Source: Halolamina pelagica (GTDB lineage Archaea > Halobacteriota > Halobacteria > Halobacteriales > Haloferacaceae). From it: a stretch of DNA of 64,000 nucleotides. Position numbers and translations under genes: made by a program. The stretch is taken from NCBI RefSeq assembly GCF_001307315.1, contig NZ_LGUC01000001.1, positions 806,001-870,000 on the forward strand. Direction: 5' to 3'. Below are positions 1-64,000 of the stretch, piece after piece; within the stretch, counting starts at the first letter, position 1, and every line of letters begins with the position of its first letter. The notes beneath the pieces were generated by a model that was not told where the DNA came from, did no database searches, and saw only the letters and a list, made by a program, of their open reading frames with translations.

Positions 1-2
1 GG

Positions 3-851
3 GATGTCGTCGAGACGGTGCTCGACCGCGCCGACGACGGCGAGGTCGGCTGGACGGACGTGAAAGGCGAGATCGAGAGCGGCCAGTGGGGCCGACTGAT
101 CGAGAAGGAGGTGCTCGTCGAGGGCGAGACGGGGTTCCGGATCGAGGATCCCGCGGCCGCCCGTGAGGCGCTCGAGTCCGACGACGACCTCACCACCTCG
201 TCGGTCGACCTCGACGACGTCGAGGGCACGTCGTGGTCGAAGTGGGACAAGATGGCCGGTGGCGGGACGGTGCTGTTCATGGTCGGGTACGCCTACGCCC
301 CGGTTCGGAACGTCGTCGGCAGCACCATCGACCTCGTTCTCGGGCCGCTGCTCGAGGTGCTCCCGTTCTACGCGGTCGTCCTGCTGCTGGCGATGACGAC
401 CGGGCTCTACTCCACGGTGCTGCGTGCGCTGCTCATGGATATGGACAAGATGAGCATGTACCAGGACCGGATGAAGGACATCCAGGAGCGCCGGAAGGAG
501 GCCAAGGAGCGCGGCGACGACGCCGCGATGCAGAAGATCCAGGAGGAGCAGATGGAGGCGATGGGCGATCAGCTCGGCATGTTCAAAGAGCAGTTCCGCC
601 CGATGGCCTGGATCATGTTCCTCACCATCCCGGTGTTCCTGTGGATGTACTGGGCCATCGGCGCCCGCGGCGCGACCAGCCACCACGTGCTGGGTGAGGT
701 CGTCTTCCCCATCTGGGGGAGCATGACCTGGACCGAGCCGATGCTCGGGCCGATCCAGCCGTGGATCTTCTGGTACTTCATCTGCTCGACGGCGTCGATC
801 CAGATCATCCAGAAGGCGATGAACATCGAGATGACGCCGTCGACCTCGTAA
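3..851 (+). CDS. DUF106 membrane protein (EMC3/TMCO1, YidC/Oxa1 superfamily), 5' partial
   Basis: The reading frame is open to the left edge of the window, so the true start lies upstream; an internal GTG at 18 is unlikely to be the start because coding-like codons precede it. The visible N-terminal 70 residues are soluble and acidic. Then come a hydrophobic segment around residues 83-100, another around 113-135, a charged helical hairpin rich in Met, Lys, Glu and Gln (about 140-190), and two or three further hydrophobic segments to the C-terminus. Membrane segments around a charged cytoplasmic coiled coil are the hallmark of archaeal DUF106 proteins, relatives of EMC3/TMCO1 and distant YidC/Oxa1 insertases. 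The known role is insertion of membrane proteins; here that is inferred from family. Confidence 0.85.
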   Translation, partial: DVVETVLDRADDGEVGWTDVKGEIESGQWGRLIEKEVLVEGETGFRIEDPAAAREALESDDDLTTSSVDLDDVEGTSWSKWDKMAGGGTVLFMVGYAYAPVRNVVGSTIDLVLGPLLEVLPFYAVVLLLAMTTGLYSTVLRALLMDMDKMSMYQDRMKDIQERRKEAKERGDDAAMQKIQEEQMEAMGDQLGMFKEQFRPMAWIMFLTIPVFLWMYWAIGARGATSHHVLGEVVFPIWGSMTWTEPMLGPIQPWIFWYFICSTASIQIIQKAMNIEMTPSTS

Positions 852-878
852 CTGCGCCGACGCTTCTTTGGTTTACCG

Positions 879-984
879 CGGCTGACCGGTTGCCGGGTCG
901 CTCGCCGATCACCCCGGCTGACTGTTGCCGTGTCGCCCCACGATCGACACGGCCGACCGTTACCATGTCGTCCCACCGCCACCG
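879..984. repeat. Three imperfect tandem copies of a ~36-base unit
   Basis: Copies begin at 879, 915 and 950, each starting CGGCYGACYG followed by GTTGCCG-like and GTCGC-like blocks. They lie entirely in the gap between the DUF106 stop and the hsp20 promoter. The first two copies match at roughly three quarters of positions; the third is more diverged. They could be operator sites for the heat-shock gene or simple duplication. Confidence 0.55.
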
Positions 985-988
985 CCGG

Positions 989-996
989 CTTTTTCG
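989..996 (+). promoter_or_regulatory. Putative TATA box of hsp20
   Basis: CTTTTTCG in an otherwise GC-rich gap, centred about 28 bases before the ATG at 1020. This spacing predicts a leaderless transcript. Confidence 0.5.
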
Positions 997-1019
997 AGAC
1001 GCGCCCCCATAGCCGAACT

Positions 1020-1373
1020 ATGGACACAGTTCGCGAGGCGCTCCGAGAGCTCCCGGACGCCGTGTTTGCCGACCTGCTCGAGAGCGAGTCTGCCTACCGA
1101 CTCGTGATCGACCTGCCGGGGGCGACCGCCGACACGACCGACCTGCGCAGCGAGGGCGGTCGACTCCAGATCGAAGCGCGCCGCGAGAAGTCGTTCGGCG
1201 GGGCGTTCGACTACGTGCGCGAGGACCGGCCGCTGTTCCTCGACGTCGAGATCCCGCTCCCGCCGGACGCCGGCAGCGATGCGGATGCGTCGATGGAGCG
1301 TGGCGTTCTCACCGTCACCATCCCGAAACGGTCGGCCGGGCCGGCCCAGTCGATCGACATCGACGAGGCCTGA
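1020..1373 (+). CDS. Hsp20/alpha-crystallin family small heat-shock protein
   Basis: 117 residues. The core resembles an alpha-crystallin domain: a beta-rich stretch beginning YRLVIDLPGA (about residues 24-33), the segment RPLFLDVEIPLP, and a C-terminal strand GVLTVTIPKR. The C-terminal tail carries IDI, an I-x-I/V motif used by small heat-shock proteins for oligomer assembly. The role is ATP-independent holding of unfolded proteins. The ATG at 1020 is chosen because a TATA-like box sits 28 bases upstream; an upstream in-frame ATG at 930 would add residues with no family resemblance. The N-terminal arm is short (about 20 residues), so this is a small member of the family. Confidence 0.8.
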   Translation: MDTVREALRELPDAVFADLLESESAYRLVIDLPGATADTTDLRSEGGRLQIEARREKSFGGAFDYVREDRPLFLDVEIPLPPDAGSDADASMERGVLTVTIPKRSAGPAQSIDIDEA

Positions 1374-1435
1374 TGGTCGGACCGAGTTGCCACACAGGCG
1401 GGGAGCCGACGCGCCCAACGGTGGGGTGATTCAGG

Positions 1436-3103
1436 CTGGCGTCGCTCCGAGCCTACTGGCGGTTCCTCGTCGTCATCAAGGGGTTCTTCCCGCTGCTGTT
1501 CGCGTGGACGCGGGACCGGAACCGGTTCCTGCTGTTCGGACGGAGCCGCAGCGTCGATAGCGAGACGCGCGTCCGCCGAGCCGAGGCGCTGCTCGAGACG
1601 CTGTTGACGCTCGGGCCGACGTTCATCAAACTCGGCCAGCTGCTGTCGACCCGCCCCGACGTGGCGCCGCCGGAGTACGTCGACGTGCTCTCGACGCTGC
1701 AGGACGAGGTGCCGCCGGCCGACTGGGCAGCGGCCAAAGAGGTGCTGGAGGCCGAACTCGGCCCCGTCGACGAGACGTTCGACGAGTTCGACACCGAGGC
1801 GATCAGCGGCGCCAGCCTCGGGCAGGTGTACCGCGCCGTCCACGACGGCGAGCAGGTCGCCGTGAAAGTCAGGCGGCCGGGGATCGTCCCCCTGGTCAAC
1901 GCCGACCTGCGGGTGATCCGCTGGTCGCTGCCGGTGCTGATCTACCTCGTCGACGAGTCGAGCGCGTTCTCGCTGTCGAACCTCGCCGACGAGTTCTCGA
2001 AGACGATCCGCCAGGAGATGGACTACGGCCGCGAGCGGACGATGCTCGAGGAGATCAGCGAGAACTTCGCGGACGACGAGGAGATCCGCATCCCGCGGAC
2101 CCACGAGGGCGCCTCCGGTGAGTCGGTGCTGACGATGGAGTACCTCCCGGGGACGAAGATCAACGATATCGACGAACTCGACGCCCGCGGCGTCGACCGC
2201 ACCGAACTCGCCGAACGTCTCCAGCGCATCTACCTCCAGATGATCATCGACGACGGCGTGTTCCACGCCGACCCCCACCCGGGGAACCTCGCGGTCGACG
2301 AGGAGGGCGCGGTGATCTTCTACGACTTCGGGATGAGCGGCCGCGTCGATCCGTACATTCAGAAGAAGATCGTGGATTTCTACGTCGCCATCGCCGAGCA
2401 GGACACCGACGCGATCCTGGACGCGCTGGTGAACATGGGGACGCTCTCGCCGGAGGCCGACCGCGAGGTGATGGGCCAGATAATGGAGCTCGCGATCCAG
2501 GACGCCCGCGGCGAGGACATCGAACAGTACCGCGTCCAGCAGATCATCGAGCAGGTCGAGGGGACGATCTACGAGTTCCCGCTGCGTCTGCCCCGCAATC
2601 TCGCGCTGGTGCTCCGGGTCGCGACGGTCGTCGAGGGGGTGTGTGTGACGCTGGATCCGGACTTCGACTTCATCAGCGTCGCCACCGACTACCTCGCCGA
2701 ACAGGGCTACCGGGAGCAGACCGCCCGACGCATCGCCAGCGACGCCGCCGGGCAGGCACAGGAGACGGCTGGTGCGCTGGTGTCGGTCCCACCGAAGCTC
2801 GATCGAGTGCTCGACGGGCTGGAGGACGAGGACCTCACGGTCAACATCAACGTGAAAGACGACGACGACGTGATGCGGGATCTCGCCAAGCGGCTGATCC
2901 TGGGGATCTTCGTCGCCGCCGGCGTGCTCTCGGCGGCGCTGATCTACGCCTTCGGGCAGGACTGGCGGGTCTCGGCCGGCATCCTCGCGGTGACGGCGCC
3001 GATAGTCGTCATGCTCTGGCGCTCGTTCCGGCGCAAGCAGAAGTCGATCCGGGCGAAGCCGCAGTTCACCCGCCAGAGCATGCGCCAGCGCGAAGGGGAC
3101 TGA
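1436..3103 (+). CDS. UbiB/ABC1-family atypical protein kinase
   Basis: Atypical ABC1 kinase-like protein, a family linked to isoprenoid quinone biology. Visible motifs are KLGQ (about residue 64), the Ala-rich loop SGASLGQVYRA (about 123), the ATP-site lysine in VAVKVRRPG, HADPHPGNL (about 278) and the metal-binding DFG of FYDFGMSG (about 297). Two C-terminal hydrophobic helices (about 483-530) should anchor it in the membrane. The first canonical start in frame is TTG 1604, but the frame reads SLRAYWRFLVV from 1442, which matches the normal N-terminus of haloarchaeal homologues. After the in-frame TGA at 1427 only CTG 1436 is available, so either CTG is used or a sequence error hides the start. 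It follows hsp20 on the same strand. Confidence 0.85.
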   Translation: MASLRAYWRFLVVIKGFFPLLFAWTRDRNRFLLFGRSRSVDSETRVRRAEALLETLLTLGPTFIKLGQLLSTRPDVAPPEYVDVLSTLQDEVPPADWAAAKEVLEAELGPVDETFDEFDTEAISGASLGQVYRAVHDGEQVAVKVRRPGIVPLVNADLRVIRWSLPVLIYLVDESSAFSLSNLADEFSKTIRQEMDYGRERTMLEEISENFADDEEIRIPRTHEGASGESVLTMEYLPGTKINDIDELDARGVDRTELAERLQRIYLQMIIDDGVFHADPHPGNLAVDEEGAVIFYDFGMSGRVDPYIQKKIVDFYVAIAEQDTDAILDALVNMGTLSPEADREVMGQIMELAIQDARGEDIEQYRVQQIIEQVEGTIYEFPLRLPRNLALVLRVATVVEGVCVTLDPDFDFISVATDYLAEQGYREQTARRIASDAAGQAQETAGALVSVPPKLDRVLDGLEDEDLTVNINVKDDDDVMRDLAKRLILGIFVAAGVLSAALIYAFGQDWRVSAGILAVTAPIVVMLWRSFRRKQKSIRAKPQFTRQSMRQREGD

Positions 3104-3154
3104 GCCGGTCGCCGGCACCCGGTGGTTTTTGCGGCCGCCCGACGGACTGGGCGT

Positions 3155-4231
3155 ATGGACGTCTCACCGTTCGGCCTCGAACGCTGGTTCGCGGAGTACG
3201 AACACGACGCCGACATCATGCTCGCCGAGAGCGGGATCCGCTCGCTGCCGGCCGACCGCTTCGACCTCGACCCGGGGAAGCTGGGCTACGTCATCCCGAC
3301 CAACGGCGACCCGGAGTTCCGTGCCGAGGTGGGCGAACGCTACGGGCGGGGCGCCGACGAGGTGCTGTTCACCGTCGGCACGCAGGAGGCGAACTTCCTC
3401 ACGTTCCTCTCGCTGTTGAACTCCGAACACGGCGATCACGCCGTCGTCGTCACCCCGACGTATCAGGCGCTCCACGCCGTGCCGGAGGCGTTCGGCGACG
3501 TGACGCGGGTCCCGTTGAACCGCGAGAACTGGAGCGTCGACGTGGCGGGCGTAAAAGAGGCGATCCGCGACGACACCGCGGTCGTCGTGCTCAACAACCC
3601 CAACAACCCGACGGGGAACTACCACGACGAGGAGACGGTCCGGGAGCTGTACGATCTCGCCGCCGAGCACGACGCCTACCTGCTCTGTGACGAGGTGTAC
3701 CGGCTGCTCGCCGAAGAGCCCATCACCCCCGCGGCGGCGATGGGCGAGTACGGCATCTCGACGACGAGTCTCACCAAGGCGTACGGCCTCGCTGGCCTGC
3801 GCTTCGGCTGGGTCGTCGGCGACGAAGACGTCGTCGAGCGCGCGTGGCGCTGGAAGGACTACACCACGATCTCGCCGACGCTGTTCGGCCAGCACGTCGC
3901 GAAACAGGCGCTGGGCGATCAGGAACAGGATATTCTCACCGAGAACCGCGACCTCGCGACCGAACACCGCGATATCGTCGCCGACTGGATCGACGAGCAC
4001 GACCTCGACTGGCACGAGCCGGTCGGCGTCAACGGGTTCGTGACGATCCCTGACGGCTTCGAGGACGCCGAGGAGTTCTGTCGCGTCGTCGTCGAGGAGG
4101 CGTCGGTGGTGCTGGCGCCGGGACACCTGTTCGGCCCCTACGAGAACCGCTTCCGCATCGGCTTCGGCCTGCCGACCGCGGAGCTACGGGAGGGGTTGGA
4201 GCGGGTCGGTGACGTGATCAGAAATCGCTGA
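3155..4231 (+). CDS. PLP-dependent aminotransferase, class I/II fold
   Basis: 358 residues, fold type I aminotransferase. Visible motifs are NNPNNPTG (about residue 147), CDEVYR (about 176) and the Schiff-base lysine in SLTKAYGLAGLRFGW (Lys 208). The C-terminal FRIGFG contains the arginine that binds the substrate carboxylate. The ATG at 3155 is preferred over an in-frame start at 3122, which lies in the GC-rich spacer. Substrate is not determinable from sequence; the family includes aspartate, tyrosine and capreomycidine-type enzymes. It stands 51 bases after ubiB on the same strand and may be cotranscribed. Confidence 0.8.
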   Translation: MDVSPFGLERWFAEYEHDADIMLAESGIRSLPADRFDLDPGKLGYVIPTNGDPEFRAEVGERYGRGADEVLFTVGTQEANFLTFLSLLNSEHGDHAVVVTPTYQALHAVPEAFGDVTRVPLNRENWSVDVAGVKEAIRDDTAVVVLNNPNNPTGNYHDEETVRELYDLAAEHDAYLLCDEVYRLLAEEPITPAAAMGEYGISTTSLTKAYGLAGLRFGWVVGDEDVVERAWRWKDYTTISPTLFGQHVAKQALGDQEQDILTENRDLATEHRDIVADWIDEHDLDWHEPVGVNGFVTIPDGFEDAEEFCRVVVEEASVVLAPGHLFGPYENRFRIGFGLPTAELREGLERVGDVIRNR

Positions 4232-4255
4232 TCGCTCCCCGTCGCCGGGAGTCAC

Positions 4256-4363
4256 TCACTGCTCGTCGTCGGCGTCGTCCTCGGTCGACTCATCGGACGG
4301 CGCCGCCGGTGCGGGGACGACGGTCACGTGGTCGATGCCGACGGAGTGGTTCTTTGCGGCCAT
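4256..4363 (-). CDS. Very small acidic protein, 35 residues
   Basis: ATG at 4363 to TGA at 4256-4258. The sequence begins MAAKNHSVGIDHVTVVPAP and ends in a run rich in Asp and Glu. It reads like a genuine haloarchaeal mini-protein: acidic, with a hydrophobic DHVTVVP core. An in-frame ATG at 4402 would give 48 residues, adding MGNLLGGRADGSH. I do not recognise the family. It is convergent with the aminotransferase gene, 24 bases away. The acidic composition and codon use support coding; function unknown. Confidence 0.5.
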   Translation of the reverse strand: MAAKNHSVGIDHVTVVPAPAAPSDESTEDDADDEQ

Positions 4364-4402
4364 ATGCGAACCATCGGCCCGACCACCCAAGAGATTACCC
4401 AT

Positions 4403-4728
4403 ACGCATAACTCATCCCGATTACGCGGCGAATGTCTGGGAGGTATACCCATGTCTCCCACGTATGTGGTGTCTGGCGGCGAGAACTGCGGCGCATCGCC
4501 GCCGACGGATACGGGGCGGTACGTCGACGTTCGCGGACGCGCTAGCGCGCGCGGCCGCGTCACCTCCAGTCGCGAAGTAAGGGTCCGACATAGCGACGGC
4601 GACGCGCTCCGTCGCTCTGGTACGGAGGCCAGAGCACGTCGCGAGCCGAATTAGGTCACCACACAGCGACGGCGACGCGCTCCATCGCTCTGGCACGGAG
4701 GCCAGAGCACGTCGCGAGCCGTCGCTGG
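4403..4728. other. Intergenic tract with two hairpin repeats
   Basis: This gap separates the small CDS from the pyrophosphatase gene. Its left half holds AT-richer sequence around 4395-4455 that could carry the promoter of the small CDS. The middle has short GC palindromes. The right half holds the 57-base direct repeat listed separately. I see no convincing reading frame. Confidence 0.5.
4592..4721. repeat. 57-base direct repeat, two copies, each with two hairpins
   Basis: Copies at 4592-4648 and 4665-4721 differ at only two positions and are separated by 16 bases. In copy 1 AGCGACGG pairs with CCGTCGCT across a 9-base loop, followed by CTCTGG pairing with CCAGAG across an 8-base loop. Copy 2 keeps the second hairpin perfectly and has one mismatch in the first. 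The repeat ends only 7 bases from the stop codon of the leftward pyrophosphatase gene, so it may act as a 3' structure or terminator for it. Confidence 0.7.
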
Positions 4729-5259
4729 TTAGAACGTCTCGTCGTACAGCTCCTGGGCGTGCTCGATCGCGTCGAGGGACGCCTGCTTGTCCTCCCAGCC
4801 CAGCGTCGTGACCTCCTTGCCCTCCTCGAGGTTCTTGTAGGTCTCGAAGAACTCGTCGATCTCGTCGAGGGTCTGCTGGGGGATGTCGTCGATGTCCTGG
4901 ATGTGGTCGAAGCGCGGGTCCTCACTGGGGACGGCCAGCACCTTGTCGTCCTGCTCGCCGTCGTCGTCCATCTTCATCAGTGCGACGGGGCGGGCCTCGA
5001 TGACACAGCCCGGGAACGTCGCGTCCTCGACCATCACCATCACGTCGAAGGGATCCTCGTCGTCGTAGTAGGTCTGCGGGATGAAGCCGTAGTCGTAGGG
5101 GTAGTGGACGTTCGAGTGGAGAACGCGGTCGAGGACGACGCCCGGCACGTCCTTGTCGTACTCGTACTTGTTTCGCTCGCCTTTGAGGCACTCGACAACC
5201 GCGTAGATCGTCTCGGGCGCGTCGGGGCCGGTCTCCAGATCTTCCCAGAGGTTCGTCAT
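4729..5259 (-). CDS. ppa: Inorganic pyrophosphatase (class A)
   Basis: 176 residues, the usual length for family I soluble pyrophosphatase. It hydrolyses pyrophosphate to phosphate in the cytoplasm and pulls biosynthetic reactions forward. The metal-binding DxDPxD-type signature is seen as DDEDPFDVMVM (about residues 66-76), preceded by HYPYDYGFIPQT, and Lys/Tyr active-site residues occur in ERNKYEYD (about 28-35). The ATG at 5259 fits family N-termini; the frame extends upstream without family resemblance. It is transcribed leftward, divergent from the PadR gene. Confidence 0.93.
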   Translation of the reverse strand: MTNLWEDLETGPDAPETIYAVVECLKGERNKYEYDKDVPGVVLDRVLHSNVHYPYDYGFIPQTYYDDEDPFDVMVMVEDATFPGCVIEARPVALMKMDDDGEQDDKVLAVPSEDPRFDHIQDIDDIPQQTLDEIDEFFETYKNLEEGKEVTTLGWEDKQASLDAIEHAQELYDETF

Positions 5260-5356
5260 GCCTCCTGAGGTTCCGGCAAGCCGGTCAAATGCTTTTCGGG
5301 ACGTTCCTGTCCGGGCGAAAACGCTTTTACAGTTGGACGAGTAGAACATGTTGCGA

Positions 5357-5449
5357 GCACTGTACGAATACCCCGTACTGTGCGCCGGCGCTGACAACGC
5401 CCCGGGAAGGGGGCTTGTCACGTACACGGTGGGGGGTAGCGCACAGTGC
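5357..5449. promoter_or_regulatory. Possible operator: three related GCACnGTRC half-sites upstream of padR-like gene
   Basis: GCACTGTACG at 5357, GTACTGTGCG at 5375 (inverted orientation) and CGCACAGTGC at 5440. The second and third form an inverted repeat with one mismatch. A TATA-like CGCTTTTACA lies at 5322-5331. PadR-type regulators usually bind inverted repeats in their own promoter, so autoregulation is a reasonable inference. Confidence 0.35.
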
Positions 5450-5461
5450 CCCACATCAACT

Positions 5462-5824
5462 ATGTCAGAGGCAGAAGCAGTCAACGACGAGCAGCCCGGT
5501 ATCGCACGTGACCTCACCGCGTTCCAGCAGAACATCCTCGTCATCCTCTCCGAGGAGGCGATGTACGGGCTCGCGATCAAGCGTGAGCTCGAGGACTTCT
5601 ACGGAACGGAAGTGAACCACGGTCGACTCTACCCCAACCTCGACGATCTGGTCGAGATGGGGCTGGTCGAGAAGAGCGAACTCGACAAGCGAACGAACCA
5701 GTACGCCCTGACCGAGAAGGGTCGCGACGCAGTGCTGGACAGTCTCGAGTGGACGCTCTCCCGGTACGTCACCGACGAGAGCCGCGCCGACGAGATCGGC
5801 GACATCGTCGACGACGCATACTGA
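5462..5824 (+). CDS. PadR-family winged-helix transcriptional regulator
   Basis: 120 residues. The segment FQQNILVILSEEAMYGLAIK is the first helix and turn of a PadR winged helix (about residues 21-40), followed by HGRLYPNLDDLVEMGLVEK (about 51-69), which corresponds to the PadR recognition helix and wing; the strand NQYALTEKG completes the wing. PadR proteins are dimeric repressors. ATG 5462 gives the normal family N-terminus. An in-frame ATG at 5348 sits 22 bases from the only visible TATA-like box and would add 38 residues of non-family sequence, so I regard 5348-5461 as leader. The gene ends 7 bases from the convergent RnhA-operon gene. Confidence 0.8.
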   Translation: MSEAEAVNDEQPGIARDLTAFQQNILVILSEEAMYGLAIKRELEDFYGTEVNHGRLYPNLDDLVEMGLVEKSELDKRTNQYALTEKGRDAVLDSLEWTLSRYVTDESRADEIGDIVDDAY

Positions 5825-5831
5825 GGCCAGC

Positions 5832-6479
5832 TTACTGGTCTTCGACCGGCGCCGGCGGCTCGGTCTCCGCCGCCGCGAACAGTTTTCGGACGGACTCCTC
5901 GATGAGCGACGCCTGCGTGTCGCTCGGCCAGGCGTTCCGCGGGTAGTACTCGTCGAGGAACTCCCGAACCTCCTCGGCGGTCAGCTTCTCGATCTCCTTC
6001 GCGTAGTGGTTGCTGGCGAACGCCGCCACCGCCTCGGCGTTGGCCTCGTGGGCCGGGGCGTCGTCGGCGACAGCGGCCACGAGGTCGTCGTTGTGGTCGG
6101 CGACTTCCTGCCAGTGCTCGGGATCGCCCGGGCCCGACAGCGTGACTTCGACCCCGCGGTCGGTGTTCTCGACGCGATCCAGTTGGACGACACCGTCCTC
6201 GAGCCACTCCTCCGGGTAGAGGACGAGCGTGTCGTCCTCGTCACGGATCCGGGTCTCGTAGTCGTGTTCGGCGACGAGCTCCTCACGGCGCGTTCGGTAC
6301 ACGTTGGCCTCCTCGGCCGCGGCGTCGTCCTCGCGGCGCTCGGCCGCGCGCGCCAGTCGGGTGAGCCGTTCGGCCTCGTCGACCGCGTCGGCCGGGATGT
6401 CCGGCACGCGCTCGTCGTCGGCGTCGCCGACGCCCACCACTTCGGTTCGTTCGGCCGTCTGGGGGTCGCTATCGGTCAT
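5832..6479 (-). CDS. RnhA operon protein, conserved haloarchaeal family
   Basis: 215 acidic residues without membrane segments. It resembles the haloarchaeal family annotated as RnhA operon protein (I believe DUF7108, from memory). The N-terminal half is helical and rich in Ala, Arg and Glu. A middle beta-rich part (VLYPEEWLEDG) is followed by a helical C-terminal half with EEVREFLDEYYPRNAWPS. It overlaps the end of rnhA by 11 bases, so the two are translationally coupled. Function is unknown; the fixed neighbourhood suggests a role linked to RNA-DNA hybrid removal. Confidence 0.75.
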   Translation of the reverse strand: MTDSDPQTAERTEVVGVGDADDERVPDIPADAVDEAERLTRLARAAERREDDAAAEEANVYRTRREELVAEHDYETRIRDEDDTLVLYPEEWLEDGVVQLDRVENTDRGVEVTLSGPGDPEHWQEVADHNDDLVAAVADDAPAHEANAEAVAAFASNHYAKEIEKLTAEEVREFLDEYYPRNAWPSDTQASLIEESVRKLFAAAETEPPAPVEDQ

Positions 6480-7062
6480 CGAGTGCCTCGTTCGCTAGAT
6501 CGTCGGCGCGTTCGTTTATCTCCCGCGGAACGTGCTCGACGTCCCAACGGTCGAACGCCCGCAGGAGCTCCCGAGCGGTCACACGTAGCTCCTGGAGCTC
6601 CGGGTCGTTAGTGTTCCACTCCCCGTGGAGCTGTTTGACCACGAGCTGTGAGTCGCCGCGAACGTCGATCTCGTCGAGCCCCAGATCGCGTGCGGCCCGG
6701 AGCGCCCGCAACAGCGCCTCGTACTCGGCCTGATTGTTCGTCCGGCGGCCGATCCGCTCGCTCCCCTCGGCGACGACGCCGTCGCTACTGACGATGGCCC
6801 AGCCGACCGCGGCCGGCCCGGGGTTGCCCCGACTGGCCCCGTCGAAGTAGACGTGTGCACGGCCGCCGCCGTCGCGCAGAAGCAGCGTGAGATCGGTGGG
6901 TGAACTCCCCTGGACGACGACCTTGTCGTCGTAGGCGACGGCGACGGCGTCGCCGCGTTCGGCTCGCCATCGCTCGTGGTCGGTGTTACCCGCCAGCACC
7001 TCGATACCGGCCTCACGCAGGCGGTCGCGGGCGTCGTCGGGATCGACAGTGACCGTCGGCAT
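6469..7062 (-). CDS. rnhA: Ribonuclease HI
   Basis: 197 residues. It degrades the RNA strand of RNA-DNA hybrids. The RNase H domain occupies about residues 70-195, with catalytic acids visible as Asp74 in YFDGASRGNPGP, Glu113 in NNQAEYEALL, Asp137 in VRGDSQLV and Asp187 or Asp188 in NERADDLAN. An extra N-terminal part of about 65 residues, typical of haloarchaeal RNase HI, precedes it. The ATG at 7062 was chosen over an in-frame start at 7134 because MPTVTVDPDDARDRL matches the family start. It heads a two-gene leftward operon with the RnhA operon protein. Confidence 0.9.
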   Translation of the reverse strand: MPTVTVDPDDARDRLREAGIEVLAGNTDHERWRAERGDAVAVAYDDKVVVQGSSPTDLTLLLRDGGGRAHVYFDGASRGNPGPAAVGWAIVSSDGVVAEGSERIGRRTNNQAEYEALLRALRAARDLGLDEIDVRGDSQLVVKQLHGEWNTNDPELQELRVTARELLRAFDRWDVEHVPREINERADDLANEALDDR

Positions 7063-7278
7063 GGGGGCGCTATCCGGCCGGCGAGTAAAGGCAGTTCGTT
7101 CCCCAGCCGCGAACGCTGACACTCGCCCCGACACTCAAGTACGAGAACGGGACCAGCCACGCCATGCGCTGAGAACGGCCCCGGTCCGGCCGAGGCGGGA
7201 GCGCGACACACCGGCCGGGGCGCCGCCGTGACGCCTGTTCGCTAGCTGTGTGCCGCATCCGGGGTGCCGTGCACAGAA

Positions 7279-7286
7279 CTTTCAAG
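7279..7286 (+). promoter_or_regulatory. Putative TATA box of nreA
   Basis: CTTTCAAG centred about 29 bases before ATG 7312, consistent with a leaderless transcript. The gap 7063-7311 is shared with the divergent rnhA gene. Confidence 0.4.
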
Positions 7287-7311
7287 CCGCCGTAGCGCCG
7301 AGTCCACGCTG

Positions 7312-8570
7312 ATGCGACTCGACGAGTATCTCGAGTACGAGGCGGACGAGGCCGCCGAGCGACGGCGCCTCGCCGAGGAGAAGAACTACGAGATACTCGA
7401 TCACCTGGAGTCCTTCGAGAGCCGGTTCGAGGAGCACGTCACGGGCGACTCGCTGGTCGGGAGCGTGTCGCCGTCGATCTTCGTCGGCCGGTCCGACTAC
7501 CCGAAGGTCTCCACGGGGATCCTCTCGCCTGTGGGCCACGAGGAGGACGCCGGACGCTTCGAGACCAGCGGGGAGTGGTACGACGAGGGCGTGGGAATCG
7601 CGGACGTGTTCGAGCGCCGGACCAGCCTGCTGAACTCCAACCGCACGGGGGTCGGCGTCGACGTACACGACGCGTGGGACGGGTTCACCGGCGTCCAGCG
7701 CGAGATCGCGATCGCCGACCGGCCGGTCGGCGTCGAAGTCGGGCTCGACGGTCGGCCGGACGTGGACTACGACGTCTCCCGCGACGACGTGGCGACGCCG
7801 GTCGGCCCCCGAGCGACCGCTCAGTCGGCCGATCTCACCGAGAACCCACACGTCCCCGCCCCGTGGAGAAAACCCTCGAAGACGACGACTGGCAGGCCCA
7901 GGGTGCGATCAACTACCTCTACCGCCGCGGGTTCGACGTGTACGACATCAATACGATCCTCTCGGCGGGCGCGCTGGGCCAGGCCGAAAACCGGAAGCTC
8001 GTCCCGACACGGTGGTCGATCACCGCCGTCGACGACACCGTTGGCCAGTATCTCCGCGGGACGCTCCGGGGGAGCCAGAGCGTCGACAGCGTCCAAGTCT
8101 GGCACAACGAGTACCTCGGCAACAGCTTCTGGGTTGTTCTCGCCCCCGGGAAATGGGAGTACGAACTGGTCGAGATGAAGGCACCCGGGAGCATCTGGAA
8201 CCCCGATCCCGAAGCGGGGACGTACCTCGCCAGCGCCCACGAGCAGTTCGAGGGACGGACGGGGTACGTCGACGAGACCGCGGGTGCGTACTACGCCGCC
8301 CGCCTCGGCGTGCTCGAACATCTTTCGGATATCGGCCGACAGGGGAAGGCGCTCGTACTCCGCCACGTCTCCGACGACTACTGGGGCCCGGTAGGGGTTT
8401 GGCAGGTTCGTGAGGCCGTCCGGCACGCGTTCGGAGGCGAACACGGCACCGCAGAGACACTGACGGGGGCGATCAGCGAGATCGCCAGCCACCTGCCGGT
8501 CCCGGAAGCGCGACTGCGAAGAAAGTCGACGATGGCGGCGGGGCTCCAGTCGAGTCTACTGGAGTTCTGA
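7312..8570 (+). CDS. nreA: DNA repair protein NreA (COG1602), one frameshift in sequence
   Basis: The first part (7312 to about 7857) and the second (about 7855 to 8570) lie in different frames. Adding one C to the C4 run at 7854-7857 joins NPHVP to RPVEKTLEDDDW and yields 419 residues, a normal length. NreA works with PCNA in archaeal repair of alkylation-type damage. The N-terminal part has SPSIFVGRSDYPKVSTG (about residues 52-68) and the C-terminal part DDWQAQGAINYLYRRGFDVY, both typical of the family. The final residues QSSLLEF form a QxxLxxF PCNA-interacting motif at the extreme C-terminus, as known for NreA. The frameshift is almost certainly a sequencing error. Confidence 0.87.
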
Positions 8571-8576
8571 GCCGCG

Positions 8577-8866
8577 CTACTCGGTCTGGACCGGACCGCG
8601 GCCCACGATCGACTCGACGGTCTCGACGAACGTCTGCCGAGTGTCGAAGTAGCTGGTGTCCGACTCCGCCAGCACCTCCTCGAGGGAACGCGGGCCCTCG
8701 GGCGTCCGAATGGTCGCGTCACCCTCCTTCTCGACGATACGACTGCGCTCCTGTGGCCAGGTGAGTCGTGCGGCGACGCGAGCCAGGGGCGCCCCTCGAC
8801 GGTACTCCCCTCGCCGAGTTCGACCGCCGGCTCTGCCGCCTCTTCCTCGGTCTCCTCTTCGCTCAT
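8577..8866 (-). CDS. Small acidic haloarchaeal protein (DUF5789-like), one frameshift
   Basis: Start MSEEETEEEAAEP at 8866; the frame is lost at the C4 run 8792-8795 (G4 on the coding strand). Adding one G links GEGSTVEG to APLARVAARLTWPQ and gives 96 residues. The second half, RIVEKEGDATIRTPEGPRS then a helical tail, matches the haloarchaeal family I recall as DUF5789. No function is known. It converges with nreA, 6 bases between stops. Confidence 0.65.
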
Positions 8867-8960
8867 ACCCGGGACATCGCCCGTCCGGACGGTAACGCTT
8901 TCGATGGCGTCGACGGCCCGCGGCAGGATGTATTTCTACAGACATGTGTATGACGTACGG

Positions 8961-8967
8961 CTTTTTG
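8961..8967 (+). promoter_or_regulatory. Putative TATA box of the DUF7139-like gene
   Basis: CTTTTTG centred about 28 bases before ATG 8992, predicting a leaderless transcript. Confidence 0.45.
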
Positions 8968-8991
8968 TCCGTGGGGAGTATTGAGCCGTAC

Positions 8992-10088
8992 ATGACCAGT
9001 CTCTCGGAGGTGTACAAGCCCGATGCGGAGTTCCAGACCAGCCTCCGGCGACTGTACGCGGGGCTGGGCCTGTTCGCGGTCGGTGGTCTGCTGGCGATAG
9101 CCGGGGTGGTCGTAGGGGCGATCACGCCGTTCGACTCGCTGACGGCCTCCTGGGAGTGGGCGGGGATCCTCGCCGGGCTCGGCGTTCCGGCGGCGATCCT
9201 GGGTATCTTCTCCGTCCTCCCTTCCGGCCGACGCACCCGGGTCGCGGCCGTCATCGGCGCTGCGCTCTCGATCCTCGGAGTCGCGTTGTTCGTCCACGCC
9301 TACCCCTGCCAGTGGGTCGGCACGAACTGCCTCAACGGCCGGACGCTTCTGACGCTGCCGGTCGCGCTACTCTACGCGGCAGGGATCATCACCACGCTCT
9401 GGTGTCTGTTCACCGGGATCGTCAACTTCGAGTCCCGGAACAGCCCCGGCGGCACCGCTCACGTCGAAGTGACCACTCAGGGCGAGACGAAGGTGATCGA
9501 GGTGCCGACTTCGGAACTCTCGAAGTTCTCGGGCAGCATGGGCGTCCTCGGAGATACCCCGGACGTCGACCCGCCGGACAGGCCGGGTGCCGGCGGCGGG
9601 AACAGCAGCGTGGCGAGTGACGGCGGCGCGTCGACGAACACGGTCACCGACCTCGGTGGGAGTGGAGCGTTCGTTGACGAGTCGGAGATCGCCGACGCCG
9701 GCCCCAGCACCCCCTCGGCCGGGTCGGCGACGAACGAGCGGTCGAGTTCTGCCGACGCGAACGGCGGCGTCGACTCGGTCGGATCGAAGCCGCCCCGGCG
9801 CGAGAACCGTGAGTCGGCCGCCGGTCGCTCGGCGGGGCAGTCAAACAGTGCCACGGACGAGGTGAGCGAAGTGGGCCCGGGGAGCTCACCCCTGCGCGAC
9901 GACGACTGGACGCCGACCGGCGCCACCCCGATCGCGCCGAAAGCGGCCCGGATCGGGACAGCTACTGTGGCTCCTGTCGTCACTTCGAGTACGTGCAGAC
10001 CGAGCAGGGGATGCAGCCTTACTGCGCGTTCCACGAAGGACTCATGGACGATATGGACGCCTGCGACGACTACACGCCACGGCAGTAA
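8992..10088 (+). CDS. Membrane protein with C-terminal zinc-binding tail (DUF7139-like), one frameshift
   Basis: Adding one C to the C4 run at 9926-9929 restores 365 residues. The N-terminal part has four hydrophobic segments (about residues 22-45, 55-75, 82-102 and 120-145), followed by an amphipathic cytoplasmic part with strands EVTTQGETKVIEVPTSEL. A long Ser/Gly/Asp-rich low-complexity linker occupies about 185-320. The restored C-terminus has CGSC and later YCAFH and DACDDYTPR, a compact four-Cys/His zinc module lost in the uncorrected frame. I recall the membrane part as haloarchaeal DUF7139. The tethered zinc module suggests a sensing or interaction role, but that is inference. Confidence 0.7.
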
Positions 10089-10089
10089 C

Positions 10090-10533
10090 TCACAGCCTCG
10101 ACAGCGTCTCGCGAACGGCGTCCCAGTGTGAGCCTTTCCAGAACCACTGTCCACAGTCCCGACAGCGGTACGGTTCGGCGTCGTCGGGCACGTGTGCGGG
10201 CGCCTCGTCGGCGTCAGCGGGTTCGAGCTCGCCGTTACAGTTGCTACAGCGACGCGGCCGCGCCGGGAGCGAGAGGGCGACACCCGCCGCCTGTAGTTCC
10301 CGGAGTTGCCCCTCGATCCCACGCTCGGTCAGCAGGATCGCGTCGGCGGCCCGAGCGGCCAGCTGTTCGTCGCGGGTGAGCAGCGTGCGATCCTCGCTGG
10401 CCGCGAGCCGCAGGATGGGTTCGTCGGCTTCGAGTCCGCGATCCAGCGCGTAGGCGGTGTCGTAGCCACACATCCGCAGGAACGTGGCGAGCTTCCCGAG
10501 CATCACGTCGAGGATGAACCGGCGCTCGGTCAC
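10090..10533 (-). CDS. Mut7-C RNase domain protein with zinc ribbon
   Basis: 147 residues, GTG start. The N-terminal two thirds (RFILDVMLGKLATFLRMCGY, then SEDRTLLTRDEQLA) is a Mut7-C PIN-like domain, with Asp residues at about 9, 48 and 55 as probable metal ligands. The C-terminal third is a zinc ribbon with CSNC and CRDCGQWFWKGSHW. The family is predicted to be a ribonuclease. It lies just downstream of polX on the same strand (2 bases apart), suggesting an operon, and ends 1 base from the convergent DUF7139-like gene. Confidence 0.83.
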   Translation of the reverse strand: MTERRFILDVMLGKLATFLRMCGYDTAYALDRGLEADEPILRLAASEDRTLLTRDEQLAARAADAILLTERGIEGQLRELQAAGVALSLPARPRRCSNCNGELEPADADEAPAHVPDDAEPYRCRDCGQWFWKGSHWDAVRETLSRL

Positions 10534-10535
10534 GA

Positions 10536-12302
10536 TCAGTCGAGGAACGCCCGTACGCCGTCGATATCGCGAGCAGTGAGCACGTCGTCGGTCTCGGCCC
10601 AGCCGCGGCGTGCGGTGTGGACGCCGTACCGGCTCTCGGCGAACGCCCCCGGCCGGTGGGCGTCGGTGCCGATAGCGAGGACGGCGCCGGCCTCGACGGC
10701 CACCCGGACCGCCGAATCTCGGAGGTCCAGCCGGCTCGGGTTGGCGTTGATCTCCAGCGCCGTTTCGCTCTCGGCCGCGGCGTCGGCGAGCCGATCGATG
10801 TCGGGCGAGAGCCCCGGGCGTTGGTTGATCATGCGCCCGGTCGGGTGGCCGAGGATGTCCGTCTGTGGGTGCTCGATCGCGGCGACGAGGCGGTCGGTCG
10901 CCGGCTCGCGGTCCTGATCCAGCGCCGCGTGGGGCGAGGCGATCACGATATCCAGCTCCGCGAGCACGTCGTCGGGCGTCGAGAGCCCGCCGTCGGCGCT
11001 GACGTTGGTCTCGACCCCGTGAAGCAGTTCGAGGCCGTGGCCCGCGTCGGCGAGGGCGTCGCGGGCGTCGGCGATCGCGTCAGCCTGCTCCCGGATCTCG
11101 TCGGCGGCCAGCCCCGTGTTCCCGAACACGCCCGGGCCTTCGGCGTGGTCAGTGATCGCCAGGTAGTCGTGGCCGAACTCCGCGGCGCCGAGCGCCATCT
11201 CTTCGACGGTCGCGTCGCCGTCGGACCACTCGGAATGGGCGTGGAGATCTCCCCGGATCGCGTCCTCCGTGACGAGATCGGGGAGCGAACCCTCCCGGGC
11301 GGCCTCGATCTCCCCGGTGTTCTCCCGGAGCTCCGGCGGGATGAGCGGCAGGTCCAGCGCCTCGTACATCCCCGCCTCGGTCTCGCCGGCGACGCGCTCG
11401 CCGACGCGCTGGCCGGTGTCGGGGTCGTCGACGGCTGACACGTCGAAGCAGCCGTACTCGTTCAGCTTCAGCTCGCGGTCGATAGCGACGTTTCGCAGGT
11501 GGATGTTGTGGTCGCGGCTCCCGGTGAAGTACTGCAGCGCGGCGCCGAACTCCGAGGGGTCGACGACCCGGAGGTCGACGCGGACGCCGTCGCCGGTCCG
11601 GAGGCTGGCCTTCGTCGGGCCGGACTCGATCGTCTCGGTGGAGTTCTCCCAGTCGAGGAAGGCGTCGACGACCGCCTCGCCGTCCGTACTGGCCGCGAGC
11701 ACGTCCACGTCGCCGATCGTCTCCTTCCAGCGGCGGTTCGAGCCGGCGAGTTCGGCCTCGTCGACGGCGTCGATGCCCGCGAGGAACGCCCGCGCGGCCT
11801 CGCCCAGCGGGCGGGCTTTGCCGAGCAGCGTTCGCTCGTGGGCCTGTCTGGCGAAGTCGATGCCGTCGAGAATGTTCTGCTCGGTTTTCGGACCGAACCC
11901 CTTGACGGCCCGGATCTCCTCGTTTCTGGCCGCCGTTTCGAGGTCGTCGAGATCGGTGACGCCGAGCTCCTCGTAGAGCGTGCCGACCGTCTTGGGGCCG
12001 ACGCCCTCGACGCTCGTGAGCGCGGCCATGTCGACGGGCAGCTCCTCACGGAGCGTTTCGAGCTCCTCGATCTCGCCGGTCTCGACGTAGGCCACCAGCT
12101 TCGTCGCGATGGCGTCGCCGACGCGGTCGATCTCCGCCACGGCGTCCGGCCCCTCCGCGGCGAGCTCTTCGATCGGTTTCGGGTGCTCCCGGACGTTCTC
12201 CGCGGCCCGCCGGTACGCCGTGGGTTTGTACTCCACGTCCTTCGCGTCCAGCAGGTCGGCCATCTCTTCGAGCAGGGTCGCGAGTTCGTCGTTCGTGGGC
12301 AT
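10536..12302 (-). CDS. polX: DNA polymerase/3'-5' exonuclease, family X (PolX) with PHP domain
   Basis: 588 residues, the usual length for bacterial/archaeal PolX, intact. Helix-hairpin-helix motifs are SVEGVGPKTVGTLY (about residue 97) and VKGFGPKTEQNIL (about 133). The nucleotidyltransferase centre has Asp198 and Asp200 in IGDVDVLAA and Asp243 in VRVDLRVV. The PHP exonuclease domain starts at DLHAHSEWSDGDAT (His354, His356) and continues with DHAEGPG, GVETNV, SPHAAL, GHPTGR, INANPSRLDL and GTDAHRP. It fills gaps in base-excision repair and can process 3' ends. The ATG at 12302 gives the standard N-terminus; the frame continues upstream without a protein match. Confidence 0.93.
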   Translation of the reverse strand: MPTNDELATLLEEMADLLDAKDVEYKPTAYRRAAENVREHPKPIEELAAEGPDAVAEIDRVGDAIATKLVAYVETGEIEELETLREELPVDMAALTSVEGVGPKTVGTLYEELGVTDLDDLETAARNEEIRAVKGFGPKTEQNILDGIDFARQAHERTLLGKARPLGEAARAFLAGIDAVDEAELAGSNRRWKETIGDVDVLAASTDGEAVVDAFLDWENSTETIESGPTKASLRTGDGVRVDLRVVDPSEFGAALQYFTGSRDHNIHLRNVAIDRELKLNEYGCFDVSAVDDPDTGQRVGERVAGETEAGMYEALDLPLIPPELRENTGEIEAAREGSLPDLVTEDAIRGDLHAHSEWSDGDATVEEMALGAAEFGHDYLAITDHAEGPGVFGNTGLAADEIREQADAIADARDALADAGHGLELLHGVETNVSADGGLSTPDDVLAELDIVIASPHAALDQDREPATDRLVAAIEHPQTDILGHPTGRMINQRPGLSPDIDRLADAAAESETALEINANPSRLDLRDSAVRVAVEAGAVLAIGTDAHRPGAFAESRYGVHTARRGWAETDDVLTARDIDGVRAFLD

Positions 12303-12355
12303 GTGGTAGCTCCGGATGGTGGCGGCGGTCTGTTCGTCGCAGTTGGTCGCTATCG

Positions 12356-12795
12356 TCAGAGCGATCCGCGTCGCGGGCCGCCGTCGTCGTGGCCCAGCGC
12401 CTGCTGGAGGAAGTTCATCCAGCGCTTCTGGTCGGCGGCCTCCTGTCTGGCGGCCTCGCTCTCGATGTCGCCGGCGTCGAGCTGTTCCAGCGCGTCGAGC
12501 GCGCGGTCGATCCCGATGATGCTGTTGGCGATCGCCTCCCCCTCTCGTGGCTGATCTCGCCGTCTTCGAGCAGTTCGAGGCGCTCGTTGCGCTCGCGGCG
12601 GAGGTTGCGTTTGGCCTCGTCGACGCGCTCGCGCTGCTCGGCGGGCACCGTCTCCCGGCGCTTGATCTCGAAGACGAACTGCTGGAGCTCGAGTGTCTCT
12701 CCCTGGACCTCGATCTGCTCCGGGATGTCGGCGCCGATAGTGGCGGCCTCACGTCCGACCCGCTCGAGGAGTTGCTTGCGCTTGTACTCCTTCAC
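12356..12795 (-). CDS. Haloarchaeal conserved helical protein (DUF5788-like), one frameshift
   Basis: GTG start at 12795 (VKEYKRKQLLERVG). Reading is interrupted at the C5 run 12538-12542; adding one G on the coding strand joins EDGEISHERG to EAIANSIIGIDRALD and gives 146 residues ending RRGSL. The protein is highly helical and charged, with QQFVFEIKRRETVP in the middle; I recall this as DUF5788. No function known. It lies upstream of polX on the same strand. Confidence 0.65.
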
Positions 12796-12860
12796 ACCCG
12801 GGGTTGGGCGCGACGGCTCTTTGCTCCTTCGGCGAGAAAAACGAGAGGGCGCAGCCCGCG

Positions 12861-14381
12861 CTACAGCCCGTAGAGGTCGGTGAACTTCTCGTTCACGTAG
12901 TCGAGGAAGTAGTCGGCGGTCAGTGGCTCGCCGGTCGCCTCCTCGATCAGGTCCTCGGACTTGTACGCGCGGCCGTGGCTGTGGACGTTCTCGTTCATCC
13001 ACTCGCGCATCGGCTCGAAGTTGCCGTTGCGGATCTTGCCGTCGACGTCCGAGATGTCCTCCCGCATCGCGGCGTCGAGCTGGGCCGCGAGCACGCTGCC
13101 GATCGTGTACCCCTGGAACCCCGCGAACCGGGAGGACCAGTGGATGTCCTGCAGACAGCCCTCGCCGACGCCGTCGGGCGTGACGCCGAGGTACTCCTCC
13201 ATCTTCTCGTTCCACAGCTCCGGAATCTCGTCGACCTCGATCTCCCCGGCGACGAACGCGCTGTCGATCTCACACCGGAGGATGATGTGCATGTGGTAGG
13301 TGAGCTCGTCGGCCTCCACCCGGATGAGGTTGTTCGGGTAGATGCGGTTGACCGCCTCGTAGGCCTCCTGCACCGTGAGATCGTCGACGCCGTCGAGGTG
13401 CTCTTTCACCTTCGGGAGGAAGAACTCCCAGAACGGCTTCGTCCGGCCGACGTGGTTCTCCCAGAAGCGGCTCTGGGACTCGTGGACGCCCGAGGAGAGC
13501 GACTGGCCCAGCGGCGTGCCGTAGTGCTCCTTCGGGAGCCCGAGCATGTAGCTCGCGTGGCCGTACTCGTGGATCGTCGCCGTCAGCGCGTCCATCGGGT
13601 TCTCGGGCTTGTAGCGCGTCGTCACCCGAGCGTCGAACTGGGTGCCCGAGGTGAACGGGTGGGCGGAGATGTCCAGTCGCCCGTGGTCGCGGTCGTAGCC
13701 GATGGCGTCGAGGGCGGCCTCCGAGAGCGCGCGCTGATCCGCCTCGGGGTACTCCTGTCCCTGGTACGGCGTCGCGAGTTCGTCACCGTTCTCGGTGATC
13801 TCGTCGATGAGGGGGACCAGTTCCTCCTTCAAGCGGTCGAAGATCTCGTTCGTCCGCTCGCGGGAGATGTACGGCAGCCCGTCCTCGTACAGCACTTCGT
13901 AGGGCGGCTGGTCCGGACTGATGTGGCCGGCGCGCTCGATGGAGAGATCCCGCAGCGTCTCCAGGCGTGGCGCGAACAGCTCGAAGTCGTCGTTCGCTTT
14001 GGCTTCCTGCCAGATCTGCTGGTTCTCGCTCTGTACCTCCGAGAGCTCCTCGACGAGATCGCCCGGCACGTCGGCGGTCCGGTCGTAGCTGCGCCGGATC
14101 TCGCGGACGGCGGCCTGCTGTCGCCAGTCGAGGTCGTCGGCGACGTCCTCGCTCGCGACCAGCGCCGCTTCGAACTCGTCTGCGGTCATCAGGTCGTGGG
14201 TGACCGCCGAGAGCGCCGAGAGCTGCTTCGAGCGGGCGGGGGCGCCGCCCTCGGGCATGGTGACCTGCTGGTCCCAGCCAAGCACACCGCTTGCGTCGTT
14301 GAGGTAGGAGATCCGTCGGTTCTGCTCGATGAGGTCGCGGTACGGTTCGGGCGCGTCCTCAGGAGGTTCTTCGATTGACAC
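12861..14381 (-). CDS. Carboxypeptidase M32 (thermostable metallocarboxypeptidase)
   Basis: 506 residues, full length for family M32, with a GTG start. The zinc motif HEYGH (about residue 272) follows NPMDALTATI; the downstream ESQSRFWEN supplies the third ligand and IRVEADELTYHMH is a family signature. It removes C-terminal amino acids from peptides in the cytoplasm. It is transcribed leftward and separated by 65 bases from the DUF5788-like gene. The frame is intact over 1.5 kb. Confidence 0.92.
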   Translation of the reverse strand: MSIEEPPEDAPEPYRDLIEQNRRISYLNDASGVLGWDQQVTMPEGGAPARSKQLSALSAVTHDLMTADEFEAALVASEDVADDLDWRQQAAVREIRRSYDRTADVPGDLVEELSEVQSENQQIWQEAKANDDFELFAPRLETLRDLSIERAGHISPDQPPYEVLYEDGLPYISRERTNEIFDRLKEELVPLIDEITENGDELATPYQGQEYPEADQRALSEAALDAIGYDRDHGRLDISAHPFTSGTQFDARVTTRYKPENPMDALTATIHEYGHASYMLGLPKEHYGTPLGQSLSSGVHESQSRFWENHVGRTKPFWEFFLPKVKEHLDGVDDLTVQEAYEAVNRIYPNNLIRVEADELTYHMHIILRCEIDSAFVAGEIEVDEIPELWNEKMEEYLGVTPDGVGEGCLQDIHWSSRFAGFQGYTIGSVLAAQLDAAMREDISDVDGKIRNGNFEPMREWMNENVHSHGRAYKSEDLIEEATGEPLTADYFLDYVNEKFTDLYGL

Positions 14382-14438
14382 AGCCCGTAATCAGCCTGCG
14401 AGCCTATCAATCCCCGGGCCCCGGCAGCCTGTGGGTCG

Positions 14439-15155
14439 CTACTCGTCGTCCTCGGCCGCCTCGAGGTCGTCGTCTTCCATCGCGTCCTGGTAGCGCTCCA
14501 TCGCCTCCGCGAACCCGTCGCCGGCCAGGCGGTACGTCTCCCGCAGGTCCTGAATCGGCGTCTCGGTGGCGTCGACGCGCAGGTCGTTGTAGTACGGCGA
14601 GTGTTCCTCCTCCTCGGTGGTCCGCACTTTCAGCGCGGCGCTCTGGACGTGGAGCTCCTCGCGCTTGTCGCCGCCCTCGGCGTAGCCGGCCCCGAGCGCG
14701 TCGATGAGCCGCTGGGCGAGCGGGGCGTCCCGATCAGATTCCTCGTACGTCTCGGCGACGTTCTCGATCACCGCCTCGCCGGTGAGGAGGTTGCCCGCGA
14801 CGGTGTAGTTCTCGCCCTCGAGGTGGCCGTACCAGCCCTTGCACTCCTCGCCGGAGAAGGTGAACGTCCCGTCGGCGTCGATGCCGTGAAGCTGGCGGTT
14901 CTCGGCCCCATCGTCGGCGTTCAACAGCGACTGGAGCGCGTCGTCGACCGCGAGCCCGTCGTCGATGTACTCGATCCCCCGCTCGCCGAGTTCGACGTTG
15001 ACGAGGCTCTGGGTCGCCACCGCGCCGTTCTCGGAGGCGAACGGACAGAGCGTCCCGACCGCCGGGAGGCGGGTGGTGACGGCGACCCCGAACCGGAGCT
15101 GGTCGGTTCCGTCCTCGTCCTCGTACTCCTCGCGGACGCAGATGCTGAACGTCAT
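14439..15155 (-). CDS. DUF1028 family protein (Ntn-hydrolase-like)
   Basis: 238 residues. The N-terminus MTFSICVREEYEDEDG, then FGVAVTTRLPAVGTLCPF and GAVATQSLVNVELG, follows the DUF1028 pattern; DGLAVDDALQSLL and YTVAGNLLTGEAVIE are further family blocks. The fold resembles N-terminal nucleophile hydrolases but no substrate is known. The C-terminal 35 residues are acidic. It is leftward, 57 bases upstream of the M32 gene. Confidence 0.82.
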   Translation of the reverse strand: MTFSICVREEYEDEDGTDQLRFGVAVTTRLPAVGTLCPFASENGAVATQSLVNVELGERGIEYIDDGLAVDDALQSLLNADDGAENRQLHGIDADGTFTFSGEECKGWYGHLEGENYTVAGNLLTGEAVIENVAETYEESDRDAPLAQRLIDALGAGYAEGGDKREELHVQSAALKVRTTEEEEHSPYYNDLRVDATETPIQDLRETYRLAGDGFAEAMERYQDAMEDDDLEAAEDDE

Positions 15156-15275
15156 AGCCGTCGCTGCGGGCGGCGCGGGGAAAAGTGGTCGTCTCCCGGC
15201 GAACGCCGCGAGGGATCGCCCCGCCGTCGTCCCGCCGGCGCAAGAACTAATGCGACAGCCCGGGTTGCAGCCCAC

Positions 15276-15632
15276 ATGGGAATCATGAGCAAAATCCTCG
15301 GCGGGGGCGGCAACCGCGACACCGAGGATTACGTCACCCTCGACCTCGAGGAGGACTTCGAGAGCCCCGGGAGCGCGGGGAGCATGAGCGTTCACTTCGC
15401 GGAGATCGGCGGGCAGCAGGACGTGATCGCGATCAAGGACGCCGTCTACGACGGCGACATGGTGATCGCCGACATCACTCGCCACTCCACGACCGACACC
15501 GAAAGCGACCGCATCATCGAGGAGCTCCGGCAGGTCGCCCAGGAGGTCGACGGCGACATCGTCCAGAAGGGCGACGATCAGATCGTCGTCACGCCGACGG
15601 GCGTGGGGATCGCCCGCGAGAAGCTGAACTGA
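15276..15632 (+). CDS. sepF: SepF-type cell division protein
   Basis: 118 residues. The N-terminus MGIMSKILGGG can form the short membrane-targeting amphipathic helix of archaeal SepF. After a flexible acidic linker, the SepF/DUF552 domain (about residues 38-118) is seen in DVIAIKDAVYDGDMVIADI and GDIVQKGDDQIVVTPTGV. In haloarchaea SepF anchors FtsZ2 to the membrane at mid-cell. ATG 15276 is taken because the domain plus helix starts here; the next ATG (15285) is three codons later. Confidence 0.88.
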   Translation: MGIMSKILGGGGNRDTEDYVTLDLEEDFESPGSAGSMSVHFAEIGGQQDVIAIKDAVYDGDMVIADITRHSTTDTESDRIIEELRQVAQEVDGDIVQKGDDQIVVTPTGVGIAREKLN

Positions 15633-15732
15633 CTGCTGACGCCTGCTGTCGTCGATCCGCTGCTGCCGACCACTCCCGCCAGAATCGGGACGAACCGTCA
15701 CCTACCTGTTCTTCCCCGGCGAACCCGGGTCC

Positions 15733-17150
15733 ATGACCGAGCCATCGTCGAACGTTCGGGTCCGGGGGATCTACGCCACCGCGCTCACGCGGACGCTGCT
15801 CGACGCCGGCCACACTGTCGTACAGGCCTCGCCGCCGATCCAGCGGCGCTTCGACGCCGACCTCCCCGCCGCGGACCACGACGCCGCGGTAGAGACCGGG
15901 CCGGACCGACAGGGCGTCAACGTCGCCGGCGACCCCGACGCCGTCGACGCGATCCGGGAGCTGCTCGTCGACACCGGCATCGACACGCTGGCGTGGGACG
16001 ACCCCGCCCCCGTCGGCGCGGTGTTCGACGGCCGCGTGACCGAGACGCTCGGCAGTGGCGCCGTCGTCACGCTGGGCGAGACAACGGGCTACCTCCCGTT
16101 CCGCGCCGTCGACGGCCGCGTCGACGAGGGCGACACGGTACGCGTGCAGGTGACCGAGGCCGCGGCGCCGTGGGACGACGACCGGCCGCTGCTCGACACC
16201 GGCCTGGCGGTCGAGGCCGGGCTGGCGACGCTCGTCCACGGGGGCGAGGGCGTCCGCGTGGCCGGCCGCGACGACGCCGCGGGCCGCGAACTCGCCGGGC
16301 TCACCGACCTGCTCTCGACTGCCCCGCCAGCCGGCTGGGGGCTGGAGTGGGCCCACGACGCCCGCGACGCCGAGATGGCGACGCTGGAGGACGCTCTCGA
16401 CCGCGCGAGCCAGCGAGCCACGGCGCTGGAAGCCGCCGTCGACGACGCCGGCGACCCCGAGCCGGTTCGGGCGGTCGCCAGCCCCACCGCTGGCGCGTGG
16501 ATCTGGTTCGGCCGCGAGTCCCGGTTCGCGCTGGACGAGCGTCGCCGGGAGGTGACGGCGACGATGCCCGGCCACCACCGCACCAAAGCCGGCACCACCG
16601 CCGCCAGCGCGGGCGTCGACTTCGTGGAGGCGCTCTGTGCCGACGGGCTGGGCGAGGAGTTCCCCTTCGACGTCGTCGCCGACCAGTTCGGCCCCACGAG
16701 GGGGAGACGGTCCGCATCGGCCACGGGAAGCCGGCGGGCCACCGGATCGTCCTCGGCGAGGCCGAAGTGACCGACCGCGACGGCGAGACGCTCGCGGTCG
16801 AACGCGAGATCTCCGCCGGCGGCACGTACGACGCGCTGGGGACGCCCAGAGCGGCTGGCGACATCGCTCACACGAAGTTCCGCGAGGGACGCTGGTGGTA
16901 CCCGACGACGTACCGCTCCGCCGACGGCGAGCACAAGGGCACCTACGTCAACATCTGCACGCCGGTCGAGCTGTTCCCCGACACCGTCCGCTACGTCGAC
17001 CTCCACGTCGACGTGATCAAATACCCCGACGGGACGGTCGAGCGCGTCGACGACGACGAACTCGACGCCGCCGTCGAGGCGGGCAACCTGCCGGAAGCGC
17101 TGGCGGAGAAAGCCCGTAGCGTCGCCGCGAGCATCGAACGCGCGATCTGA
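15733..17150 (+). CDS. FAU-1 family RNA-binding protein/ribonuclease (DUF402), one frameshift
   Basis: Adding one C to the C4 run at 16692-16695 joins DVVADQFGP to HEGETVRIGHG and gives 472 residues, standard for archaeal FAU-1. The N-terminal half carries an S1-like strand set (VGAVFDGRVTETLGSGAVV, about residues 95-113). The C-terminal DUF402 domain has HTKFREGRWWYPTTY, TYVNICTPVELFPD and RYVDLHVDVIKYPDG (about 380-440). FAU-1 binds AU-rich RNA and has RNase E/G-like activity in other archaea. Two intact halves flank the break, so a sequencing error is the simplest explanation. Confidence 0.83.
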
Positions 17151-17157
17151 GTCGTCG

Positions 17158-17685
17158 CTACGCCTCGCTCTTGCAGGTCGTGTGGAGGTGGACGCGACCC
17201 TCGGCATCGACCTGAACCGAGACCTCGGCAGCGGCGGCCTCGCCGCAAGTGCCGGCGCCGACGCTTCGGATCGACTGCTCGGTGTTCGGAGCGGCGACGG
17301 TGGTGACGACGGTCGACCCGAACGCCACGGGTTCGAACTCGACGCCGAGCCCGGAGCCGCCCGTCGACCGGAACTGCCGGCGCTGGTGTGGCCCCACCGG
17401 TTCGAACGTCACCGCGCCGTCCCACGCGTCGGCGGGCACGTCGTCGAGGGTGTCGGCGTCCGGGAACGTGCGCTCGCTGTCGTCGCGATAGGTGATCCGG
17501 ACGCCGCCGAGGCCCGCTTCCACGACGGCGGCGGTGAACACGAGCGTCCGGTCGCTCTCGTTCGAGAAGCTGACGGTGAGTCGTTGGCCGCCGGGGGTCG
17601 GCGTCGAGTCGGCCGGTGCGCTACAGCCGGCCACGGGAACGGCGAGTGCGAGCCCGAGCCCTGCGAAATACTGGCGGCGCTGCAT
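17158..17685 (-). CDS. Predicted Tat lipoprotein, function unknown
   Basis: 175 residues. The N-terminus MQRRQYFAGLGLALAVPVAGC has a twin arginine, a hydrophobic stretch and a lipobox (VAGC), as in haloarchaeal Tat-exported lipoproteins. The mature part is small and beta-rich, with two cysteines near the end (TCGEAAAAEV and TTCKSEA) that could form a disulfide. No family recognised. It is on the opposite strand to the FAU-1 gene, with 7 bases between stops. Confidence 0.75.
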   Translation of the reverse strand: MQRRQYFAGLGLALAVPVAGCSAPADSTPTPGGQRLTVSFSNESDRTLVFTAAVVEAGLGGVRITYRDDSERTFPDADTLDDVPADAWDGAVTFEPVGPHQRRQFRSTGGSGLGVEFEPVAFGSTVVTTVAAPNTEQSIRSVGAGTCGEAAAAEVSVQVDAEGRVHLHTTCKSEA

Positions 17686-17727
17686 ACCGATACGTCGCGC
17701 GTGTTCGAAATGAAGCCACCGGCCCGG

Positions 17728-18054
17728 TCAGAAGTGATTGGGGTGCTCGGTCGCGTGCTGCAGTTCGCCGCCACGGCCGCCTTCGACGGTCGAGTCGCCC
17801 TGCTCGCCCGTCGAGGGGACGATGACGTGGACCTCGTCGACGTCGTCGAACTCCATGATCATGTCGCGTTTGATGTTCTGGGCGGTGAGATCGCTGATCC
17901 CACAGCCGGCACAGGCCCCGCCGAGTTCGACGCTGACGGTGCCGGTCTCCGGGTTGGCCTCCCGGACGACGCTTCGCCCGCCGTGCATCTGGATGATGGG
18001 CATCTGCCCGGTCATCCAGGTTTCGACGCGCTCTTTCAGGCTCTCCTGGCTCAT
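17728..18054 (-). CDS. NifU C-terminal domain Fe-S scaffold protein
   Basis: 108 residues. [20 protein letters not shown] contains the CxxC of NifU C-terminal/Nfu domains (about residues 48-51). Upstream [11 protein letters not shown] and downstream [16 protein letters not shown] complete the domain. It should carry or transfer iron-sulfur clusters in the cytoplasm. Leftward, 42 bases upstream of the lipoprotein gene. Confidence 0.85.
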
Positions 18055-18150
18055 TGTCTCTCGTTGGGGGCGGGGACACTGGTAGCTTGCGGTTTTCCTG
18101 CACGCTGGCGGCCGCGAAAAAACTGTATCACGATCGTTCCTCCCGGTGGC

Positions 18151-19569
18151 TCAGGGATGCTCGTGCCGCCGAAGCCGGGCGAGCGCGCCGGCGCCGACGC
18201 CAGCCAGCGCCGCGAGCGGGCCGAGTCCGGGCGTGCTCACGCGCGAGGGTGTCTCCGTCGCCGTCGGCGTCTCGGCGCTCGTCGGCGTCGCCGCGCCGTC
18301 GTCGAACCCCCACGTCGTCTCGCCGTCGGCGTCCGGGAACACGTACAGCGCCGCCGGCGACTGCCCGGTGGCGCGCGAGGCGGCGACGAACGTCGAACCG
18401 GGGACGGCGACGCGGGCGGTCCAGAACTCCGCGTGGGGGCGGTCGGCCCACCACGTCAGTTCCAGCGGCGCTGCGGGATCGGACACGTCGTGCCGCTTCA
18501 CGCCGCCGCGGTACCACGAACTGTAGAGGATCTCGTTTCTGAACTCGAAGTTGTGGGCGGTCGTCCAGACCCCTTGCTGGGTCGCGTCCGGCGTGGGCGG
18601 CGGATCGATCGTCGCGCGGTGGGTGGGCGATTCCGGCGTCGACACGTCGTAGAGGTCGATCCCGCCCGGGCCGCCCTCGGGGCGCTCCTCGGTGGCCCAG
18701 GCCTCGCGCCCGATCGCGAGCAGGTCGCCGGACTCGTCGACGGCGGCGTAGTGGTCGTTGCCCGGGAGCCCGTCGTAGCCGTCCGCGCCGGACTCGTACT
18801 GGTCGATCACGGTCCCCGGGTCGCGGCCGATGTGGGTGAGTACCGTCGGCGACGCGGGGTCGGTCACGTCGAGCAGCCACGTGCCGGCGTCCCAGTGGGC
18901 GAGGTAGGCGACGCCGTCCTGGACGAACACGTCGTGGAGCGTCCGCGGGTACGGGGCGAGATCGCCCCAGCGCTCGTCGTGTTCGCGGAGCGACCACGCG
19001 CCGATCTCGGTCGGCTCGCCCGCCACGTCGACGATCGACAGCGCCCGCCGGTCACCCCGGTTGACGGTGAGGTAGGCGCGGTCGCCCTCGAGGTCGCAGT
19101 TGTGGATCGGGTAGTCGGTCTCGTAGAACGCGCGGTGCTCGGGGCGAGACGGCTCGGCAACGTCGACGACCAGCGCCCCCGAAAGGTCGCTCTGGCCGGG
19201 GTTCGCCGGGCCGACGACCAGCAGCGTGTCGCCCGAGAGCTTCACGTCGTATATCCCCGTGAGTGGGCCGCCCTCGCGGTCGGCGAGCAGGTCGCGGCGC
19301 TCGGCGAGGATCGCGGGGTCGTCGGGATCGGAAACGTCGACCACCACATAGCCCGTCGTCGCGGCGACGAACGCGGTGGTGCCGTCGTCGGAGACGACTG
19401 CATCGGTCGCGCCGCCGACGTGGAGCCGTGCGAGCGGGCCGTACCCCGTGTCAGTCCGGGTCGGCGGCGTCCCGTCGGGGTCGCCCTCCGGCGGCGTCGG
19501 GTGGGCAGCGGCCCGCCCGGGGAGGAGGGCGCCGGCGGCGAGCATGGCGAGCGCCTCGCGCCTGCGCAT
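18151..19569 (-). CDS. LVIVD-repeat surface protein with Tat signal and PGF-CTERM-like anchor
   Basis: 472 residues. The N-terminus MRRREALAMLAAGALLPGRAA is a Tat-type signal. The body is a beta-propeller of LVIVD-type repeats: GYVVVDVSDPDDP, GALVVDVAEPSRP, GIDLYDVSTPESP, GVKRHDVSDPAAP. The C-terminus has a Thr/Pro-rich spacer, then PGLGPLAALAGVGAGALA and a basic tail RLRRHEHP. That pattern matches the PGF-CTERM signal processed by archaeosortase, so the protein is probably anchored outside the cell. No substrate known. Confidence 0.82.
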   Translation of the reverse strand: MRRREALAMLAAGALLPGRAAAHPTPPEGDPDGTPPTRTDTGYGPLARLHVGGATDAVVSDDGTTAFVAATTGYVVVDVSDPDDPAILAERRDLLADREGGPLTGIYDVKLSGDTLLVVGPANPGQSDLSGALVVDVAEPSRPEHRAFYETDYPIHNCDLEGDRAYLTVNRGDRRALSIVDVAGEPTEIGAWSLREHDERWGDLAPYPRTLHDVFVQDGVAYLAHWDAGTWLLDVTDPASPTVLTHIGRDPGTVIDQYESGADGYDGLPGNDHYAAVDESGDLLAIGREAWATEERPEGGPGGIDLYDVSTPESPTHRATIDPPPTPDATQQGVWTTAHNFEFRNEILYSSWYRGGVKRHDVSDPAAPLELTWWADRPHAEFWTARVAVPGSTFVAASRATGQSPAALYVFPDADGETTWGFDDGAATPTSAETPTATETPSRVSTPGLGPLAALAGVGAGALARLRRHEHP

Positions 19570-19667
19570 AGCTGTCGGGAGCGGGCGTGAACGGATAAGG
19601 GGCCGGGTCGTGCCAGCGAGCCTGACGGGGGCGAAACGGGCTTGGGATCGGCGCCCGACGACAGCGT

Positions 19668-20405
19668 ATGGACGACACACCCCTCGCCGGACGGGTCGCG
19701 CTGGTGACCGGGAGCGCATCGGGGCTGGGGCGCGGGCTCGCGCTCGCGCTGGCGGACTGGGGCGCCGACGTGGCGGTCCACTACCACACCAGCGCCGAGG
19801 CGGCAGCCGCGACGGCGGCGGAGGCCCGCGAACACGACGTGTGCGCCACGACAGTGCAGGCTGACGTGACCGACCCCGAGAGCGTCGACGACGTGTTCGA
19901 CGACGTGGAGACCGCGCTGGGGAGCGTCGACGTGCTGGTGAACAACGTCGGCGACTTCGCGCCCCAGCACTGGGCAGAGATCGATCTCGACACCTGGAAC
20001 CGGGTGCTCGCGACGAACCTCACCGGGACGATGCTCTGCTCGCGGCGGGCGCTGCCCGGAATGCGCGAGCGGGAGTGGGGCCGCATCGTCAACGTCGGCT
20101 ACGCGAGCAGCGAGCACGCGCTCGTCGGGCCGACGAACTTCCCCTACTTCGTCGCGAAGACGGGCGTGTTGATGTTCACCAGAATGCTCGCCGCCGACAC
20201 GCAGGACGACGGGATCACGGTCAACGCAGTGTCGCCGTACGTGCTCGAAACCAGCGACGAGTTCCCCGACGACGCGCCGCGAGGACGCTGGGGGAGCGTG
20301 GAAGACGTCGCCAACGCGCTACGGTTTTTCTGTCGGCCGGAGAACGACTACGTCTCGGGCGAGAACGTCGAAATCGACGGCGGGTGGCTGCCCGAGGAGA
20401 TCTAG
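19668..20405 (+). CDS. Short-chain dehydrogenase/reductase (FabG-like)
   Basis: 245 residues, classical SDR size. The cofactor motif is TGSASGLGRG (about residue 15), the structural motif NNVGDF (about 91), the active site is Ser in VGYASSEHAL with YFVAK (about 157), and VNAVSPYVLET follows. The residue after strand 2 (VHYHTSAE) lacks an acidic residue, suggesting NADP(H) rather than NAD(H). The stop codon overlaps the convergent gene at CTAG 20402-20405. Confidence 0.87.
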   Translation: MDDTPLAGRVALVTGSASGLGRGLALALADWGADVAVHYHTSAEAAAATAAEAREHDVCATTVQADVTDPESVDDVFDDVETALGSVDVLVNNVGDFAPQHWAEIDLDTWNRVLATNLTGTMLCSRRALPGMREREWGRIVNVGYASSEHALVGPTNFPYFVAKTGVLMFTRMLAADTQDDGITVNAVSPYVLETSDEFPDDAPRGRWGSVEDVANALRFFCRPENDYVSGENVEIDGGWLPEEI

Positions 20406-20782
20406 TAGTCCGGCGCGTCGTCCTCGACTTCGCGCTTGAGCGACTCCCGCCGGGACTTGGCGTCACGGCCCGTCGCTTCGAGCAGGAAGTCGTTCTTCGT
20501 GTCGACGGCCTCGCCGGCCGCTTCGAGTTCGTCCGCGTCGAGTTCGGTGGGGTCACGCTCCTCGAACTCCACGCCGAGCCAGTCCTTCTTGCCGGAGTAC
20601 TTCACCGCGCCGGCGACGACGCGGTCGAAAACGGGGTTGTCGGGGTTGCCAACGACGTAGAGGTCGTTCCCCTTGTACTCCTCAGTGCCGGTGATCTCGC
20701 CGAAGTACTCCTCGACTGCTGCCTCCATGTCCGGGATGCGCTCCTCCAGGGTCTCTCCGCGGCGCATCTTGTACTCCTTCAT
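20402..20782 (-). CDS. DUF5611-like conserved haloarchaeal protein
   Basis: 126 residues starting MKEYKMRRGETLEERIPD. Segments NDLYVVGNPDNPVFDRVVAGAVKYSGKKDWL and the acidic C-terminal helix match a haloarchaeal family I recall as DUF5611. Function unknown; a small alpha/beta fold is likely. It converges with the SDR gene and shares its terminal CTAG. Confidence 0.72.
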   Translation of the reverse strand: MKEYKMRRGETLEERIPDMEAAVEEYFGEITGTEEYKGNDLYVVGNPDNPVFDRVVAGAVKYSGKKDWLGVEFEERDPTELDADELEAAGEAVDTKNDFLLEATGRDAKSRRESLKREVEDDAPDY

Positions 20783-20824
20783 GCCCGCCCGTTTGCGAGC
20801 GGTCGGTTTACCTGTTATGGGTCG

Positions 20825-22174
20825 CTACTCCGCCTTCTGCTGCTCGGTGATGTAGCCGACGCGACACTCCGGGCAGATGTCGCCCGCACGCATCGAGGAG
20901 TTCCCGACGTCGCGGGTCAGCCCGCACTCGGGGCAGACGTACTCGAGCTCCGCGTCGCGGCTCGATCGCTCGAGGTCGACGTTCGCCGTCGGCGTCACCG
21001 ACGCGTCGCGCGATTCGCCCGTCCGCGTCCGGTCGCCGTTCTCGCGATCGGCCTCGGTCGGTTCGGCGTCGGTGGTCGGCGAAGTCGTGGCGCCGGATTC
21101 GATGTCCGTGGCCGACGATGTCGCGGACTCGGGTTCGTCGTCCGTCGTGAACCCCTCGCCGAAGTCGATGTCCGCCGGTTCGCCGTCCGGAACCGTCGCG
21201 TCGTGACCCTCGTCCTCACCCGGGGCGTCGGGCCACGGCATGTGGCCGTCGTCGGTCTCCTCGGGGTCGCTCTCGGTCGGTTCGGCGTCTGCTGGCTCGG
21301 GATCGGCCGGGGTGGGGTCGGCGTCGACGATCTCGGCGTCCTCGGACTCCACTGCGGTGGGTGTCGAAGGCTGCTGCGTCTCGTCCGCTTCCGACCCCGT
21401 CGACGCCCGCGACTCGGACGACGCCGTCGGCTCGGGCTCCGGCTCGGCGACCGACGAGTCGGGATCGGCGTCGATGATCTCGGCATCGGTGCCCTCCGGC
21501 GCCGCGGACTCCTCGACTTCGGGGTCCTGATCGGGGACTTCCTCCGGGCTGGCTTCCTCTTCCCACTGCTTTCGGGCGTTCTCGGGCGGCGGCGTCTCGT
21601 CCTCGTCGAGGATGACGCCGTCGTCGTCCGCCGCGTCGGGGATCTCCGCGTCCTCGGCGGCCGCCGACCGCTGCCCCGGGTGGACGGGCACGTCGTCGTC
21701 CTCGTCATCCTCGGGCTCGGCCGGTCCCTGGAGCATGTCGTCGTCGCGCTCGGCCTGTTCGATGATGTCGGCGACGCCACGTTCGACGGGGTCCTCATCG
21801 GCGTCGGTGACTGCCTCGGACGACGCCTCGGCCGGCTCCGCGTCGGCCGCCGGCGTCTCGTCGGCGCTCGGCTCCGGCTCGGGGGCGCTCTCGGCTCCAC
21901 CCGGCGAGAGCTCGTCAGTCCCCCACTCCTCGGCGCCTCCGGCGTCACTGTCCGGGGTTGCCGACTCGGTCGTCGGCGACTCGCCCGTCGCCGACTCCCG
22001 AAGCTGCTCGATCGAGGTGATCTCCTTGTTCTCGCTGACAACCTGCTTCTCGCCGCAGCGCTGGCAGGTCTTGACCTCCCGGACGGTAACGACGACCTCG
22101 TTACCCTCCTCCGTTCGTTCACGCTCGGTCTCCGGCTCGCCGAAGTCGTGTCCGAGCAGACACCTGAGTCCCAT
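20825..22174 (-). CDS. Acidic linker protein with zinc ribbons at both ends (DUF7093-like)
   Basis: 449 residues. The N-terminus MGLRCLLGHDFGEPE leads to a ribbon with CQRCGEKQVV (about residues 37-46). Residues about 60-385 are low-complexity and rich in Glu, Asp, Ala, Ser and Pro. The C-terminus has CPECGLTRDV and GDICPECRVGYI, a second four-Cys ribbon. No signal or membrane segments. This architecture matches a haloarchaeal family I recall as DUF7093; two zinc modules on an intrinsically disordered tether suggest an adaptor role, which is inference. Confidence 0.7.
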   Translation of the reverse strand: MGLRCLLGHDFGEPETERERTEEGNEVVVTVREVKTCQRCGEKQVVSENKEITSIEQLRESATGESPTTESATPDSDAGGAEEWGTDELSPGGAESAPEPEPSADETPAADAEPAEASSEAVTDADEDPVERGVADIIEQAERDDDMLQGPAEPEDDEDDDVPVHPGQRSAAAEDAEIPDAADDDGVILDEDETPPPENARKQWEEEASPEEVPDQDPEVEESAAPEGTDAEIIDADPDSSVAEPEPEPTASSESRASTGSEADETQQPSTPTAVESEDAEIVDADPTPADPEPADAEPTESDPEETDDGHMPWPDAPGEDEGHDATVPDGEPADIDFGEGFTTDDEPESATSSATDIESGATTSPTTDAEPTEADRENGDRTRTGESRDASVTPTANVDLERSSRDAELEYVCPECGLTRDVGNSSMRAGDICPECRVGYITEQQKAE

Positions 22175-22301
22175 TACCCGAGTTAGACAGGCGGAAGGCT
22201 AAAAATACCCCGCCACCTCCCGGCGTAACTTGTTCCCCCACAGGCCGCACAGGCGAGCAGCCGCCGGTAGAGGTAAGCCGATCGCACACCCACAGACGGG
22301 T

Positions 22302-22598
22302 ATGGCCGTCAGTCCAGAGCTTCGCGACAGGGACGAGGTGGAGTTCGAGGTGCTCGCGGCGCTGGCCGATCGCGCCGAGGAGGGGATGAGCGTTCTCGAA
22401 CTTCGGGCGGCGGTCGACACGGACATCGACCGGCTCGAACCCGCACTCGGCGACCTGAAGGAGGAGGGGCTGATCGACGTCGAGAGCGACGGGGAGCGCG
22501 TCGTGCTCTACCCCGCCGAGGGCGTCGTCGCCGACCCCGAGGAGCTGGACGACGATCCGAGCATCCTGCAGCACCTCCGCGAGCGGTTCGGCTTCTGA
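22302..22598 (+). CDS. Small winged-helix protein (DUF6432-like)
   Basis: 98 residues. FEVLAALADRAEEGMSVLELRAAVDTDIDRLEPALGDLKEEGLIDVES reads as a MarR/ArsR-type helix-turn-helix with a wing at GERVVLYPAEG. The C-terminal tail LQHLRERFGF is amphipathic. Probably a DNA-binding regulator. ATG 22302 gives the shortest family-like start; upstream in-frame sequence is Arg/Pro-rich and not coding-like. It diverges from the DUF7093-like gene. Confidence 0.7.
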   Translation: MAVSPELRDRDEVEFEVLAALADRAEEGMSVLELRAAVDTDIDRLEPALGDLKEEGLIDVESDGERVVLYPAEGVVADPEELDDDPSILQHLRERFGF

Positions 22599-22646
22599 GT
22601 CGCGGAACCGGCGGTGTTTTTCCCGCCGCCGGCTAACTTCCGGGCA

Positions 22647-23693
22647 ATGACGTTAGTCGCCGGGAGCCACACCGACCACGGCGCCACGTTCGGCGATCGT
22701 GGCGGCCGATCCGTCGTCGAGGAGTACGGGCGTCCCGACCGTGCCGTGCGAGCGGTACGAAACGCGGTCGGGGTGATCGAGATGGGGTACGGCGTGGTCG
22801 TCGTCACCGGGGCGGACCGCCGGGCTGTCGTCGACGACGCCGTCACGAACGGGGTGCCAAGCGCGGACGGCGAGGGCTGTTACGCGCTGGCGCTCGCCGC
22901 CGACGGCACCGTCGAGACGGAACTGTTCGTGTACGACGCCGGCCAGCGCCTGCTGCTTTTCACGCCGCCCGGCCGCGAGGGCGCGCTGGCTGACCGGCTC
23001 AGCGGCGACCACCGGGACGCCGACGTCCGCGACGCGACGACCGAGTTCGGGGTGTTCGGCGTCCACGGCCCGATGGCGACGGAGAAGATCGCCTCGGTGC
23101 TCCACAACGCCGGCGCGCCGACGGGCGCGTACTCGTTCGTCCGTGGGTCGATGGGTGACGCCGGCGTCTCCGTCGTCGCCGGCGACGCCCCCGGCGGCGA
23201 GGAGAGCTACGAGGTGATCTGTGCCGCCGACGACGCCGCGGAGGTGTGGACCACACTCCTCTCGCGTGGTAACGGCGCGGCGCCGTTCGGCTATCAGACG
23301 TACGAGACGCTGACGCTCGAAGCGGGGACGCCGCTGTTCGAGTCCGAAATCCGGGGCGAACGACCGGAGACAGTCGGACTGACCGACGTGGCTGGCCTCG
23401 AGGGAGCCGTCGAGGATCCGACCCACCGACTGGTCGGCCTGGAGCTCGACGCCGATGTCGACGACTCGCTTCCGGCGGCCGGGTCGGCGGTGGTCGGTGA
23501 GGACCGACCCGTCGGCGAACTGACCCGCGTCCGGTGGAGCCCGTCGCTGTCGACGGCGGTCGCGTTCGCGCGAGTCGAGCCGGGAGAGACGGTGCGAGCA
23601 GTCAGTACCGACGAAGGGGAGATACCGGCTGGGGGAGTTGCGCTCCCGTTCGTCGAGGGGAGCGACCGGTCGAGGCGGCTCCCGACGTACTGA
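22647..23693 (+). CDS. GcvT/YgfZ-like folate-binding family protein
   Basis: 348 residues. The N-terminal half follows the aminomethyltransferase fold (AVRAVRNAVGVIEMGYGVVVVTGADRR, about 34-60; FVYDAGQRLLLFTPP, about 98) and the C-terminal half ends with a beta-barrel (TRVRWSPSLSTAVAFARVEPG). There is no adjacent gcvH or gcvP, and the protein is closer to the YgfZ/IscA-associated branch that supports Fe-S enzymes than to true glycine cleavage T protein. It is 48 bases after the winged-helix gene on the same strand. Confidence 0.72.
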   Translation: MTLVAGSHTDHGATFGDRGGRSVVEEYGRPDRAVRAVRNAVGVIEMGYGVVVVTGADRRAVVDDAVTNGVPSADGEGCYALALAADGTVETELFVYDAGQRLLLFTPPGREGALADRLSGDHRDADVRDATTEFGVFGVHGPMATEKIASVLHNAGAPTGAYSFVRGSMGDAGVSVVAGDAPGGEESYEVICAADDAAEVWTTLLSRGNGAAPFGYQTYETLTLEAGTPLFESEIRGERPETVGLTDVAGLEGAVEDPTHRLVGLELDADVDDSLPAAGSAVVGEDRPVGELTRVRWSPSLSTAVAFARVEPGETVRAVSTDEGEIPAGGVALPFVEGSDRSRRLPTY

Positions 23694-23720
23694 GCGCGCG
23701 GCCGTCACCGGGAGATCGTC

Positions 23721-24809
23721 CTACGGCAGGTAGCTGCGCAGGTGCTCCCGGGAGAAAAGCGTCGTCGGGCGGTCCATGTGGACGCCGATTTCGCCCGACG
23801 TGAGCCGGAGGCCGAGTCGCTGGACGGGTGCTGGGAGGGAGTAGGCTCGCCGGAGCCAGTGGCCGAGTCGGATCTCCCTCGCGAGTTCGTCGCGCCACGC
23901 GACCTCGTAAGCCGACAGCGTCGCCGGCTCTTCAGGGTCGATCTGTCGGACCGCGTGGTCGGCCGACCGCATCCCGTAGAGGATCCCGCCACCCGTGAAG
24001 GGTTTCGTCTGTGCGGCGGCGTCGCCGACGAGGAACACCCGGTGGGAGGTGACCGAGTCCGGCGGGCCGATGGGGATGGCGCCCGAGCAGAACCGGTCGA
24101 TCTCGGCGCCGTAGGCGTCGACGAGACGGTCGAATCGGGCACGGGCGTCCTCGTCGGCGTCCGGGCGGACCGCGAGACCGTACTCGACGCCTGCCTCACC
24201 TCGTGGGATCCGCCACGCGAAGAAGCTCGGAACCGTGAGGTGCACGTCGACGAAGTCGCCGTGGTCCGGTTCCGGGTCGAACCCTAACACGCCGTGGAGT
24301 TTCTCGTCGGGTTCCGGGAGGTCGACCGCCCGGCGGACCCGCGAGACGGGGCCGTCACAGCCGGCGACCATCCGCGCCTCGACGGTGAAGGGATCGGCGT
24401 CGTCGGGCGAGACCGTGAGCTCGACGCTGTCGGCGCCCTCGTCAACGCCCGTAACGGTGTGGCCGTCGTGGATCTCCGCGCCGGCGTCGCGGGCCGCCGC
24501 CGCGAGCGTGCGGTCGAGTTGCTCGCGGTCGATGACGTTCGAGACGGGCTCGTCCTTGTAGAAGGGGTAGGCGTCGCTGTCCGGGCCGCCGACGTGGAAG
24601 TCGGCGCCGTACACCTCGTTCTGGAGCAGTTCCTCGCGGGCGCCGTCGGGTGTGTACTCCCAGATGTCTCTGGAGACGTGCCCCGAACAGGCCAGCGGCG
24701 TCCCGATCTCGCCCTGTTCGAAGGCGATCACGTCGTGGCCCGCCTCGGCCGCGCGGCGGGCGACGCGTGCGCCGGCGGGCCCGACGCCGACGACGGCGAA
24801 GTCGTACAT
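23721..24809 (-). CDS. Geranylgeranyl reductase-family FAD oxidoreductase
   Basis: 362 residues. The N-terminus YDFAVVGVGPAGARVARRAAE is a Rossmann FAD motif. CSGHVSRDIWEY (about 41) and the FAD ribityl motif VFLVGDAAAQTKPFTGGGI (about 270) are characteristic of the geranylgeranyl/digeranylgeranylglycerophospholipid reductase group. These enzymes saturate the isoprenoid chains of archaeal lipids or quinones; which substrate applies here is not visible. ATG 24809 is the family start; longer in-frame starts add non-homologous sequence. Confidence 0.83.
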   Translation of the reverse strand: MYDFAVVGVGPAGARVARRAAEAGHDVIAFEQGEIGTPLACSGHVSRDIWEYTPDGAREELLQNEVYGADFHVGGPDSDAYPFYKDEPVSNVIDREQLDRTLAAAARDAGAEIHDGHTVTGVDEGADSVELTVSPDDADPFTVEARMVAGCDGPVSRVRRAVDLPEPDEKLHGVLGFDPEPDHGDFVDVHLTVPSFFAWRIPRGEAGVEYGLAVRPDADEDARARFDRLVDAYGAEIDRFCSGAIPIGPPDSVTSHRVFLVGDAAAQTKPFTGGGILYGMRSADHAVRQIDPEEPATLSAYEVAWRDELAREIRLGHWLRRAYSLPAPVQRLGLRLTSGEIGVHMDRPTTLFSREHLRSYLP

Positions 24810-24992
24810 GCCCACGGCTATCAGGGCGCGGACCATATGTCTCGTGGTTAGGGGCTCACAGCCGACGCGCTGCAGTTTGCGGGCCGGTGCGTCGGAACAC
24901 CCGCCGTGTTCGACCCGCACGATCGGTTAGTGCATCGGCGGCGCTGGTCGCGCTCTGGTACTTGAACTCCGGGGCGTAAGTGCTCGCCGCGA

Positions 24993-25993
24993 TCAGTCGA
25001 CGATCGCGAGCCCACGACACGTCTGCTCGCCGACGGGCTCCGGCCAGGCAACGGCGATTTCGGCCCAAGAGTCGCCGCCGTCGTCAGTCCGATACAGCCC
25101 GTGGTTGTTCGCGGCCCACACCGTGGCCTCGTCGGCACCGCGTTCGAGCACCGCCCGGTACACCCCTCCCCGGTCGGAATCCCGCGGTCGTCGAGGCGCT
25201 CCCACGTGTCGCCCTCCCGTCGGTAAAGGTAGGACTCGCCGACGCGGTGGGCCTCCCGCGCGCTCGTCGCCGCCGAAAGGAGTACTCGCGGGGTGGGTCG
25301 ACCGCTCGAAGCCTTCTCCAGCCCGACCGCGACGCTCCAGCAGTAGGTGTGGTCGAGCCCGGCCTGGGGGTGCTGCCAGGACTCGCCGGCGTCAGTCGTC
25401 TCGGCGTAGCCGTCGCCCGCCGCGACCCACGCGTGGCCCGGCCTGTCGGGGTGGGTGGTGATGGTGTGCGTATCGAGGCGAGCGCCCGGCACGCGATCGG
25501 TCCACTCGACACCGTCCGCGCCCAGGCGTGCCCGGACGAGCGCGCCGGCCTCGACGGCGACGTGGAGCAGGTCCGGGTCGCCGGGGTCGGGCTCGATCCA
25601 CCGGACGTGGTGGGTGTCGGGTCGCGGCGGGAACGACCACTCGTCCGACGAAGGGAGGGTCGTGAGGCCGTCGAGTGGCTCGAACGTCTCGCCGGCGTCG
25701 GTGGACCGATAGACGCGACTGGGTTCGGTGCCGGCGTAGACGGTTTCGGGATCGTCGGGGGCGACCGCGATCGAGGTGACGGCGTCCTGCTCGATCCCGT
25801 CGGCGCGGGCCCACGATTCGCCGCCGTCAGTCGATCGCTGGAGGCCGTCCTCGAACGTGCCGACGAGGACGGCCCCGCCGGTCACCGCGACGCACTCGGT
25901 TCGGGAGTCGAACGGGCGCTCGCGCACCATCGACTCGCGGTCGGCGTCGACGACGAACAGGGCGTCCTCGTAGACGACGTAAGCGGTAGTCAT
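24993..25993 (-). CDS. BNR/sortilin-like beta-propeller protein, one frameshift
   Basis: Adding one base to the C4 run at 25168-25171 joins GIPTG to GGVYRAVLERGADEATV and gives 333 residues. Asp-box repeats are clear: RSTDGGESW, RSTDAGETF, ETTDAGESW and RTDDGGDSW, evenly spaced. This is a BNR/WD40-like propeller of the kind annotated as glycosyl hydrolase or YCF48-related. There is no signal peptide, so it is probably cytoplasmic. Ligand unknown. Confidence 0.78.
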
Positions 25994-26039
25994 AGCCGGG
26001 GTGAGGGCCGCTGGCGTCGAAAAGGTAGCGCCGGCGGCG

Positions 26040-26508
26040 TTACTGCCCGGTCGGCGTCTCGGTTTCGGTCCCCGTCCCGCTCTCGTTTGCGAGGTGGTCG
26101 TGGTGATCCTGGTGCGCGGCTTGGTCGCGGTAGGTGAGCCCGATCAGGTAGTCGGCGCCGTCGTACCGGTACACCCCACCCACGCCGTCGTCGCACTGGC
26201 GGGTGAACGTGTTCGAAATCTCCCGCCCCGTGGGGATCGACAGCCCGCGGTGGACGCGCTCGCCGTCCTCGGCATCCTTGAGTTCGTCGAGCGGGCCCCG
26301 GAGTTCGGGGATCTCGTCGACGGCTTCGGGATCGAGCCGACACTGGGTCTCGCTCTCCTCGCCGCTGGCTCGGATAACGGTCATCGACACCGGGGCTCGG
26401 CGAAGGGGTTGAGGCGGGCGCGCTCGGCGGCCGTACAGCCCGCGAGCCCCGTGGTCGCGACGGCGCCGACCGCCGCGAGCAGCCGCCGGCGTGTCGGGGC
26501 GTCGGTCA

Positions 26509-26509
<1 letters not shown>
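26040..26509 (-). CDS. Predicted Tat lipoprotein, one frameshift
   Basis: The start MTDAPTRRRLLAAVGAVA leads to a lipobox (GLAGC, about residues 21-25). The frame ends early unless one base is added to the G4 run at 26392-26395 (C4 on the coding strand), which joins RLNPFAEP to PVSMTVIRASGEESE and gives 156 residues. The second part has two Cys (TQCRLDPEAV and RQCDDGVGG) and a His/Asp cluster near the end. Its ATG overlaps the uvrA stop in TGATG, so it is coupled to uvrA. No family recognised. Confidence 0.65.
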
Positions 26510-29544
<3,035 letters not shown>

Positions 29545-29624
29545 TCAGCGCGGGATACGGAGTCGGGAGGGTTGAACCCGTCGGTCCCGGGGTATCGCAC
29601 ACGCGGCCCCTGTCCGCAGTCCGG

Positions 29625-29828
29625 CTATCGGCCGAAGGAGATCGTATGCGCAGTGACTTTCCCGCAGCTCGGGCAGTCGTGCTCGTAGCGGACCTCGGCG
29701 CCGTCGGTCTGGCTGACCCACGTCCCCTCGGCGTCGTCGTAGCCACACGCCGGACACTCCGTCTCCACCGCCTCGTACCGGTCCCGGAGCGTGTCGAGCG
29801 GGTTCATGCCGCGGTTGCTGGTGGCCAT
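29625..29828 (-). CDS. Small zinc-finger protein (HVO_0649 type)
   Basis: 67 residues with two CxxC pairs, CPACGYDDAEGTW and CPSCGKVTAH, plus TDGAEVRYEHD between them, as in the haloarchaeal HVO_0649 zinc-finger family. ATG 29828 gives the family N-terminus (MATSNRGMNPLDTLRDRYEA). Single-domain zinc fingers of this type are abundant in haloarchaea and several affect motility or regulation; the role of this one is unknown. Confidence 0.75.
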   Translation of the reverse strand: MATSNRGMNPLDTLRDRYEAVETECPACGYDDAEGTWVSQTDGAEVRYEHDCPSCGKVTAHTISFGR

Positions 29829-29987
29829 ACAGGCGATATTGGCGCCGGAGCGTCTAAGTTCTTGTGCATAGTTGACAAGGATCACGGGCCGTCCGCGAAC
29901 ACCCGGCTCTAGTCGTACTCGATCGGCAGCCGAAGCGCCCAATTGGGGGCCAGCGACCGCACTGCGAGCCGAAAAAGTGGTCGCCGA

Positions 29988-31850
29988 TCAGGCGGGCACG
30001 ACCGTGATCTGCTGCTTGCGGTCGATCGCGTCCTCCAGTTCCTCGGCGATGGCGGAGCCGCGGGAGACCTGCACGTCGCCGCCGCGGCCGACGGTCGCGG
30101 TGAACAGGTAGTCGCCGCCGGCGCGGACTTCGACGGTCTCGCCGACGTGTTCGTCCATCCGAATCACGACGTGGCGGGCGGTGATCTCGGGCTCGACGAT
30201 CTCGCCCTGCGGGGAGCCGGCCGACTCGCCGCCGTTGGCGGCCGCCGGCGCGGGGTTCTCCGCGTGGGTTCGCACGTCGATGTCGATGCCGAGGCGGTCC
30301 TCGATCTCGCTGATCCGGCCGCCGCCCTTGCCGATCACGTAGGAGATGTCGTCCTCCTCGACGTAGACGACCGCGCGGTCCTGGCCCTGGAGCTCCACGT
30401 CGACGTGACCCCGGGCGACCGAGTGGATCTCGCGTTCGATCTCCTGTTTCGCGATCTGGTTCACGCCGGAGGGCTCCTCGCCCTCGTCGTCCAGCGGGAC
30501 GGTGACGACCTGGCGGTTGAACGTGTAGATCTCGTACTTCGGCTTGCCCGTCTCGGTGTCGGAGACGAGGATCACGGGTCGGGCGAGGTCCTCGGCGGTC
30601 AGCCCGGCGGGCACCTTCACCTCGGTCTTCACGTCGTACACCGTGTGGATCTGGCCGGCCTCGATGTAGACGACGGTGTCGACGACCTGCGGGATCATCC
30701 CGAGTTCGACCCGGCCGACGAGTCGCTGGAGCGCGTCGATGGCGCGGGTGGCGTGGACGACGCCGATCATCCCGACGCCCGCCAGCCGCATGTCCGCGAA
30801 CGTCTCGAAGTCGTCGGTCTTGCGGACCTCGTCGTAGACGGTGTAGTCCGGCCGGACCATCAGCAGCGAGTCGGCGGTGTTCTCCATCGAGCCGCCGAGT
30901 TCGGTGTACTGGGTGATCTCGGGGCCGACCTGCAGGTCCCGCGGCTTCTCCATCGTCTTGACCGCGAAGTCGTTGTCGTTGAGGTACTCCGCGACCGCCT
31001 GGGCGAACGTGGACTTCCCGGCGCCGGGCGAGCCGGAGATGAGCACGCCGCGCTGGCGCTCGGTGAACCGGTCCTTGAGCTCGTCGGCCATCGCGTAGTC
31101 GTCGATCGTGGTTTTCGCGACCGGGCGGACGGCCGTGATCTCGACGGCGTCGGCGAAGGGCGGGCGCGCGACCGCGATCCGGTAGTCCCGGTACTGCACG
31201 ATGTCCATCCCCTCCTCGCTGAGTTCGATGAAGCCGTCAGAAGACGCGCGGGCAGTCTCGATCACGTCGGTCGCCCACTCCTCCATCTGCTCGTCGCTGG
31301 TCGGCTCCTCGGCGATCCGCTCGTAGTGCATCTCGCCGATATCGCCGCGCTTGGCCTTGGGTTGGGTTCCGGCCCGGAGGTGGAGGCTCATCGTGTTCTC
31401 GGTGAAGAACTCCTCGATGGCCAGCCCCTCGGTCTCCGGCTCGGCGGACGCGGTGTCGACGACAGGTTCGACGTAGTCCACCTCGAGCCCCTTCGCGCGG
31501 GCGACCTCGGCCTGCACGCCATCGCTCGTCAGCAGCGTCGCGCCGTACTCCGCCGCGAGATCGCGGATCAGGGCGTCGATGTCGCCCTCGCCGGCGCCGG
31601 CGGTCTCGGCGGCGCTGGGGCGGCGGCCGACGTACTCGATCTGGATCTCGCCGTCGTCGGCGTACTCGGCGAGTCGCTGAAGCTCCTCTAACCCCTTCCA
31701 ACCAGGGTCGTAGCCGGCGTTGGCCTGAGCCTCGAGCTCGCCGACGACAGCTTCGGGGACGTAGACGGTGACACCCTCGTAGCGCCCGTCGGCGACGCGC
31801 TCGGAGACGCGGCCGTCGACGACGACGCTGGTGTCGGGAACGACGTTCAC
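29988..31850 (-). CDS. PINc/VapC family ATPase with KH domain (COG1855)
   Basis: 620 residues, GTG start. The order is an N-terminal PIN domain (NVVPDTSVVVDGR with Asp6; EGDIDALIRDLA; TLLTSDGVQ), a central secretion-type ATPase with Walker A ISGSPGAGKSTFAQ (about 270) and DEVRKTDDFETFADMRLAG, and a C-terminal KH domain with VIGKGGGRISEIEDRLG (about 515). The combination of putative RNase, ATPase and RNA-binding domain is conserved across archaea, but its target is unknown. A TATA-like CTTTTGAG lies 26 bases upstream of the GTG, supporting a leaderless start here. Confidence 0.9.
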   Translation of the reverse strand: MNVVPDTSVVVDGRVSERVADGRYEGVTVYVPEAVVGELEAQANAGYDPGWKGLEELQRLAEYADDGEIQIEYVGRRPSAAETAGAGEGDIDALIRDLAAEYGATLLTSDGVQAEVARAKGLEVDYVEPVVDTASAEPETEGLAIEEFFTENTMSLHLRAGTQPKAKRGDIGEMHYERIAEEPTSDEQMEEWATDVIETARASSDGFIELSEEGMDIVQYRDYRIAVARPPFADAVEITAVRPVAKTTIDDYAMADELKDRFTERQRGVLISGSPGAGKSTFAQAVAEYLNDNDFAVKTMEKPRDLQVGPEITQYTELGGSMENTADSLLMVRPDYTVYDEVRKTDDFETFADMRLAGVGMIGVVHATRAIDALQRLVGRVELGMIPQVVDTVVYIEAGQIHTVYDVKTEVKVPAGLTAEDLARPVILVSDTETGKPKYEIYTFNRQVVTVPLDDEGEEPSGVNQIAKQEIEREIHSVARGHVDVELQGQDRAVVYVEEDDISYVIGKGGGRISEIEDRLGIDIDVRTHAENPAPAAANGGESAGSPQGEIVEPEITARHVVIRMDEHVGETVEVRAGGDYLFTATVGRGGDVQVSRGSAIAEELEDAIDRKQQITVVPA

Positions 31851-31871
31851 ACGTGTGGTAGGTGTCGGAGG

Positions 31872-31879
31872 CTCAAAAG
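31872..31879 (-). promoter_or_regulatory. Putative TATA box of the PINc ATPase gene
   Basis: CTTTTGAG on the minus strand, centred about 26 bases before the GTG start at 31850. It overlaps the stop codon of the putative upstream small CDS. Confidence 0.45.
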
Positions 31880-32052
31880 GGTGTATATGCCCCGCCTGCC
31901 GGCGGGGACGAGGGACTCGACGCCGGGCGGCCAACCCCGGCCGCCCGGCCCGTCAGCACGTCGAGCGTCGTCGGCGTCTCGGGATCGATCACTCGCTCAC
32001 CGGTTCGCCTCTCGTCCGCTACGACGGTGGTTCCCGTCGGAACCCGCCTCAA
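31873..32052 (-). CDS. Possible small protein, 59 residues
   Basis: From a TTG at 32052 the minus strand reads MRRVPTGTTVVADERRTGE and continues RVIDPETPTTLDVLTGRAAG before a Pro/Ser/Gly tail ending at TGA 31873-31875. The first 40 residues have haloarchaeal composition and few rare codons; the tail is less convincing. ATG 32067 and ATG 32073 lie just upstream in another frame, so a small indel may hide the real start. Family unknown. It runs in the same direction as the PINc gene. Confidence 0.35.
   Translation of the reverse strand: MRRVPTGTTVVADERRTGERVIDPETPTTLDVLTGRAAGVGRPASSPSSPPAGGAYTPF
31923..31948. other. Perfect 10-base inverted repeat
   Basis: CCGGGCGGCC and GGCCGCCCGG flank the 6-base loop AACCCC. 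It lies inside the tail of the putative small CDS, 73 bases upstream of the PINc start, and may be an RNA hairpin or protein site. Confidence 0.5.
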
Positions 32053-32164
32053 CGGGGTTCATCACCATGTTAGTTAGTGACACACAAATAGTTAACGGCC
32101 GACTGATCGGTATGCCTGCCGCTATCGACCGTATGCGCGGGAAAACCAGTCCGGGCGGCGTCGA

Positions 32165-32452
32165 TCAGTCGATGTGGCCTTCGCGGCGGAGCTGCTCGGC
32201 GTCCTGCTCGTCGTAGCGCCACTCGATGTTGCCTTTCTCGTCCTGCCAGTCCCACGGCTCGATGATGACCACGTCGTCCTCGTTGATCCAGGTGCGGTAC
32301 TTCATTCGGCCGGGGATACGGCCCAGTCGCGTCTCGCCGTCGGCACACCGAACCCGGACGTGGTTGCCGCCGAGGTGCTCGGTGACGACACCGAACAGTT
32401 GGTTGTCGTCCGGCATCCGGAGGTTCTTTCGTCCTGATGAATCGTCGCTCAT
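32165..32452 (-). CDS. Translation initiation factor IF-1A (aIF1A)
   Basis: 95 residues. The OB-fold core is clear: [20 protein letters not shown] (about 17-36), [18 protein letters not shown] and [21 protein letters not shown]. aIF1A binds the small ribosomal subunit A site and promotes scanning or start selection. The ATG at 32452 gives a short charged N-terminal tail, as in the family. It diverges from aspartate kinase across a gap containing a 7-base-pair hairpin. Confidence 0.95.
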
Positions 32453-32469
32453 ACGGGTAGTACGCGACA

Positions 32470-32488
32470 CCCACGGATAAGCCGTGGG
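32470..32488. promoter_or_regulatory. Hairpin in the IF-1A / aspartate kinase divergent gap
   Basis: CCCACGG and CCGTGGG separated by ATAAG. It lies 18 bases upstream of the IF-1A start and about 115 bases before the kinase GTG. It could be an operator serving one or both genes. Confidence 0.35.
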
Positions 32489-32602
32489 ATACGTGCCCGT
32501 CACTGGCTCCCACACGCCCCGGTACCGGGAGAGACAGCATTAACTCCGGGCTCCGAGAAGCAGGCGTATGAACGGAACGCACGACCTCAGAGGTGTCCGA
32601 CG

Positions 32603-33781
32603 GTGCGCGTAGTCGCGAAGTTCGGCGGCACCTCGCTCGGCTCGGGCGACCGAATCGAACGGGCTGCCGACTCCGTCGCCGACGCCGTCGCGGCGGGCCA
32701 CGACATCGCCGTCGTCGCCAGCGCGATGGGGTCACAGACCGATGAACTGCTCGACGAGATCTCCTTCGACGCCAGCGACGAGGACCGCGCGGAGATCGTC
32801 TCGATGGGGGAGCGCACCTCCGTCCGGATGCTGAAGGCCGCGCTCACGTCGCGGGGCGTCGACGCCACCTTCCTCGAACCGGGAAGCGAGGACTGGCCGG
32901 TCGTCACCAACGAGCGCGGCGAGATCGACGCCGAAGAGACCCAGCGCCGCGTCGACCGGCTCGCCGAGACGCTGGACGACACGGTGCCGGTCATCACGGG
33001 CTTTCTCGCCGAGGACCCCGCGGGCAACGTGACGACGCTCGGCCGTGGCGGCTCGGACACCACGGCGATGATGCTCGGGAAGTACCTCGAAGCCGACGAA
33101 GTGGTGATCGTCACCGACGTGGAGGGCGTGATGACCGGCGACCCCCGCGTGGTCGAGGGCGCGCGCAACGTCGGTAGCATCACCGTCGACGAGCTCCGTA
33201 ACCTCTCCTTCCGAGGCGCCGAGGTGATCGCGCCCTCCGCACTCGTGTACAAGGACGAATCGCTCGGCGTCAGGGTGGTCCACTACCAGCACGGCGATCT
33301 GCTCTCGGGCGGCACCAGCGTCGAGGGGAGCTTCGAACACCTGATCGACATGGAGGAGGCGCCGCTGTCCTGTCTCACCATCGCCGGGCGGGCGATCAGG
33401 AACCGGCCGGGAATCCTCGCGGAGGTCTCAGAGACGCTCAGCGACGCGGGGATCAACATCGACGCCGTCGCCAGCGGGATGGACTCGCTGACGTACTACG
33501 TCGAGACCAGCGTGGCCGAGGAGGCGGAGGCGACGCTGCACGACGCCGTGGTCGAGGACGAGTCGCTCTCCTCGGTCACCGTCGAGGACGAGATCGCCGT
33601 GATCCGGGTGACCGGCGGCGAACTGCCCAACCAGCCGGGCGTGATCCGTTCGCTGGTCGACCCGCTGGCCGAGGCGGGCATCAACATCCACGACCTGATC
33701 ACCTCCGCGACCTCCGTCGCCATCTTCGTGGCGTGGGCGGACCGCGAGGAGACGCTCGACATCGTCCACGAGCAGTTCTGA
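32603..33781 (+). CDS. lysC: Aspartate kinase
   Basis: 392 residues, GTG start. It phosphorylates aspartate at the entry to threonine, methionine and lysine synthesis. The N-terminus RVVAKFGGTSLGSG carries the KFGGTS signature; LGRGGSDTTAMMLGKYLEADE (about 140) and VEGVMTGDPRVVEGA (about 173) are the nucleotide-binding region. Two ACT domains follow (GRAIRNRPGILAEVSETL, about 267; GELPNQPGVIRSLVDPLAE, about 343), predicting allosteric control by an amino acid. A 14-codon ORF starting ATG 32568 overlaps the GTG start (see findings). The symbol is the usual one for the family; the exact paralogue is not determinable. Confidence 0.9.
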   Translation: MRVVAKFGGTSLGSGDRIERAADSVADAVAAGHDIAVVASAMGSQTDELLDEISFDASDEDRAEIVSMGERTSVRMLKAALTSRGVDATFLEPGSEDWPVVTNERGEIDAEETQRRVDRLAETLDDTVPVITGFLAEDPAGNVTTLGRGGSDTTAMMLGKYLEADEVVIVTDVEGVMTGDPRVVEGARNVGSITVDELRNLSFRGAEVIAPSALVYKDESLGVRVVHYQHGDLLSGGTSVEGSFEHLIDMEEAPLSCLTIAGRAIRNRPGILAEVSETLSDAGINIDAVASGMDSLTYYVETSVAEEAEATLHDAVVEDESLSSVTVEDEIAVIRVTGGELPNQPGVIRSLVDPLAEAGINIHDLITSATSVAIFVAWADREETLDIVHEQF

Positions 33782-33808
33782 AGCGGTTCCGCGGGGAGCG
33801 CCGGTCTG

Positions 33809-34257
33809 TTACTGGGTCGGCGCCGGCGCCTCGTTCCGTGCGGCGTCCCGCAGGCGGCGTTCTTCGGCGGTTTCGACCGTCAGCTCCGGCACCGACTGGA
33901 CGTTCTCGGCGTCGTCGATCGCGACGAACGTCAGGTGTGAGGACGCAGTGTCGCGCTCGACGCTCTCGCTGGGACGCTCGGCAGTCACGTCGACGCGAAC
34001 CTGCATGCTCGTCTCACCAACGTCGTAGACGTAGGCGGTGAGGACGGCGATATCCCCGAGATCGATCGGCGCGTGAAAGTCGACGCGCTCGATGCTCGCG
34101 GTGACGACCTGCGACTGGGCGAACCGTCGGGCGGCGACGACCCCACCGAGGTCCATGCGGTGGAGCACCCACCCCCGAGTGCACGCCCGAGGTTGTTGGT
34201 CGCGTCGGGCATCACCACCTCGCTGGTCTCGGTGTAGGAGTCGATGAGTCTCACCAT
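33809..34257 (-). CDS. Hotdog-fold acyl-CoA thioesterase, one frameshift
   Basis: The N-terminal part MVRLIDSYTETSEVVMPDATNN starts at 34257 and overlaps the nrdB stop. The frame breaks within C runs at 34168-34176; adding one base joins NLGRALGG to VLHRMDLGG and gives 149 residues. The sequence fits the Acot/BFIT hotdog family: GRALGG then HRMD, RVDFHAPIDLGDIAVLTAYVY and SHLTFVAIDD. The likely reaction is hydrolysis of acyl-CoA. Coupling to ribonucleotide reductase is curious, as the two have no obvious metabolic link. Confidence 0.75.
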
Positions 34258-35246
34258 TCCAACGATCCTCCGGAGCGGTATTCGGTGACCTGCGTCTCGA
34301 AGAAGTTCTTCTCGCGGTTGAGGTCGGCGGCCTCCGAGAGCCACGGGAACGGGTTCTCGGTGCCGTACTCCGGCTCCATCCCGAGCTGTGTCAGCCGCCG
34401 ATCGGCGACGTACTCGACGTACTCCGAGAACTGGTCGGGACCCATCCCCAGGATCTCGTCGGGACAGGCCTCCCGAGCGTAGCGCTGTTCGAGCCCCACC
34501 GCGTCGAGGATGAGGTTGCGGATCTCCCACTCGAACGCCTCGGTCCAGGCGTCGGTCTCCTCACGGATCGCGTCGATGAGTTCGATCCCGAAGCCGAGGT
34601 GGAGCGATTCGTCCCGCATGATGTACTCGAACTGTTCGCCGATCCCGGTGAGCTTCCCCTGGCGCTTGAGTCCGAGCATCATCGCGAACCCGGCGTAGAA
34701 GAAGATCCCCTCCATGATGACGTAGAACCCAACGAGATCCCGGAGGAACGCTCGCACGTCGTCCTCGTCCTCGATGGTGAACTCGGGGTCGTCGACGACC
34801 TGCGTGAGGTCGACCACGAACTCGTCTTTGGCTTCGATCGCGGGGATGCGCTCGTACATCCCGTAGAGGTAGTCGGGCTCGAACCCCAGCGAGTCACAGC
34901 AGTAGATGAACGTGTCCGTGTGGACGGCCTCCTCGTACGCCTGCCGGAGCAGGTACTGCCGACACTCCGGCGCGGTGACGTGGTCGTACACCGCGAGCAC
35001 GATGTTGTTCGCCGTGAGCGACTCCGCCGTCGAGAAGAACCCGAGGTTCCACTCGACCAGTTGGCGCTCGGCGTCGGTGAGCTCGTCGCCGTTCCACTGA
35101 GTGATGTCGTTGCCCATCGGGATCTCCTCGGGCACCCAGTTGTTGTCGACGCCCGCCTCGTAGTACTCGCGGGCCCACTCGTAGTCGAACGGGAGGATCT
35201 TGTTCGGGTCGTGCGTGTCGCTGTCGGTGAGGTAGTCGATCGGCAT
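34251..35246 (-). CDS. nrdB: Ribonucleoside-diphosphate reductase beta subunit, class I
   Basis: 331 residues, intact. It houses the metal cofactor and radical of class I ribonucleotide reductase. Metal ligands are visible in STAESLTANN, EEAVHTDTF (about 110), IMEGIFFYAGF (about 175) and RDESLHLGFG (about 210). ATG 35246 overlaps the nrdA stop (TAATG), so synthesis is coupled; a TTG at 35255 is the only longer option. Supplies deoxyribonucleotides for replication and repair. Confidence 0.93.
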   Translation of the reverse strand: MPIDYLTDSDTHDPNKILPFDYEWAREYYEAGVDNNWVPEEIPMGNDITQWNGDELTDAERQLVEWNLGFFSTAESLTANNIVLAVYDHVTAPECRQYLLRQAYEEAVHTDTFIYCCDSLGFEPDYLYGMYERIPAIEAKDEFVVDLTQVVDDPEFTIEDEDDVRAFLRDLVGFYVIMEGIFFYAGFAMMLGLKRQGKLTGIGEQFEYIMRDESLHLGFGIELIDAIREETDAWTEAFEWEIRNLILDAVGLEQRYAREACPDEILGMGPDQFSEYVEYVADRRLTQLGMEPEYGTENPFPWLSEAADLNREKNFFETQVTEYRSGGSLEW

Positions 35247-37718
35247 TACTGGCAAGCCTCGCAGGTCGGGTCTTCGACGCTCGGGAGGTCCGAGTCGTCG
35301 TGCGGTTCGCAGGCGTCGCCGCCGTCGGCCTCGTCGGATGGCGGCGATGGCCGGCCGCCGTCGGCGGCCGCCTCGCTCTCGTCGTCCGCCGTGTCACGGC
35401 GCTGGGTCCGGCCGTACTCCGCCATATCTAGCGTCGACTTCTCGAACTGGCTGGCGCCGAGCGTGCGGAGGTAGTACGTCGTCTTCAGCCCGAGCTCCCA
35501 GGCCCGCTGGTACAGGTCGTCGAGCAGCGTGCCGTCCGTCGAGGGGAAGAACACGTTGTGACTCTGGGACTGGTCGACCCAGATCCCCCGCCGGGCGGTG
35601 AGTTCGAGCTGGTGGCGCGGATCGATCTCGAAGGCGCCGCGGTGGCGCTCCCGGAGCGCCGGCGGGATCTCGTCGATCTCCTGGATCGCGCCGTCGTGGA
35701 ACTTGATCCGGTCGAGCATCTCGTCGGTCCAGAGCCCCAGTTCGTCGAGTTCGTCGACGAGCTGCTCGTTGACGACCGTGAAGTCGCCGCTCATGTTCGA
35801 CTTCACGTAGAGGTTCGAGTAGCGCGGCTCGATCGAGGGCGTCGTGCCAGCGATCGTCGAGATGGTCGCCGTCGGCGCCACCGCAGTGGTGTTGGAGTTC
35901 CGCATCCCGTGTTCGGCGACGTGGTCGCGCACCTCGTCCCAGTCGAGGCGCTCCTCGGCGTCCACGTCGACGGGTTCGCCGCGTTCCGCTTCGAGCAGTT
36001 CGACGGTGTCCTGCGGGAGCAGGCCGCGATCCCACTTCGACCCCTCGTAGGAGTCGTAGGTGCCGCGCTCCTTCGCCAGCCGCGAGGAGTTGTGGATGGC
36101 GTGGTAGGCGACCTGCTCCATCGTCCGGTCGGCCACGTCGAGCGCCTCGTCGCTGGCCATCGCCACGTTGCGCCGTTCGAGCATCTCGTGGAACCCCATC
36201 ACGCCGAGGCCCACGGGTCGGTGGCGAGTGTTCGCGCGCTCGGCCCGATCGGTCGGGTAGAAGTTCAGGTCGACGACGTTGTCGAGCATCCGCATCGCCG
36301 TCCGGATCGTGTCGGCCAACTGCTCGCGGTCGAGGCCCTCCCCGTCGACGTGCCGAGCGAGGTTGACCGAGCCGAGGTTGCAGACCGCTGTCTCCTCCTG
36401 TGAGGTGTTGAGCGTGATCTCCGTACAGAGGTTCGAGCTGTTGATCGTGCCGTAGTGGTCCTGCGGCGAGCGGACGTTACAGGGGTCCTTGAACGTGATC
36501 CACGGGTGGCCGGTCTCGAACAGGCGGGTGAGCATCGTGCGCCACAGCTCCGCGGCCTCGACGCGCTCGTACTGGCGGAGCTCACCGTTTTCGGCCGCCC
36601 GCTCGTACTCCTCGTACAGCTCCTCGAACTCCTGCCCGGTGGCATCGTGGAGCTCCGGCACCTCGTCGGGCGAGAACAGCGTCCACTGCTCGTCGGCCCG
36701 GACGCGCTTCATGAACAGGTCCGGCACCCACGCCGCGGTGTTCATGTCGTGGGTGCGTCGGCGCTCGTCGCCGGTGTTCCGCTTCAGGTCGAGGAACGCC
36801 GGGAAGTCGAGGTGCCACGCCGCGAGGTACGCACAGGCGGCACCGCGGCGTTTGCCCGAGCGGTTGATGGCGCCGGTCACGTCGTCGGAGATGTTCAGGA
36901 AGGGGACGACGCCGGTCGATTCGACGCCGGTCGACTCGATCAGCGAGCCCTCGGCGCGGACGTTCGTCCAGTCGTTCCCGAGCCCGCCGGACCACTTCGA
37001 CAGCTTGGCGTGGGCCTTGTAGGAGTCGAAGATGTCCTCGAGGTCGTCCTGTACCGTCGTGAGGTAGCAGGAGGAGAGCTGGGGGTGGGTGGTGCCGGCG
37101 TGGAACAGCGTCGGCGTCGAGTGGACGAACCGCAGCGTCGAGAGCGCCTCGTAGAACTCGATCGCGCGCGCCTCGCGCTCGGCCTCGTCCTCGGCTAGCG
37201 CGACCCCATCGCCACGCGCATCCAGAACGACTGCGGGAGTTCGATGGGTTCGTCCCCGCAGCCGTTCGGAGAAAGTACCGCTGAACGAGCGTCGAGACCG
37301 CCATGTAGCCGAACTCGTCGTCCCGCTCCGGGACGAGTGACTCGGCGAGCGCCTCGAGATCGTACTCGGCCATCCGCTCGTCGAGCAGGTCCGCCTCGAC
37401 GCCAGTCTCGATCGACTCCACGAACGAGGCACGGTAGGTCTCCTTGGGAAGCGGGCCGTCGGTGCCGGTCACGTTGCGGGCGTGGCGCCAGCGCGCGATC
37501 CGCGCGGCCGCGTCGTCGTGGGCGGGGTCGCGCTCGGTGCGGGCGGTGAGCACGCCGATGAGCGCCTCGTCGATCTCGTCGGCGTCGGCCCCCTCGTAGC
37601 TGTCGCGCTCGGCGGCGCGGGCGAGCGCCTCGCGATCGCTCACGAGATCCAGATCCGCCGTCGCCGCGGCGAGCCGGTCCTCGATTCGGTCGGTCGTCGG
37701 TCGGTTGAGTTGCGTCAT
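35246..37718 (-). CDS. nrdA: Ribonucleoside-diphosphate reductase alpha subunit, class I, two frameshifts
   Basis: The gene is split into three frames. One base must be added at the C4 run 37254-37257 and one at 37204-37207; the product then has 824 residues. Continuity is clear: VSTLVQRYFLR, then DEPIELPQSFWMRVAMG, then VALAEDEAEREARAIEFY. Catalytic features include STPTLFHAGTTHPQLSSCYL (about 210), NLCTEITLNTS and CNLGSVNLA (about 450) and the C-terminal Cys pair CEACQ. No ATP-cone is visible at the N-terminus. Start: ATG 37718, with GTG 37724 as an alternative. Two breaks 50 bases apart in an essential gene argue for sequencing error. Confidence 0.88.
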
Positions 37719-37977
37719 ATCCACGGCGAGCTCGGGGAGCGATCGCCAGCGTAGCCACTCACGGCGTCGCTGCCGGTCGTTTTCGACTCGCTCCCGCGAA
37801 TCGAGCCCTGCCGTTTGTCCGGTTTTCGGCGATCGGGTTAAGACTTTCCCAGTTTGGTTTCAGTAGTACAAACTCAATTGTCTATCGGTACGAGCAGCGG
37901 CGACGCGTCGCTACTCGGGCGCTCCGAGAAGCGTCGATCCTGGCGTGACAGCCGGCGAAAAGTAGCGGCCTGCCGTG

Positions 37978-38636
37978 CTATCGCCCGTCTCGCAACCGCT
38001 CGCCGATCTCCGCGGGGAGGCCGGCCTCGGCGACGGCGTCGACGACGGCGTCGATGTCGTAGCTCACCCGGCGTTCGTCGACCGTTCGCTCGTCGAGGTC
38101 GACGACCGCGTACGCCGCGTCGGGGTCGCGGTCCCGGGGTTGGCCGACGCTGCCGGGGTTCAAGACGATCCCGTCCCCGAAGACGGCGTGGTGCTGGACG
38201 TGCGTGTGGCCCATGACGAGCAGTTCCGCACCGTCGAGCAGGTCGGGCGCGAACTCGCGGGGGTAGGTGTAGTGGTCCGGATCGTCGGGGTGGCCGTGGA
38301 CGACCGTCACTCGGTCGTCGACGACGTGGCGCTCGGTCGGCAGCCCGTCGAGCCAGTCGAGCGCGTCGGCGCCGAGGTGATCCCGAGCGTAGTCGACGCC
38401 GGCCTGCGCCATCCCGTTGAACCCGGGTGCCCGGCCGCTGGCGACCGCGCGGTCGTGGTTGCCCTGCACCGTCGGCACGTCCCGCCCCGAACGCGCTCGA
38501 CGCATTCGGCGGGCCAGGGGTTGTAGCCGACCACGTCGCCGGCACAGACCAACAGATCGACGGCCGGCATGTCGTCGAGCACCGCCTCCAGCGCAGGGAG
38601 GTTCCCGTGAACGTCGGAGATAACGCCGAGTCGCAT
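37978..38636 (-). CDS. Metallophosphoesterase (YfcE/MJ0936-type), one frameshift
   Basis: Adding one base at the C4 run 38485-38488 joins AECVERVRG to [12 protein letters not shown] and gives 219 residues. The full calcineurin-like metal set is then present: [11 protein letters not shown] (Asp8, His10), [10 protein letters not shown] (Asp), QGNHDRA (Asn, His), TVVHGHPD (His) and [10 protein letters not shown] (His). Likely a phosphodiesterase; the substrate is not predictable. Three of the five metal motifs lie after the break, so the uncorrected gene would be inactive. Confidence 0.82.
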
Positions 38637-38673
38637 GGCCGGCGAAAGCGCGGCGACCGGGAAAAGCGTCGCG

Positions 38674-39260
38674 CTACTCGCCGTTGTGGATCGCCGTCTC
38701 GGCCCCGTTGGCGTCGACGCGCACGCCGGCGGCGCAGACGGCGTGTTCGAACGTGTGCTCGTAGAGCTCCTGGGCCGCCGATTCGGCCTCGGCGGCGTCG
38801 AGGGCGAACGGCTCGGGGTCGTCCCGCTCGTAGGTGGCGATCAGCGTCGGCTCGTCGACTTCACGAACGACGAGCGCGTCCCGACGGACGGTACCGACGA
38901 ACGCGGTGTCGGCACCGACGACGGCGGCGATCCGGGGGTGTCGTAGTCGTCCTTCTCGAAGTCCAGCGCGAGCAGTGCGGCCGCGAGCGCGTCGCGGGCG
39001 GGGTAGCCCATCTCGACTTTCTCCGCGATCGGGTCGACGTGGGAGCCGTTGCCGACGACGGCCCGCTGGCCGTCCGGGGCGTCGACTCGCCGGACGCAGT
39101 TGTAGGAGACGTAGGGGTTGTCGGTCGGTTCGGCGTCGTCCGTCGGGACGACGGTGAGGCTGCCGTCGCGCTCGATTACCTTCCGGTTGGGGAACGAGCG
39201 CGAGGAGACGCGGTAGGCTGCCAGTCCGGGCGCGGCGACGAGGAAGCGGCCGACGTACAT
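38674..39260 (-). CDS. purO: IMP cyclohydrolase (archaeal PurO), one frameshift
   Basis: One base added in the G5 run 38934-38938 joins [10 protein letters not shown] to [14 protein letters not shown], giving 195 residues. The N-terminus [29 protein letters not shown] and the block [13 protein letters not shown] are diagnostic of PurO, which catalyses the last step of IMP synthesis in archaea. The C-terminal half [19 protein letters not shown] also fits. The gene is essential for purine prototrophy, so a true frameshift is unlikely. Confidence 0.85.
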
Positions 39261-39358
39261 ACCGGTTCTGTGGCCGAAGCGGCCAAGTAGGTGGTGGTTT
39301 CCCGGCTACCGAAATCGGCCGGTACAGACGTTCCCATGGCTCGGGAACTACGCTCGGG

Positions 39359-39367
39359 GCATAAGAC
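39359..39367 (+). promoter_or_regulatory. Putative TATA box of the doxX-like gene
   Basis: GCATAAGAC centred about 27 bases before ATG 39390, consistent with leaderless transcription. Confidence 0.4.
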
Positions 39368-39389
39368 CCGCGCCGTCCAAGCTCGAAAT

Positions 39390-39944
39390 ATGGCAACACA
39401 AGAAGTCACACTCCGAAGTACGCTGGGCGGGTTCACCGCAGAAGGGAAGCTCCACACGCTGAGCGTGTGGTTCATCCTGGCGCTGCGGCTCATGATGGGA
39501 CTGGCGTTCTTCCAGAGCGGCCTGGACAAGGTACTCTCGGGGAGCTTCTCCGCCGGTGGGTACCTGCTGAACGCCCCACGAGCCAACGGCAGCCCCGTGG
39601 CCGGGCTGTTCGAGGCGATGGGGTCCTCGCAGCTGTTCCTCGACTTCGTGAACGTCGCCGTGCCGTGGGGTGAGCTGCTCATCGGCCTCGGCCTGCTGGT
39701 CGGTGGCCTCACTCGCCTCGCCGCGTTCTGGGGCGCGTTCATGATGCTCATGTTCTACCTGGGCAACTGGAGCGTCTCGCACGGCTACATCAACGGCGAC
39801 TTCGCGTACATGCTCGTGTTCCTCGCGGTCGCGGCGTTCGGTGCGGGCCGCATCCTCGGGGTCGACCAGTACCTCGAGCAGTACGAACTGGACGGCCGGC
39901 CGTTGGTCGAACGCTACCCGTGGACCCGGTACCTCCTCGGGTAA
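39390..39944 (+). CDS. DoxX-family membrane protein
   Basis: 184 residues. Four hydrophobic segments: about 25-45 ([22 protein letters not shown]), 85-105, 112-130 and 138-155. The [12 protein letters not shown] motif after the first segment and the helical hairpin [18 protein letters not shown] are typical of DoxX/DoxD-type quinone-related membrane proteins. ATG 39390 fits the box above. The role is probably in membrane redox reactions; uncertain. Confidence 0.8.
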
Positions 39945-40100
39945 CGTCGCCGCGACGAGATCACTTTTTCGCGAACCGGTCGGGAGCAGCGCCACGGTGA
40001 CCGAACCGCCGACGGGCCGGCGATTGACTCCGAAACACTCATACTTGCGAGCGGATTACCGTTGGTTGCGAAGCACGCCACCGACGAGGTGGAGCGTAGC

Positions 40101-40172
40101 AGTCCATTGGGGTAGTGGCCAATCCTGAAGCCTTCTGGGGCTTCGACCCTGGTTCGAATCCAGGATGGACTA
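40101..40172 (+). tRNA. tRNA-Gln (anticodon CTG), one base missing in anticodon arm
   Basis: Acceptor AGTCCAT pairs with ATGGACT, discriminator A, CCA not encoded. The D arm is GGGTAGTGGCCAATCCT and the T arm is CCTGG TTCGAAT CCAGG. The anticodon stem AAGCC pairs with GGCTT, but the loop reads TTCTGG, 6 bases instead of 7. A fifth G in the run at 40137-40140 would give the normal loop TTCTGGG with CTG at positions 34-36. No intron. A short inverted repeat CCACC/GGTGG sits at 40078-40092, just upstream. Confidence 0.88.
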
Positions 40173-40251
40173 CTTCCTCGCAGTTCTCGACCGACGAGCC
40201 GTGGCGGCGTCGACGACTACCCGCCACGGACGAGTCAATCCACGACGCGAG

Positions 40252-40755
40252 CTACTTCTCGACGTCCAGCAGCGCCACGCGCTCCAGCACCAGTTCCGTC
40301 AGGTCCCCTTCTACCGCGTCGAGTTCGGCGTCGGACACGTCGAAGAACGTCCGGACCGTCGCCTCGTCGTGCTCACCGAGCACCGACGCCTCCGTGACGT
40401 GTTCGCGGAGCCGTTCGACCGCTTCGGCCTCCGCAGCTTCGTCGCCGGCGGGCGAGTCCACGAGCACGACGACGCGGTTCGCCCCCTCGCCGACGCCCAT
40501 CTCCAGGGCACGGTTGATCTGGCGGCGGCCGGCCGCATAGCAGAGCAGTTCCACCGCACGCTCCCGGGCGATGTTCTCGCCGCGGGCGATGGCGCGGTCG
40601 GCCCGGTCCAGCGCGCGCTGGAGGTGCGCAGCCGAGACCACGTAGTCGGCGTCGAACGCCTGTACCGTCGTTCCGGTCGCCTCGGCGACGTCGTCAAGCG
40701 TCGCGAGGAAGGCGTCGAGATCGTCGACCGTCGCCCGGCCGTCGAGGAGCCGCAT
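40252..40755 (-). CDS. cgi121: KEOPS complex subunit Cgi121
   Basis: 167 residues. VQAFDADYVVSAAHLQRALDRADRAIARG and ELLCYAAGRRQINRALEMGV (about 72-91) are the core of the Cgi121 family. Cgi121 binds the tRNA 3' end and stimulates Bud32 within KEOPS, which makes t6A37 on tRNAs. Its ATG overlaps the stop of the hel308 gene (TGATG), so the two are translationally coupled. The same Hel308-Cgi121 pairing is, to my knowledge, common in archaea. Confidence 0.9.
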   Translation of the reverse strand: MRLLDGRATVDDLDAFLATLDDVAEATGTTVQAFDADYVVSAAHLQRALDRADRAIARGENIARERAVELLCYAAGRRQINRALEMGVGEGANRVVVLVDSPAGDEAAEAEAVERLREHVTEASVLGEHDEATVRTFFDVSDAELDAVEGDLTELVLERVALLDVEK

Positions 40756-43152
40756 CAGAAATCACCCAGCGAGGCCTGGCCCGCCTCCTCCCCGCGGCCG
40801 GCACGTTTCGCGTCGGCGTCGGCGGTCACGCCGTCCATCGACGGATCCTCGCGGCCGACGTTTTCGAGCACGGTCTCGGCGGTTTTCGCCCCGCGGAGCG
40901 CACCGAGGACGACCGACTTGTCGACGGTCCGGAGATCCGCCCGGCTCTCGACACCGGCCTCGAACAGCCGCCGCGCGCGCTTGCGGCCGACGCCGCGGAC
41001 GCCCGTGAGATCAAGCAGCTCCTCCCGGACGCCGTCCTCAACGCGCTTTTTCGCCTCGCGGACGGCGACGACGGTCGAGAGATCGAGTTCGCCCGCCAGC
41101 CGCTCGGCGGCGTTGAGCAGCCACTCGGCGGTGTCGACCTTGCCCCGGATGTCGCCCGGGCCGACGCCGTATCGCTCGGCGATGCGATCCTCGTCGACCT
41201 CGCTGGCCCAGTCCTCCAGCATGCGGGCGGTTTTGAGCGCGGAGAGCCACTCCTCGAACGCCACGTCGTCGTACTCCGAGGGGTGCGCCCGAGCAGTTCG
41301 GTCTCGCGCTCGAACAGCTCCTCCTCGTACGTCTCGCGGTCGCCGGACTTCAGGTAGAGCTGGTACATGTCCGGCGTGCGGGAGACGAGGTGATACAGCC
41401 CGAGCGCCGACACGTCGCCGGCGTCGTCGCCCCCCTCGACCTCTTCGCCCATCGCCTCGGCCTCGCCGTCCGCGTCGGCCAACGGGTCGTCGTCGAGCAG
41501 ATCGTTCCCGGAGACGAAGCCCGAGGACTCCGCCGGGTCGCCGTCCATCGCGCCCCGGGAGCCGTACTCCCGGCTTCCGTCGTCGCCGTCCTCGGCGTCG
41601 CGCAGGCCGTCGATGATCTCCGCAGCGCTCATCGGGTCGAGGTAGAGCCGCGAGACGGTGTGGCCGATCTCGGTCGCGGTGATCGTGTCGCCGTCGCGGT
41701 CGACGAACTCGTTGGCAGCGAGGTAGTTCAGAACCGTGTCTGTCACCGACTCCAGCTGCGCGTTCCCGGCGCTCTGGACCGCATAGAGCGTGTTGTCGAG
41801 GAACTCCAGGATCTCCTCGCGGGTGTTGGCAAAGCCGGACGCGACCGTCGCGAGCAGGTGGGTCCGCAGGGCGGGCTCGGCGGCCAGCTTCGACCGGACG
41901 GGTTCGGGCTCGCCGTCGATGTAGCGCTCGAACAGTTCCGCCTTGGTGTCGTTGTTCGAGGCGAGCAGGACCGCCTCGCCGTACGGGTCGAGGCCGGGCC
42001 GGCCCGCCCGCCCCATCATCTGGTGGACTTCGAGCGTGTCGAGTGGCTTCATACCGCCGAACTCCGGGTCGTAGCGCCGCCAGTCTCGGACGATCACCCG
42101 ACGTGACGGCGTGTTCACGCCGGCGGCGAGCGTCGGCGTCGCCGCGATCACCTTGATCAGGCGGTCACGAAACGCCTCCTCGACCAGATCGCGGTGTTCG
42201 CTGGAGAGCCCGGCGTGGTGAAACGCCGCGCCCGCTTTGACGCAGTCGGCGAGGTCGTCGCTGGTCGCGGTGTCGGACACGTCCCGGATCGCCGTCGCCA
42301 GCTCCCGGAGGTCGGCGCGTTCCGCGTCGGTGAGATGGTCACTCGTGGTGCCGCCGAGCCGGCTGGCCGCGGATTCGGCGTTCCGGCGGGAGTTGACGAA
42401 CACCAGGCTCGACCCGCCTTCGTCGAGCGTATCGTCGACCAGCGCCGGGGTCTGTTTGCCGCCGCTGTCGACCGACACCTCGCGCTGGGAGCCGTCGGCG
42501 AAGTTGATCGCGTTCCCGAAGTGGACGCCCGTCTTGAGGTCGATCGGGCGCCAGTCGGAGTCGACCAGTTCGGCGTCGAGCCAGTCGGCGATCTCGGGCG
42601 CGTTGCCGACCGTCGCCGAGAGCGCGACCGTCTGGAGGTCGTGGTTGATCCGCCGAAGTTTCGCGAGCGTCACTTCGAGCGTGGGGCCGCGCTCCCGGTC
42701 GTCGACGAGGTGGACCTCGTCGGCGACGACACAGGAGAGGTCGTCGATCCACGGCGCGCCGTTGCGCACCAGCGAGTCGACTTTCTCGCTCGTGGCGACG
42801 ACGATGTCCCGCGAGGCCAGCCACTCGCCATCGGACTCGTAGTTCCCCGTCGAGACGCCGACGGTGACGCCGTACTCCTCCCAGCGCTCGAACTCGGCCT
42901 TCTTCTCGCTTGCGAGCGCTCTGAGCGGGACGATGTACAGCGCGGTCCCCCGCGTTCGACGGCGGAGAGCATCGCGAGTTCGGCGATCAGCGTCTTCCCC
43001 GAGGCGGTGGGGACCGCGGCAACGACGTTCTCACCGTCGGCCACCCCTCGCTCGACGGCCTCGGCCTGGGGTGGGTAGAGCGCCTCGACACCCTCGTCCT
43101 CGAGATGCTCACCGACGCCCGGAGGCAGGCCCGACAGCTCCGTCGGCTTCAT
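40755..43152 (-). CDS. hel308: Ski2-like DNA helicase Hel308, two frameshifts
   Basis: Three frames join when one base is added at the C5 run 42947-42951 (RGG to [16 protein letters not shown]) and one at the G4 run 41280-41283 (LLGRTP to [15 protein letters not shown]), giving 799 residues. Motifs: Walker [18 protein letters not shown] (about 50), DEVHLVDD (about 140), [12 protein letters not shown] (about 245), [13 protein letters not shown] and [15 protein letters not shown]. The C-terminal helix-hairpin-helix [17 protein letters not shown] and the terminal QASLGDF, a PCNA-binding QxxLxxF motif, follow. Hel308 unwinds lagging-strand structures at stalled forks. Confidence 0.9.
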
Positions 43153-43236
43153 TGGGAGAGGATTGCCCGCTCTCGGGTTTAAGTTGCCGGGTCCGATGCG
43201 ACGACGGGAGCGCGCGTCGACGCCGCAAATCGACGG

Positions 43237-44630
43237 TCAGACAAGTTCGTCGGGGTCGGCGTCGGCCGGGAGGGGGACTCGTACTCGCGGTCGCCCTTCC
43301 GCTCCTCGAACTCCGCGCGGGCCTCGGCGAGCAGCTCCTCGTCGGTCAGTAGATCGTACAGCGACCCCGCGACGACTTTCCCGGCGAACAGCATCCCCGC
43401 GGTGCCGAGTTCCTTCCCGGCCGCGACAGCCTGCCAGGAGTGCGCTGGCGTCCCCGTCGGCCACGTCGCCGCACGGAACCGCCCGAGCGGGACGTTCCAG
43501 GACACGTCGCCGGCGTCAGTGGAGTAGGAGCCGACACCGCCCTCGTCGGTGGCGTCGAGGGGGTCGCCGAACATCGCCGCCTCGGCGACCTCCTCGCGGC
43601 GTTCGGGCGGCGCGCCGGCGTAGGAGGGGTCGTCGAGCGTCGCCTTCAGGTCCGCCGCGAAGGACTCCTGCTCGTCGGTGAGCGTGAACTCGGCCGCGTC
43701 CATCGTCGACCTGATCGAGTCGGCCAGCGCGTCGTTGGGAAGCACGCCGTACATGCCGCCGGTCTGGGTCACGTCGACGTCGGTGCCGGACATGAGCGCC
43801 GCGCCCTCGGCGGCGTCGCGCACGCGCTCGGAGACGCGCTCGACGGCGGCGCGGTCGGGCGCGCGGACCATCACCTCCATCGCCGCCTCCTCGGGCACGA
43901 TGTTGGCGGCCTGCCCGCCGTCGCTGACAACGTAGTGGATGCGGACCGATTCGGCGACGTGTTCACGCATGTACTCGATACCGTTCCCGAGGAGTTGGAC
44001 GCCGTCGAGGGCGCTCCGGCCCGCTTCGGGCGCGGCGGCGGCGTGGGAGCTCTCGCCCTCGAACCGCATCTCGAAGGAGTCGACGGCGAGGCAGGACCCT
44101 CGGCCGGGAGTGTTGAGCCAGTCCGGGTGCCACGAGACGACCGCGTCTACGTCGTCGAACGCGCCGGCCCGGACCATGAACACCTTGCCGGCGCCGATCT
44201 CTTCTGCCGGCGTCCCGAAGTAGACGACCGAGCCCCGGGCGTCGCCGCGCTCGATGGCGCGTTTGACCGCGATCGCGCCGGCGAGGCTGCCGACGCCGAA
44301 GAGGTTGTGGCCACAGCCGTGGCCCGGGCCACCCTCCTCGATCGGTTCACGTTCGGCTTTCGCGGCCTGGCTCATCCCCGGCAGCGCGTCGAACTCCCCC
44401 ATCGTCCCGACGACGGGGCCCTCGTCGCCGTAGCGCGCGACGAACGCCGTGTCGATGCCGGCGACGCCGGATTCGACGGTGAACCCCTCCTCGCGAAGCG
44501 CTTCTTCGAGCAGCGCGGCGGAGTCGTGTTCCTCCAGGGAGAGTTCCGGGTTCTCCCAGAGTTGCTCCGAAAGCGCCGTGAGTCGGTCGTGCTCGGCCTC
44601 GATGTCGTCGAACAGATCCTGTTTGGTCAC
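43237..44630 (-). CDS. M20-family amidohydrolase (AbgB/IAL type), C-terminal frameshift
   Basis: 464 residues once one base is added at the G5 run 43272-43276; the corrected C-terminus reads PADADPDELV, then stop at 43237. Without it the frame runs on to 43179 with non-family sequence. Metal ligands appear in TMGEFDALPGMSQ (about 83), GHGCGHNLFG (about 103), GTPAEEIGAGKVF (about 139) and SWHPDW. The closest known relatives are p-aminobenzoyl-glutamate hydrolase subunit B and amino-acid amide hydrolases. Cytoplasmic; substrate uncertain. Confidence 0.83.
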
Positions 44631-44688
44631 GGCTGTCCGGTGTTACCGCGGGACGAAAAGCGTTCGTGACGGATAACGGGTCGCCGGC

Positions 44689-44976
44689 TCAGATGTCCTG
44701 GACGAGCCCTCCCAGGTCGTCGACGGGGATGATCTCCATCGTCTGGGTGTCGAGCCCGTAGCGTTCGATGGAGACCGAGGTCTGGAACGCGCCGTCGCGG
44801 CCGTCCGCCTCGAAGATGACGACGAAGTCGTGTTCGCCGAGGATGGCGTACGCGTCGATCAGCTCCCCACCGAGCGCCTCGATATCGCCGGTCAAGTCAC
44901 CCCAAACCGTCGCGAGATCCTGCACGTTCTGGACCGTTTCGTCGGTAACGTCGACCAGCGCCATGTACGTACCCAT
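44689..44976 (-). CDS. GYD-domain protein
   Basis: 95 residues. The fold fits a small dimeric alpha/beta barrel: MGTYMALVDVTDETVQNVQD, LGGELIDAYAILGEHDFVVIFE and TMEIIPVDDLGGLV match GYD-domain proteins. The ATG at 44976 is preferred; the open frame continues upstream into a Ser/Arg-rich, non-coding-like stretch. Function unknown. Confidence 0.75.
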   Translation of the reverse strand: MGTYMALVDVTDETVQNVQDLATVWGDLTGDIEALGGELIDAYAILGEHDFVVIFEADGRDGAFQTSVSIERYGLDTQTMEIIPVDDLGGLVQDI

Positions 44977-45076
44977 AATCGTGCCAAACGTTGCCACGTG
45001 CCGAAAACGTTCCGGCTGGGGTACCCCCGAGGCTGCGCTGGACGAACGAGTCGGTGACGGAGGGTCGTGGGGGCTC

Positions 45077-45835
45077 TCACCAGGAGAGCGACACGTCGTC
45101 GCCGACCGCGAGGTCGAACGCCTCGTCGCCGCGGCCCTGGTTGACCGCGAACTCGACGTTGCCGTGGCTGCCGACGGTGACGAGGCGCTCGCCGGGGTCC
45201 ATCTCGGCGTAGGCGTCCTCGACGGGCGCGAACTCGTCGTTGACGCGGACGGTGCTGTGGCCGTCGAGGACGTGGCCGGGGATGTTGGTGATCGCGTTGC
45301 CGAAGCCATCGACGACCAGCACCTCGCCCGTCGCGGCGTCCTGGTCGCGGATCGGCTCGGGGAACGTCATGTCGACCCAGTCGTCGGTCGACACCACGCC
45401 GTCGGCGTGGGCGACCTCGTCGACCTCGTGGACCCGCGCGGCGGCGGGCGCGAACACGTCCCGACCGTGGAACGTGTTGCTCGCGGTCTCGTCGTCGTCG
45501 TAGGCGACCTCGTACACCGCGATCGCCTCGTCGTCATCGGCGAGCCGACGGGCCGCCGGGAGCGCGACGCCGTTGTCGGGCGCGACGATCCGGTGGCCGC
45601 CGGCCTCGACGACGATCGCGGCGCGGTCGGTGCCGACGCCGGGGTCGACGACGACGAGATGGGTCGCCGGCGGGAACTCGGGCAGCACCTCGCGCAGCCA
45701 GAACGCGGCGGCGCGCACGTCCTGCCGGGGGAAGTCGTGGGCGATGTCGACCAGTCGGGCGTCGCACTGCCGGAGGATGACGCCCTTCATCGTTGCTGGG
45801 TACGGCGTGCCGAAGTCGGAAGCAAGCGTGATCAT
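45077..45835 (-). CDS. SAM hydroxide adenosyltransferase (DUF62)
   Basis: 252 residues. The N-terminus MITLASDFGTPYPATMKGVI, the motif VVVDPGVGTDRAAIVV, IVAPDNGVALP, and NTFHGRDVFAPAAARV (about 133) are the DUF62 blocks. The Asp-Arg-His set that activates water is present (ASDFG, GRD, ARVH). The family hydrolyses S-adenosylmethionine to adenosine and methionine and is related to SAM fluorinases and chlorinases; halogenation is not implied. Gene lies just downstream of the ABC transporter genes on the same strand. Confidence 0.87.
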   Translation of the reverse strand: MITLASDFGTPYPATMKGVILRQCDARLVDIAHDFPRQDVRAAAFWLREVLPEFPPATHLVVVDPGVGTDRAAIVVEAGGHRIVAPDNGVALPAARRLADDDEAIAVYEVAYDDDETASNTFHGRDVFAPAAARVHEVDEVAHADGVVSTDDWVDMTFPEPIRDQDAATGEVLVVDGFGNAITNIPGHVLDGHSTVRVNDEFAPVEDAYAEMDPGERLVTVGSHGNVEFAVNQGRGDEAFDLAVGDDVSLSW

Positions 45836-45862
45836 GTGTTGGTGTGATCTGCGGCGGGTGGT

Positions 45863-46972
45863 TCAGAGGACGATCGCGTCAGCCGGGTCGAACCCGACCG
45901 TGATCGTGTCGTCGGCCGGCGGCTCGGGCAAGCGCAGCACGATCTCGCGGCCCGCCCACTCGCCGTAGAGACGCGTGATGCCGCCGAGGTACTCCGTCGT
46001 TTCGAGCGCGACCGGGAATCGGTTGTGGCCGGGGTCGGGGGAGAGCGCCGCCGGGCGCACGCAGAACGTCACGCGGTCGCCGACAGCCGCGGCGGCGTCG
46101 CCGGCGGCGACGCGGAAGGTCTCCTCGCCGCTGGCAGCAGCATCGCTGGTGGGGTTGGCGCCGGGAGTGGCGGCACCGTCGCCGTCGGCGCCAGTGACGC
46201 CCACGTCGACGGCCAGTTCGTCGCCGTCGCGGTCGGCGACGACGCCCGAGAACACGTTGTTCTCGCCGACGAACGAGGCGACAAACTCGGTCTCGGGGCG
46301 CTCGTACACCTCGACCGGGGTGCCGACCTGCTCGACGCCACCGTCGTGCATCACTGCGAGCCGGTCGGAGACCGCCAACGCTTCCTCCTGGTCGTGGGTG
46401 ACGTAGACGGTCGTCACGTCGAGCTCCTGCTGGATGCGCTTGATCGCCCGGCGGAGCTGCTCGCGGAGTCGCGCGTCGAGGGCACTCATGGGCTCGTCGA
46501 GCAGGAGTACGTCCGGCGCCGGCGCGAGCGCGCGGGCCAGCGCGACCCGCTGTTGCTGCCCGCCCGAGAGCTCGTCGGGCTCGCGGTCGCCCATACCCGG
46601 GAGGTCGACCAGGTCGAGCAGTTCGTCGACGCGCTCGTCGGCGGTGAGCCCGCGCGGTGGGTCGGTGAACCGGAGGCCGTAGCGAACGTTCTCCGCGACG
46701 GTCATGTGCGGGAACAGCGCGTAGCTCTGGAACACGACGCCGACGTTGCGGTCCTCGACGGGCGTGTCGCTCACGTCCTCGCCGTCGAAGCGAACCGTCC
46801 CCGCGGTGGGCGAGGAGAGGCCGGCGATCGCCCGCAGCGTCGTCGTCTTCCCACAGCCCGAGGGGCCGACGAGCGTGAAGAACTCCCCCTCCTCGACGGT
46901 GAGCGAGACCGCCTCCAGCGCGACCGCGTCGGCGAACGTTTTCCGGACGCCGTCGAGTTCGATGCGCGCCAT
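45863..46972 (-). CDS. ABC transporter ATP-binding protein (thiamine/iron/sugar type)
   Basis: 369 residues. Walker A GPSGCGKTTTL (about 36), signature LSGGQQQRVALARAL (about 135), Walker B VLLLDEPMSALD (about 157) and the switch His in YVTHDQEEAL. A TOBE-type C-terminal domain starts near 240 (ENNVFSGVVADRDGDELAVD), with an Ala/Gly-rich insert around 262-285. It energises the permease encoded immediately upstream; the ATG abuts the permease stop. The substrate follows from the binding protein. Confidence 0.9.
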   Translation of the reverse strand: MARIELDGVRKTFADAVALEAVSLTVEEGEFFTLVGPSGCGKTTTLRAIAGLSSPTAGTVRFDGEDVSDTPVEDRNVGVVFQSYALFPHMTVAENVRYGLRFTDPPRGLTADERVDELLDLVDLPGMGDREPDELSGGQQQRVALARALAPAPDVLLLDEPMSALDARLREQLRRAIKRIQQELDVTTVYVTHDQEEALAVSDRLAVMHDGGVEQVGTPVEVYERPETEFVASFVGENNVFSGVVADRDGDELAVDVGVTGADGDGAATPGANPTSDAAASGEETFRVAAGDAAAAVGDRVTFCVRPAALSPDPGHNRFPVALETTEYLGGITRLYGEWAGREIVLRLPEPPADDTITVGFDPADAIVL

Positions 46973-48748
46973 CTACATCCCCCTCCCCTCGCCGAGGCGG
47001 TCGATGACGAGGAAGCTCGCGGCGGTGACGACGAGCAACACACAGCCCATCGCCGTCGCGGGGCCGAGGCGTCGCCCGATGAAGCGTTCGATGGCGACCG
47101 GCATGGTGTACGCCGAACTCCCGCTGGCCAAAATCACCGTCGAATCGAACTCCCCGATGCTGATCGCGAACGCGAACGCCGCCCCGGCGACGACGCCGGC
47201 GAACACCTGCGGGAGTTCGATGTCGAGCAGGACCCGGAACCTGGAGGCGCCGAGGGTGCGCGCGGACTCGACGACCGAGCGGTCGATCGTCGCCAACAGC
47301 GGCGCGACGTTGCGCGTGACGAACGGATAGGCGCCGACGGCGTGGGCGGCGACGACGGCGACGGCCCCGGTGACGGTGAACCGATAGCCGAAGACTGTGG
47401 TGCCGAACACCAGCCCCTGGAGCAGGCCGAGGCCGACGACGACGCCCGAGACGGCAAAGGGCGCCATCGAGAGCGTGTCGATCAGCTTGCTCCCGGGCAC
47501 GTCCCGGGTGGAGACGACAGCCAGCAGCACGCCCATCGGCACCGCGATCGCGAGGCTGCCGGCGCCGTACAGCAGCGAGTTGCTGATCGCCGTCAGCGGC
47601 TTGATCTGGAACGCTTCGGCGCTCAGCTGGCGGCTGACGAGGAACTCGTAGTTCGCGAGGGTGAACCCGTTGGGGCCGGTGACGCTCGCCAGAAGCATGC
47701 TCGCCATCGGCGTGACGAACACCACCAGCGCGACGGCGACGTAGGCCCAGACCGCCACCCGGTCGGTGTTCAGCGGGCCGAACAGCGGCTTGCGGGGCGC
47801 CGGGCGGGCGGCGCTCTCGGCGCGCTGGCGGGCCTCGTACTGGAGGTACGCGTACGTCAACACCAGCGAGAACAGCATCTCGAGGGTCACCAGCGTCGAC
47901 GCGCCGCCGTAGTCGAGTTGGTTGACGCGGTGGTACACCCAGACTTCGACGGTCGCCAGCCGAAGCCCGCCCAGCGCGAGCACGATGGCGAAGGACATGA
48001 ACGAGAAGATGAACGTCAGCAGCGCGCCGGTGAGGATCGCCGGCAGCAGTTGGGGGAACACCACGTCGACGAACGCCCGCCGTGGCGACGCGCCGAGGCT
48101 GCGGGCCGTCTCTGCCGTGCCGGCGTCGACGCTCTCCCACGCCGTCGCCGTCACCCGCGCGATCAGCGGCGCGTCGTAGAACGCGTGGGCGAGGACGATG
48201 ATCGGCAGCGTGTACAGCAGTTCGATCCGGGGGAGCCCCACGGCGGTCAGCGCCGTGTTGAGGACGCCGTTCCGACCGAACGTGGCGATGAAGCCGATCG
48301 CGACCATGATCGACGGCATCACGAACGGCACCGCGGTCAGCGAGCGGATCGTCTTCCGCCCGGGGAACTCGAACCGCGCGAGCACGTACGCGCCCGGCAG
48401 CCCGAGCGCGATGCTCGCGATCGTCGACAGCAGCGCCTGGTACGCGGTGAAGCCGAACAGCCCCAGTTTGTAGTTCGGGAACGGGTAGGTGATCGGGCCG
48501 ATCCGATGGGGCTCGATCGCCGTCCACAGCACCGAGGGGTCCTCGGCGGCCTGCGCGAGGACGCCGAAGAAGAACGGGTCGGCGAGCACCGAGCGCAGCG
48601 GCTCGAGCGTGAGCCGCCCCTCGCGGAGGATCGCCTCCGAGAGCACCCGGCCGACGGGGTAGTAGAACAGCAGCGTCAGCAGGGCGAGCGTCGAGAGGGC
48701 GGCCACCGGGAGCGTGGCGGCTTCGAGTCGCCGACGGATGGCCGTCAC
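46973..48748 (-). CDS. ABC transporter permease, fused double domain (ThiP/FbpB type)
   Basis: 591 residues with about twelve hydrophobic segments in two homologous halves. Each half carries the cytoplasmic EAA loop: ETARSLGASPRRAFVDVVFP (about 195) and ESARTLGASRFRVLLDIELP (about 495). A fused two-domain permease is typical of thiamine and iron(III) importers. It lies between the binding protein gene (1 base apart) and the ATPase gene (adjacent). Confidence 0.9.
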   Translation of the reverse strand: MTAIRRRLEAATLPVAALSTLALLTLLFYYPVGRVLSEAILREGRLTLEPLRSVLADPFFFGVLAQAAEDPSVLWTAIEPHRIGPITYPFPNYKLGLFGFTAYQALLSTIASIALGLPGAYVLARFEFPGRKTIRSLTAVPFVMPSIMVAIGFIATFGRNGVLNTALTAVGLPRIELLYTLPIIVLAHAFYDAPLIARVTATAWESVDAGTAETARSLGASPRRAFVDVVFPQLLPAILTGALLTFIFSFMSFAIVLALGGLRLATVEVWVYHRVNQLDYGGASTLVTLEMLFSLVLTYAYLQYEARQRAESAARPAPRKPLFGPLNTDRVAVWAYVAVALVVFVTPMASMLLASVTGPNGFTLANYEFLVSRQLSAEAFQIKPLTAISNSLLYGAGSLAIAVPMGVLLAVVSTRDVPGSKLIDTLSMAPFAVSGVVVGLGLLQGLVFGTTVFGYRFTVTGAVAVVAAHAVGAYPFVTRNVAPLLATIDRSVVESARTLGASRFRVLLDIELPQVFAGVVAGAAFAFAISIGEFDSTVILASGSSAYTMPVAIERFIGRRLGPATAMGCVLLVVTAASFLVIDRLGEGRGM

Positions 48749-48749
48749 G

Positions 48750-49877
48750 CTACTGTTCGGCGACCTGCCGGGACCACTCGCCGAGCCAGTCGTCGACGTT
48801 CCCGGAGAGCCGGTCGTAGTCGAACGACACCACCGTCTCGGGCTCCGGCGTCAGCTCGTCGAACTTCTCTGGGAGCTCGGCGTTGTCGACCGCCGGCAAC
48901 GCCACGTTGCGCTGGGCGACCTCGGCCTGGATCTCGGGGCGGAGCATGAACGAGATGAACGACTCGGCCAGGTCGGGCTTGTCGGTGTCGCTGAACCGGG
49001 CCATCGCCTCGAGGTAGGCGTACCCCTCGCCGTTCAGGAAGCCGATCTGGTGTTCGGCCATGTCGGCGTCGGACATGTCGGCGAACACTTGGTCGGTTGA
49101 GTACGAGACGACCGCGGGCGCCTCGCCCTCGCTGTAGGCGCCGTAGGCGGCGCCCCAGCCTTCGAGGATCCGGGCGCCGTTGTCGAGCAGCCGCTGCCAG
49201 TAGTCGAGGTAGCCGTCCTCGCCGTACTCGTTGATCGTCCAGAACAGGAACTCAAGTCCCGTCTCGCTGTTCTGGGGGTTCGGGATCAACAGCGCGTCGC
49301 GGTACTCCTCGGTCGTGAGATCCTCGAACGTCTCCGGCCCGGAGACCCCACGCTCGTCGAGCATGTTCTGGTTGTAGACGAGGCTGATGTACGCCGCCCC
49401 CATCGGCAGCGCCCGCCCCTGTGGGTCGAACTGGTACTCGTCGATCAGGTGGTCGGCGTTGTCGATGTTGCCGGTGTCGACCGAGTCGAACAGCGAGTCG
49501 CCGTTCTGGAGGTTGTCGTCGGCACGGACCATGTTCTCCGGCGTGAGGCCCGCGTAGAGGTCGGTGTCGACGGTGACGCCCTGATTGCGCCGCTGGAGGA
49601 AGTAGTCGATCCCCCCGTCCGGCGCGAACCACTCGAGTGTGGCGTCGTGTTCGGCTTCGAACTGCTCTTTCACCCACGCGCCGGGGCTCGTACTCGGCGC
49701 GTCGATGAACGAGGTGTACGTCCCGACACGGAGCGTCGGCGTTCCCTCGGTCGTCCCCGTGGTCGTGCCTGTCGGAGTGTCGGTACTGCCGTCTTCGCCG
49801 GTCGGTTCCGCGGAGCAGCCCGCGATCAGGGCCGCAGCGCCCACGCCGGCGGTTCGAAGGTACGCGCGTCGCTTCAT
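48750..49877 (-). CDS. Thiamine-type ABC transporter substrate-binding lipoprotein
   Basis: 375 residues. The signal MKRRAYLRTAGVGAAALIAGC has a twin arginine and lipobox, then a Thr-rich spacer (about 25-48). The mature part LRVGTYTSFIDAPSTSPGAWVKEQFEAEHDATLEWF resembles the TbpA/ThiB family, with VYNQNMLDERGVSGPETFEDL, NPQNSETGLEFLFWTI and VSYSTDQVFADM. It should capture thiamine or a phosphate ester outside the membrane. No TPP riboswitch is visible; the promoter carries a palindromic TATA box. Confidence 0.83.
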   Translation of the reverse strand: MKRRAYLRTAGVGAAALIAGCSAEPTGEDGSTDTPTGTTTGTTEGTPTLRVGTYTSFIDAPSTSPGAWVKEQFEAEHDATLEWFAPDGGIDYFLQRRNQGVTVDTDLYAGLTPENMVRADDNLQNGDSLFDSVDTGNIDNADHLIDEYQFDPQGRALPMGAAYISLVYNQNMLDERGVSGPETFEDLTTEEYRDALLIPNPQNSETGLEFLFWTINEYGEDGYLDYWQRLLDNGARILEGWGAAYGAYSEGEAPAVVSYSTDQVFADMSDADMAEHQIGFLNGEGYAYLEAMARFSDTDKPDLAESFISFMLRPEIQAEVAQRNVALPAVDNAELPEKFDELTPEPETVVSFDYDRLSGNVDDWLGEWSRQVAEQ

Positions 49878-49899
49878 GAGTACCCGTTACTATTCGGCC

Positions 49900-49909
49900 G
49901 TTATATAAC
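49900..49909 (-). promoter_or_regulatory. Palindromic TATA box of the thiamine-type ABC operon
   Basis: GTTATATAAC, a perfect 10-base palindrome centred 27 bases before ATG 49877. It is the strongest AT-rich element in the region and probably drives the three transporter genes as a leaderless transcript. Confidence 0.6.
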
Positions 49910-49956
49910 CGTTGGAAATTTGTAGGGAAGGAGTAATTCGCCGGAGTGATCCGAAG

Positions 49957-51102
49957 TCAGCCGGACTCCTTGGTCTCGACCTCGGCGTCGTCGACGAACT
50001 CCGACTCGTCGGCGTCGGCGACCACGTCGTCGGCCGACTGGATGTCGGGCTCGGTGTCGCCGGACATGATCTTCTCGGCCTCCTCCTCCATCGCCTCGGT
50101 GTCGAGCTCGGCGGCCTCGTCGATCTGGCCGAGGATGTTCTCGATGTCGTCGAGCCCCAGCATCTCGCGGGTCTCCTCGTCGAAGTCCAGCGAGTTGAGG
50201 CTCTCCTTGGTCTTGGTGTCGCTGCCGGTCAGGTGCTGGCCGTAGCGGCCGACCAGCGAGGTGAGCTCCTGGGGCATGATGAACGTCGAGGAGTCGCCCT
50301 GCCCGATGTTCTCCAGCGTCTCCATCCCCTTGTCGATGATCGCGCGCTCGCCCATCGACTCGGCGGATTTCGCCCGGAGCACGGTCGAGATGGCGTCACC
50401 CTGCGCTTCGAGGATCTGGGACTGCTTCTCCCCCTGTGCGCGGATGATGTTGGACTGCTTCTCCCCCTCGGCCTCCTCGACGGCGGAGCGTCGCTCCCCC
50501 TGCGCTTCGAGGATCATGGCGCGGCGGCGGCGCTCGGCGGAGGTCTGCTGCTCCATCGCCTGCTGGACGTCCTTCGAGGGGTTGACCTCGCGGACCTCGA
50601 CGGACTCGACGCGGATCCCCCACTCGTCGGTGGGCTCGTCGAGCTCTTTCCGGATCCGGGCGTTGATCTCCTGGCGCTTGTTGAGCGTGTCGTCGAGCTC
50701 CATGTCGCCCAGCACCGCACGGAGGGTGGTCTGGGCGAGGTTAGAGACCGCGGTCTTGTAGTCGTCCACTTCGAGGTACGCCTTCCGGGCGTCCATCACC
50801 TTGATGTAGACGACGGCGTCGGCGGTGACCGGGGAGTTGTCCCGCGTGATCGCCTCCTGGCGGGGCACGTCCAGCGTCTGGGTCCGCATGTCGAACGCGT
50901 GGGTCTGGGAGACGAAGGGCGGGATGAAGTTGATACCCGGTTCGAGGAGCTTGCGGTACTCCCCGAACACGGTGAGGGCTTTCTTCTCCGTTGCGTCGAC
51001 GATCTCCACGGCCTGCCACACCGCGGCGATGACGACGAAGAGGAACAGCAGGCCGACGACGCCCGTGACGGCGCCGGCGAACTGCAGTGGTGCAATGACC
51101 AT
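49957..51102 (-). CDS. SPFH/stomatin-family membrane protein
   Basis: 381 residues. One N-terminal membrane helix (about 8-30) is followed by the SPFH domain (EKKALTVFGEYRKLLEPGINFIPPF; DAVVYIKVMDARKAYLEVDDY; LRAVLGDMELDDTLNKRQEIN), then a long Glu/Ala/Gln coiled coil with near-repeats EGEKQSNIIRAQ and GEKQSQILEAQ (about 210-245) and an acidic C-terminus. These proteins form membrane scaffolds. The upstream NfeD gene is the usual partner. Confidence 0.9.
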   Translation of the reverse strand: MVIAPLQFAGAVTGVVGLLFLFVVIAAVWQAVEIVDATEKKALTVFGEYRKLLEPGINFIPPFVSQTHAFDMRTQTLDVPRQEAITRDNSPVTADAVVYIKVMDARKAYLEVDDYKTAVSNLAQTTLRAVLGDMELDDTLNKRQEINARIRKELDEPTDEWGIRVESVEVREVNPSKDVQQAMEQQTSAERRRRAMILEAQGERRSAVEEAEGEKQSNIIRAQGEKQSQILEAQGDAISTVLRAKSAESMGERAIIDKGMETLENIGQGDSSTFIMPQELTSLVGRYGQHLTGSDTKTKESLNSLDFDEETREMLGLDDIENILGQIDEAAELDTEAMEEEAEKIMSGDTEPDIQSADDVVADADESEFVDDAEVETKESG

Positions 51103-51175
51103 ACCCGGGGTTGGGGTGTTGGTGGCTTAATAGTTTCCCGCGAAAAAACCGCCAGGCGGCGGTGTCGCCCGGCGA

Positions 51176-51909
51176 TCAGTTCGTCTCGGTCTCGCGCTCG
51201 GACTCCTCCTCGGACTCCGCGTCGGACACCCCGTCCTCCGCGGCCTCGTCGGCGGCGACCGCGTCGGGCCGGGAAGTCCAACCGGAATCGTCGCCCGACG
51301 GGGCGTCGTCGGCGTCCGCGGCGTCGTCGCCCGCCCGCTCGTCGGACTCGGCGTCCGCGGCCTCCTTGCGGGCGTTCTCGGCGCGGGCACGTTCGAGTTC
51401 GCGATCGAGGCCCCCCTCGATCGCGCCCAGCGACTCGACGGTGACGACGTTGCCGCCGCCGGGGTCGACCACCATCACCTCCTCGCCTTCGGGGATCTCG
51501 CCCTCGATCGTGCGGGCGGAGTAGTAGGGGTTGAAGCCGCCGTTGTCGATCTTGACCTCGCCCTCTCGAGGGGTGACCCGGGAGGTGACGCGGGCGGTTT
51601 GCCCCTTCAGGTCGGCCGAGTCACTCGTCTGGGGCTGTCCCTTCCCGCCGTAGAAGTCGAGTTCGCGGTAGCCGTACAGCGTGACGATCCCGATCAGGAG
51701 CACGAGTCCGGCGAGCACGAACGGCGTCGCCGCGGGGCCGAGCAGCAGGCCGACCAGCCCGGCGCCGAGCAGCGACACGCCGACGACGATGAAGTGGGCC
51801 CCCGGCGCTAACGCCTCCGCGATCGACAGCGCGATCCCTGCCACGACCAACAGCAGGGGAGCGTCTCGGGGCCAAGCAGCCCTGACTGGAGCAGCATCGT
51901 GCTGGACAT
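51176..51909 (-). CDS. NfeD-family membrane protein, one frameshift
   Basis: The start MSSTMLLQSGLLGPET (ATG 51909) joins LPLLLVVAGIALSIAEALAPG when one base is added at the G4 run 51856-51859, giving 244 residues. Two or three hydrophobic segments (about 18-35, 42-60, 64-85) precede an OB-like domain (DLKGQTARVTSRVTPREGEV; GEIPEGEEVMVVDPGGG). The last 75 residues are very acidic. NfeD proteins pair with SPFH proteins; the SPFH gene starts 73 bases downstream on the same strand. Confidence 0.83.
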
Positions 51910-52038
51910 AGACCCCACGACGTATCAACGTTGGCTCCGTGCCACAGCCATGCTCGGGCGCGAACGGTAAGAGAAGGCTTATTCGGCACGCGAGGGGAAC
52001 TCGGCGGTATGAATCAGTTCGTCCGGGAGGTGAGGTGA

Positions 52039-52908
52039 GTGCCGAGCGTGGACCTCCCCTTCGGACTTCCGGAGGTAGACTACGCCGAGTACTCGAACCG
52101 ACAGCTGGTCGCGGTCCCGCTCGTGGTGCTGGCGATTGCCCTCCTGATCATCGGCGGCGTCTGGCTCACGACTGGCGCGCCGGTCGATCTCGGGATGGAG
52201 TTCACCGGCGGCACCGAGATGCGACTCCAGGTCGACGGCCCGAACGCCGAACAACAGATCCAGGAGGCGTTCACGGCCGAGCCGGCGAGCATCCAGCCGG
52301 TCGCCGGAAGCGACATCTACCTCGTGAGCTTCGGGGCGGATGCGAACAGCGAGCAGTTGGAGACCCAAGCCGAAAACGCCGGCTTCGGCGTGGAGTCGAT
52401 CGATGCCACGTCGCCGAGCTTCGGTAGCGCGGCCCAGACCCAGGCGATCGGCGGCATCGTCATCGCCTTCGCGGGGATGAGCGTGCTCGTGTTCGCGATG
52501 TTCCGAACGTTCGTTCCCAGCATCGCCGTCGTGGTGTCGGCGTTCTCGGACGTGGTGGTGCCGCTGGCGCTGATGAACGTCCTCGGTATCCAGCTCACGC
52601 TCGGCTCGGTCGCCGCGCTGCTGATGATCATCGGGTACTCCGTCGACTCCGACATCCTGCTCAACAACCACGTGCTCCGCCGACAGGGGAGCTTCTACGA
52701 GTCGGCCTATCGCGCGATGGAGACCGGGATCACGATGACGGTGACCTCAATCGCCGCGATGACCGTGATGACGATCGTCGCGACCGCGTTCGGGATCGGG
52801 CTACTCTCCTCGATCGGGCTGATCCTCGTGTTCGGCCTCGCGACCGACCTGCTGAACACCTACATGCTCAACATGTCGCTGCTTCGCTGGTGGAAGTTCG
52901 AGGGGTGA
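52039..52908 (+). CDS. secF: Protein-export membrane protein SecF
   Basis: 289 residues, GTG start. Six hydrophobic segments are visible: about 25-45, then after the periplasmic loop about 137-158, 162-182, 188-208, 240-258 and 262-282. DLGMEFTGGTEMRLQ (about 51) is the first SecF/SecD signature, and SVDSDILLNNHVLRR (about 204) the second. SecF and SecD use the proton gradient to pull proteins through the Sec channel. In haloarchaea the order is secF then secD, as here, 7 bases apart. Confidence 0.92.
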   Translation: MPSVDLPFGLPEVDYAEYSNRQLVAVPLVVLAIALLIIGGVWLTTGAPVDLGMEFTGGTEMRLQVDGPNAEQQIQEAFTAEPASIQPVAGSDIYLVSFGADANSEQLETQAENAGFGVESIDATSPSFGSAAQTQAIGGIVIAFAGMSVLVFAMFRTFVPSIAVVVSAFSDVVVPLALMNVLGIQLTLGSVAALLMIIGYSVDSDILLNNHVLRRQGSFYESAYRAMETGITMTVTSIAAMTVMTIVATAFGIGLLSSIGLILVFGLATDLLNTYMLNMSLLRWWKFEG

Positions 52909-52915
52909 GCCGATA

Positions 52916-54524
52916 ATGGCCGACGAGGGCGGCACGTGGGCCAGCATCAAGGAGAACTGGCGAGTGGCCCTGCTCGTCGTGATCGTGCTCGCGAGCGTGT
53001 TCGCGCTGTTCTCGCCGACGCTCGCACCGAGCACCAACACGCCAGGATCGACGAGCAACGGCACGGCGGCGAACACCGGCATGACGAACCTCCAGTACGG
53101 CCTCGAACTCTCCGGCGGCACCCGGATCCAGGCGCCGCTGGTCGGCGTCCACGCGACCGGCGTCGACGTTCCCAACGGAACCGAGCGGCAGACGATCCGC
53201 CAGGAAGTCGCCGCCGGCCTCGAGAACGCGAGCGCACAGGACATCGCCGTCCGCTACCCCGGCGAGTACGGCGACACCGTCCAGCGGACGACGGTCGTCG
53301 AGGTCAGAACGGCGAACGTCACCGCCGCACAGCTCGACGCCGCGCTGAACGAGGCGGGCTATGAAGCCGACGACACGCAGGACCGCGTCTCGGAGATCAC
53401 CCAGCGGACCGCGGTGACCGTGCTGCGACAGAAGGTCAACGAGGCCGGCCTCTCCGGCGGGACCGTCCGGGTCGTCGGCGGCGACGTGATCGTCGTCGAG
53501 GTGCCCAACGCCAACCAGACCGCAGTCCGCGAGCTGATCGAGTCCCGGGGCAGGTGCTGATCCAGGCGTACCACCAGAACGAGAACGGCACGTACGTCCG
53601 GACGACGATCATGGAGTCCGACGACCTCCGGCAGGTCGGCAACGCCGAACCGCTCGAGGGCGGCCGGGGCGGCGAAGTCGGCGTCATCGTCAGGGAGGAC
53701 GCCGCCGAGGACGTCCAGCAGCGCTTCGTCGACACCGGACTCGCCCAGGAGGGCGGCACGGAGTGCCGCTACCGTGAGAACCCCAACGGGACCGAACCGT
53801 GCATCCTGCTCGTGCAGGACGGCCAGGTCCTGAACGCCTTCGGCGTCGAAGGGGCCCCAACGGCCTCGCCAAGCCGATGCGTGATGGGACGTGGGCGGAC
53901 AACCCGCAGTTCCGCCTGACGACCGGGAACCTCTCGACGGCCCAGGAGGTCGCGATCAACCTCCGCGCCGGCGCGCTCCCGACCGAGCTCGACCTCGACC
54001 AGAACTCGATGCTGTACGTCGACCCCTCGCAGTCCGACCGGTTCAAGACCGACTCGTTGATCGCGGGGATCGCCGCGGTGCTCGCCGTGAGCGGCGTGGT
54101 GTTCGCTCGCTACCGGCGCGTCGAGGTCGCGGGGCCGATGATCGTCACCGCGCTCTCGGAGGTCGTGATCCTGATGGGGGCGGCCGCGGCGATCGGCTAT
54201 CCGATCGATCTCTCGGTGATCGCCGGCTTCGTCGCCGCGATCGGGACCGGGGTGGACGACCTGATCATCATCGCCGACGAGGTGATGAGCGAGGGCGAGG
54301 TGAGCAGCCAGCGCGTGTTCCAGAGCCGCTTCCGCAAGGCGTTCTGGGTCATCGGCGCCGCGGCGGCGACGACGATCGTCGCGCTCTCGCCGTTGGCGGT
54401 GCTCTCGCTCGGCCAGCTCCGCGGGTTCGCGATCTTCACCATCCTCGGCGTGCTCGTCGGGGTGCTGGTCACCCGTCCCGCGTACGGCGACATCCTCCGG
54501 TCGCTGCTGACCGGAGACCACTGA
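52916..54524 (+). CDS. secD: Protein-export membrane protein SecD, two frameshifts
   Basis: Adding one G at 53547-53550 (ELIESRG to QVLIQAYH) and one at 53851-53854 (AFGVEG to GPNGLAKPMR) gives 536 residues. One N-terminal membrane helix (about 16-35) leads to YGLELSGGTRIQAPL (about 61) and the large extracellular domain with P1-type repeats. Five membrane segments follow (about 370-530), including GTGVDDLIIIADEVMSE, the SecD signature. secD is important for haloarchaeal export and not expected to be broken. Confidence 0.9.
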
Positions 54525-54565
54525 GCGGCCGAACGTTTTTCTCCCGTTCGGGCGAATCCCGGCGT

Positions 54566-54829
54566 ATGCCCTCCGGCGCCGATAATGGCGATGACGTCGA
54601 TCCAGAAACCGAACGAGCGATCCGGCAGGCGGTTCGCGCGGAGATCCGCGGCGCCGTCCGGGCGCTGAGCCAGATCGGCGGCGGCCTGCTGCTGGGGTTC
54701 TTCGCGCTCCCGGCGCTCGCTGGCGTGCTGCTGGTGCTGGGTGCGCCGCTGATCGTGGTGGTGATCCTGTGGATCGGCGCGCTGCTCGCGCTCGGCGCGT
54801 ACGCGTGGGAGCTGCCGCCGTTCCGTTAG
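54566..54829 (+). CDS. Small two-helix membrane protein
   Basis: 87 residues. An acidic N-terminus (MPSGADNGDDVDPETERA) and a charged amphipathic helix (IRQAVRAEIRGAVRALSQI) precede two hydrophobic segments (about 38-57 and 60-80). No family recognised, but composition is haloarchaeal. It follows secD by 41 bases on the same strand, so it may belong to the sec operon. Its stop overlaps the convergent rnhB stop (TTAG). Confidence 0.65.
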   Translation: MPSGADNGDDVDPETERAIRQAVRAEIRGAVRALSQIGGGLLLGFFALPALAGVLLVLGAPLIVVVILWIGALLALGAYAWELPPFR

Positions 54830-55476
54830 AACTCGCTCAGCCCGGACTGTTCCGCGCTCGCGAGCACGTCCTCGCAGGTCGCCCACGTCGTCCGGGCGCA
54901 CGCGGGCAGTTCCCCGTGTTCCTCGACGTACCCGGCGAGGAACGCCCGCGTGGTCGGATCGGAGGGGTAGCCGCTCCCGACCGCGCGGTCGTACTCGTCG
55001 TCGATCTCCGCCATCCGGCGGTCCCGCTCGACTTTGGCGACGACGCTCGCGGCCGAAACGACCGCGTACGACTCGTCGGCACCGTGTTCGGCAGTGACTG
55101 TGACCTGGGATCCCCGCTCGGTCACCGCATCCCGGAGTCGCCGGCCGAACCGCGACTCGTCGGTGTCGGCGGCGTCGGCGACCACGTCGTCGCCGTCTCG
55201 GGCGACGGCGGCGACGGCTTCGGCCTGCGCCGCGACGCCGAGGCCGTTCATGTCGGTCTCGGGGGCGTCGATCCGCTCGGGCGCGACGGCCGCGGTCGCA
55301 ACCGATATCTCGGGGCAGTCGCGGAGCCCGGCGGCCAACTCCTCGCGGCGCGCCGCGGACAGCTGCTTCGAGTCGTCGAGCCCTGCCGGGAGGTCGGCGG
55401 GATCGGCCCTGACCGCACCGGCGATCAGCGGACCGAGTGCCGGGCCCTTCCCGGCCTCGTCGGCGCCGACGACCAT
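54826..55476 (-). CDS. rnhB: Ribonuclease HII
   Basis: 216 residues. The active-site motif GADEAGKGPALGPLIAG (Asp5, Glu6) opens the protein; ADPADLPAGLDDSKQLSAARRE, SAASVVAKVERDRRM and GSGYPSDPTTRAFL are further family blocks. It cleaves RNA in DNA and single ribonucleotides. The last seven residues QSGLSEF form a PCNA-binding QxxLxxF motif. Its ATG overlaps the pus10 stop (TGATG), so the two are coupled. Confidence 0.93.
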   Translation of the reverse strand: MVVGADEAGKGPALGPLIAGAVRADPADLPAGLDDSKQLSAARREELAAGLRDCPEISVATAAVAPERIDAPETDMNGLGVAAQAEAVAAVARDGDDVVADAADTDESRFGRRLRDAVTERGSQVTVTAEHGADESYAVVSAASVVAKVERDRRMAEIDDEYDRAVGSGYPSDPTTRAFLAGYVEEHGELPACARTTWATCEDVLASAEQSGLSEF

Positions 55477-56759
55477 CAGTCCCGGAAGTACGCCGCGTTC
55501 TCGAACGGCTCTGATTCGCCCTCGACGCGGAGCACGTCCAGCGCCGTCACCTCGGCGCCGACGCCCAGCAGTCCCGCGAGCGACGGCGTGGTGCGGCCCT
55601 CGTCGCTCGAGACGAGCTCCTTGATGTAGAGCCCGCCCGCACCGTGGATCTCGACGGTCGCAGTCCGGGCGTCCTCGAGGTCGCCCTCGATGTCGTACAC
55701 GTCGCGGGTGCGGACCTTGCTCGCCCGGCGGTGGTCGACACGGTTGGGCGTCTCCTGTTCGATCGTCGCGCCGTCGAGTTCCTCGAGTGCCGCGGCGAAG
55801 TCGTCGGCGTCGACATCGGCGTCGAACGCGACCGCGGCGCGGTAGCGCTTCGAGGCGTCGTGGCGCTTGACGCGCTCGACCATCTCGTGGGTCGCGAGGC
55901 GCAGCCCTTCGACCTCGACTTTCCCGTCGGCGAAGGCGTTGATGTCCTCCTGCAGGCGGTCGGTGTCCACGTCGCGCCGGCGGGGGTCCTCGATCTCGAT
56001 GACGAACGGTCGCCCCGTACCGAGCATCCGGGCGTCGACGTCCTCGCGGCCGGCGCCGTGGAACGTCGCCCCGACGCCGTCCATCACGTCCTCGACGACC
56101 GGTGCGGTGAGCTGTTCGACGCTCTCGGGGTACCGATAGCCCAGCCCGTCACACTCCTCGCAGGGCTCCCGACCCTGCCGGCCGCTGCCGTTGCAGGCCG
56201 AGCAGGGCCACTTCGTCTGCGGGATCCCTCGCTCCAGCTTGCGGTAGCGGCCGTAGACGAACGCGGAGTTGACCTTCGCCTCGACGGTGTCGTCCTCCAG
56301 ATCGAGCAGGAACTGGACCTCCGGGCGGTCGAAGTCGACCTCGGTTCCAGTCAGTCGGCCGACGCGCTTGCCGACCTCGCGGTTGAACTCGCTTTTGAAC
56401 CGTTCGCCGGCGTCGGCGTCGAGGCCGGCGTCCTCCCGGAGCATGCGCTCGTTCTCCTCGATCAGCGCGGGCGGGCGGGTGCCCACCTGGTAGGTCTCGT
56501 ACTCCACGTCCTCGACTTCGGCGGCGGCGCGCTCGGCCCACTCGTCGAACGCGGCGCAGTAGCCTTCACAGACCCAGCACTCTTCAGGGTCGACGTAGGC
56601 GGGTTCCGCGTCGTCCTCCAGCCCGACGACGGTCCGCAGCGCCCGCCCCCGTTCGCGGTTGGTGAGGCCGTGGCTTCGGTCGGCGAAGACGCGGCCCAGA
56701 CAGGCGTCGCAGACCCCGTCGACCGCGAGCACGGCGCGGGCGTCCTCCAGTACGCTCAT
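55476..56759 (-). CDS. pus10: tRNA pseudouridine(54/55) synthase Pus10
   Basis: 427 residues. The N-terminal zinc module has CDACLGRVF (about 17) and CWVCEGYC; a middle zinc knuckle is CSACNGSG with CEECDGLGY (about 185-205). The catalytic block is EDVDARMLGTGRPFVIEIEDP, with Asp as nucleophile (about 235). The C-terminal GGLYIKELVSSDEGRTTPSLAGLL is typical. Pus10 makes pseudouridine at tRNA positions 54 and 55 in archaea. ATG 56759 is the family start. Confidence 0.93.
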   Translation of the reverse strand: MSVLEDARAVLAVDGVCDACLGRVFADRSHGLTNRERGRALRTVVGLEDDAEPAYVDPEECWVCEGYCAAFDEWAERAAAEVEDVEYETYQVGTRPPALIEENERMLREDAGLDADAGERFKSEFNREVGKRVGRLTGTEVDFDRPEVQFLLDLEDDTVEAKVNSAFVYGRYRKLERGIPQTKWPCSACNGSGRQGREPCEECDGLGYRYPESVEQLTAPVVEDVMDGVGATFHGAGREDVDARMLGTGRPFVIEIEDPRRRDVDTDRLQEDINAFADGKVEVEGLRLATHEMVERVKRHDASKRYRAAVAFDADVDADDFAAALEELDGATIEQETPNRVDHRRASKVRTRDVYDIEGDLEDARTATVEIHGAGGLYIKELVSSDEGRTTPSLAGLLGVGAEVTALDVLRVEGESEPFENAAYFRD

Positions 56760-57202
56760 GGCTGGAGTCGGGGCGGAACGGGTAACTACCTTGCCCTTCC
56801 CCGACGGCATCGCTGGGTGGGGAAGACGTGCGTGGTGGAGCGTATTTCTGGGGAGGTGAGAATGGAGGGCCCGTGCGCCAGCGGGGGCGTACACAGGGGG
56901 CGACCCTGCGTGACTTCGCACAGCCACGGCATCGGTTTCGTGATCGGCGCACGGCGGCGCCGATCGGTCACGGGCTATCAATCAGCTTCCGCACAGCCAC
57001 GGCATCGGTTCCGTGATCGGCGCACGGAGGCGCCGAGGGGTTACGTACTGTCAATCGGCTTCCGCACAGCCACGGCATCAGTTCCGTGATCGGCGCACGG
57101 CGGCGCCGAGGGTTACGTACTGTCAATCGGCTTCCGCACAGCCACGGCATCAGTTCCGTGATCGGCGCACGGAGGCGCCGATCGGTCACGTGCCGTGGCT
57201 GG
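56760..57202. other. Noncoding tract holding a tandem repeat
   Basis: No convincing reading frame. The frames that stay open are repetitive and Arg/Pro-rich because they read the 72-base repeat. Positions 56760-56913 have no obvious structure apart from short G runs. Confidence 0.6.
56914..57198. repeat. Four tandem copies of a 72-73-base structured repeat
   Basis: Copies begin at 56914, 56986, 57059 and 57131. Each starts CTTCCGCACAGCCACGGCAT (copy 1 lacks one C) and contains GTGATCGGCGCACGG followed by GGCGCCGA. GATCGGCGC pairs with GCGCCGATC in copies 1 and 4 (9 bp, 6-base loop), and 7 bp remain in copies 2 and 3. Copy 4 also closes an outer stem, AGCCACGGCA with TGCCGTGGCT. Copies 2 and 3 end with TTACGTACTGTCAATCGG; copies 1 and 4 end differently (CGATCGGTCACG). 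Confidence 0.85.
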
Positions 57203-57511
57203 CTAAGGAGGCCCCGTGCGTAACTCCACCTCCACCTCGCTGACACCGAATCGGTCCTCCAGCCGCGCGGCCGTCTCGGCGCTGTCGTCGACGACCAACG
57301 ACGCCGAAACGGTGACCGTCAGGTCGTTCAGGCCAGGGCGGATGCCCTGGAGGTCGACCTCCTCGACCGCGTCGACGCCGTCGGCGCCGCCGAGACGGTC
57401 TCGAACGCCGGTTTCGAGGTCGCCGGCTGCGTTGCGCGGGACGCTAACTGTACAGTCCACACCGATGGGCTGGCGGTGAACCGCCGACCCGTCGGAACTT
57501 TTGGTGCTCAT
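57203..57511 (-). CDS. Small conserved-looking protein, unknown function
   Basis: 102 residues from ATG 57511. It reads MSTKSSDGSAVHRQPIGVDC, then alternates short strands and helices (TVSVPRNAAGDLETGVRDRL; LNDLTVTVSASLVVDDSAET; EVEVELRTGPP), resembling an alpha/beta sandwich. Composition and third-base GC match real genes nearby. No family recognised. The open frame extends upstream to 57718 but that part has non-coding composition. Its 3' end lies 5 bases from the end of the tandem repeat. Confidence 0.55.
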   Translation of the reverse strand: MSTKSSDGSAVHRQPIGVDCTVSVPRNAAGDLETGVRDRLGGADGVDAVEEVDLQGIRPGLNDLTVTVSASLVVDDSAETAARLEDRFGVSEVEVELRTGPP

Positions 57512-57924
57512 CGCATGCTCCCACCACGACTCGAACGTGCTGGGGACCAGCTCCCGTGGGAGTTGGCCCACAACGTGAACAGACGGCTCAGGAAAGTGCA
57601 GGTTCGCACCGACCGGGCCGCCGTGAACCGATTCACGCTGCGAGCCGACCGGAACGAACCTGCGGGCGTACGATGGAAATCCCGACATACCCGAACCGGT
57701 CCGCTCCGGTAAACCCAAGCGCAGAGCTATTGAGCCCTGTGAGCATTGGGAGGGATGTCGGGAGGCGCATCGTTCGTCCTGTCAGTTCCTCTATTCCGGT
57801 CCCACTTAACTCTACTCCGAGGTTGTGAAACCGTGTCACGGGAGTAAGAGACACACCGACGGTCGGTCGGGGCCGGCCGTGCTTCGAACCGAAATCATTT
57901 GTTCGACCGCTCCGACTCGCGAGT
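57512..57924. other. AT-richer intergenic tract, no gene recognised
   Basis: The part from about 57720 to 57860 is clearly less GC-rich than the surroundings and holds GTGTC/GACAC pairs around 57834-57855. I compared it with RNase P and SRP RNA signatures from memory and found no match. It could be a decayed element, an unknown RNA, or long regulatory sequence for the genes on either side. Confidence 0.4.
57891..57900 (+). promoter_or_regulatory. Putative TATA box of the amidohydrolase gene
   Basis: GAAATCATTT centred about 28 bases before ATG 57925, matching a leaderless promoter. Confidence 0.5.
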
Positions 57925-59112
57925 ATGCGAGTCATCCGGAACGGGGTCGTACACACTCAGACCGAGCGCGGAACGATCGAGGGCGACGTACTGATCGAGG
58001 ACGGGGAGATCGCCGACGTGGGCGAGGTGGACGCGCCCGACGACGCCGACGAGATCGACGTCGACGGCGCACACGTTACGCCCGGGCTCATCGACGCCCA
58101 CTCCCACGCCGGGATGGCCGAGTGGGGCGAACCCGAGGACGGCGACTTCAACGAAGGCACGTCCGCGACGACGCCCCACGTCAACGCACTCGACGGGTTC
58201 CACCCGCGCGACGAGGAGCTCAAACACGCCTTCCAGAACGGCGTCACCAGCGTCTCCAGCCGGATGGGGTCGGGCAACGTCATCGGCGGCGTGATCGTCT
58301 CGATGAAGACCTACGGCGACCGCGCCGACGAGATGCTGATCACCGAAGACGGGATGAAGGCCGCGATGGGCGAGAACCCGAAGCGCTTCCACGGCGAGCA
58401 GAAGGATCGCCAGCCCTCGACCCGGCCGGGCGTGGCTGCCACGCTCCGCGAGCAGTTCATGGCCGCGGAGGACTACCTCGACCGGAAGGCAAACGCCGAC
58501 GGGGACGACGAGTTCGAGCGCGACCTCGGGATGGAGAACCTCTCTCGCGTGCTCACCGGCGATCTCCCGCTGCGGGTCCACGCCCACCGGGCCGACGACA
58601 TCCGGACCGTGTTCCGCATCGCCGACGAGTTCGGCATCGACGACCTCTCGATCGAACACGCCACCGAGGGCCACGTGATGGCCGAGGAGTTCGTCGAACG
58701 GGACGTGCCCGCGGTCGTCGGCCCGTCGATCTCCTCGGCGAGCAAGTACGAACTCCGGAACATCACCTTCGAGACGCCGGGGATCCTCCACGACGCCGGC
58801 GTGAAAGTCGCGATCCAGACCGACGCGCCGGTCCTGCCCCAGCAGCATCTCGACGTCTGTGTCGGGCTCGCGGTCCGTGAAGGGTTCCCGAAGGAGGCCG
58901 CACTCGACGCCGTGACCACCAACGCCGCCGAGATCCTCGGGATCAAGGACCGCGTCGGTACGCTCGAACCGGGCACCGACGCCGACGTGGCGGTCTGGGA
59001 CGGCGAGTTCTGGCGGGTCGACAGCCGGACCCAGCACGTGTTCGTCGACGGCGAGCACGTGTTCGATCGCGACGCCGACGCGGTGGATCCGCGCGAAGAG
59101 TACGCCTGGTAG
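57925..59112 (+). CDS. Metal-dependent amidohydrolase (imidazolonepropionase-like)
   Basis: 395 residues, intact. The amidohydrolase set is visible: VTPGLIDAHSHAGM (HxH, about 59), LPLRVHAHRADD (His, about 218), LSIEHATEGHV (His, about 245) and VAIQTDAPVLPQ (Asp, about 297). The C-terminal strand set GTLEPGTDADVAVWDGE is typical. Substrate unknown; relatives include imidazolonepropionase and prolidase-type enzymes. Followed by an MFS transporter 8 bases downstream, perhaps for import of its substrate. Confidence 0.88.
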   Translation: MRVIRNGVVHTQTERGTIEGDVLIEDGEIADVGEVDAPDDADEIDVDGAHVTPGLIDAHSHAGMAEWGEPEDGDFNEGTSATTPHVNALDGFHPRDEELKHAFQNGVTSVSSRMGSGNVIGGVIVSMKTYGDRADEMLITEDGMKAAMGENPKRFHGEQKDRQPSTRPGVAATLREQFMAAEDYLDRKANADGDDEFERDLGMENLSRVLTGDLPLRVHAHRADDIRTVFRIADEFGIDDLSIEHATEGHVMAEEFVERDVPAVVGPSISSASKYELRNITFETPGILHDAGVKVAIQTDAPVLPQQHLDVCVGLAVREGFPKEAALDAVTTNAAEILGIKDRVGTLEPGTDADVAVWDGEFWRVDSRTQHVFVDGEHVFDRDADAVDPREEYAW

Positions 59113-59120
59113 CGCCGATC

Positions 59121-60399
59121 GTGCAGGTCCCCACCCTCACCAGTCCCGCGATCGACGACGAGGACCCGAGCGTCCCGGTCGTCGTCGGCGCCGTGATCGC
59201 CGGGGTGTTCTTCGGCGGCGTGGGCGGCGGTGTCGCGTTCCCGACACTCCCGGCGCTGGGGACGGTGTTGGGGATCTCCTCGTTCGTCGTCGGGATGATC
59301 CTCTCGGTCAACCGCTTCACGCGGCTGCTGTTGAACACGCCGGCGGGGCAAGTGCTCGACCGCCTCGGCACGCGCCGACCGATGCTGATCGGCCTCGCCG
59401 TGCAGGGGCTGGTGCCGTTCGGCTACGTGGTCGCGCTCGATCCGGGCGCGATCCCCCTCTCCAGCGCCGCGATCTTCTTCCTCTCGCGGGCGCTGTGGGG
59501 GTCGGCTCCGCGTTCGTCTTCGTCGGCGCGTTCACGACCGTCACCCACGTCACGACCGCGCAGAACCGCGGGAAGTGGGTGGGGTACATGCGCGGCGGCC
59601 AGAGCCTCGGCTTCCCCGCCGGGCTCATCCTCGGCGGGATCTTGACCGATCTGTACGGCTACAGCGAGGCGTTCGCCACGGCCGGCGCGGCGGGGCTGTT
59701 CGCGGCGGTCGTCGCGTTCGTCGTCCTGCCGAACGTCGAGGGGAGCGCGTCGGCGACGACGCGGCTGCGGGACCTCCCGGCGGTCGTCCGCGCCGACGCC
59801 CGGGTGCTCGGCATCGGCGCCACTAACCTCGCGGTGCGGTTCCTCTACGCCGGCATCCTCCTCTCGACGGTCGTGCTGTACACGAACGAGTACAACATCG
59901 CCCTCGGCGCGCTGGCGTCGACGGGCGTCAGCGGGATCGTGATGGCGATCTCCGTGCTCGCGATGTCGGTGACGACGCTCGTGGTCGGTCGGCTCTCGGA
60001 TACGCTCCCCTCGCGGACGTACACCGTGATCCCGGCGCTGGGGCTGCTCGCGGCCGGCTTCGCGCTGCTCGCGTTCGTCCCAGCGTCGCGAGCACGGTCG
60101 TCGGCGTCGCGCTCGTGGGGATCGGCGTCGGGGGCACGGGCCCCCCACTGATGGCCTACCTCGGCGACATCGCGCCCGGTGGCGACGTGGGGAAACTCGG
60201 CGGCGTCTACAACGTGTTCGGCGATCTGGGCTCGACGATCGGCCCGCTCGTGGCGCTGCCGGTCGCCTCCGTCGTCGGCATGCGGCTCGAGTACCTCGTC
60301 TGCGCCGGGATCGCCGTGCTGACGGCGGCGATGGTGCTCGCGACGCTCGACGGCGACCCCGAGACGCTCCGGGCGCCGGAGGTCGTGCCGAACGACTAA
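59121..60399 (+). CDS. Major facilitator superfamily transporter, two frameshifts
   Basis: GTG start. One G added at 59497-59501 (RALWG to VGSAFVFVGAF) and one C at 60079-60081 (LAFVP to SVASTVVGVALVG) give 426 residues with about twelve hydrophobic segments. The loop-2 MFS signature is GQVLDRLGTRRPM (about 73) and its counterpart in the second half is VGRLSDTLPSRTYTV. Likely a proton-driven importer or exporter of small molecules. The second break is in a run of only three C. Confidence 0.82.
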
Positions 60400-60441
60400 C
60401 GAGATTTTTTACCACACGCCGCCCCCAGTTCCACCAGAGCG

Positions 60442-61872
60442 ATGAGCGACCCCGTCCCCGCGATGGCCGACCGCGCGAGCGCCTGCGCCGAGCGCGTGCT
60501 GGCTGCCGACTCCGTCGTGCTCGCCTCCCACATCGACGCCGACGGCCTCACCAGCGGCGCCATCGCCGCCACCGCGCTGGAGCGGGCGGGGATCCCCTTC
60601 GAGACCACGTTCGAGAAGCAGTTGGACGCCGCCGCGATCGACCGCATCGCCGCCACCGACCACGAGGTCGCGCTGTTTACGGACTTCGGCAGCGGCCAGC
60701 TCGACGAGATCGTCCCCCACCACCGCGCCGGCGAGTTCGACGCCGTCGTCGCCGACCACCACCAGCCGGCGACCGGGGAGGACGGCGAGGAGCCGCCGGA
60801 GATCGAGCACCACCTCAACCCGCTTCTGTTCGGCATCGACGGCGCCGCGGAACTCTCCGGCGCGGGGGCGACGTACGTGCTCGCCCGCGCGATGGAGCGT
60901 GACGGCGTCGACAACCGCGACCTCGCGGCGCTGGCGGTGGTCGGCGCCGTCGGGGACATGCAGGACACCGACGGCGGCCTGCGGGGGGCGAACGAGGGGG
61001 TCGTCGCCGAGGGCGTCGACGCCGGCGTGATCGAGGAAGTGACGGACATCTCGCTGTACGGTCGCCAGACCCGCCCACTCCCGAAGCTGCTCGAGTACGC
61101 CAGCGAGCTCCGAATCCCCGGGATCTCCGGCGACGAACAGGGGTCGATCCGGTTCCTCTCGGAGTTGGACGTGGACCTGAAAGTCGACGGCGACTGGCGG
61201 CGCTGGGTGGATCTCTCCTTCGAGGAGCGCCAGACCGTCGCCAGCGCGCTGATGCGCCACGCGATCTCGCGGGGCGTCCCCCGGAGCGCGTCAACGGCGT
61301 GACGACGACGACGTACACGCTCTCCGCGGAGGAGGTCGGCACCGAACTCCGGGACGTGAGCGAGTTCTCGACCGTGCTGAACGCGACCGCTCGCTACGAA
61401 CGGGCGGACGTGGGGCTGGCGGTCTGTCTGGGCTACCGCGACGAGGCACTCGAGGAGGCTCGGACGCTCCTGCGCACCCATCGGCGGAACCTCTCGGAGG
61501 GGCTGGAGTGGGTGAAGACGGAGGGCGTCGAGCAGGCGGAGCATCTCCAGTGGTTCGACGCGGGCACGCGGATCCGCGAGACCATCGTCGGCATCATCGC
61601 CGGGATGGCGCTGGGCGCGGAGGGGTACGACGCGACCAGCCGATCATCGCGTTCGCCCAGGAGAACGACGAAGAGCTCAAAGTGTCCGGGCGGGGGAGTG
61701 GGTTCCTCGTCAGCGACGGGCTGGATCTCTCTGTCGTGATGTCCGAGGCCGCCGCGGCGGTCGGGGCGGCGGCGGTGGCCACGACGTGGCGGCGGGGGCG
61801 ACCATCCCCCGAGAGAAACGGGACGCGTTCGTGGAAGAGGCGGACCGAATCGTCGGCGAACAGCTGGGCTAG
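60442..61872 (+). CDS. RecJ-like DHH phosphoesterase, three frameshifts
   Basis: Corrections are one C at 61278-61282 (RGVP to PERVNGV), one base near 61640 (DATS to PIIAFAQEND) and one G at 61763-61766 (AVG to GGGGGHDVAAG); the product then has 477 residues. Motifs: SHIDADGLTSGAIAAT (about 30), FTDFGSGQLDEI (about 75), VVADHHQP (DHH) and the DHHA1 motif GGGGHDVAAGATIPREK (about 445). Archaeal DHH proteins of this type are single-strand exonucleases, some of them CMG-associated (GAN/RecJ-like). The stop overlaps the HalX regulator stop at CTAG. Confidence 0.83.
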
Positions 61873-62483
61873 GCGCCGATGTCTTCGAACAGCCGTCGGT
61901 AATCCTGCGTGTCGAACTGCTCGGTGATGCGCTCGAGTTCGGCGTCGAGCTCCGCGAGCTCCGCGGTCAGCTGCTGATACTTCTCGTTCCGTTCGAGCGC
62001 CTCGCGGGGTTTCTCGGCCTCCAGCGTCGCCCGCTTCGAGGCCAGCGCCGCGGTTCGCTGGAGGTGGTCGTCGTACTGGCTTCGGGTGCCGAGGCGCTCG
62101 ACGGCGTCGAGGAGCTCGTTCTGGGAGAGCGGCTTGAGCACGTAGAGGTCGAACCCCATCTCGACGATGTCGAAGTCGGGTTCAACCGCGGTCACCATCC
62201 CGACGCGGATGTCGAGTTCCCGCTCACGAATCGTCGCCAGCAGCTCCTCCCCGTGGCCGTCCGGGAGTCGTCGATCCAGGAGCGCGATGTCGTACGCCGC
62301 GGATAGCCGGTCGGCGCCGTCGCCGACGCTGTTTGCGACGTCGACGTCGTACCCCGCCGACTCGACGGTGGTCTGGTAGAGGTCGGCCACGTCGGGCTCG
62401 TCCTCGACGATCAACACCCGGTTCGTGTCTGCCCGCTCGTCGGTGCGACCTGTCTCCCCCGGATCGGGCCCCGCCTCGGTCAT
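61869..62483 (-). CDS. HalX-domain response regulator
   Basis: 204 residues. The receiver domain (about 22-135) shows VLIVEDEPDVADLY, IALLDRRLPDGHGEELL with the phospho-acceptor Asp, MVTAVEPDFD and VLKPLSQNEL. The C-terminal HalX domain (about 140-204) is a helical coiled coil (YDDHLQRTAALASKRATLEAEK; YQQLTAELAELDAELERIT). No histidine kinase is adjacent. ATG 62483 is chosen from family start. Confidence 0.9.
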   Translation of the reverse strand: MTEAGPDPGETGRTDERADTNRVLIVEDEPDVADLYQTTVESAGYDVDVANSVGDGADRLSAAYDIALLDRRLPDGHGEELLATIRERELDIRVGMVTAVEPDFDIVEMGFDLYVLKPLSQNELLDAVERLGTRSQYDDHLQRTAALASKRATLEAEKPREALERNEKYQQLTAELAELDAELERITEQFDTQDYRRLFEDIGA

Positions 62484-62674
62484 AGTGGCAACAGTTCGGC
62501 TGCCAACAGTTAACAGTACCGTCACGACCGCATCGTCCCCACGCAGTGCCGGATTCTCCGGCGTTTCCCGCTGTGACAGCGTGATTCGTCTGCTGCGTGT
62601 CCCGCAACGAGCCGTCGGAACCGTGACAGACCCGGTGGGCTTAATTCCCTCCGCGACGCTACGTCACGCTATCC

Positions 62675-63402
62675 ATGGTCGACGTTACCGAGACCGGGGT
62701 CGACGGTCTCGACGCGATTCTCAACGGCGGTATCGTCGATAACTCGACGGTGCTGGTCAGCGGCAACCCCGGGACCGGCAAGAGCATCTTCGGCATCCAG
62801 TACCTCTACAACGGGGTGAGGGAGTTCGACGAACGAGGGATCTACATCTCTTTCGAGGAGAACGCCGAGGACATCCGGCAGGCCGCGGAGTCGGTCGGGT
62901 TCGAGGAGTGGGGCGAACTAGTCGACAACGGCGACATCAAGGTGTACGACAAGTCGACGATGCTCCGGGAGGAGGACTTCAACACCGCGATCGACCGCCT
63001 CCTGCAGGACTTCGCCGGCACCACGTACGACCGGCTGGTGCTCGACTCCCTGACGATGTTCAGCCTCTTCTTCGACGACGAGACCGAGAACCGCACGTAC
63101 CTGCTGAAGTTCTCGGACATCCTCAAGAAGAACGGGCTCACCTCGCTGTTGATCAACGAACAGGGGGCGGTGTTCCCCGAAACCGAGATCGGCCTGGAGA
63201 ACTTCCTCACGGACGGCAACATCTACTTCATCCAGACGCCGACGGACAACGGCGTGAACCGCTACATCTGGGTCGCGAAGATGCGCAAACAGGACATCAA
63301 CACCGACATCTTCCCCATGGAGATCGGCGAGGGGGGATCACCGTCTACGAGCGGGCCGGCGGCTTCTCGATGATGGGCAGCGAGGAGCAGCCGGGGTTCT
63401 AG
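62675..63402 (+). CDS. RAD55/KaiC-family ATPase, one frameshift near the end
   Basis: Adding one G to the G6 run at 63331-63336 changes the tail from SPSTSG to ITVYERAGGFSMMGSEEQPGF and gives 242 residues. Walker A SGNPGTGKSIFG (about 29), the catalytic Glu pair in YISFEENAED (about 60) and Walker B DRLVLDSLTMFS (about 125) place it in the RecA/KaiC single-domain group, common in haloarchaea and often next to signalling genes. The role here is probably as a signalling ATPase. Its stop overlaps the next gene at CTAG. Confidence 0.85.
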
Positions 63403-63740
63403 CTCTGGCCCTGTGACATCCGGCGCCAGACCTCGTCGAGCTTGTTGGTCACGTCCGAGCGCTGCTCGAGTTCGACGCTGAGCTCCTCCCGAAAGTCGAT
63501 AGTGATCTCGTCGATGCAGCGACGGTACACCTTGATCCGGCGGTGCTCCTCAGAGAGCGGGCGGTCGTGGAGCTCCAGCAGGTCCGCATCGGTCAGCTCG
63601 TCGATGCGGCGGTAGCAGGTCGCAATCGGCACGTCGAGCTGGTCCGAGAGCTCCTGTGCGGATTTCGGCTCGCTCGCCGCGTCGAGGATCTCCGGGTTGT
63701 ACTTGTTCCCGAGCACCTCGAGGATCTCGTCCGAGGCCAT
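63399..63740 (-). CDS. Winged-helix transcriptional regulator (ArsR-like)
   Basis: 113 residues. ILEVLGNKYNPEILDAASEPKSAQELSDQLDVPIATCYRRIDELTDADLLE (about 6-56) is a clear helix-turn-helix with recognition helix IATCYRRIDEL. The C-terminal half is a charged helix (ELEQRSDVTNKLDEVWRRM), probably for dimer formation. Convergent with the RAD55/KaiC-like gene. Confidence 0.83.
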   Translation of the reverse strand: MASDEILEVLGNKYNPEILDAASEPKSAQELSDQLDVPIATCYRRIDELTDADLLELHDRPLSEEHRRIKVYRRCIDEITIDFREELSVELEQRSDVTNKLDEVWRRMSQGQS

Positions 63741-63825
63741 TCGTTATCGCAGATGAGACGGTGTTTCAAAAACGTACCGCCACACGGAGTCGCTAGCGCC
63801 CGCCCAGAATCAATCGCGATACTGA

Positions 63826-64000
63826 CTACTCTTCGGTGATCGTCCGCTCCTTCTCGTCGAGTTCGCCGCGATAGAGCTTCGCGCCGTCCTGGGCGACCTG
63901 CCGGGCCAGCACGGCACACTTGATCCGCATCGGCGAGATCTCGACGCCGAGCATCTCGGTGATGTCGTCGGTGTCCATCGCCTGCAGCTCCTCGATGCTC
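63826..64000 (-). CDS. sufU: SUF-system NifU-like Fe-S assembly protein (SufU), 3' end only
   Basis: The last 57 codons are in the window; the gene continues past the right edge. The visible part reads SIEELQAMDTDDITEMLGVE, then ISPMRIKCAVLARQVAQDG and ends KERTITEE. MLGVEISPMRIKCAVLA with the single Cys is the C-terminal signature of SufU/IscU-type scaffolds. It probably belongs to a suf cluster beyond the window. Confidence 0.8.
   Translation of the reverse strand, partial: SIEELQAMDTDDITEMLGVEISPMRIKCAVLARQVAQDGAKLYRGELDEKERTITEE

What the first reader, a model, noticed from the sequence alone, without database searches (positions are those of the whole stretch)
7854..63336. Twenty-five one-base deletions, nearly all in G or C runs, across 18 protein genes and one tRNA
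I traced each break codon by codon. The positions are about 7854, 8792, 9926, 12538, 16692, 25168, 26392, 34168-34176, 37204, 37254, 38485, 38934, 40137 (tRNA), 41280, 42947, 43272, 51856, 53547, 53851, 59497, 60079, 61278, 61640, 61763 and 63331. Every case is fixed by adding a single base. Essential genes are hit (nrdA, secD, purO), while equally long genes (uvrA, polX, pus10, nrdB, M32, permease) are clean. One-directional errors in homopolymers point to sequencing under-calls, not to gene decay or programmed frameshifting. Annotation from the raw sequence would wrongly report many pseudogenes.
Basis: seen in the sequence. Interest (0 to 1): 0.7.

Follow-up and report, generated by a model that had tools for sequence, protein, structure and literature searches.

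The report
Sequencing errors in a salt-loving archaeon
Many genes in this archaeal genome look broken by one missing letter, but the evidence points to sequencing that misread the length of runs of G or C, not to biology, so the apparent dead genes should not be believed.

Summary
A frameshift-aware comparison with syntenic DNA of four same-genus relatives finds 23 of the 24 protein breaks as one-base deletions called by at least two relatives; the 24th (43272) rests on one relative plus local alignment. The tRNA break is confirmed, and three more deletions were missed (52902, 56770, 57542). The same census gives each relative 0-1 such deletions per 80 kb. Four other 20-kb stretches of this genome hold 19 deletions and 0 insertions; 12 relatives' stretches hold 2 and 0. 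At matched flanks, G/C runs of 5 read one short in 10 of 63 comparisons and runs of 6 in 5 of 6; between relatives 0 of 174 and 3 of 25. Runs of 3-4 are not shortened by one more often than in controls. The two 23S rRNA genes disagree at three G5/G4 sites that are uniform in five relatives' copies. Divergence beyond the breaks is normal, so the genes are not decaying. This is systematic under-calling of long G/C runs, as in unpolished long-read assemblies, genome-wide, perhaps about a thousand sites (inference). Not a biological feature.

The parts
7309..8567 (+). NreA DNA repair gene with one break at the C run 7854-7857
   Evidence: 3 of 3 covering relatives; NCBIfam NreA_Halo on the G003 copy
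8580..8914 (-). DUF5789 gene, break at 8792-8795
   Evidence: 2 of 2; Pfam
8971..10085 (+). DUF7139/DUF7140 gene, break at 9926-9929
   Evidence: 3 of 3; Pfam
12359..12795 (-). DUF5788 gene, break at 12538-12542
   Evidence: 3 of 3; Pfam
15733..17147 (+). DUF402-domain gene, break at 16692-16695
   Evidence: 4 of 4; Pfam
24996..25993 (-). BNR/sortilin-like repeat gene, break at 25168-25171
   Evidence: 4 of 4; Pfam
26043..26497 (-). gene without family match, break at 26392-26395
   Evidence: 2 of 2; no family
33812..34257 (-). 4HBT thioesterase gene, break at 34172-34176
   Evidence: 3 of 3; Pfam
35249..37727 (-). nrdA (ribonucleotide reductase large subunit), breaks at 37204-37207 and 37254-37257
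   Evidence: 3 of 3 at each; NCBIfam
37981..38636 (-). metallophosphoesterase gene, break at 38485-38488
   Evidence: 4 of 4
38677..39290 (-). purO-type IMP cyclohydrolase gene, break at 38934-38938 (upper end of the gene not settled; relatives' models run on to 39529)
   Evidence: 4 of 4; Pfam IMP_cyclohyd
40101..40173 (+). tRNA-Gln(CTG) gene; G run 40137-40140 one shorter than in 4 of 4 relatives
40758..43152 (-). archaeal DEAD-box (Ski2/Hel308-like) helicase gene, breaks at 41280-41283 and 42947-42951
   Evidence: 4 of 4 at each; Pfam
43182..44630 (-). gene with peptidase M20 dimerisation domain, break at 43272-43276 near the 3' end
   Evidence: 1 of 4; 3 of 4; local alignment against 4 relatives; Pfam
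51179..51921 (-). gene without Pfam match, break at 51856-51859
   Evidence: 4 of 4
52904..54521 (+). SecD/SecF-family gene (reader: secD), breaks at 53547-53550 and within 53851-53858
   Evidence: 4 of 4 at each; Pfam
56770..56773 (.). extra deletion between genes, upstream of pus10: G run one shorter than in 3 of 4 relatives in pairwise alignment
57542..57545 (.). extra deletion, coding status unclear: G run shorter than in the four relatives aligned
   Evidence: 3 of 4; mixed cluster: 5 deletion and 1 insertion calls
59121..60396 (+). MFS transporter gene, breaks at 59497-59501 and 60079-60081 (the only reader site in a run of three)
   Evidence: 3 of 3 at each; Pfam
60400..61869 (+). DHH/DHHA1-domain gene, breaks at 61278-61282, 61622-61625 (reader: 61640) and 61763-61766
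   Evidence: 4 of 4 at each; Pfam
62675..63399 (+). KaiC-like ATPase gene, break at 63331-63336
   Evidence: 4 of 4; Pfam

Best explanation
The breaks are base-calling or consensus errors. The assembly of this haloarchaeon came from a method that under-reports the length of G and C runs once they reach five bases, as unpolished long-read (nanopore-type) assemblies do. Each affected run lost one base in the file, not in the cell. The genes, the tRNA and the 23S rRNA are intact in the organism. Shown here: one-base loss, direction, run-length dependence, occurrence in all stretches examined, presence in rRNA and tRNA, near absence from relatives, normal selection on the genes. Inferred: that the reads or the consensus are at fault, and which kind of platform it was.
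For: Window census: 23 deletion sites and 1 insertion site called in one direction by at least two relatives; the four relatives as controls together gave 2 deletions and 4 insertions. Four further own stretches (80 kb): 19 deletions, 0 insertions; 12 relatives' stretches: 2 deletions, 0 insertions. Matched-flank G/C runs one base short: length 3, 4 of 1169 (controls 18 of 3263); length 4, 1 of 312 (5 of 983); length 5, 10 of 63 (0 of 174); length 6, 5 of 6 (3 of 25). G/C runs of six or more: 7 in the 64-kb window and 8 in 80 kb elsewhere in this genome, against 34, 27, 22 and 27 per 80 kb in G001, G003, G005 and G002. The two own 23S copies differ by 4 substitutions and 3 gaps, each gap G4 against G5, two in one copy and one in the other, at sites uniform in five relatives' copies. 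Differences from relatives at codon positions 1/2/3 beyond the breaks are 0.075/0.064/0.272, in clean genes 0.075/0.065/0.257. Completeness 79.93% in 3 contigs against 91-99% in six same-genus genomes. Such errors are described for nanopore and other long-read assemblies (passages of PMC9262707, PMC8011154 and PMC12007338).
Against: No raw reads were seen and the platform is unknown. One window site (60079) and three of 19 outside sites have no G/C run of four or more within 8 bases, so run length does not explain every case. Larger shortenings also occur in both own and control comparisons: two short at length 4 in 7 of 312 (controls 8 of 983) and three short at length 5 in 3 of 63 (1 of 174); these were not followed up. 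Counts of runs of exactly five are not clearly lower than in relatives. A/T runs of five or more are not clearly fewer (29 in 144 kb of this genome; 15, 21, 23 and 19 per 80 kb in relatives), and only 6 A/T runs of five could be matched, 6 of 6 unchanged. One paper found more A/T than G/C deletions in a long-read assembly (PMC12007338), and another lists many insertions besides deletions in some nanopore assemblies (PMC8011154), so a pure G/C deletion pattern is not the only form of this error.
Confidence: 0.97

Rival explanations
1. True recent mutations: the strain is a mutator (slippage in G/C runs) or its genes are decaying.
For: Slippage also favours long runs (recalled); the divergence test only shows that any break would have to be recent.
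Against: Slippage should add as well as remove bases (recalled), yet the outside stretches show 19 deletions and 0 insertions. Both 23S copies would have to be damaged at different sites that are uniform in relatives, along with nrdA, a SecD/SecF gene and an IMP cyclohydrolase. About 0.3-0.4 breaks per kb across the genome is not compatible with growth (inference).
Confidence: 0.015
2. Programmed ribosomal frameshifting or transcriptional slippage at G/C runs restores the frames.
For: Long runs can be slippery (recalled).
Against: At the 23 consistently called sites every covering relative has the unbroken frame, often without any run there. By eye the alignments show no shared signal beyond the run; no motif search was run. 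tRNA, rRNA and intergenic sites cannot be explained this way.
Confidence: 0.01
3. The window stretch alone is misassembled or degenerate.
For: The finding was made in one window.
Against: Deletions occur in 4 of 4 other stretches and in both 23S genes; gene order is shared with relatives over most of the window.
Confidence: 0.005

Closest known systems
Homopolymer indel errors of long-read-only microbial assemblies (PMC9262707, PMC8011154, PMC12007338; passages seen)
   Same: Small deletions in homopolymers, frameshifted gene calls, excess apparent pseudogenes, visible by comparison with relatives
   Different: Here only G/C runs are seen to be affected, with a sharp onset at five; platform unknown
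Gene decay / pseudogene accumulation
   Same: Frames broken by single-base deletions
   Different: No relaxed divergence after the breaks, 23S rRNA and core genes hit, no insertions among the outside sites
Programmed frameshifting at slippery runs
   Same: A run of one base at most breaks
   Different: Break not present in relatives; also in tRNA, rRNA and intergenic DNA

Membership tests
Homopolymer under-call artefact | Errors are one-base losses, hardly ever gains | tested here: met
   Window 23 deletion sites to 1 insertion site, which lies where relatives' gene models run into a divergent gene; outside 19 to 0
Homopolymer under-call artefact | Rate rises with run length | tested here: met
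   One short at length 3: 4 of 1169; 4: 1 of 312; 5: 10 of 63; 6: 5 of 6; controls 18 of 3263, 5 of 983, 0 of 174, 3 of 25
Homopolymer under-call artefact | Spread over the assembly regardless of function | tested here: met
   4 of 4 other stretches of the main contig, both 23S copies, a tRNA, an intergenic site; the two smaller contigs were not examined
Homopolymer under-call artefact | Absent from independently assembled relatives | tested here: met
   Four relatives 0-1 consistent deletions each in the window region, 2 in 12 further stretches
Homopolymer under-call artefact | Raw or accurate reads show the longer run | not testable with these tools
   No reads held
Gene decay | Relaxed constraint beyond the break | tested here: not met
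   Codon-position divergence beyond the breaks matches that of clean genes
Programmed frameshifting | Break and signal conserved in relatives | tested here: not met
   Every covering relative is unbroken at the 23 consistently called sites; many lack the run

The most novel reading that the evidence does not exclude
A minority of the breaks, most likely those without a long run (such as 60079), are real in the cell and are tolerated through slippage during transcription or translation in a haloarchaeon.
Probability: 0.02. Interest if true: 0.5.

Novelty: not a real feature. Interest (0 to 1): 0.08.

Why it matters
Any analysis of this genome that counts pseudogenes, missing essential genes, gene content or completeness will be wrong by an amount that can now be estimated: roughly one false break per 2.3-3.5 kb (inference from 28 in the 64-kb window and 19 in 65.8 kb of coding DNA outside). 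The matched-flank run test and the comparison of rRNA copies need only an assembly and relatives, and could flag other such genomes.

Tried and rejected
Pairwise DNA gap calling alone was too noisy at about 85% identity. It gave 17 deletions and 6 insertions for the window with support from at least two relatives, and 6 and 9 (G001), 14 and 14 (G002), 5 and 9 (G003), 1 and 8 (G005) for the controls; taken alone it would not have shown a clear excess. It was replaced by the protein-to-DNA census, to which three DNA-supported sites were added after local alignment.

Rows dropped from the counts: window clusters called by a single relative (17725, 19624, 31920, 32565, 39367), and mixed-direction clusters (window 32519 and 57541, the latter kept only through DNA alignment; G001 two, G002 one, G003 one, G005 one). 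The insertion cluster at 39300 is counted as 1 insertion. All clusters, single-relative ones included, number 32 in the window and 9, 5, 8 and 10 in G001, G002, G003 and G005. Single-relative and mixed clusters were not printed or counted. Alignments under 45% identity or 50 codons were dropped in both.

A first 23S alignment mixed strands and is discarded; one search replaces it. The query, which I took for uvrA, was a + strand frame opposite the real - strand genes at 45866-48748; the real uvrA is 26512-29589. One search was DNA-based and served only to find the syntenic place; the protein scan is of little use beyond pointing to haloarchaea. A DNA search of the plasmid collection with the tRNA found nothing. 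Rfam found nothing for 57000-58000. Paper searches were made; no paper on this genome was looked for, since its name is not known.
Full report
What the window is. It is bases 806001-870000 of the main contig (2.61 Mb) of a 2.97-Mb, 3-contig genome with 79.93% estimated completeness. Six same-genus genomes have 91-99%. A relative's copy of one window gene passes the cut-off of a haloarchaeal NreA model. In one search, 21 of the 22 matches that cover more than half the query bear haloarchaeal names and the 22nd is an unplaced euryarchaeote; the query there was a frame opposite the real genes, so this counts only as a pointer. Base composition is 68.7% G+C.

Checking the observation. I fetched syntenic DNA of four same-genus genomes (G001, G002, G003, G005). 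They are collinear with most of the window at 73-92% DNA identity in the listed pieces; in those pieces G005 begins at 12861, G002 at 4781, and G001 has nothing between about 33.8 and 38.0 kb. Genes of the relatives were called by open frame and codon-position G+C, and their proteins aligned to the window with a program that allows frame changes. 43272 is called by one of four there; pairwise DNA alignment shows it against three of four and the local alignment against all four. In the tRNA, 4 of 4 relatives have one more G. The 24 sites lie in 18 genes, as stated.

Controls. The same census of each relative against the other three gave, with two or more supporting relatives in one direction, 0 deletions and 1 insertion (G001), 0 and 0 (G002), 1 and 1 (G003), 1 and 2 (G005); the window gave 23 and 1. 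Mixed clusters number 2 in the window and 5 in the four relatives together. The one window insertion (39300) lies where relatives' gene models run into a divergent gene.

Outside the window. Four other 20-kb stretches of the main contig gave 1, 3, 7 and 8 deletions, 19 in 65.8 kb of covered coding DNA, and no insertion. Of the relatives' 14 stretches, 12 had enough references and gave 2 deletions and no insertion in 186.8 kb of covered coding DNA. One own stretch had only two relatives to compare, so its seven deletions rest on two relatives each.

Dependence on runs. 26 of 28 window sites and 16 of 19 outside sites have a G/C run of four or more within 8 bases, against 12.3% of random window positions. 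Where seven flanking bases on each side are identical, G/C runs of 3 and 4 read one short in 4 of 1169 and 1 of 312 comparisons, runs of 5 in 10 of 63, and runs of 6 in 5 of 6; among relatives the numbers are 18 of 3263, 5 of 983, 0 of 174 and 3 of 25. A place compared with several relatives counts more than once. Larger shortenings are in the same table: two short at length 4 in 7 of 312 (controls 8 of 983), three short at length 5 in 3 of 63 (1 of 174), two short at length 6 in 1 of 6; I did not follow these up. G/C runs of six or more number 7 in the 64-kb window and 8 in the 80 kb outside, against 34 (G001), 27 (G003), 22 (G005) and 27 (G002) per 80 kb; runs of exactly five are not clearly fewer. 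A/T runs of five or more are not clearly fewer either (29 in 144 kb; relatives 15-23 per 80 kb), but few could be matched.

The rRNA test. The genome has two 23S genes (C1:478005-480913 and C1:2368563-2371472). They differ by four substitutions and three gaps. Each gap is four against five G, at sites where all five relatives' copies have five; one copy lacks two of these bases, the other lacks the third. One further base, not in a long run, is absent from both own copies and present in the five others; as both agree, I take it as natural. The two 16S copies are identical. Damage at different uniform sites in both 23S copies is hard to accept as biology and is what chance under-calling of G5 predicts.

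Selection. In the hit genes, differences from relatives at codon positions 1, 2 and 3 are 0.091/0.079/0.277 before the first break and 0.075/0.064/0.272 after it; in clean genes 0.075/0.065/0.257. The genes are under normal purifying selection past the break, so any real break would have to be very recent.

Additional sites. 52902 (end of the gene 52039-52905), 56770 (between genes) and 57542 (coding status unclear; no Rfam match) show four G against five or more.

Interpretation. The pattern is that of homopolymer under-calling in a long-read-type assembly without adequate polishing. Of three papers I saw passages: consensus indels in homopolymers that often cause frameshift errors in gene calling (PMC9262707); systematic nanopore indels in homopolymers and excess pseudogenes after read polishing, though with many insertions in some assemblies (PMC8011154); and deletion errors most often after four to five equal bases, though with more A/T than G/C cases in that genome (PMC12007338). 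The platform here is not known. Extrapolated, some 860-1,300 such sites may exist in this genome (inference from one per 3.5 kb outside, and one per 2.3 kb in the window).

Verdict. Observation confirmed, interpretation supported, nothing biological to explain; the value is as a warning on this assembly.

Noticed in passing
window 57206-57716: A small - strand gene without Pfam match (called at 57206-57571) and DNA upstream of it are shared with relatives; relatives' models disagree on strand and extent around 57542. Rfam finds nothing there. Could be a conserved leader or an undescribed small gene.
   Followed up: partly
window 40101-40173: ARAGORN reports this tRNA with a four-base anticodon, which I read as a result of the shortened anticodon loop of a tRNA-Gln(CTG).
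   Followed up: yes
L018:7405 and L018:7685 (G003): An insertion and a deletion about 280 bases apart in one gene of relative G003 against three relatives: a frame-swapped segment that may be real or an error there.
   Followed up: no
L096 and L100 (own 16S copies): Both 16S copies carry one extra T after column 66 of the alignment relative to the G003 and G005 copies; shared by both copies, so probably natural.
   Followed up: no
window 45866-48748: Very long open frames opposite the real genes (for example 974 codons on the + strand) are conserved enough to mislead protein searches in this G+C-rich genome; I was misled by one.
   Followed up: yes
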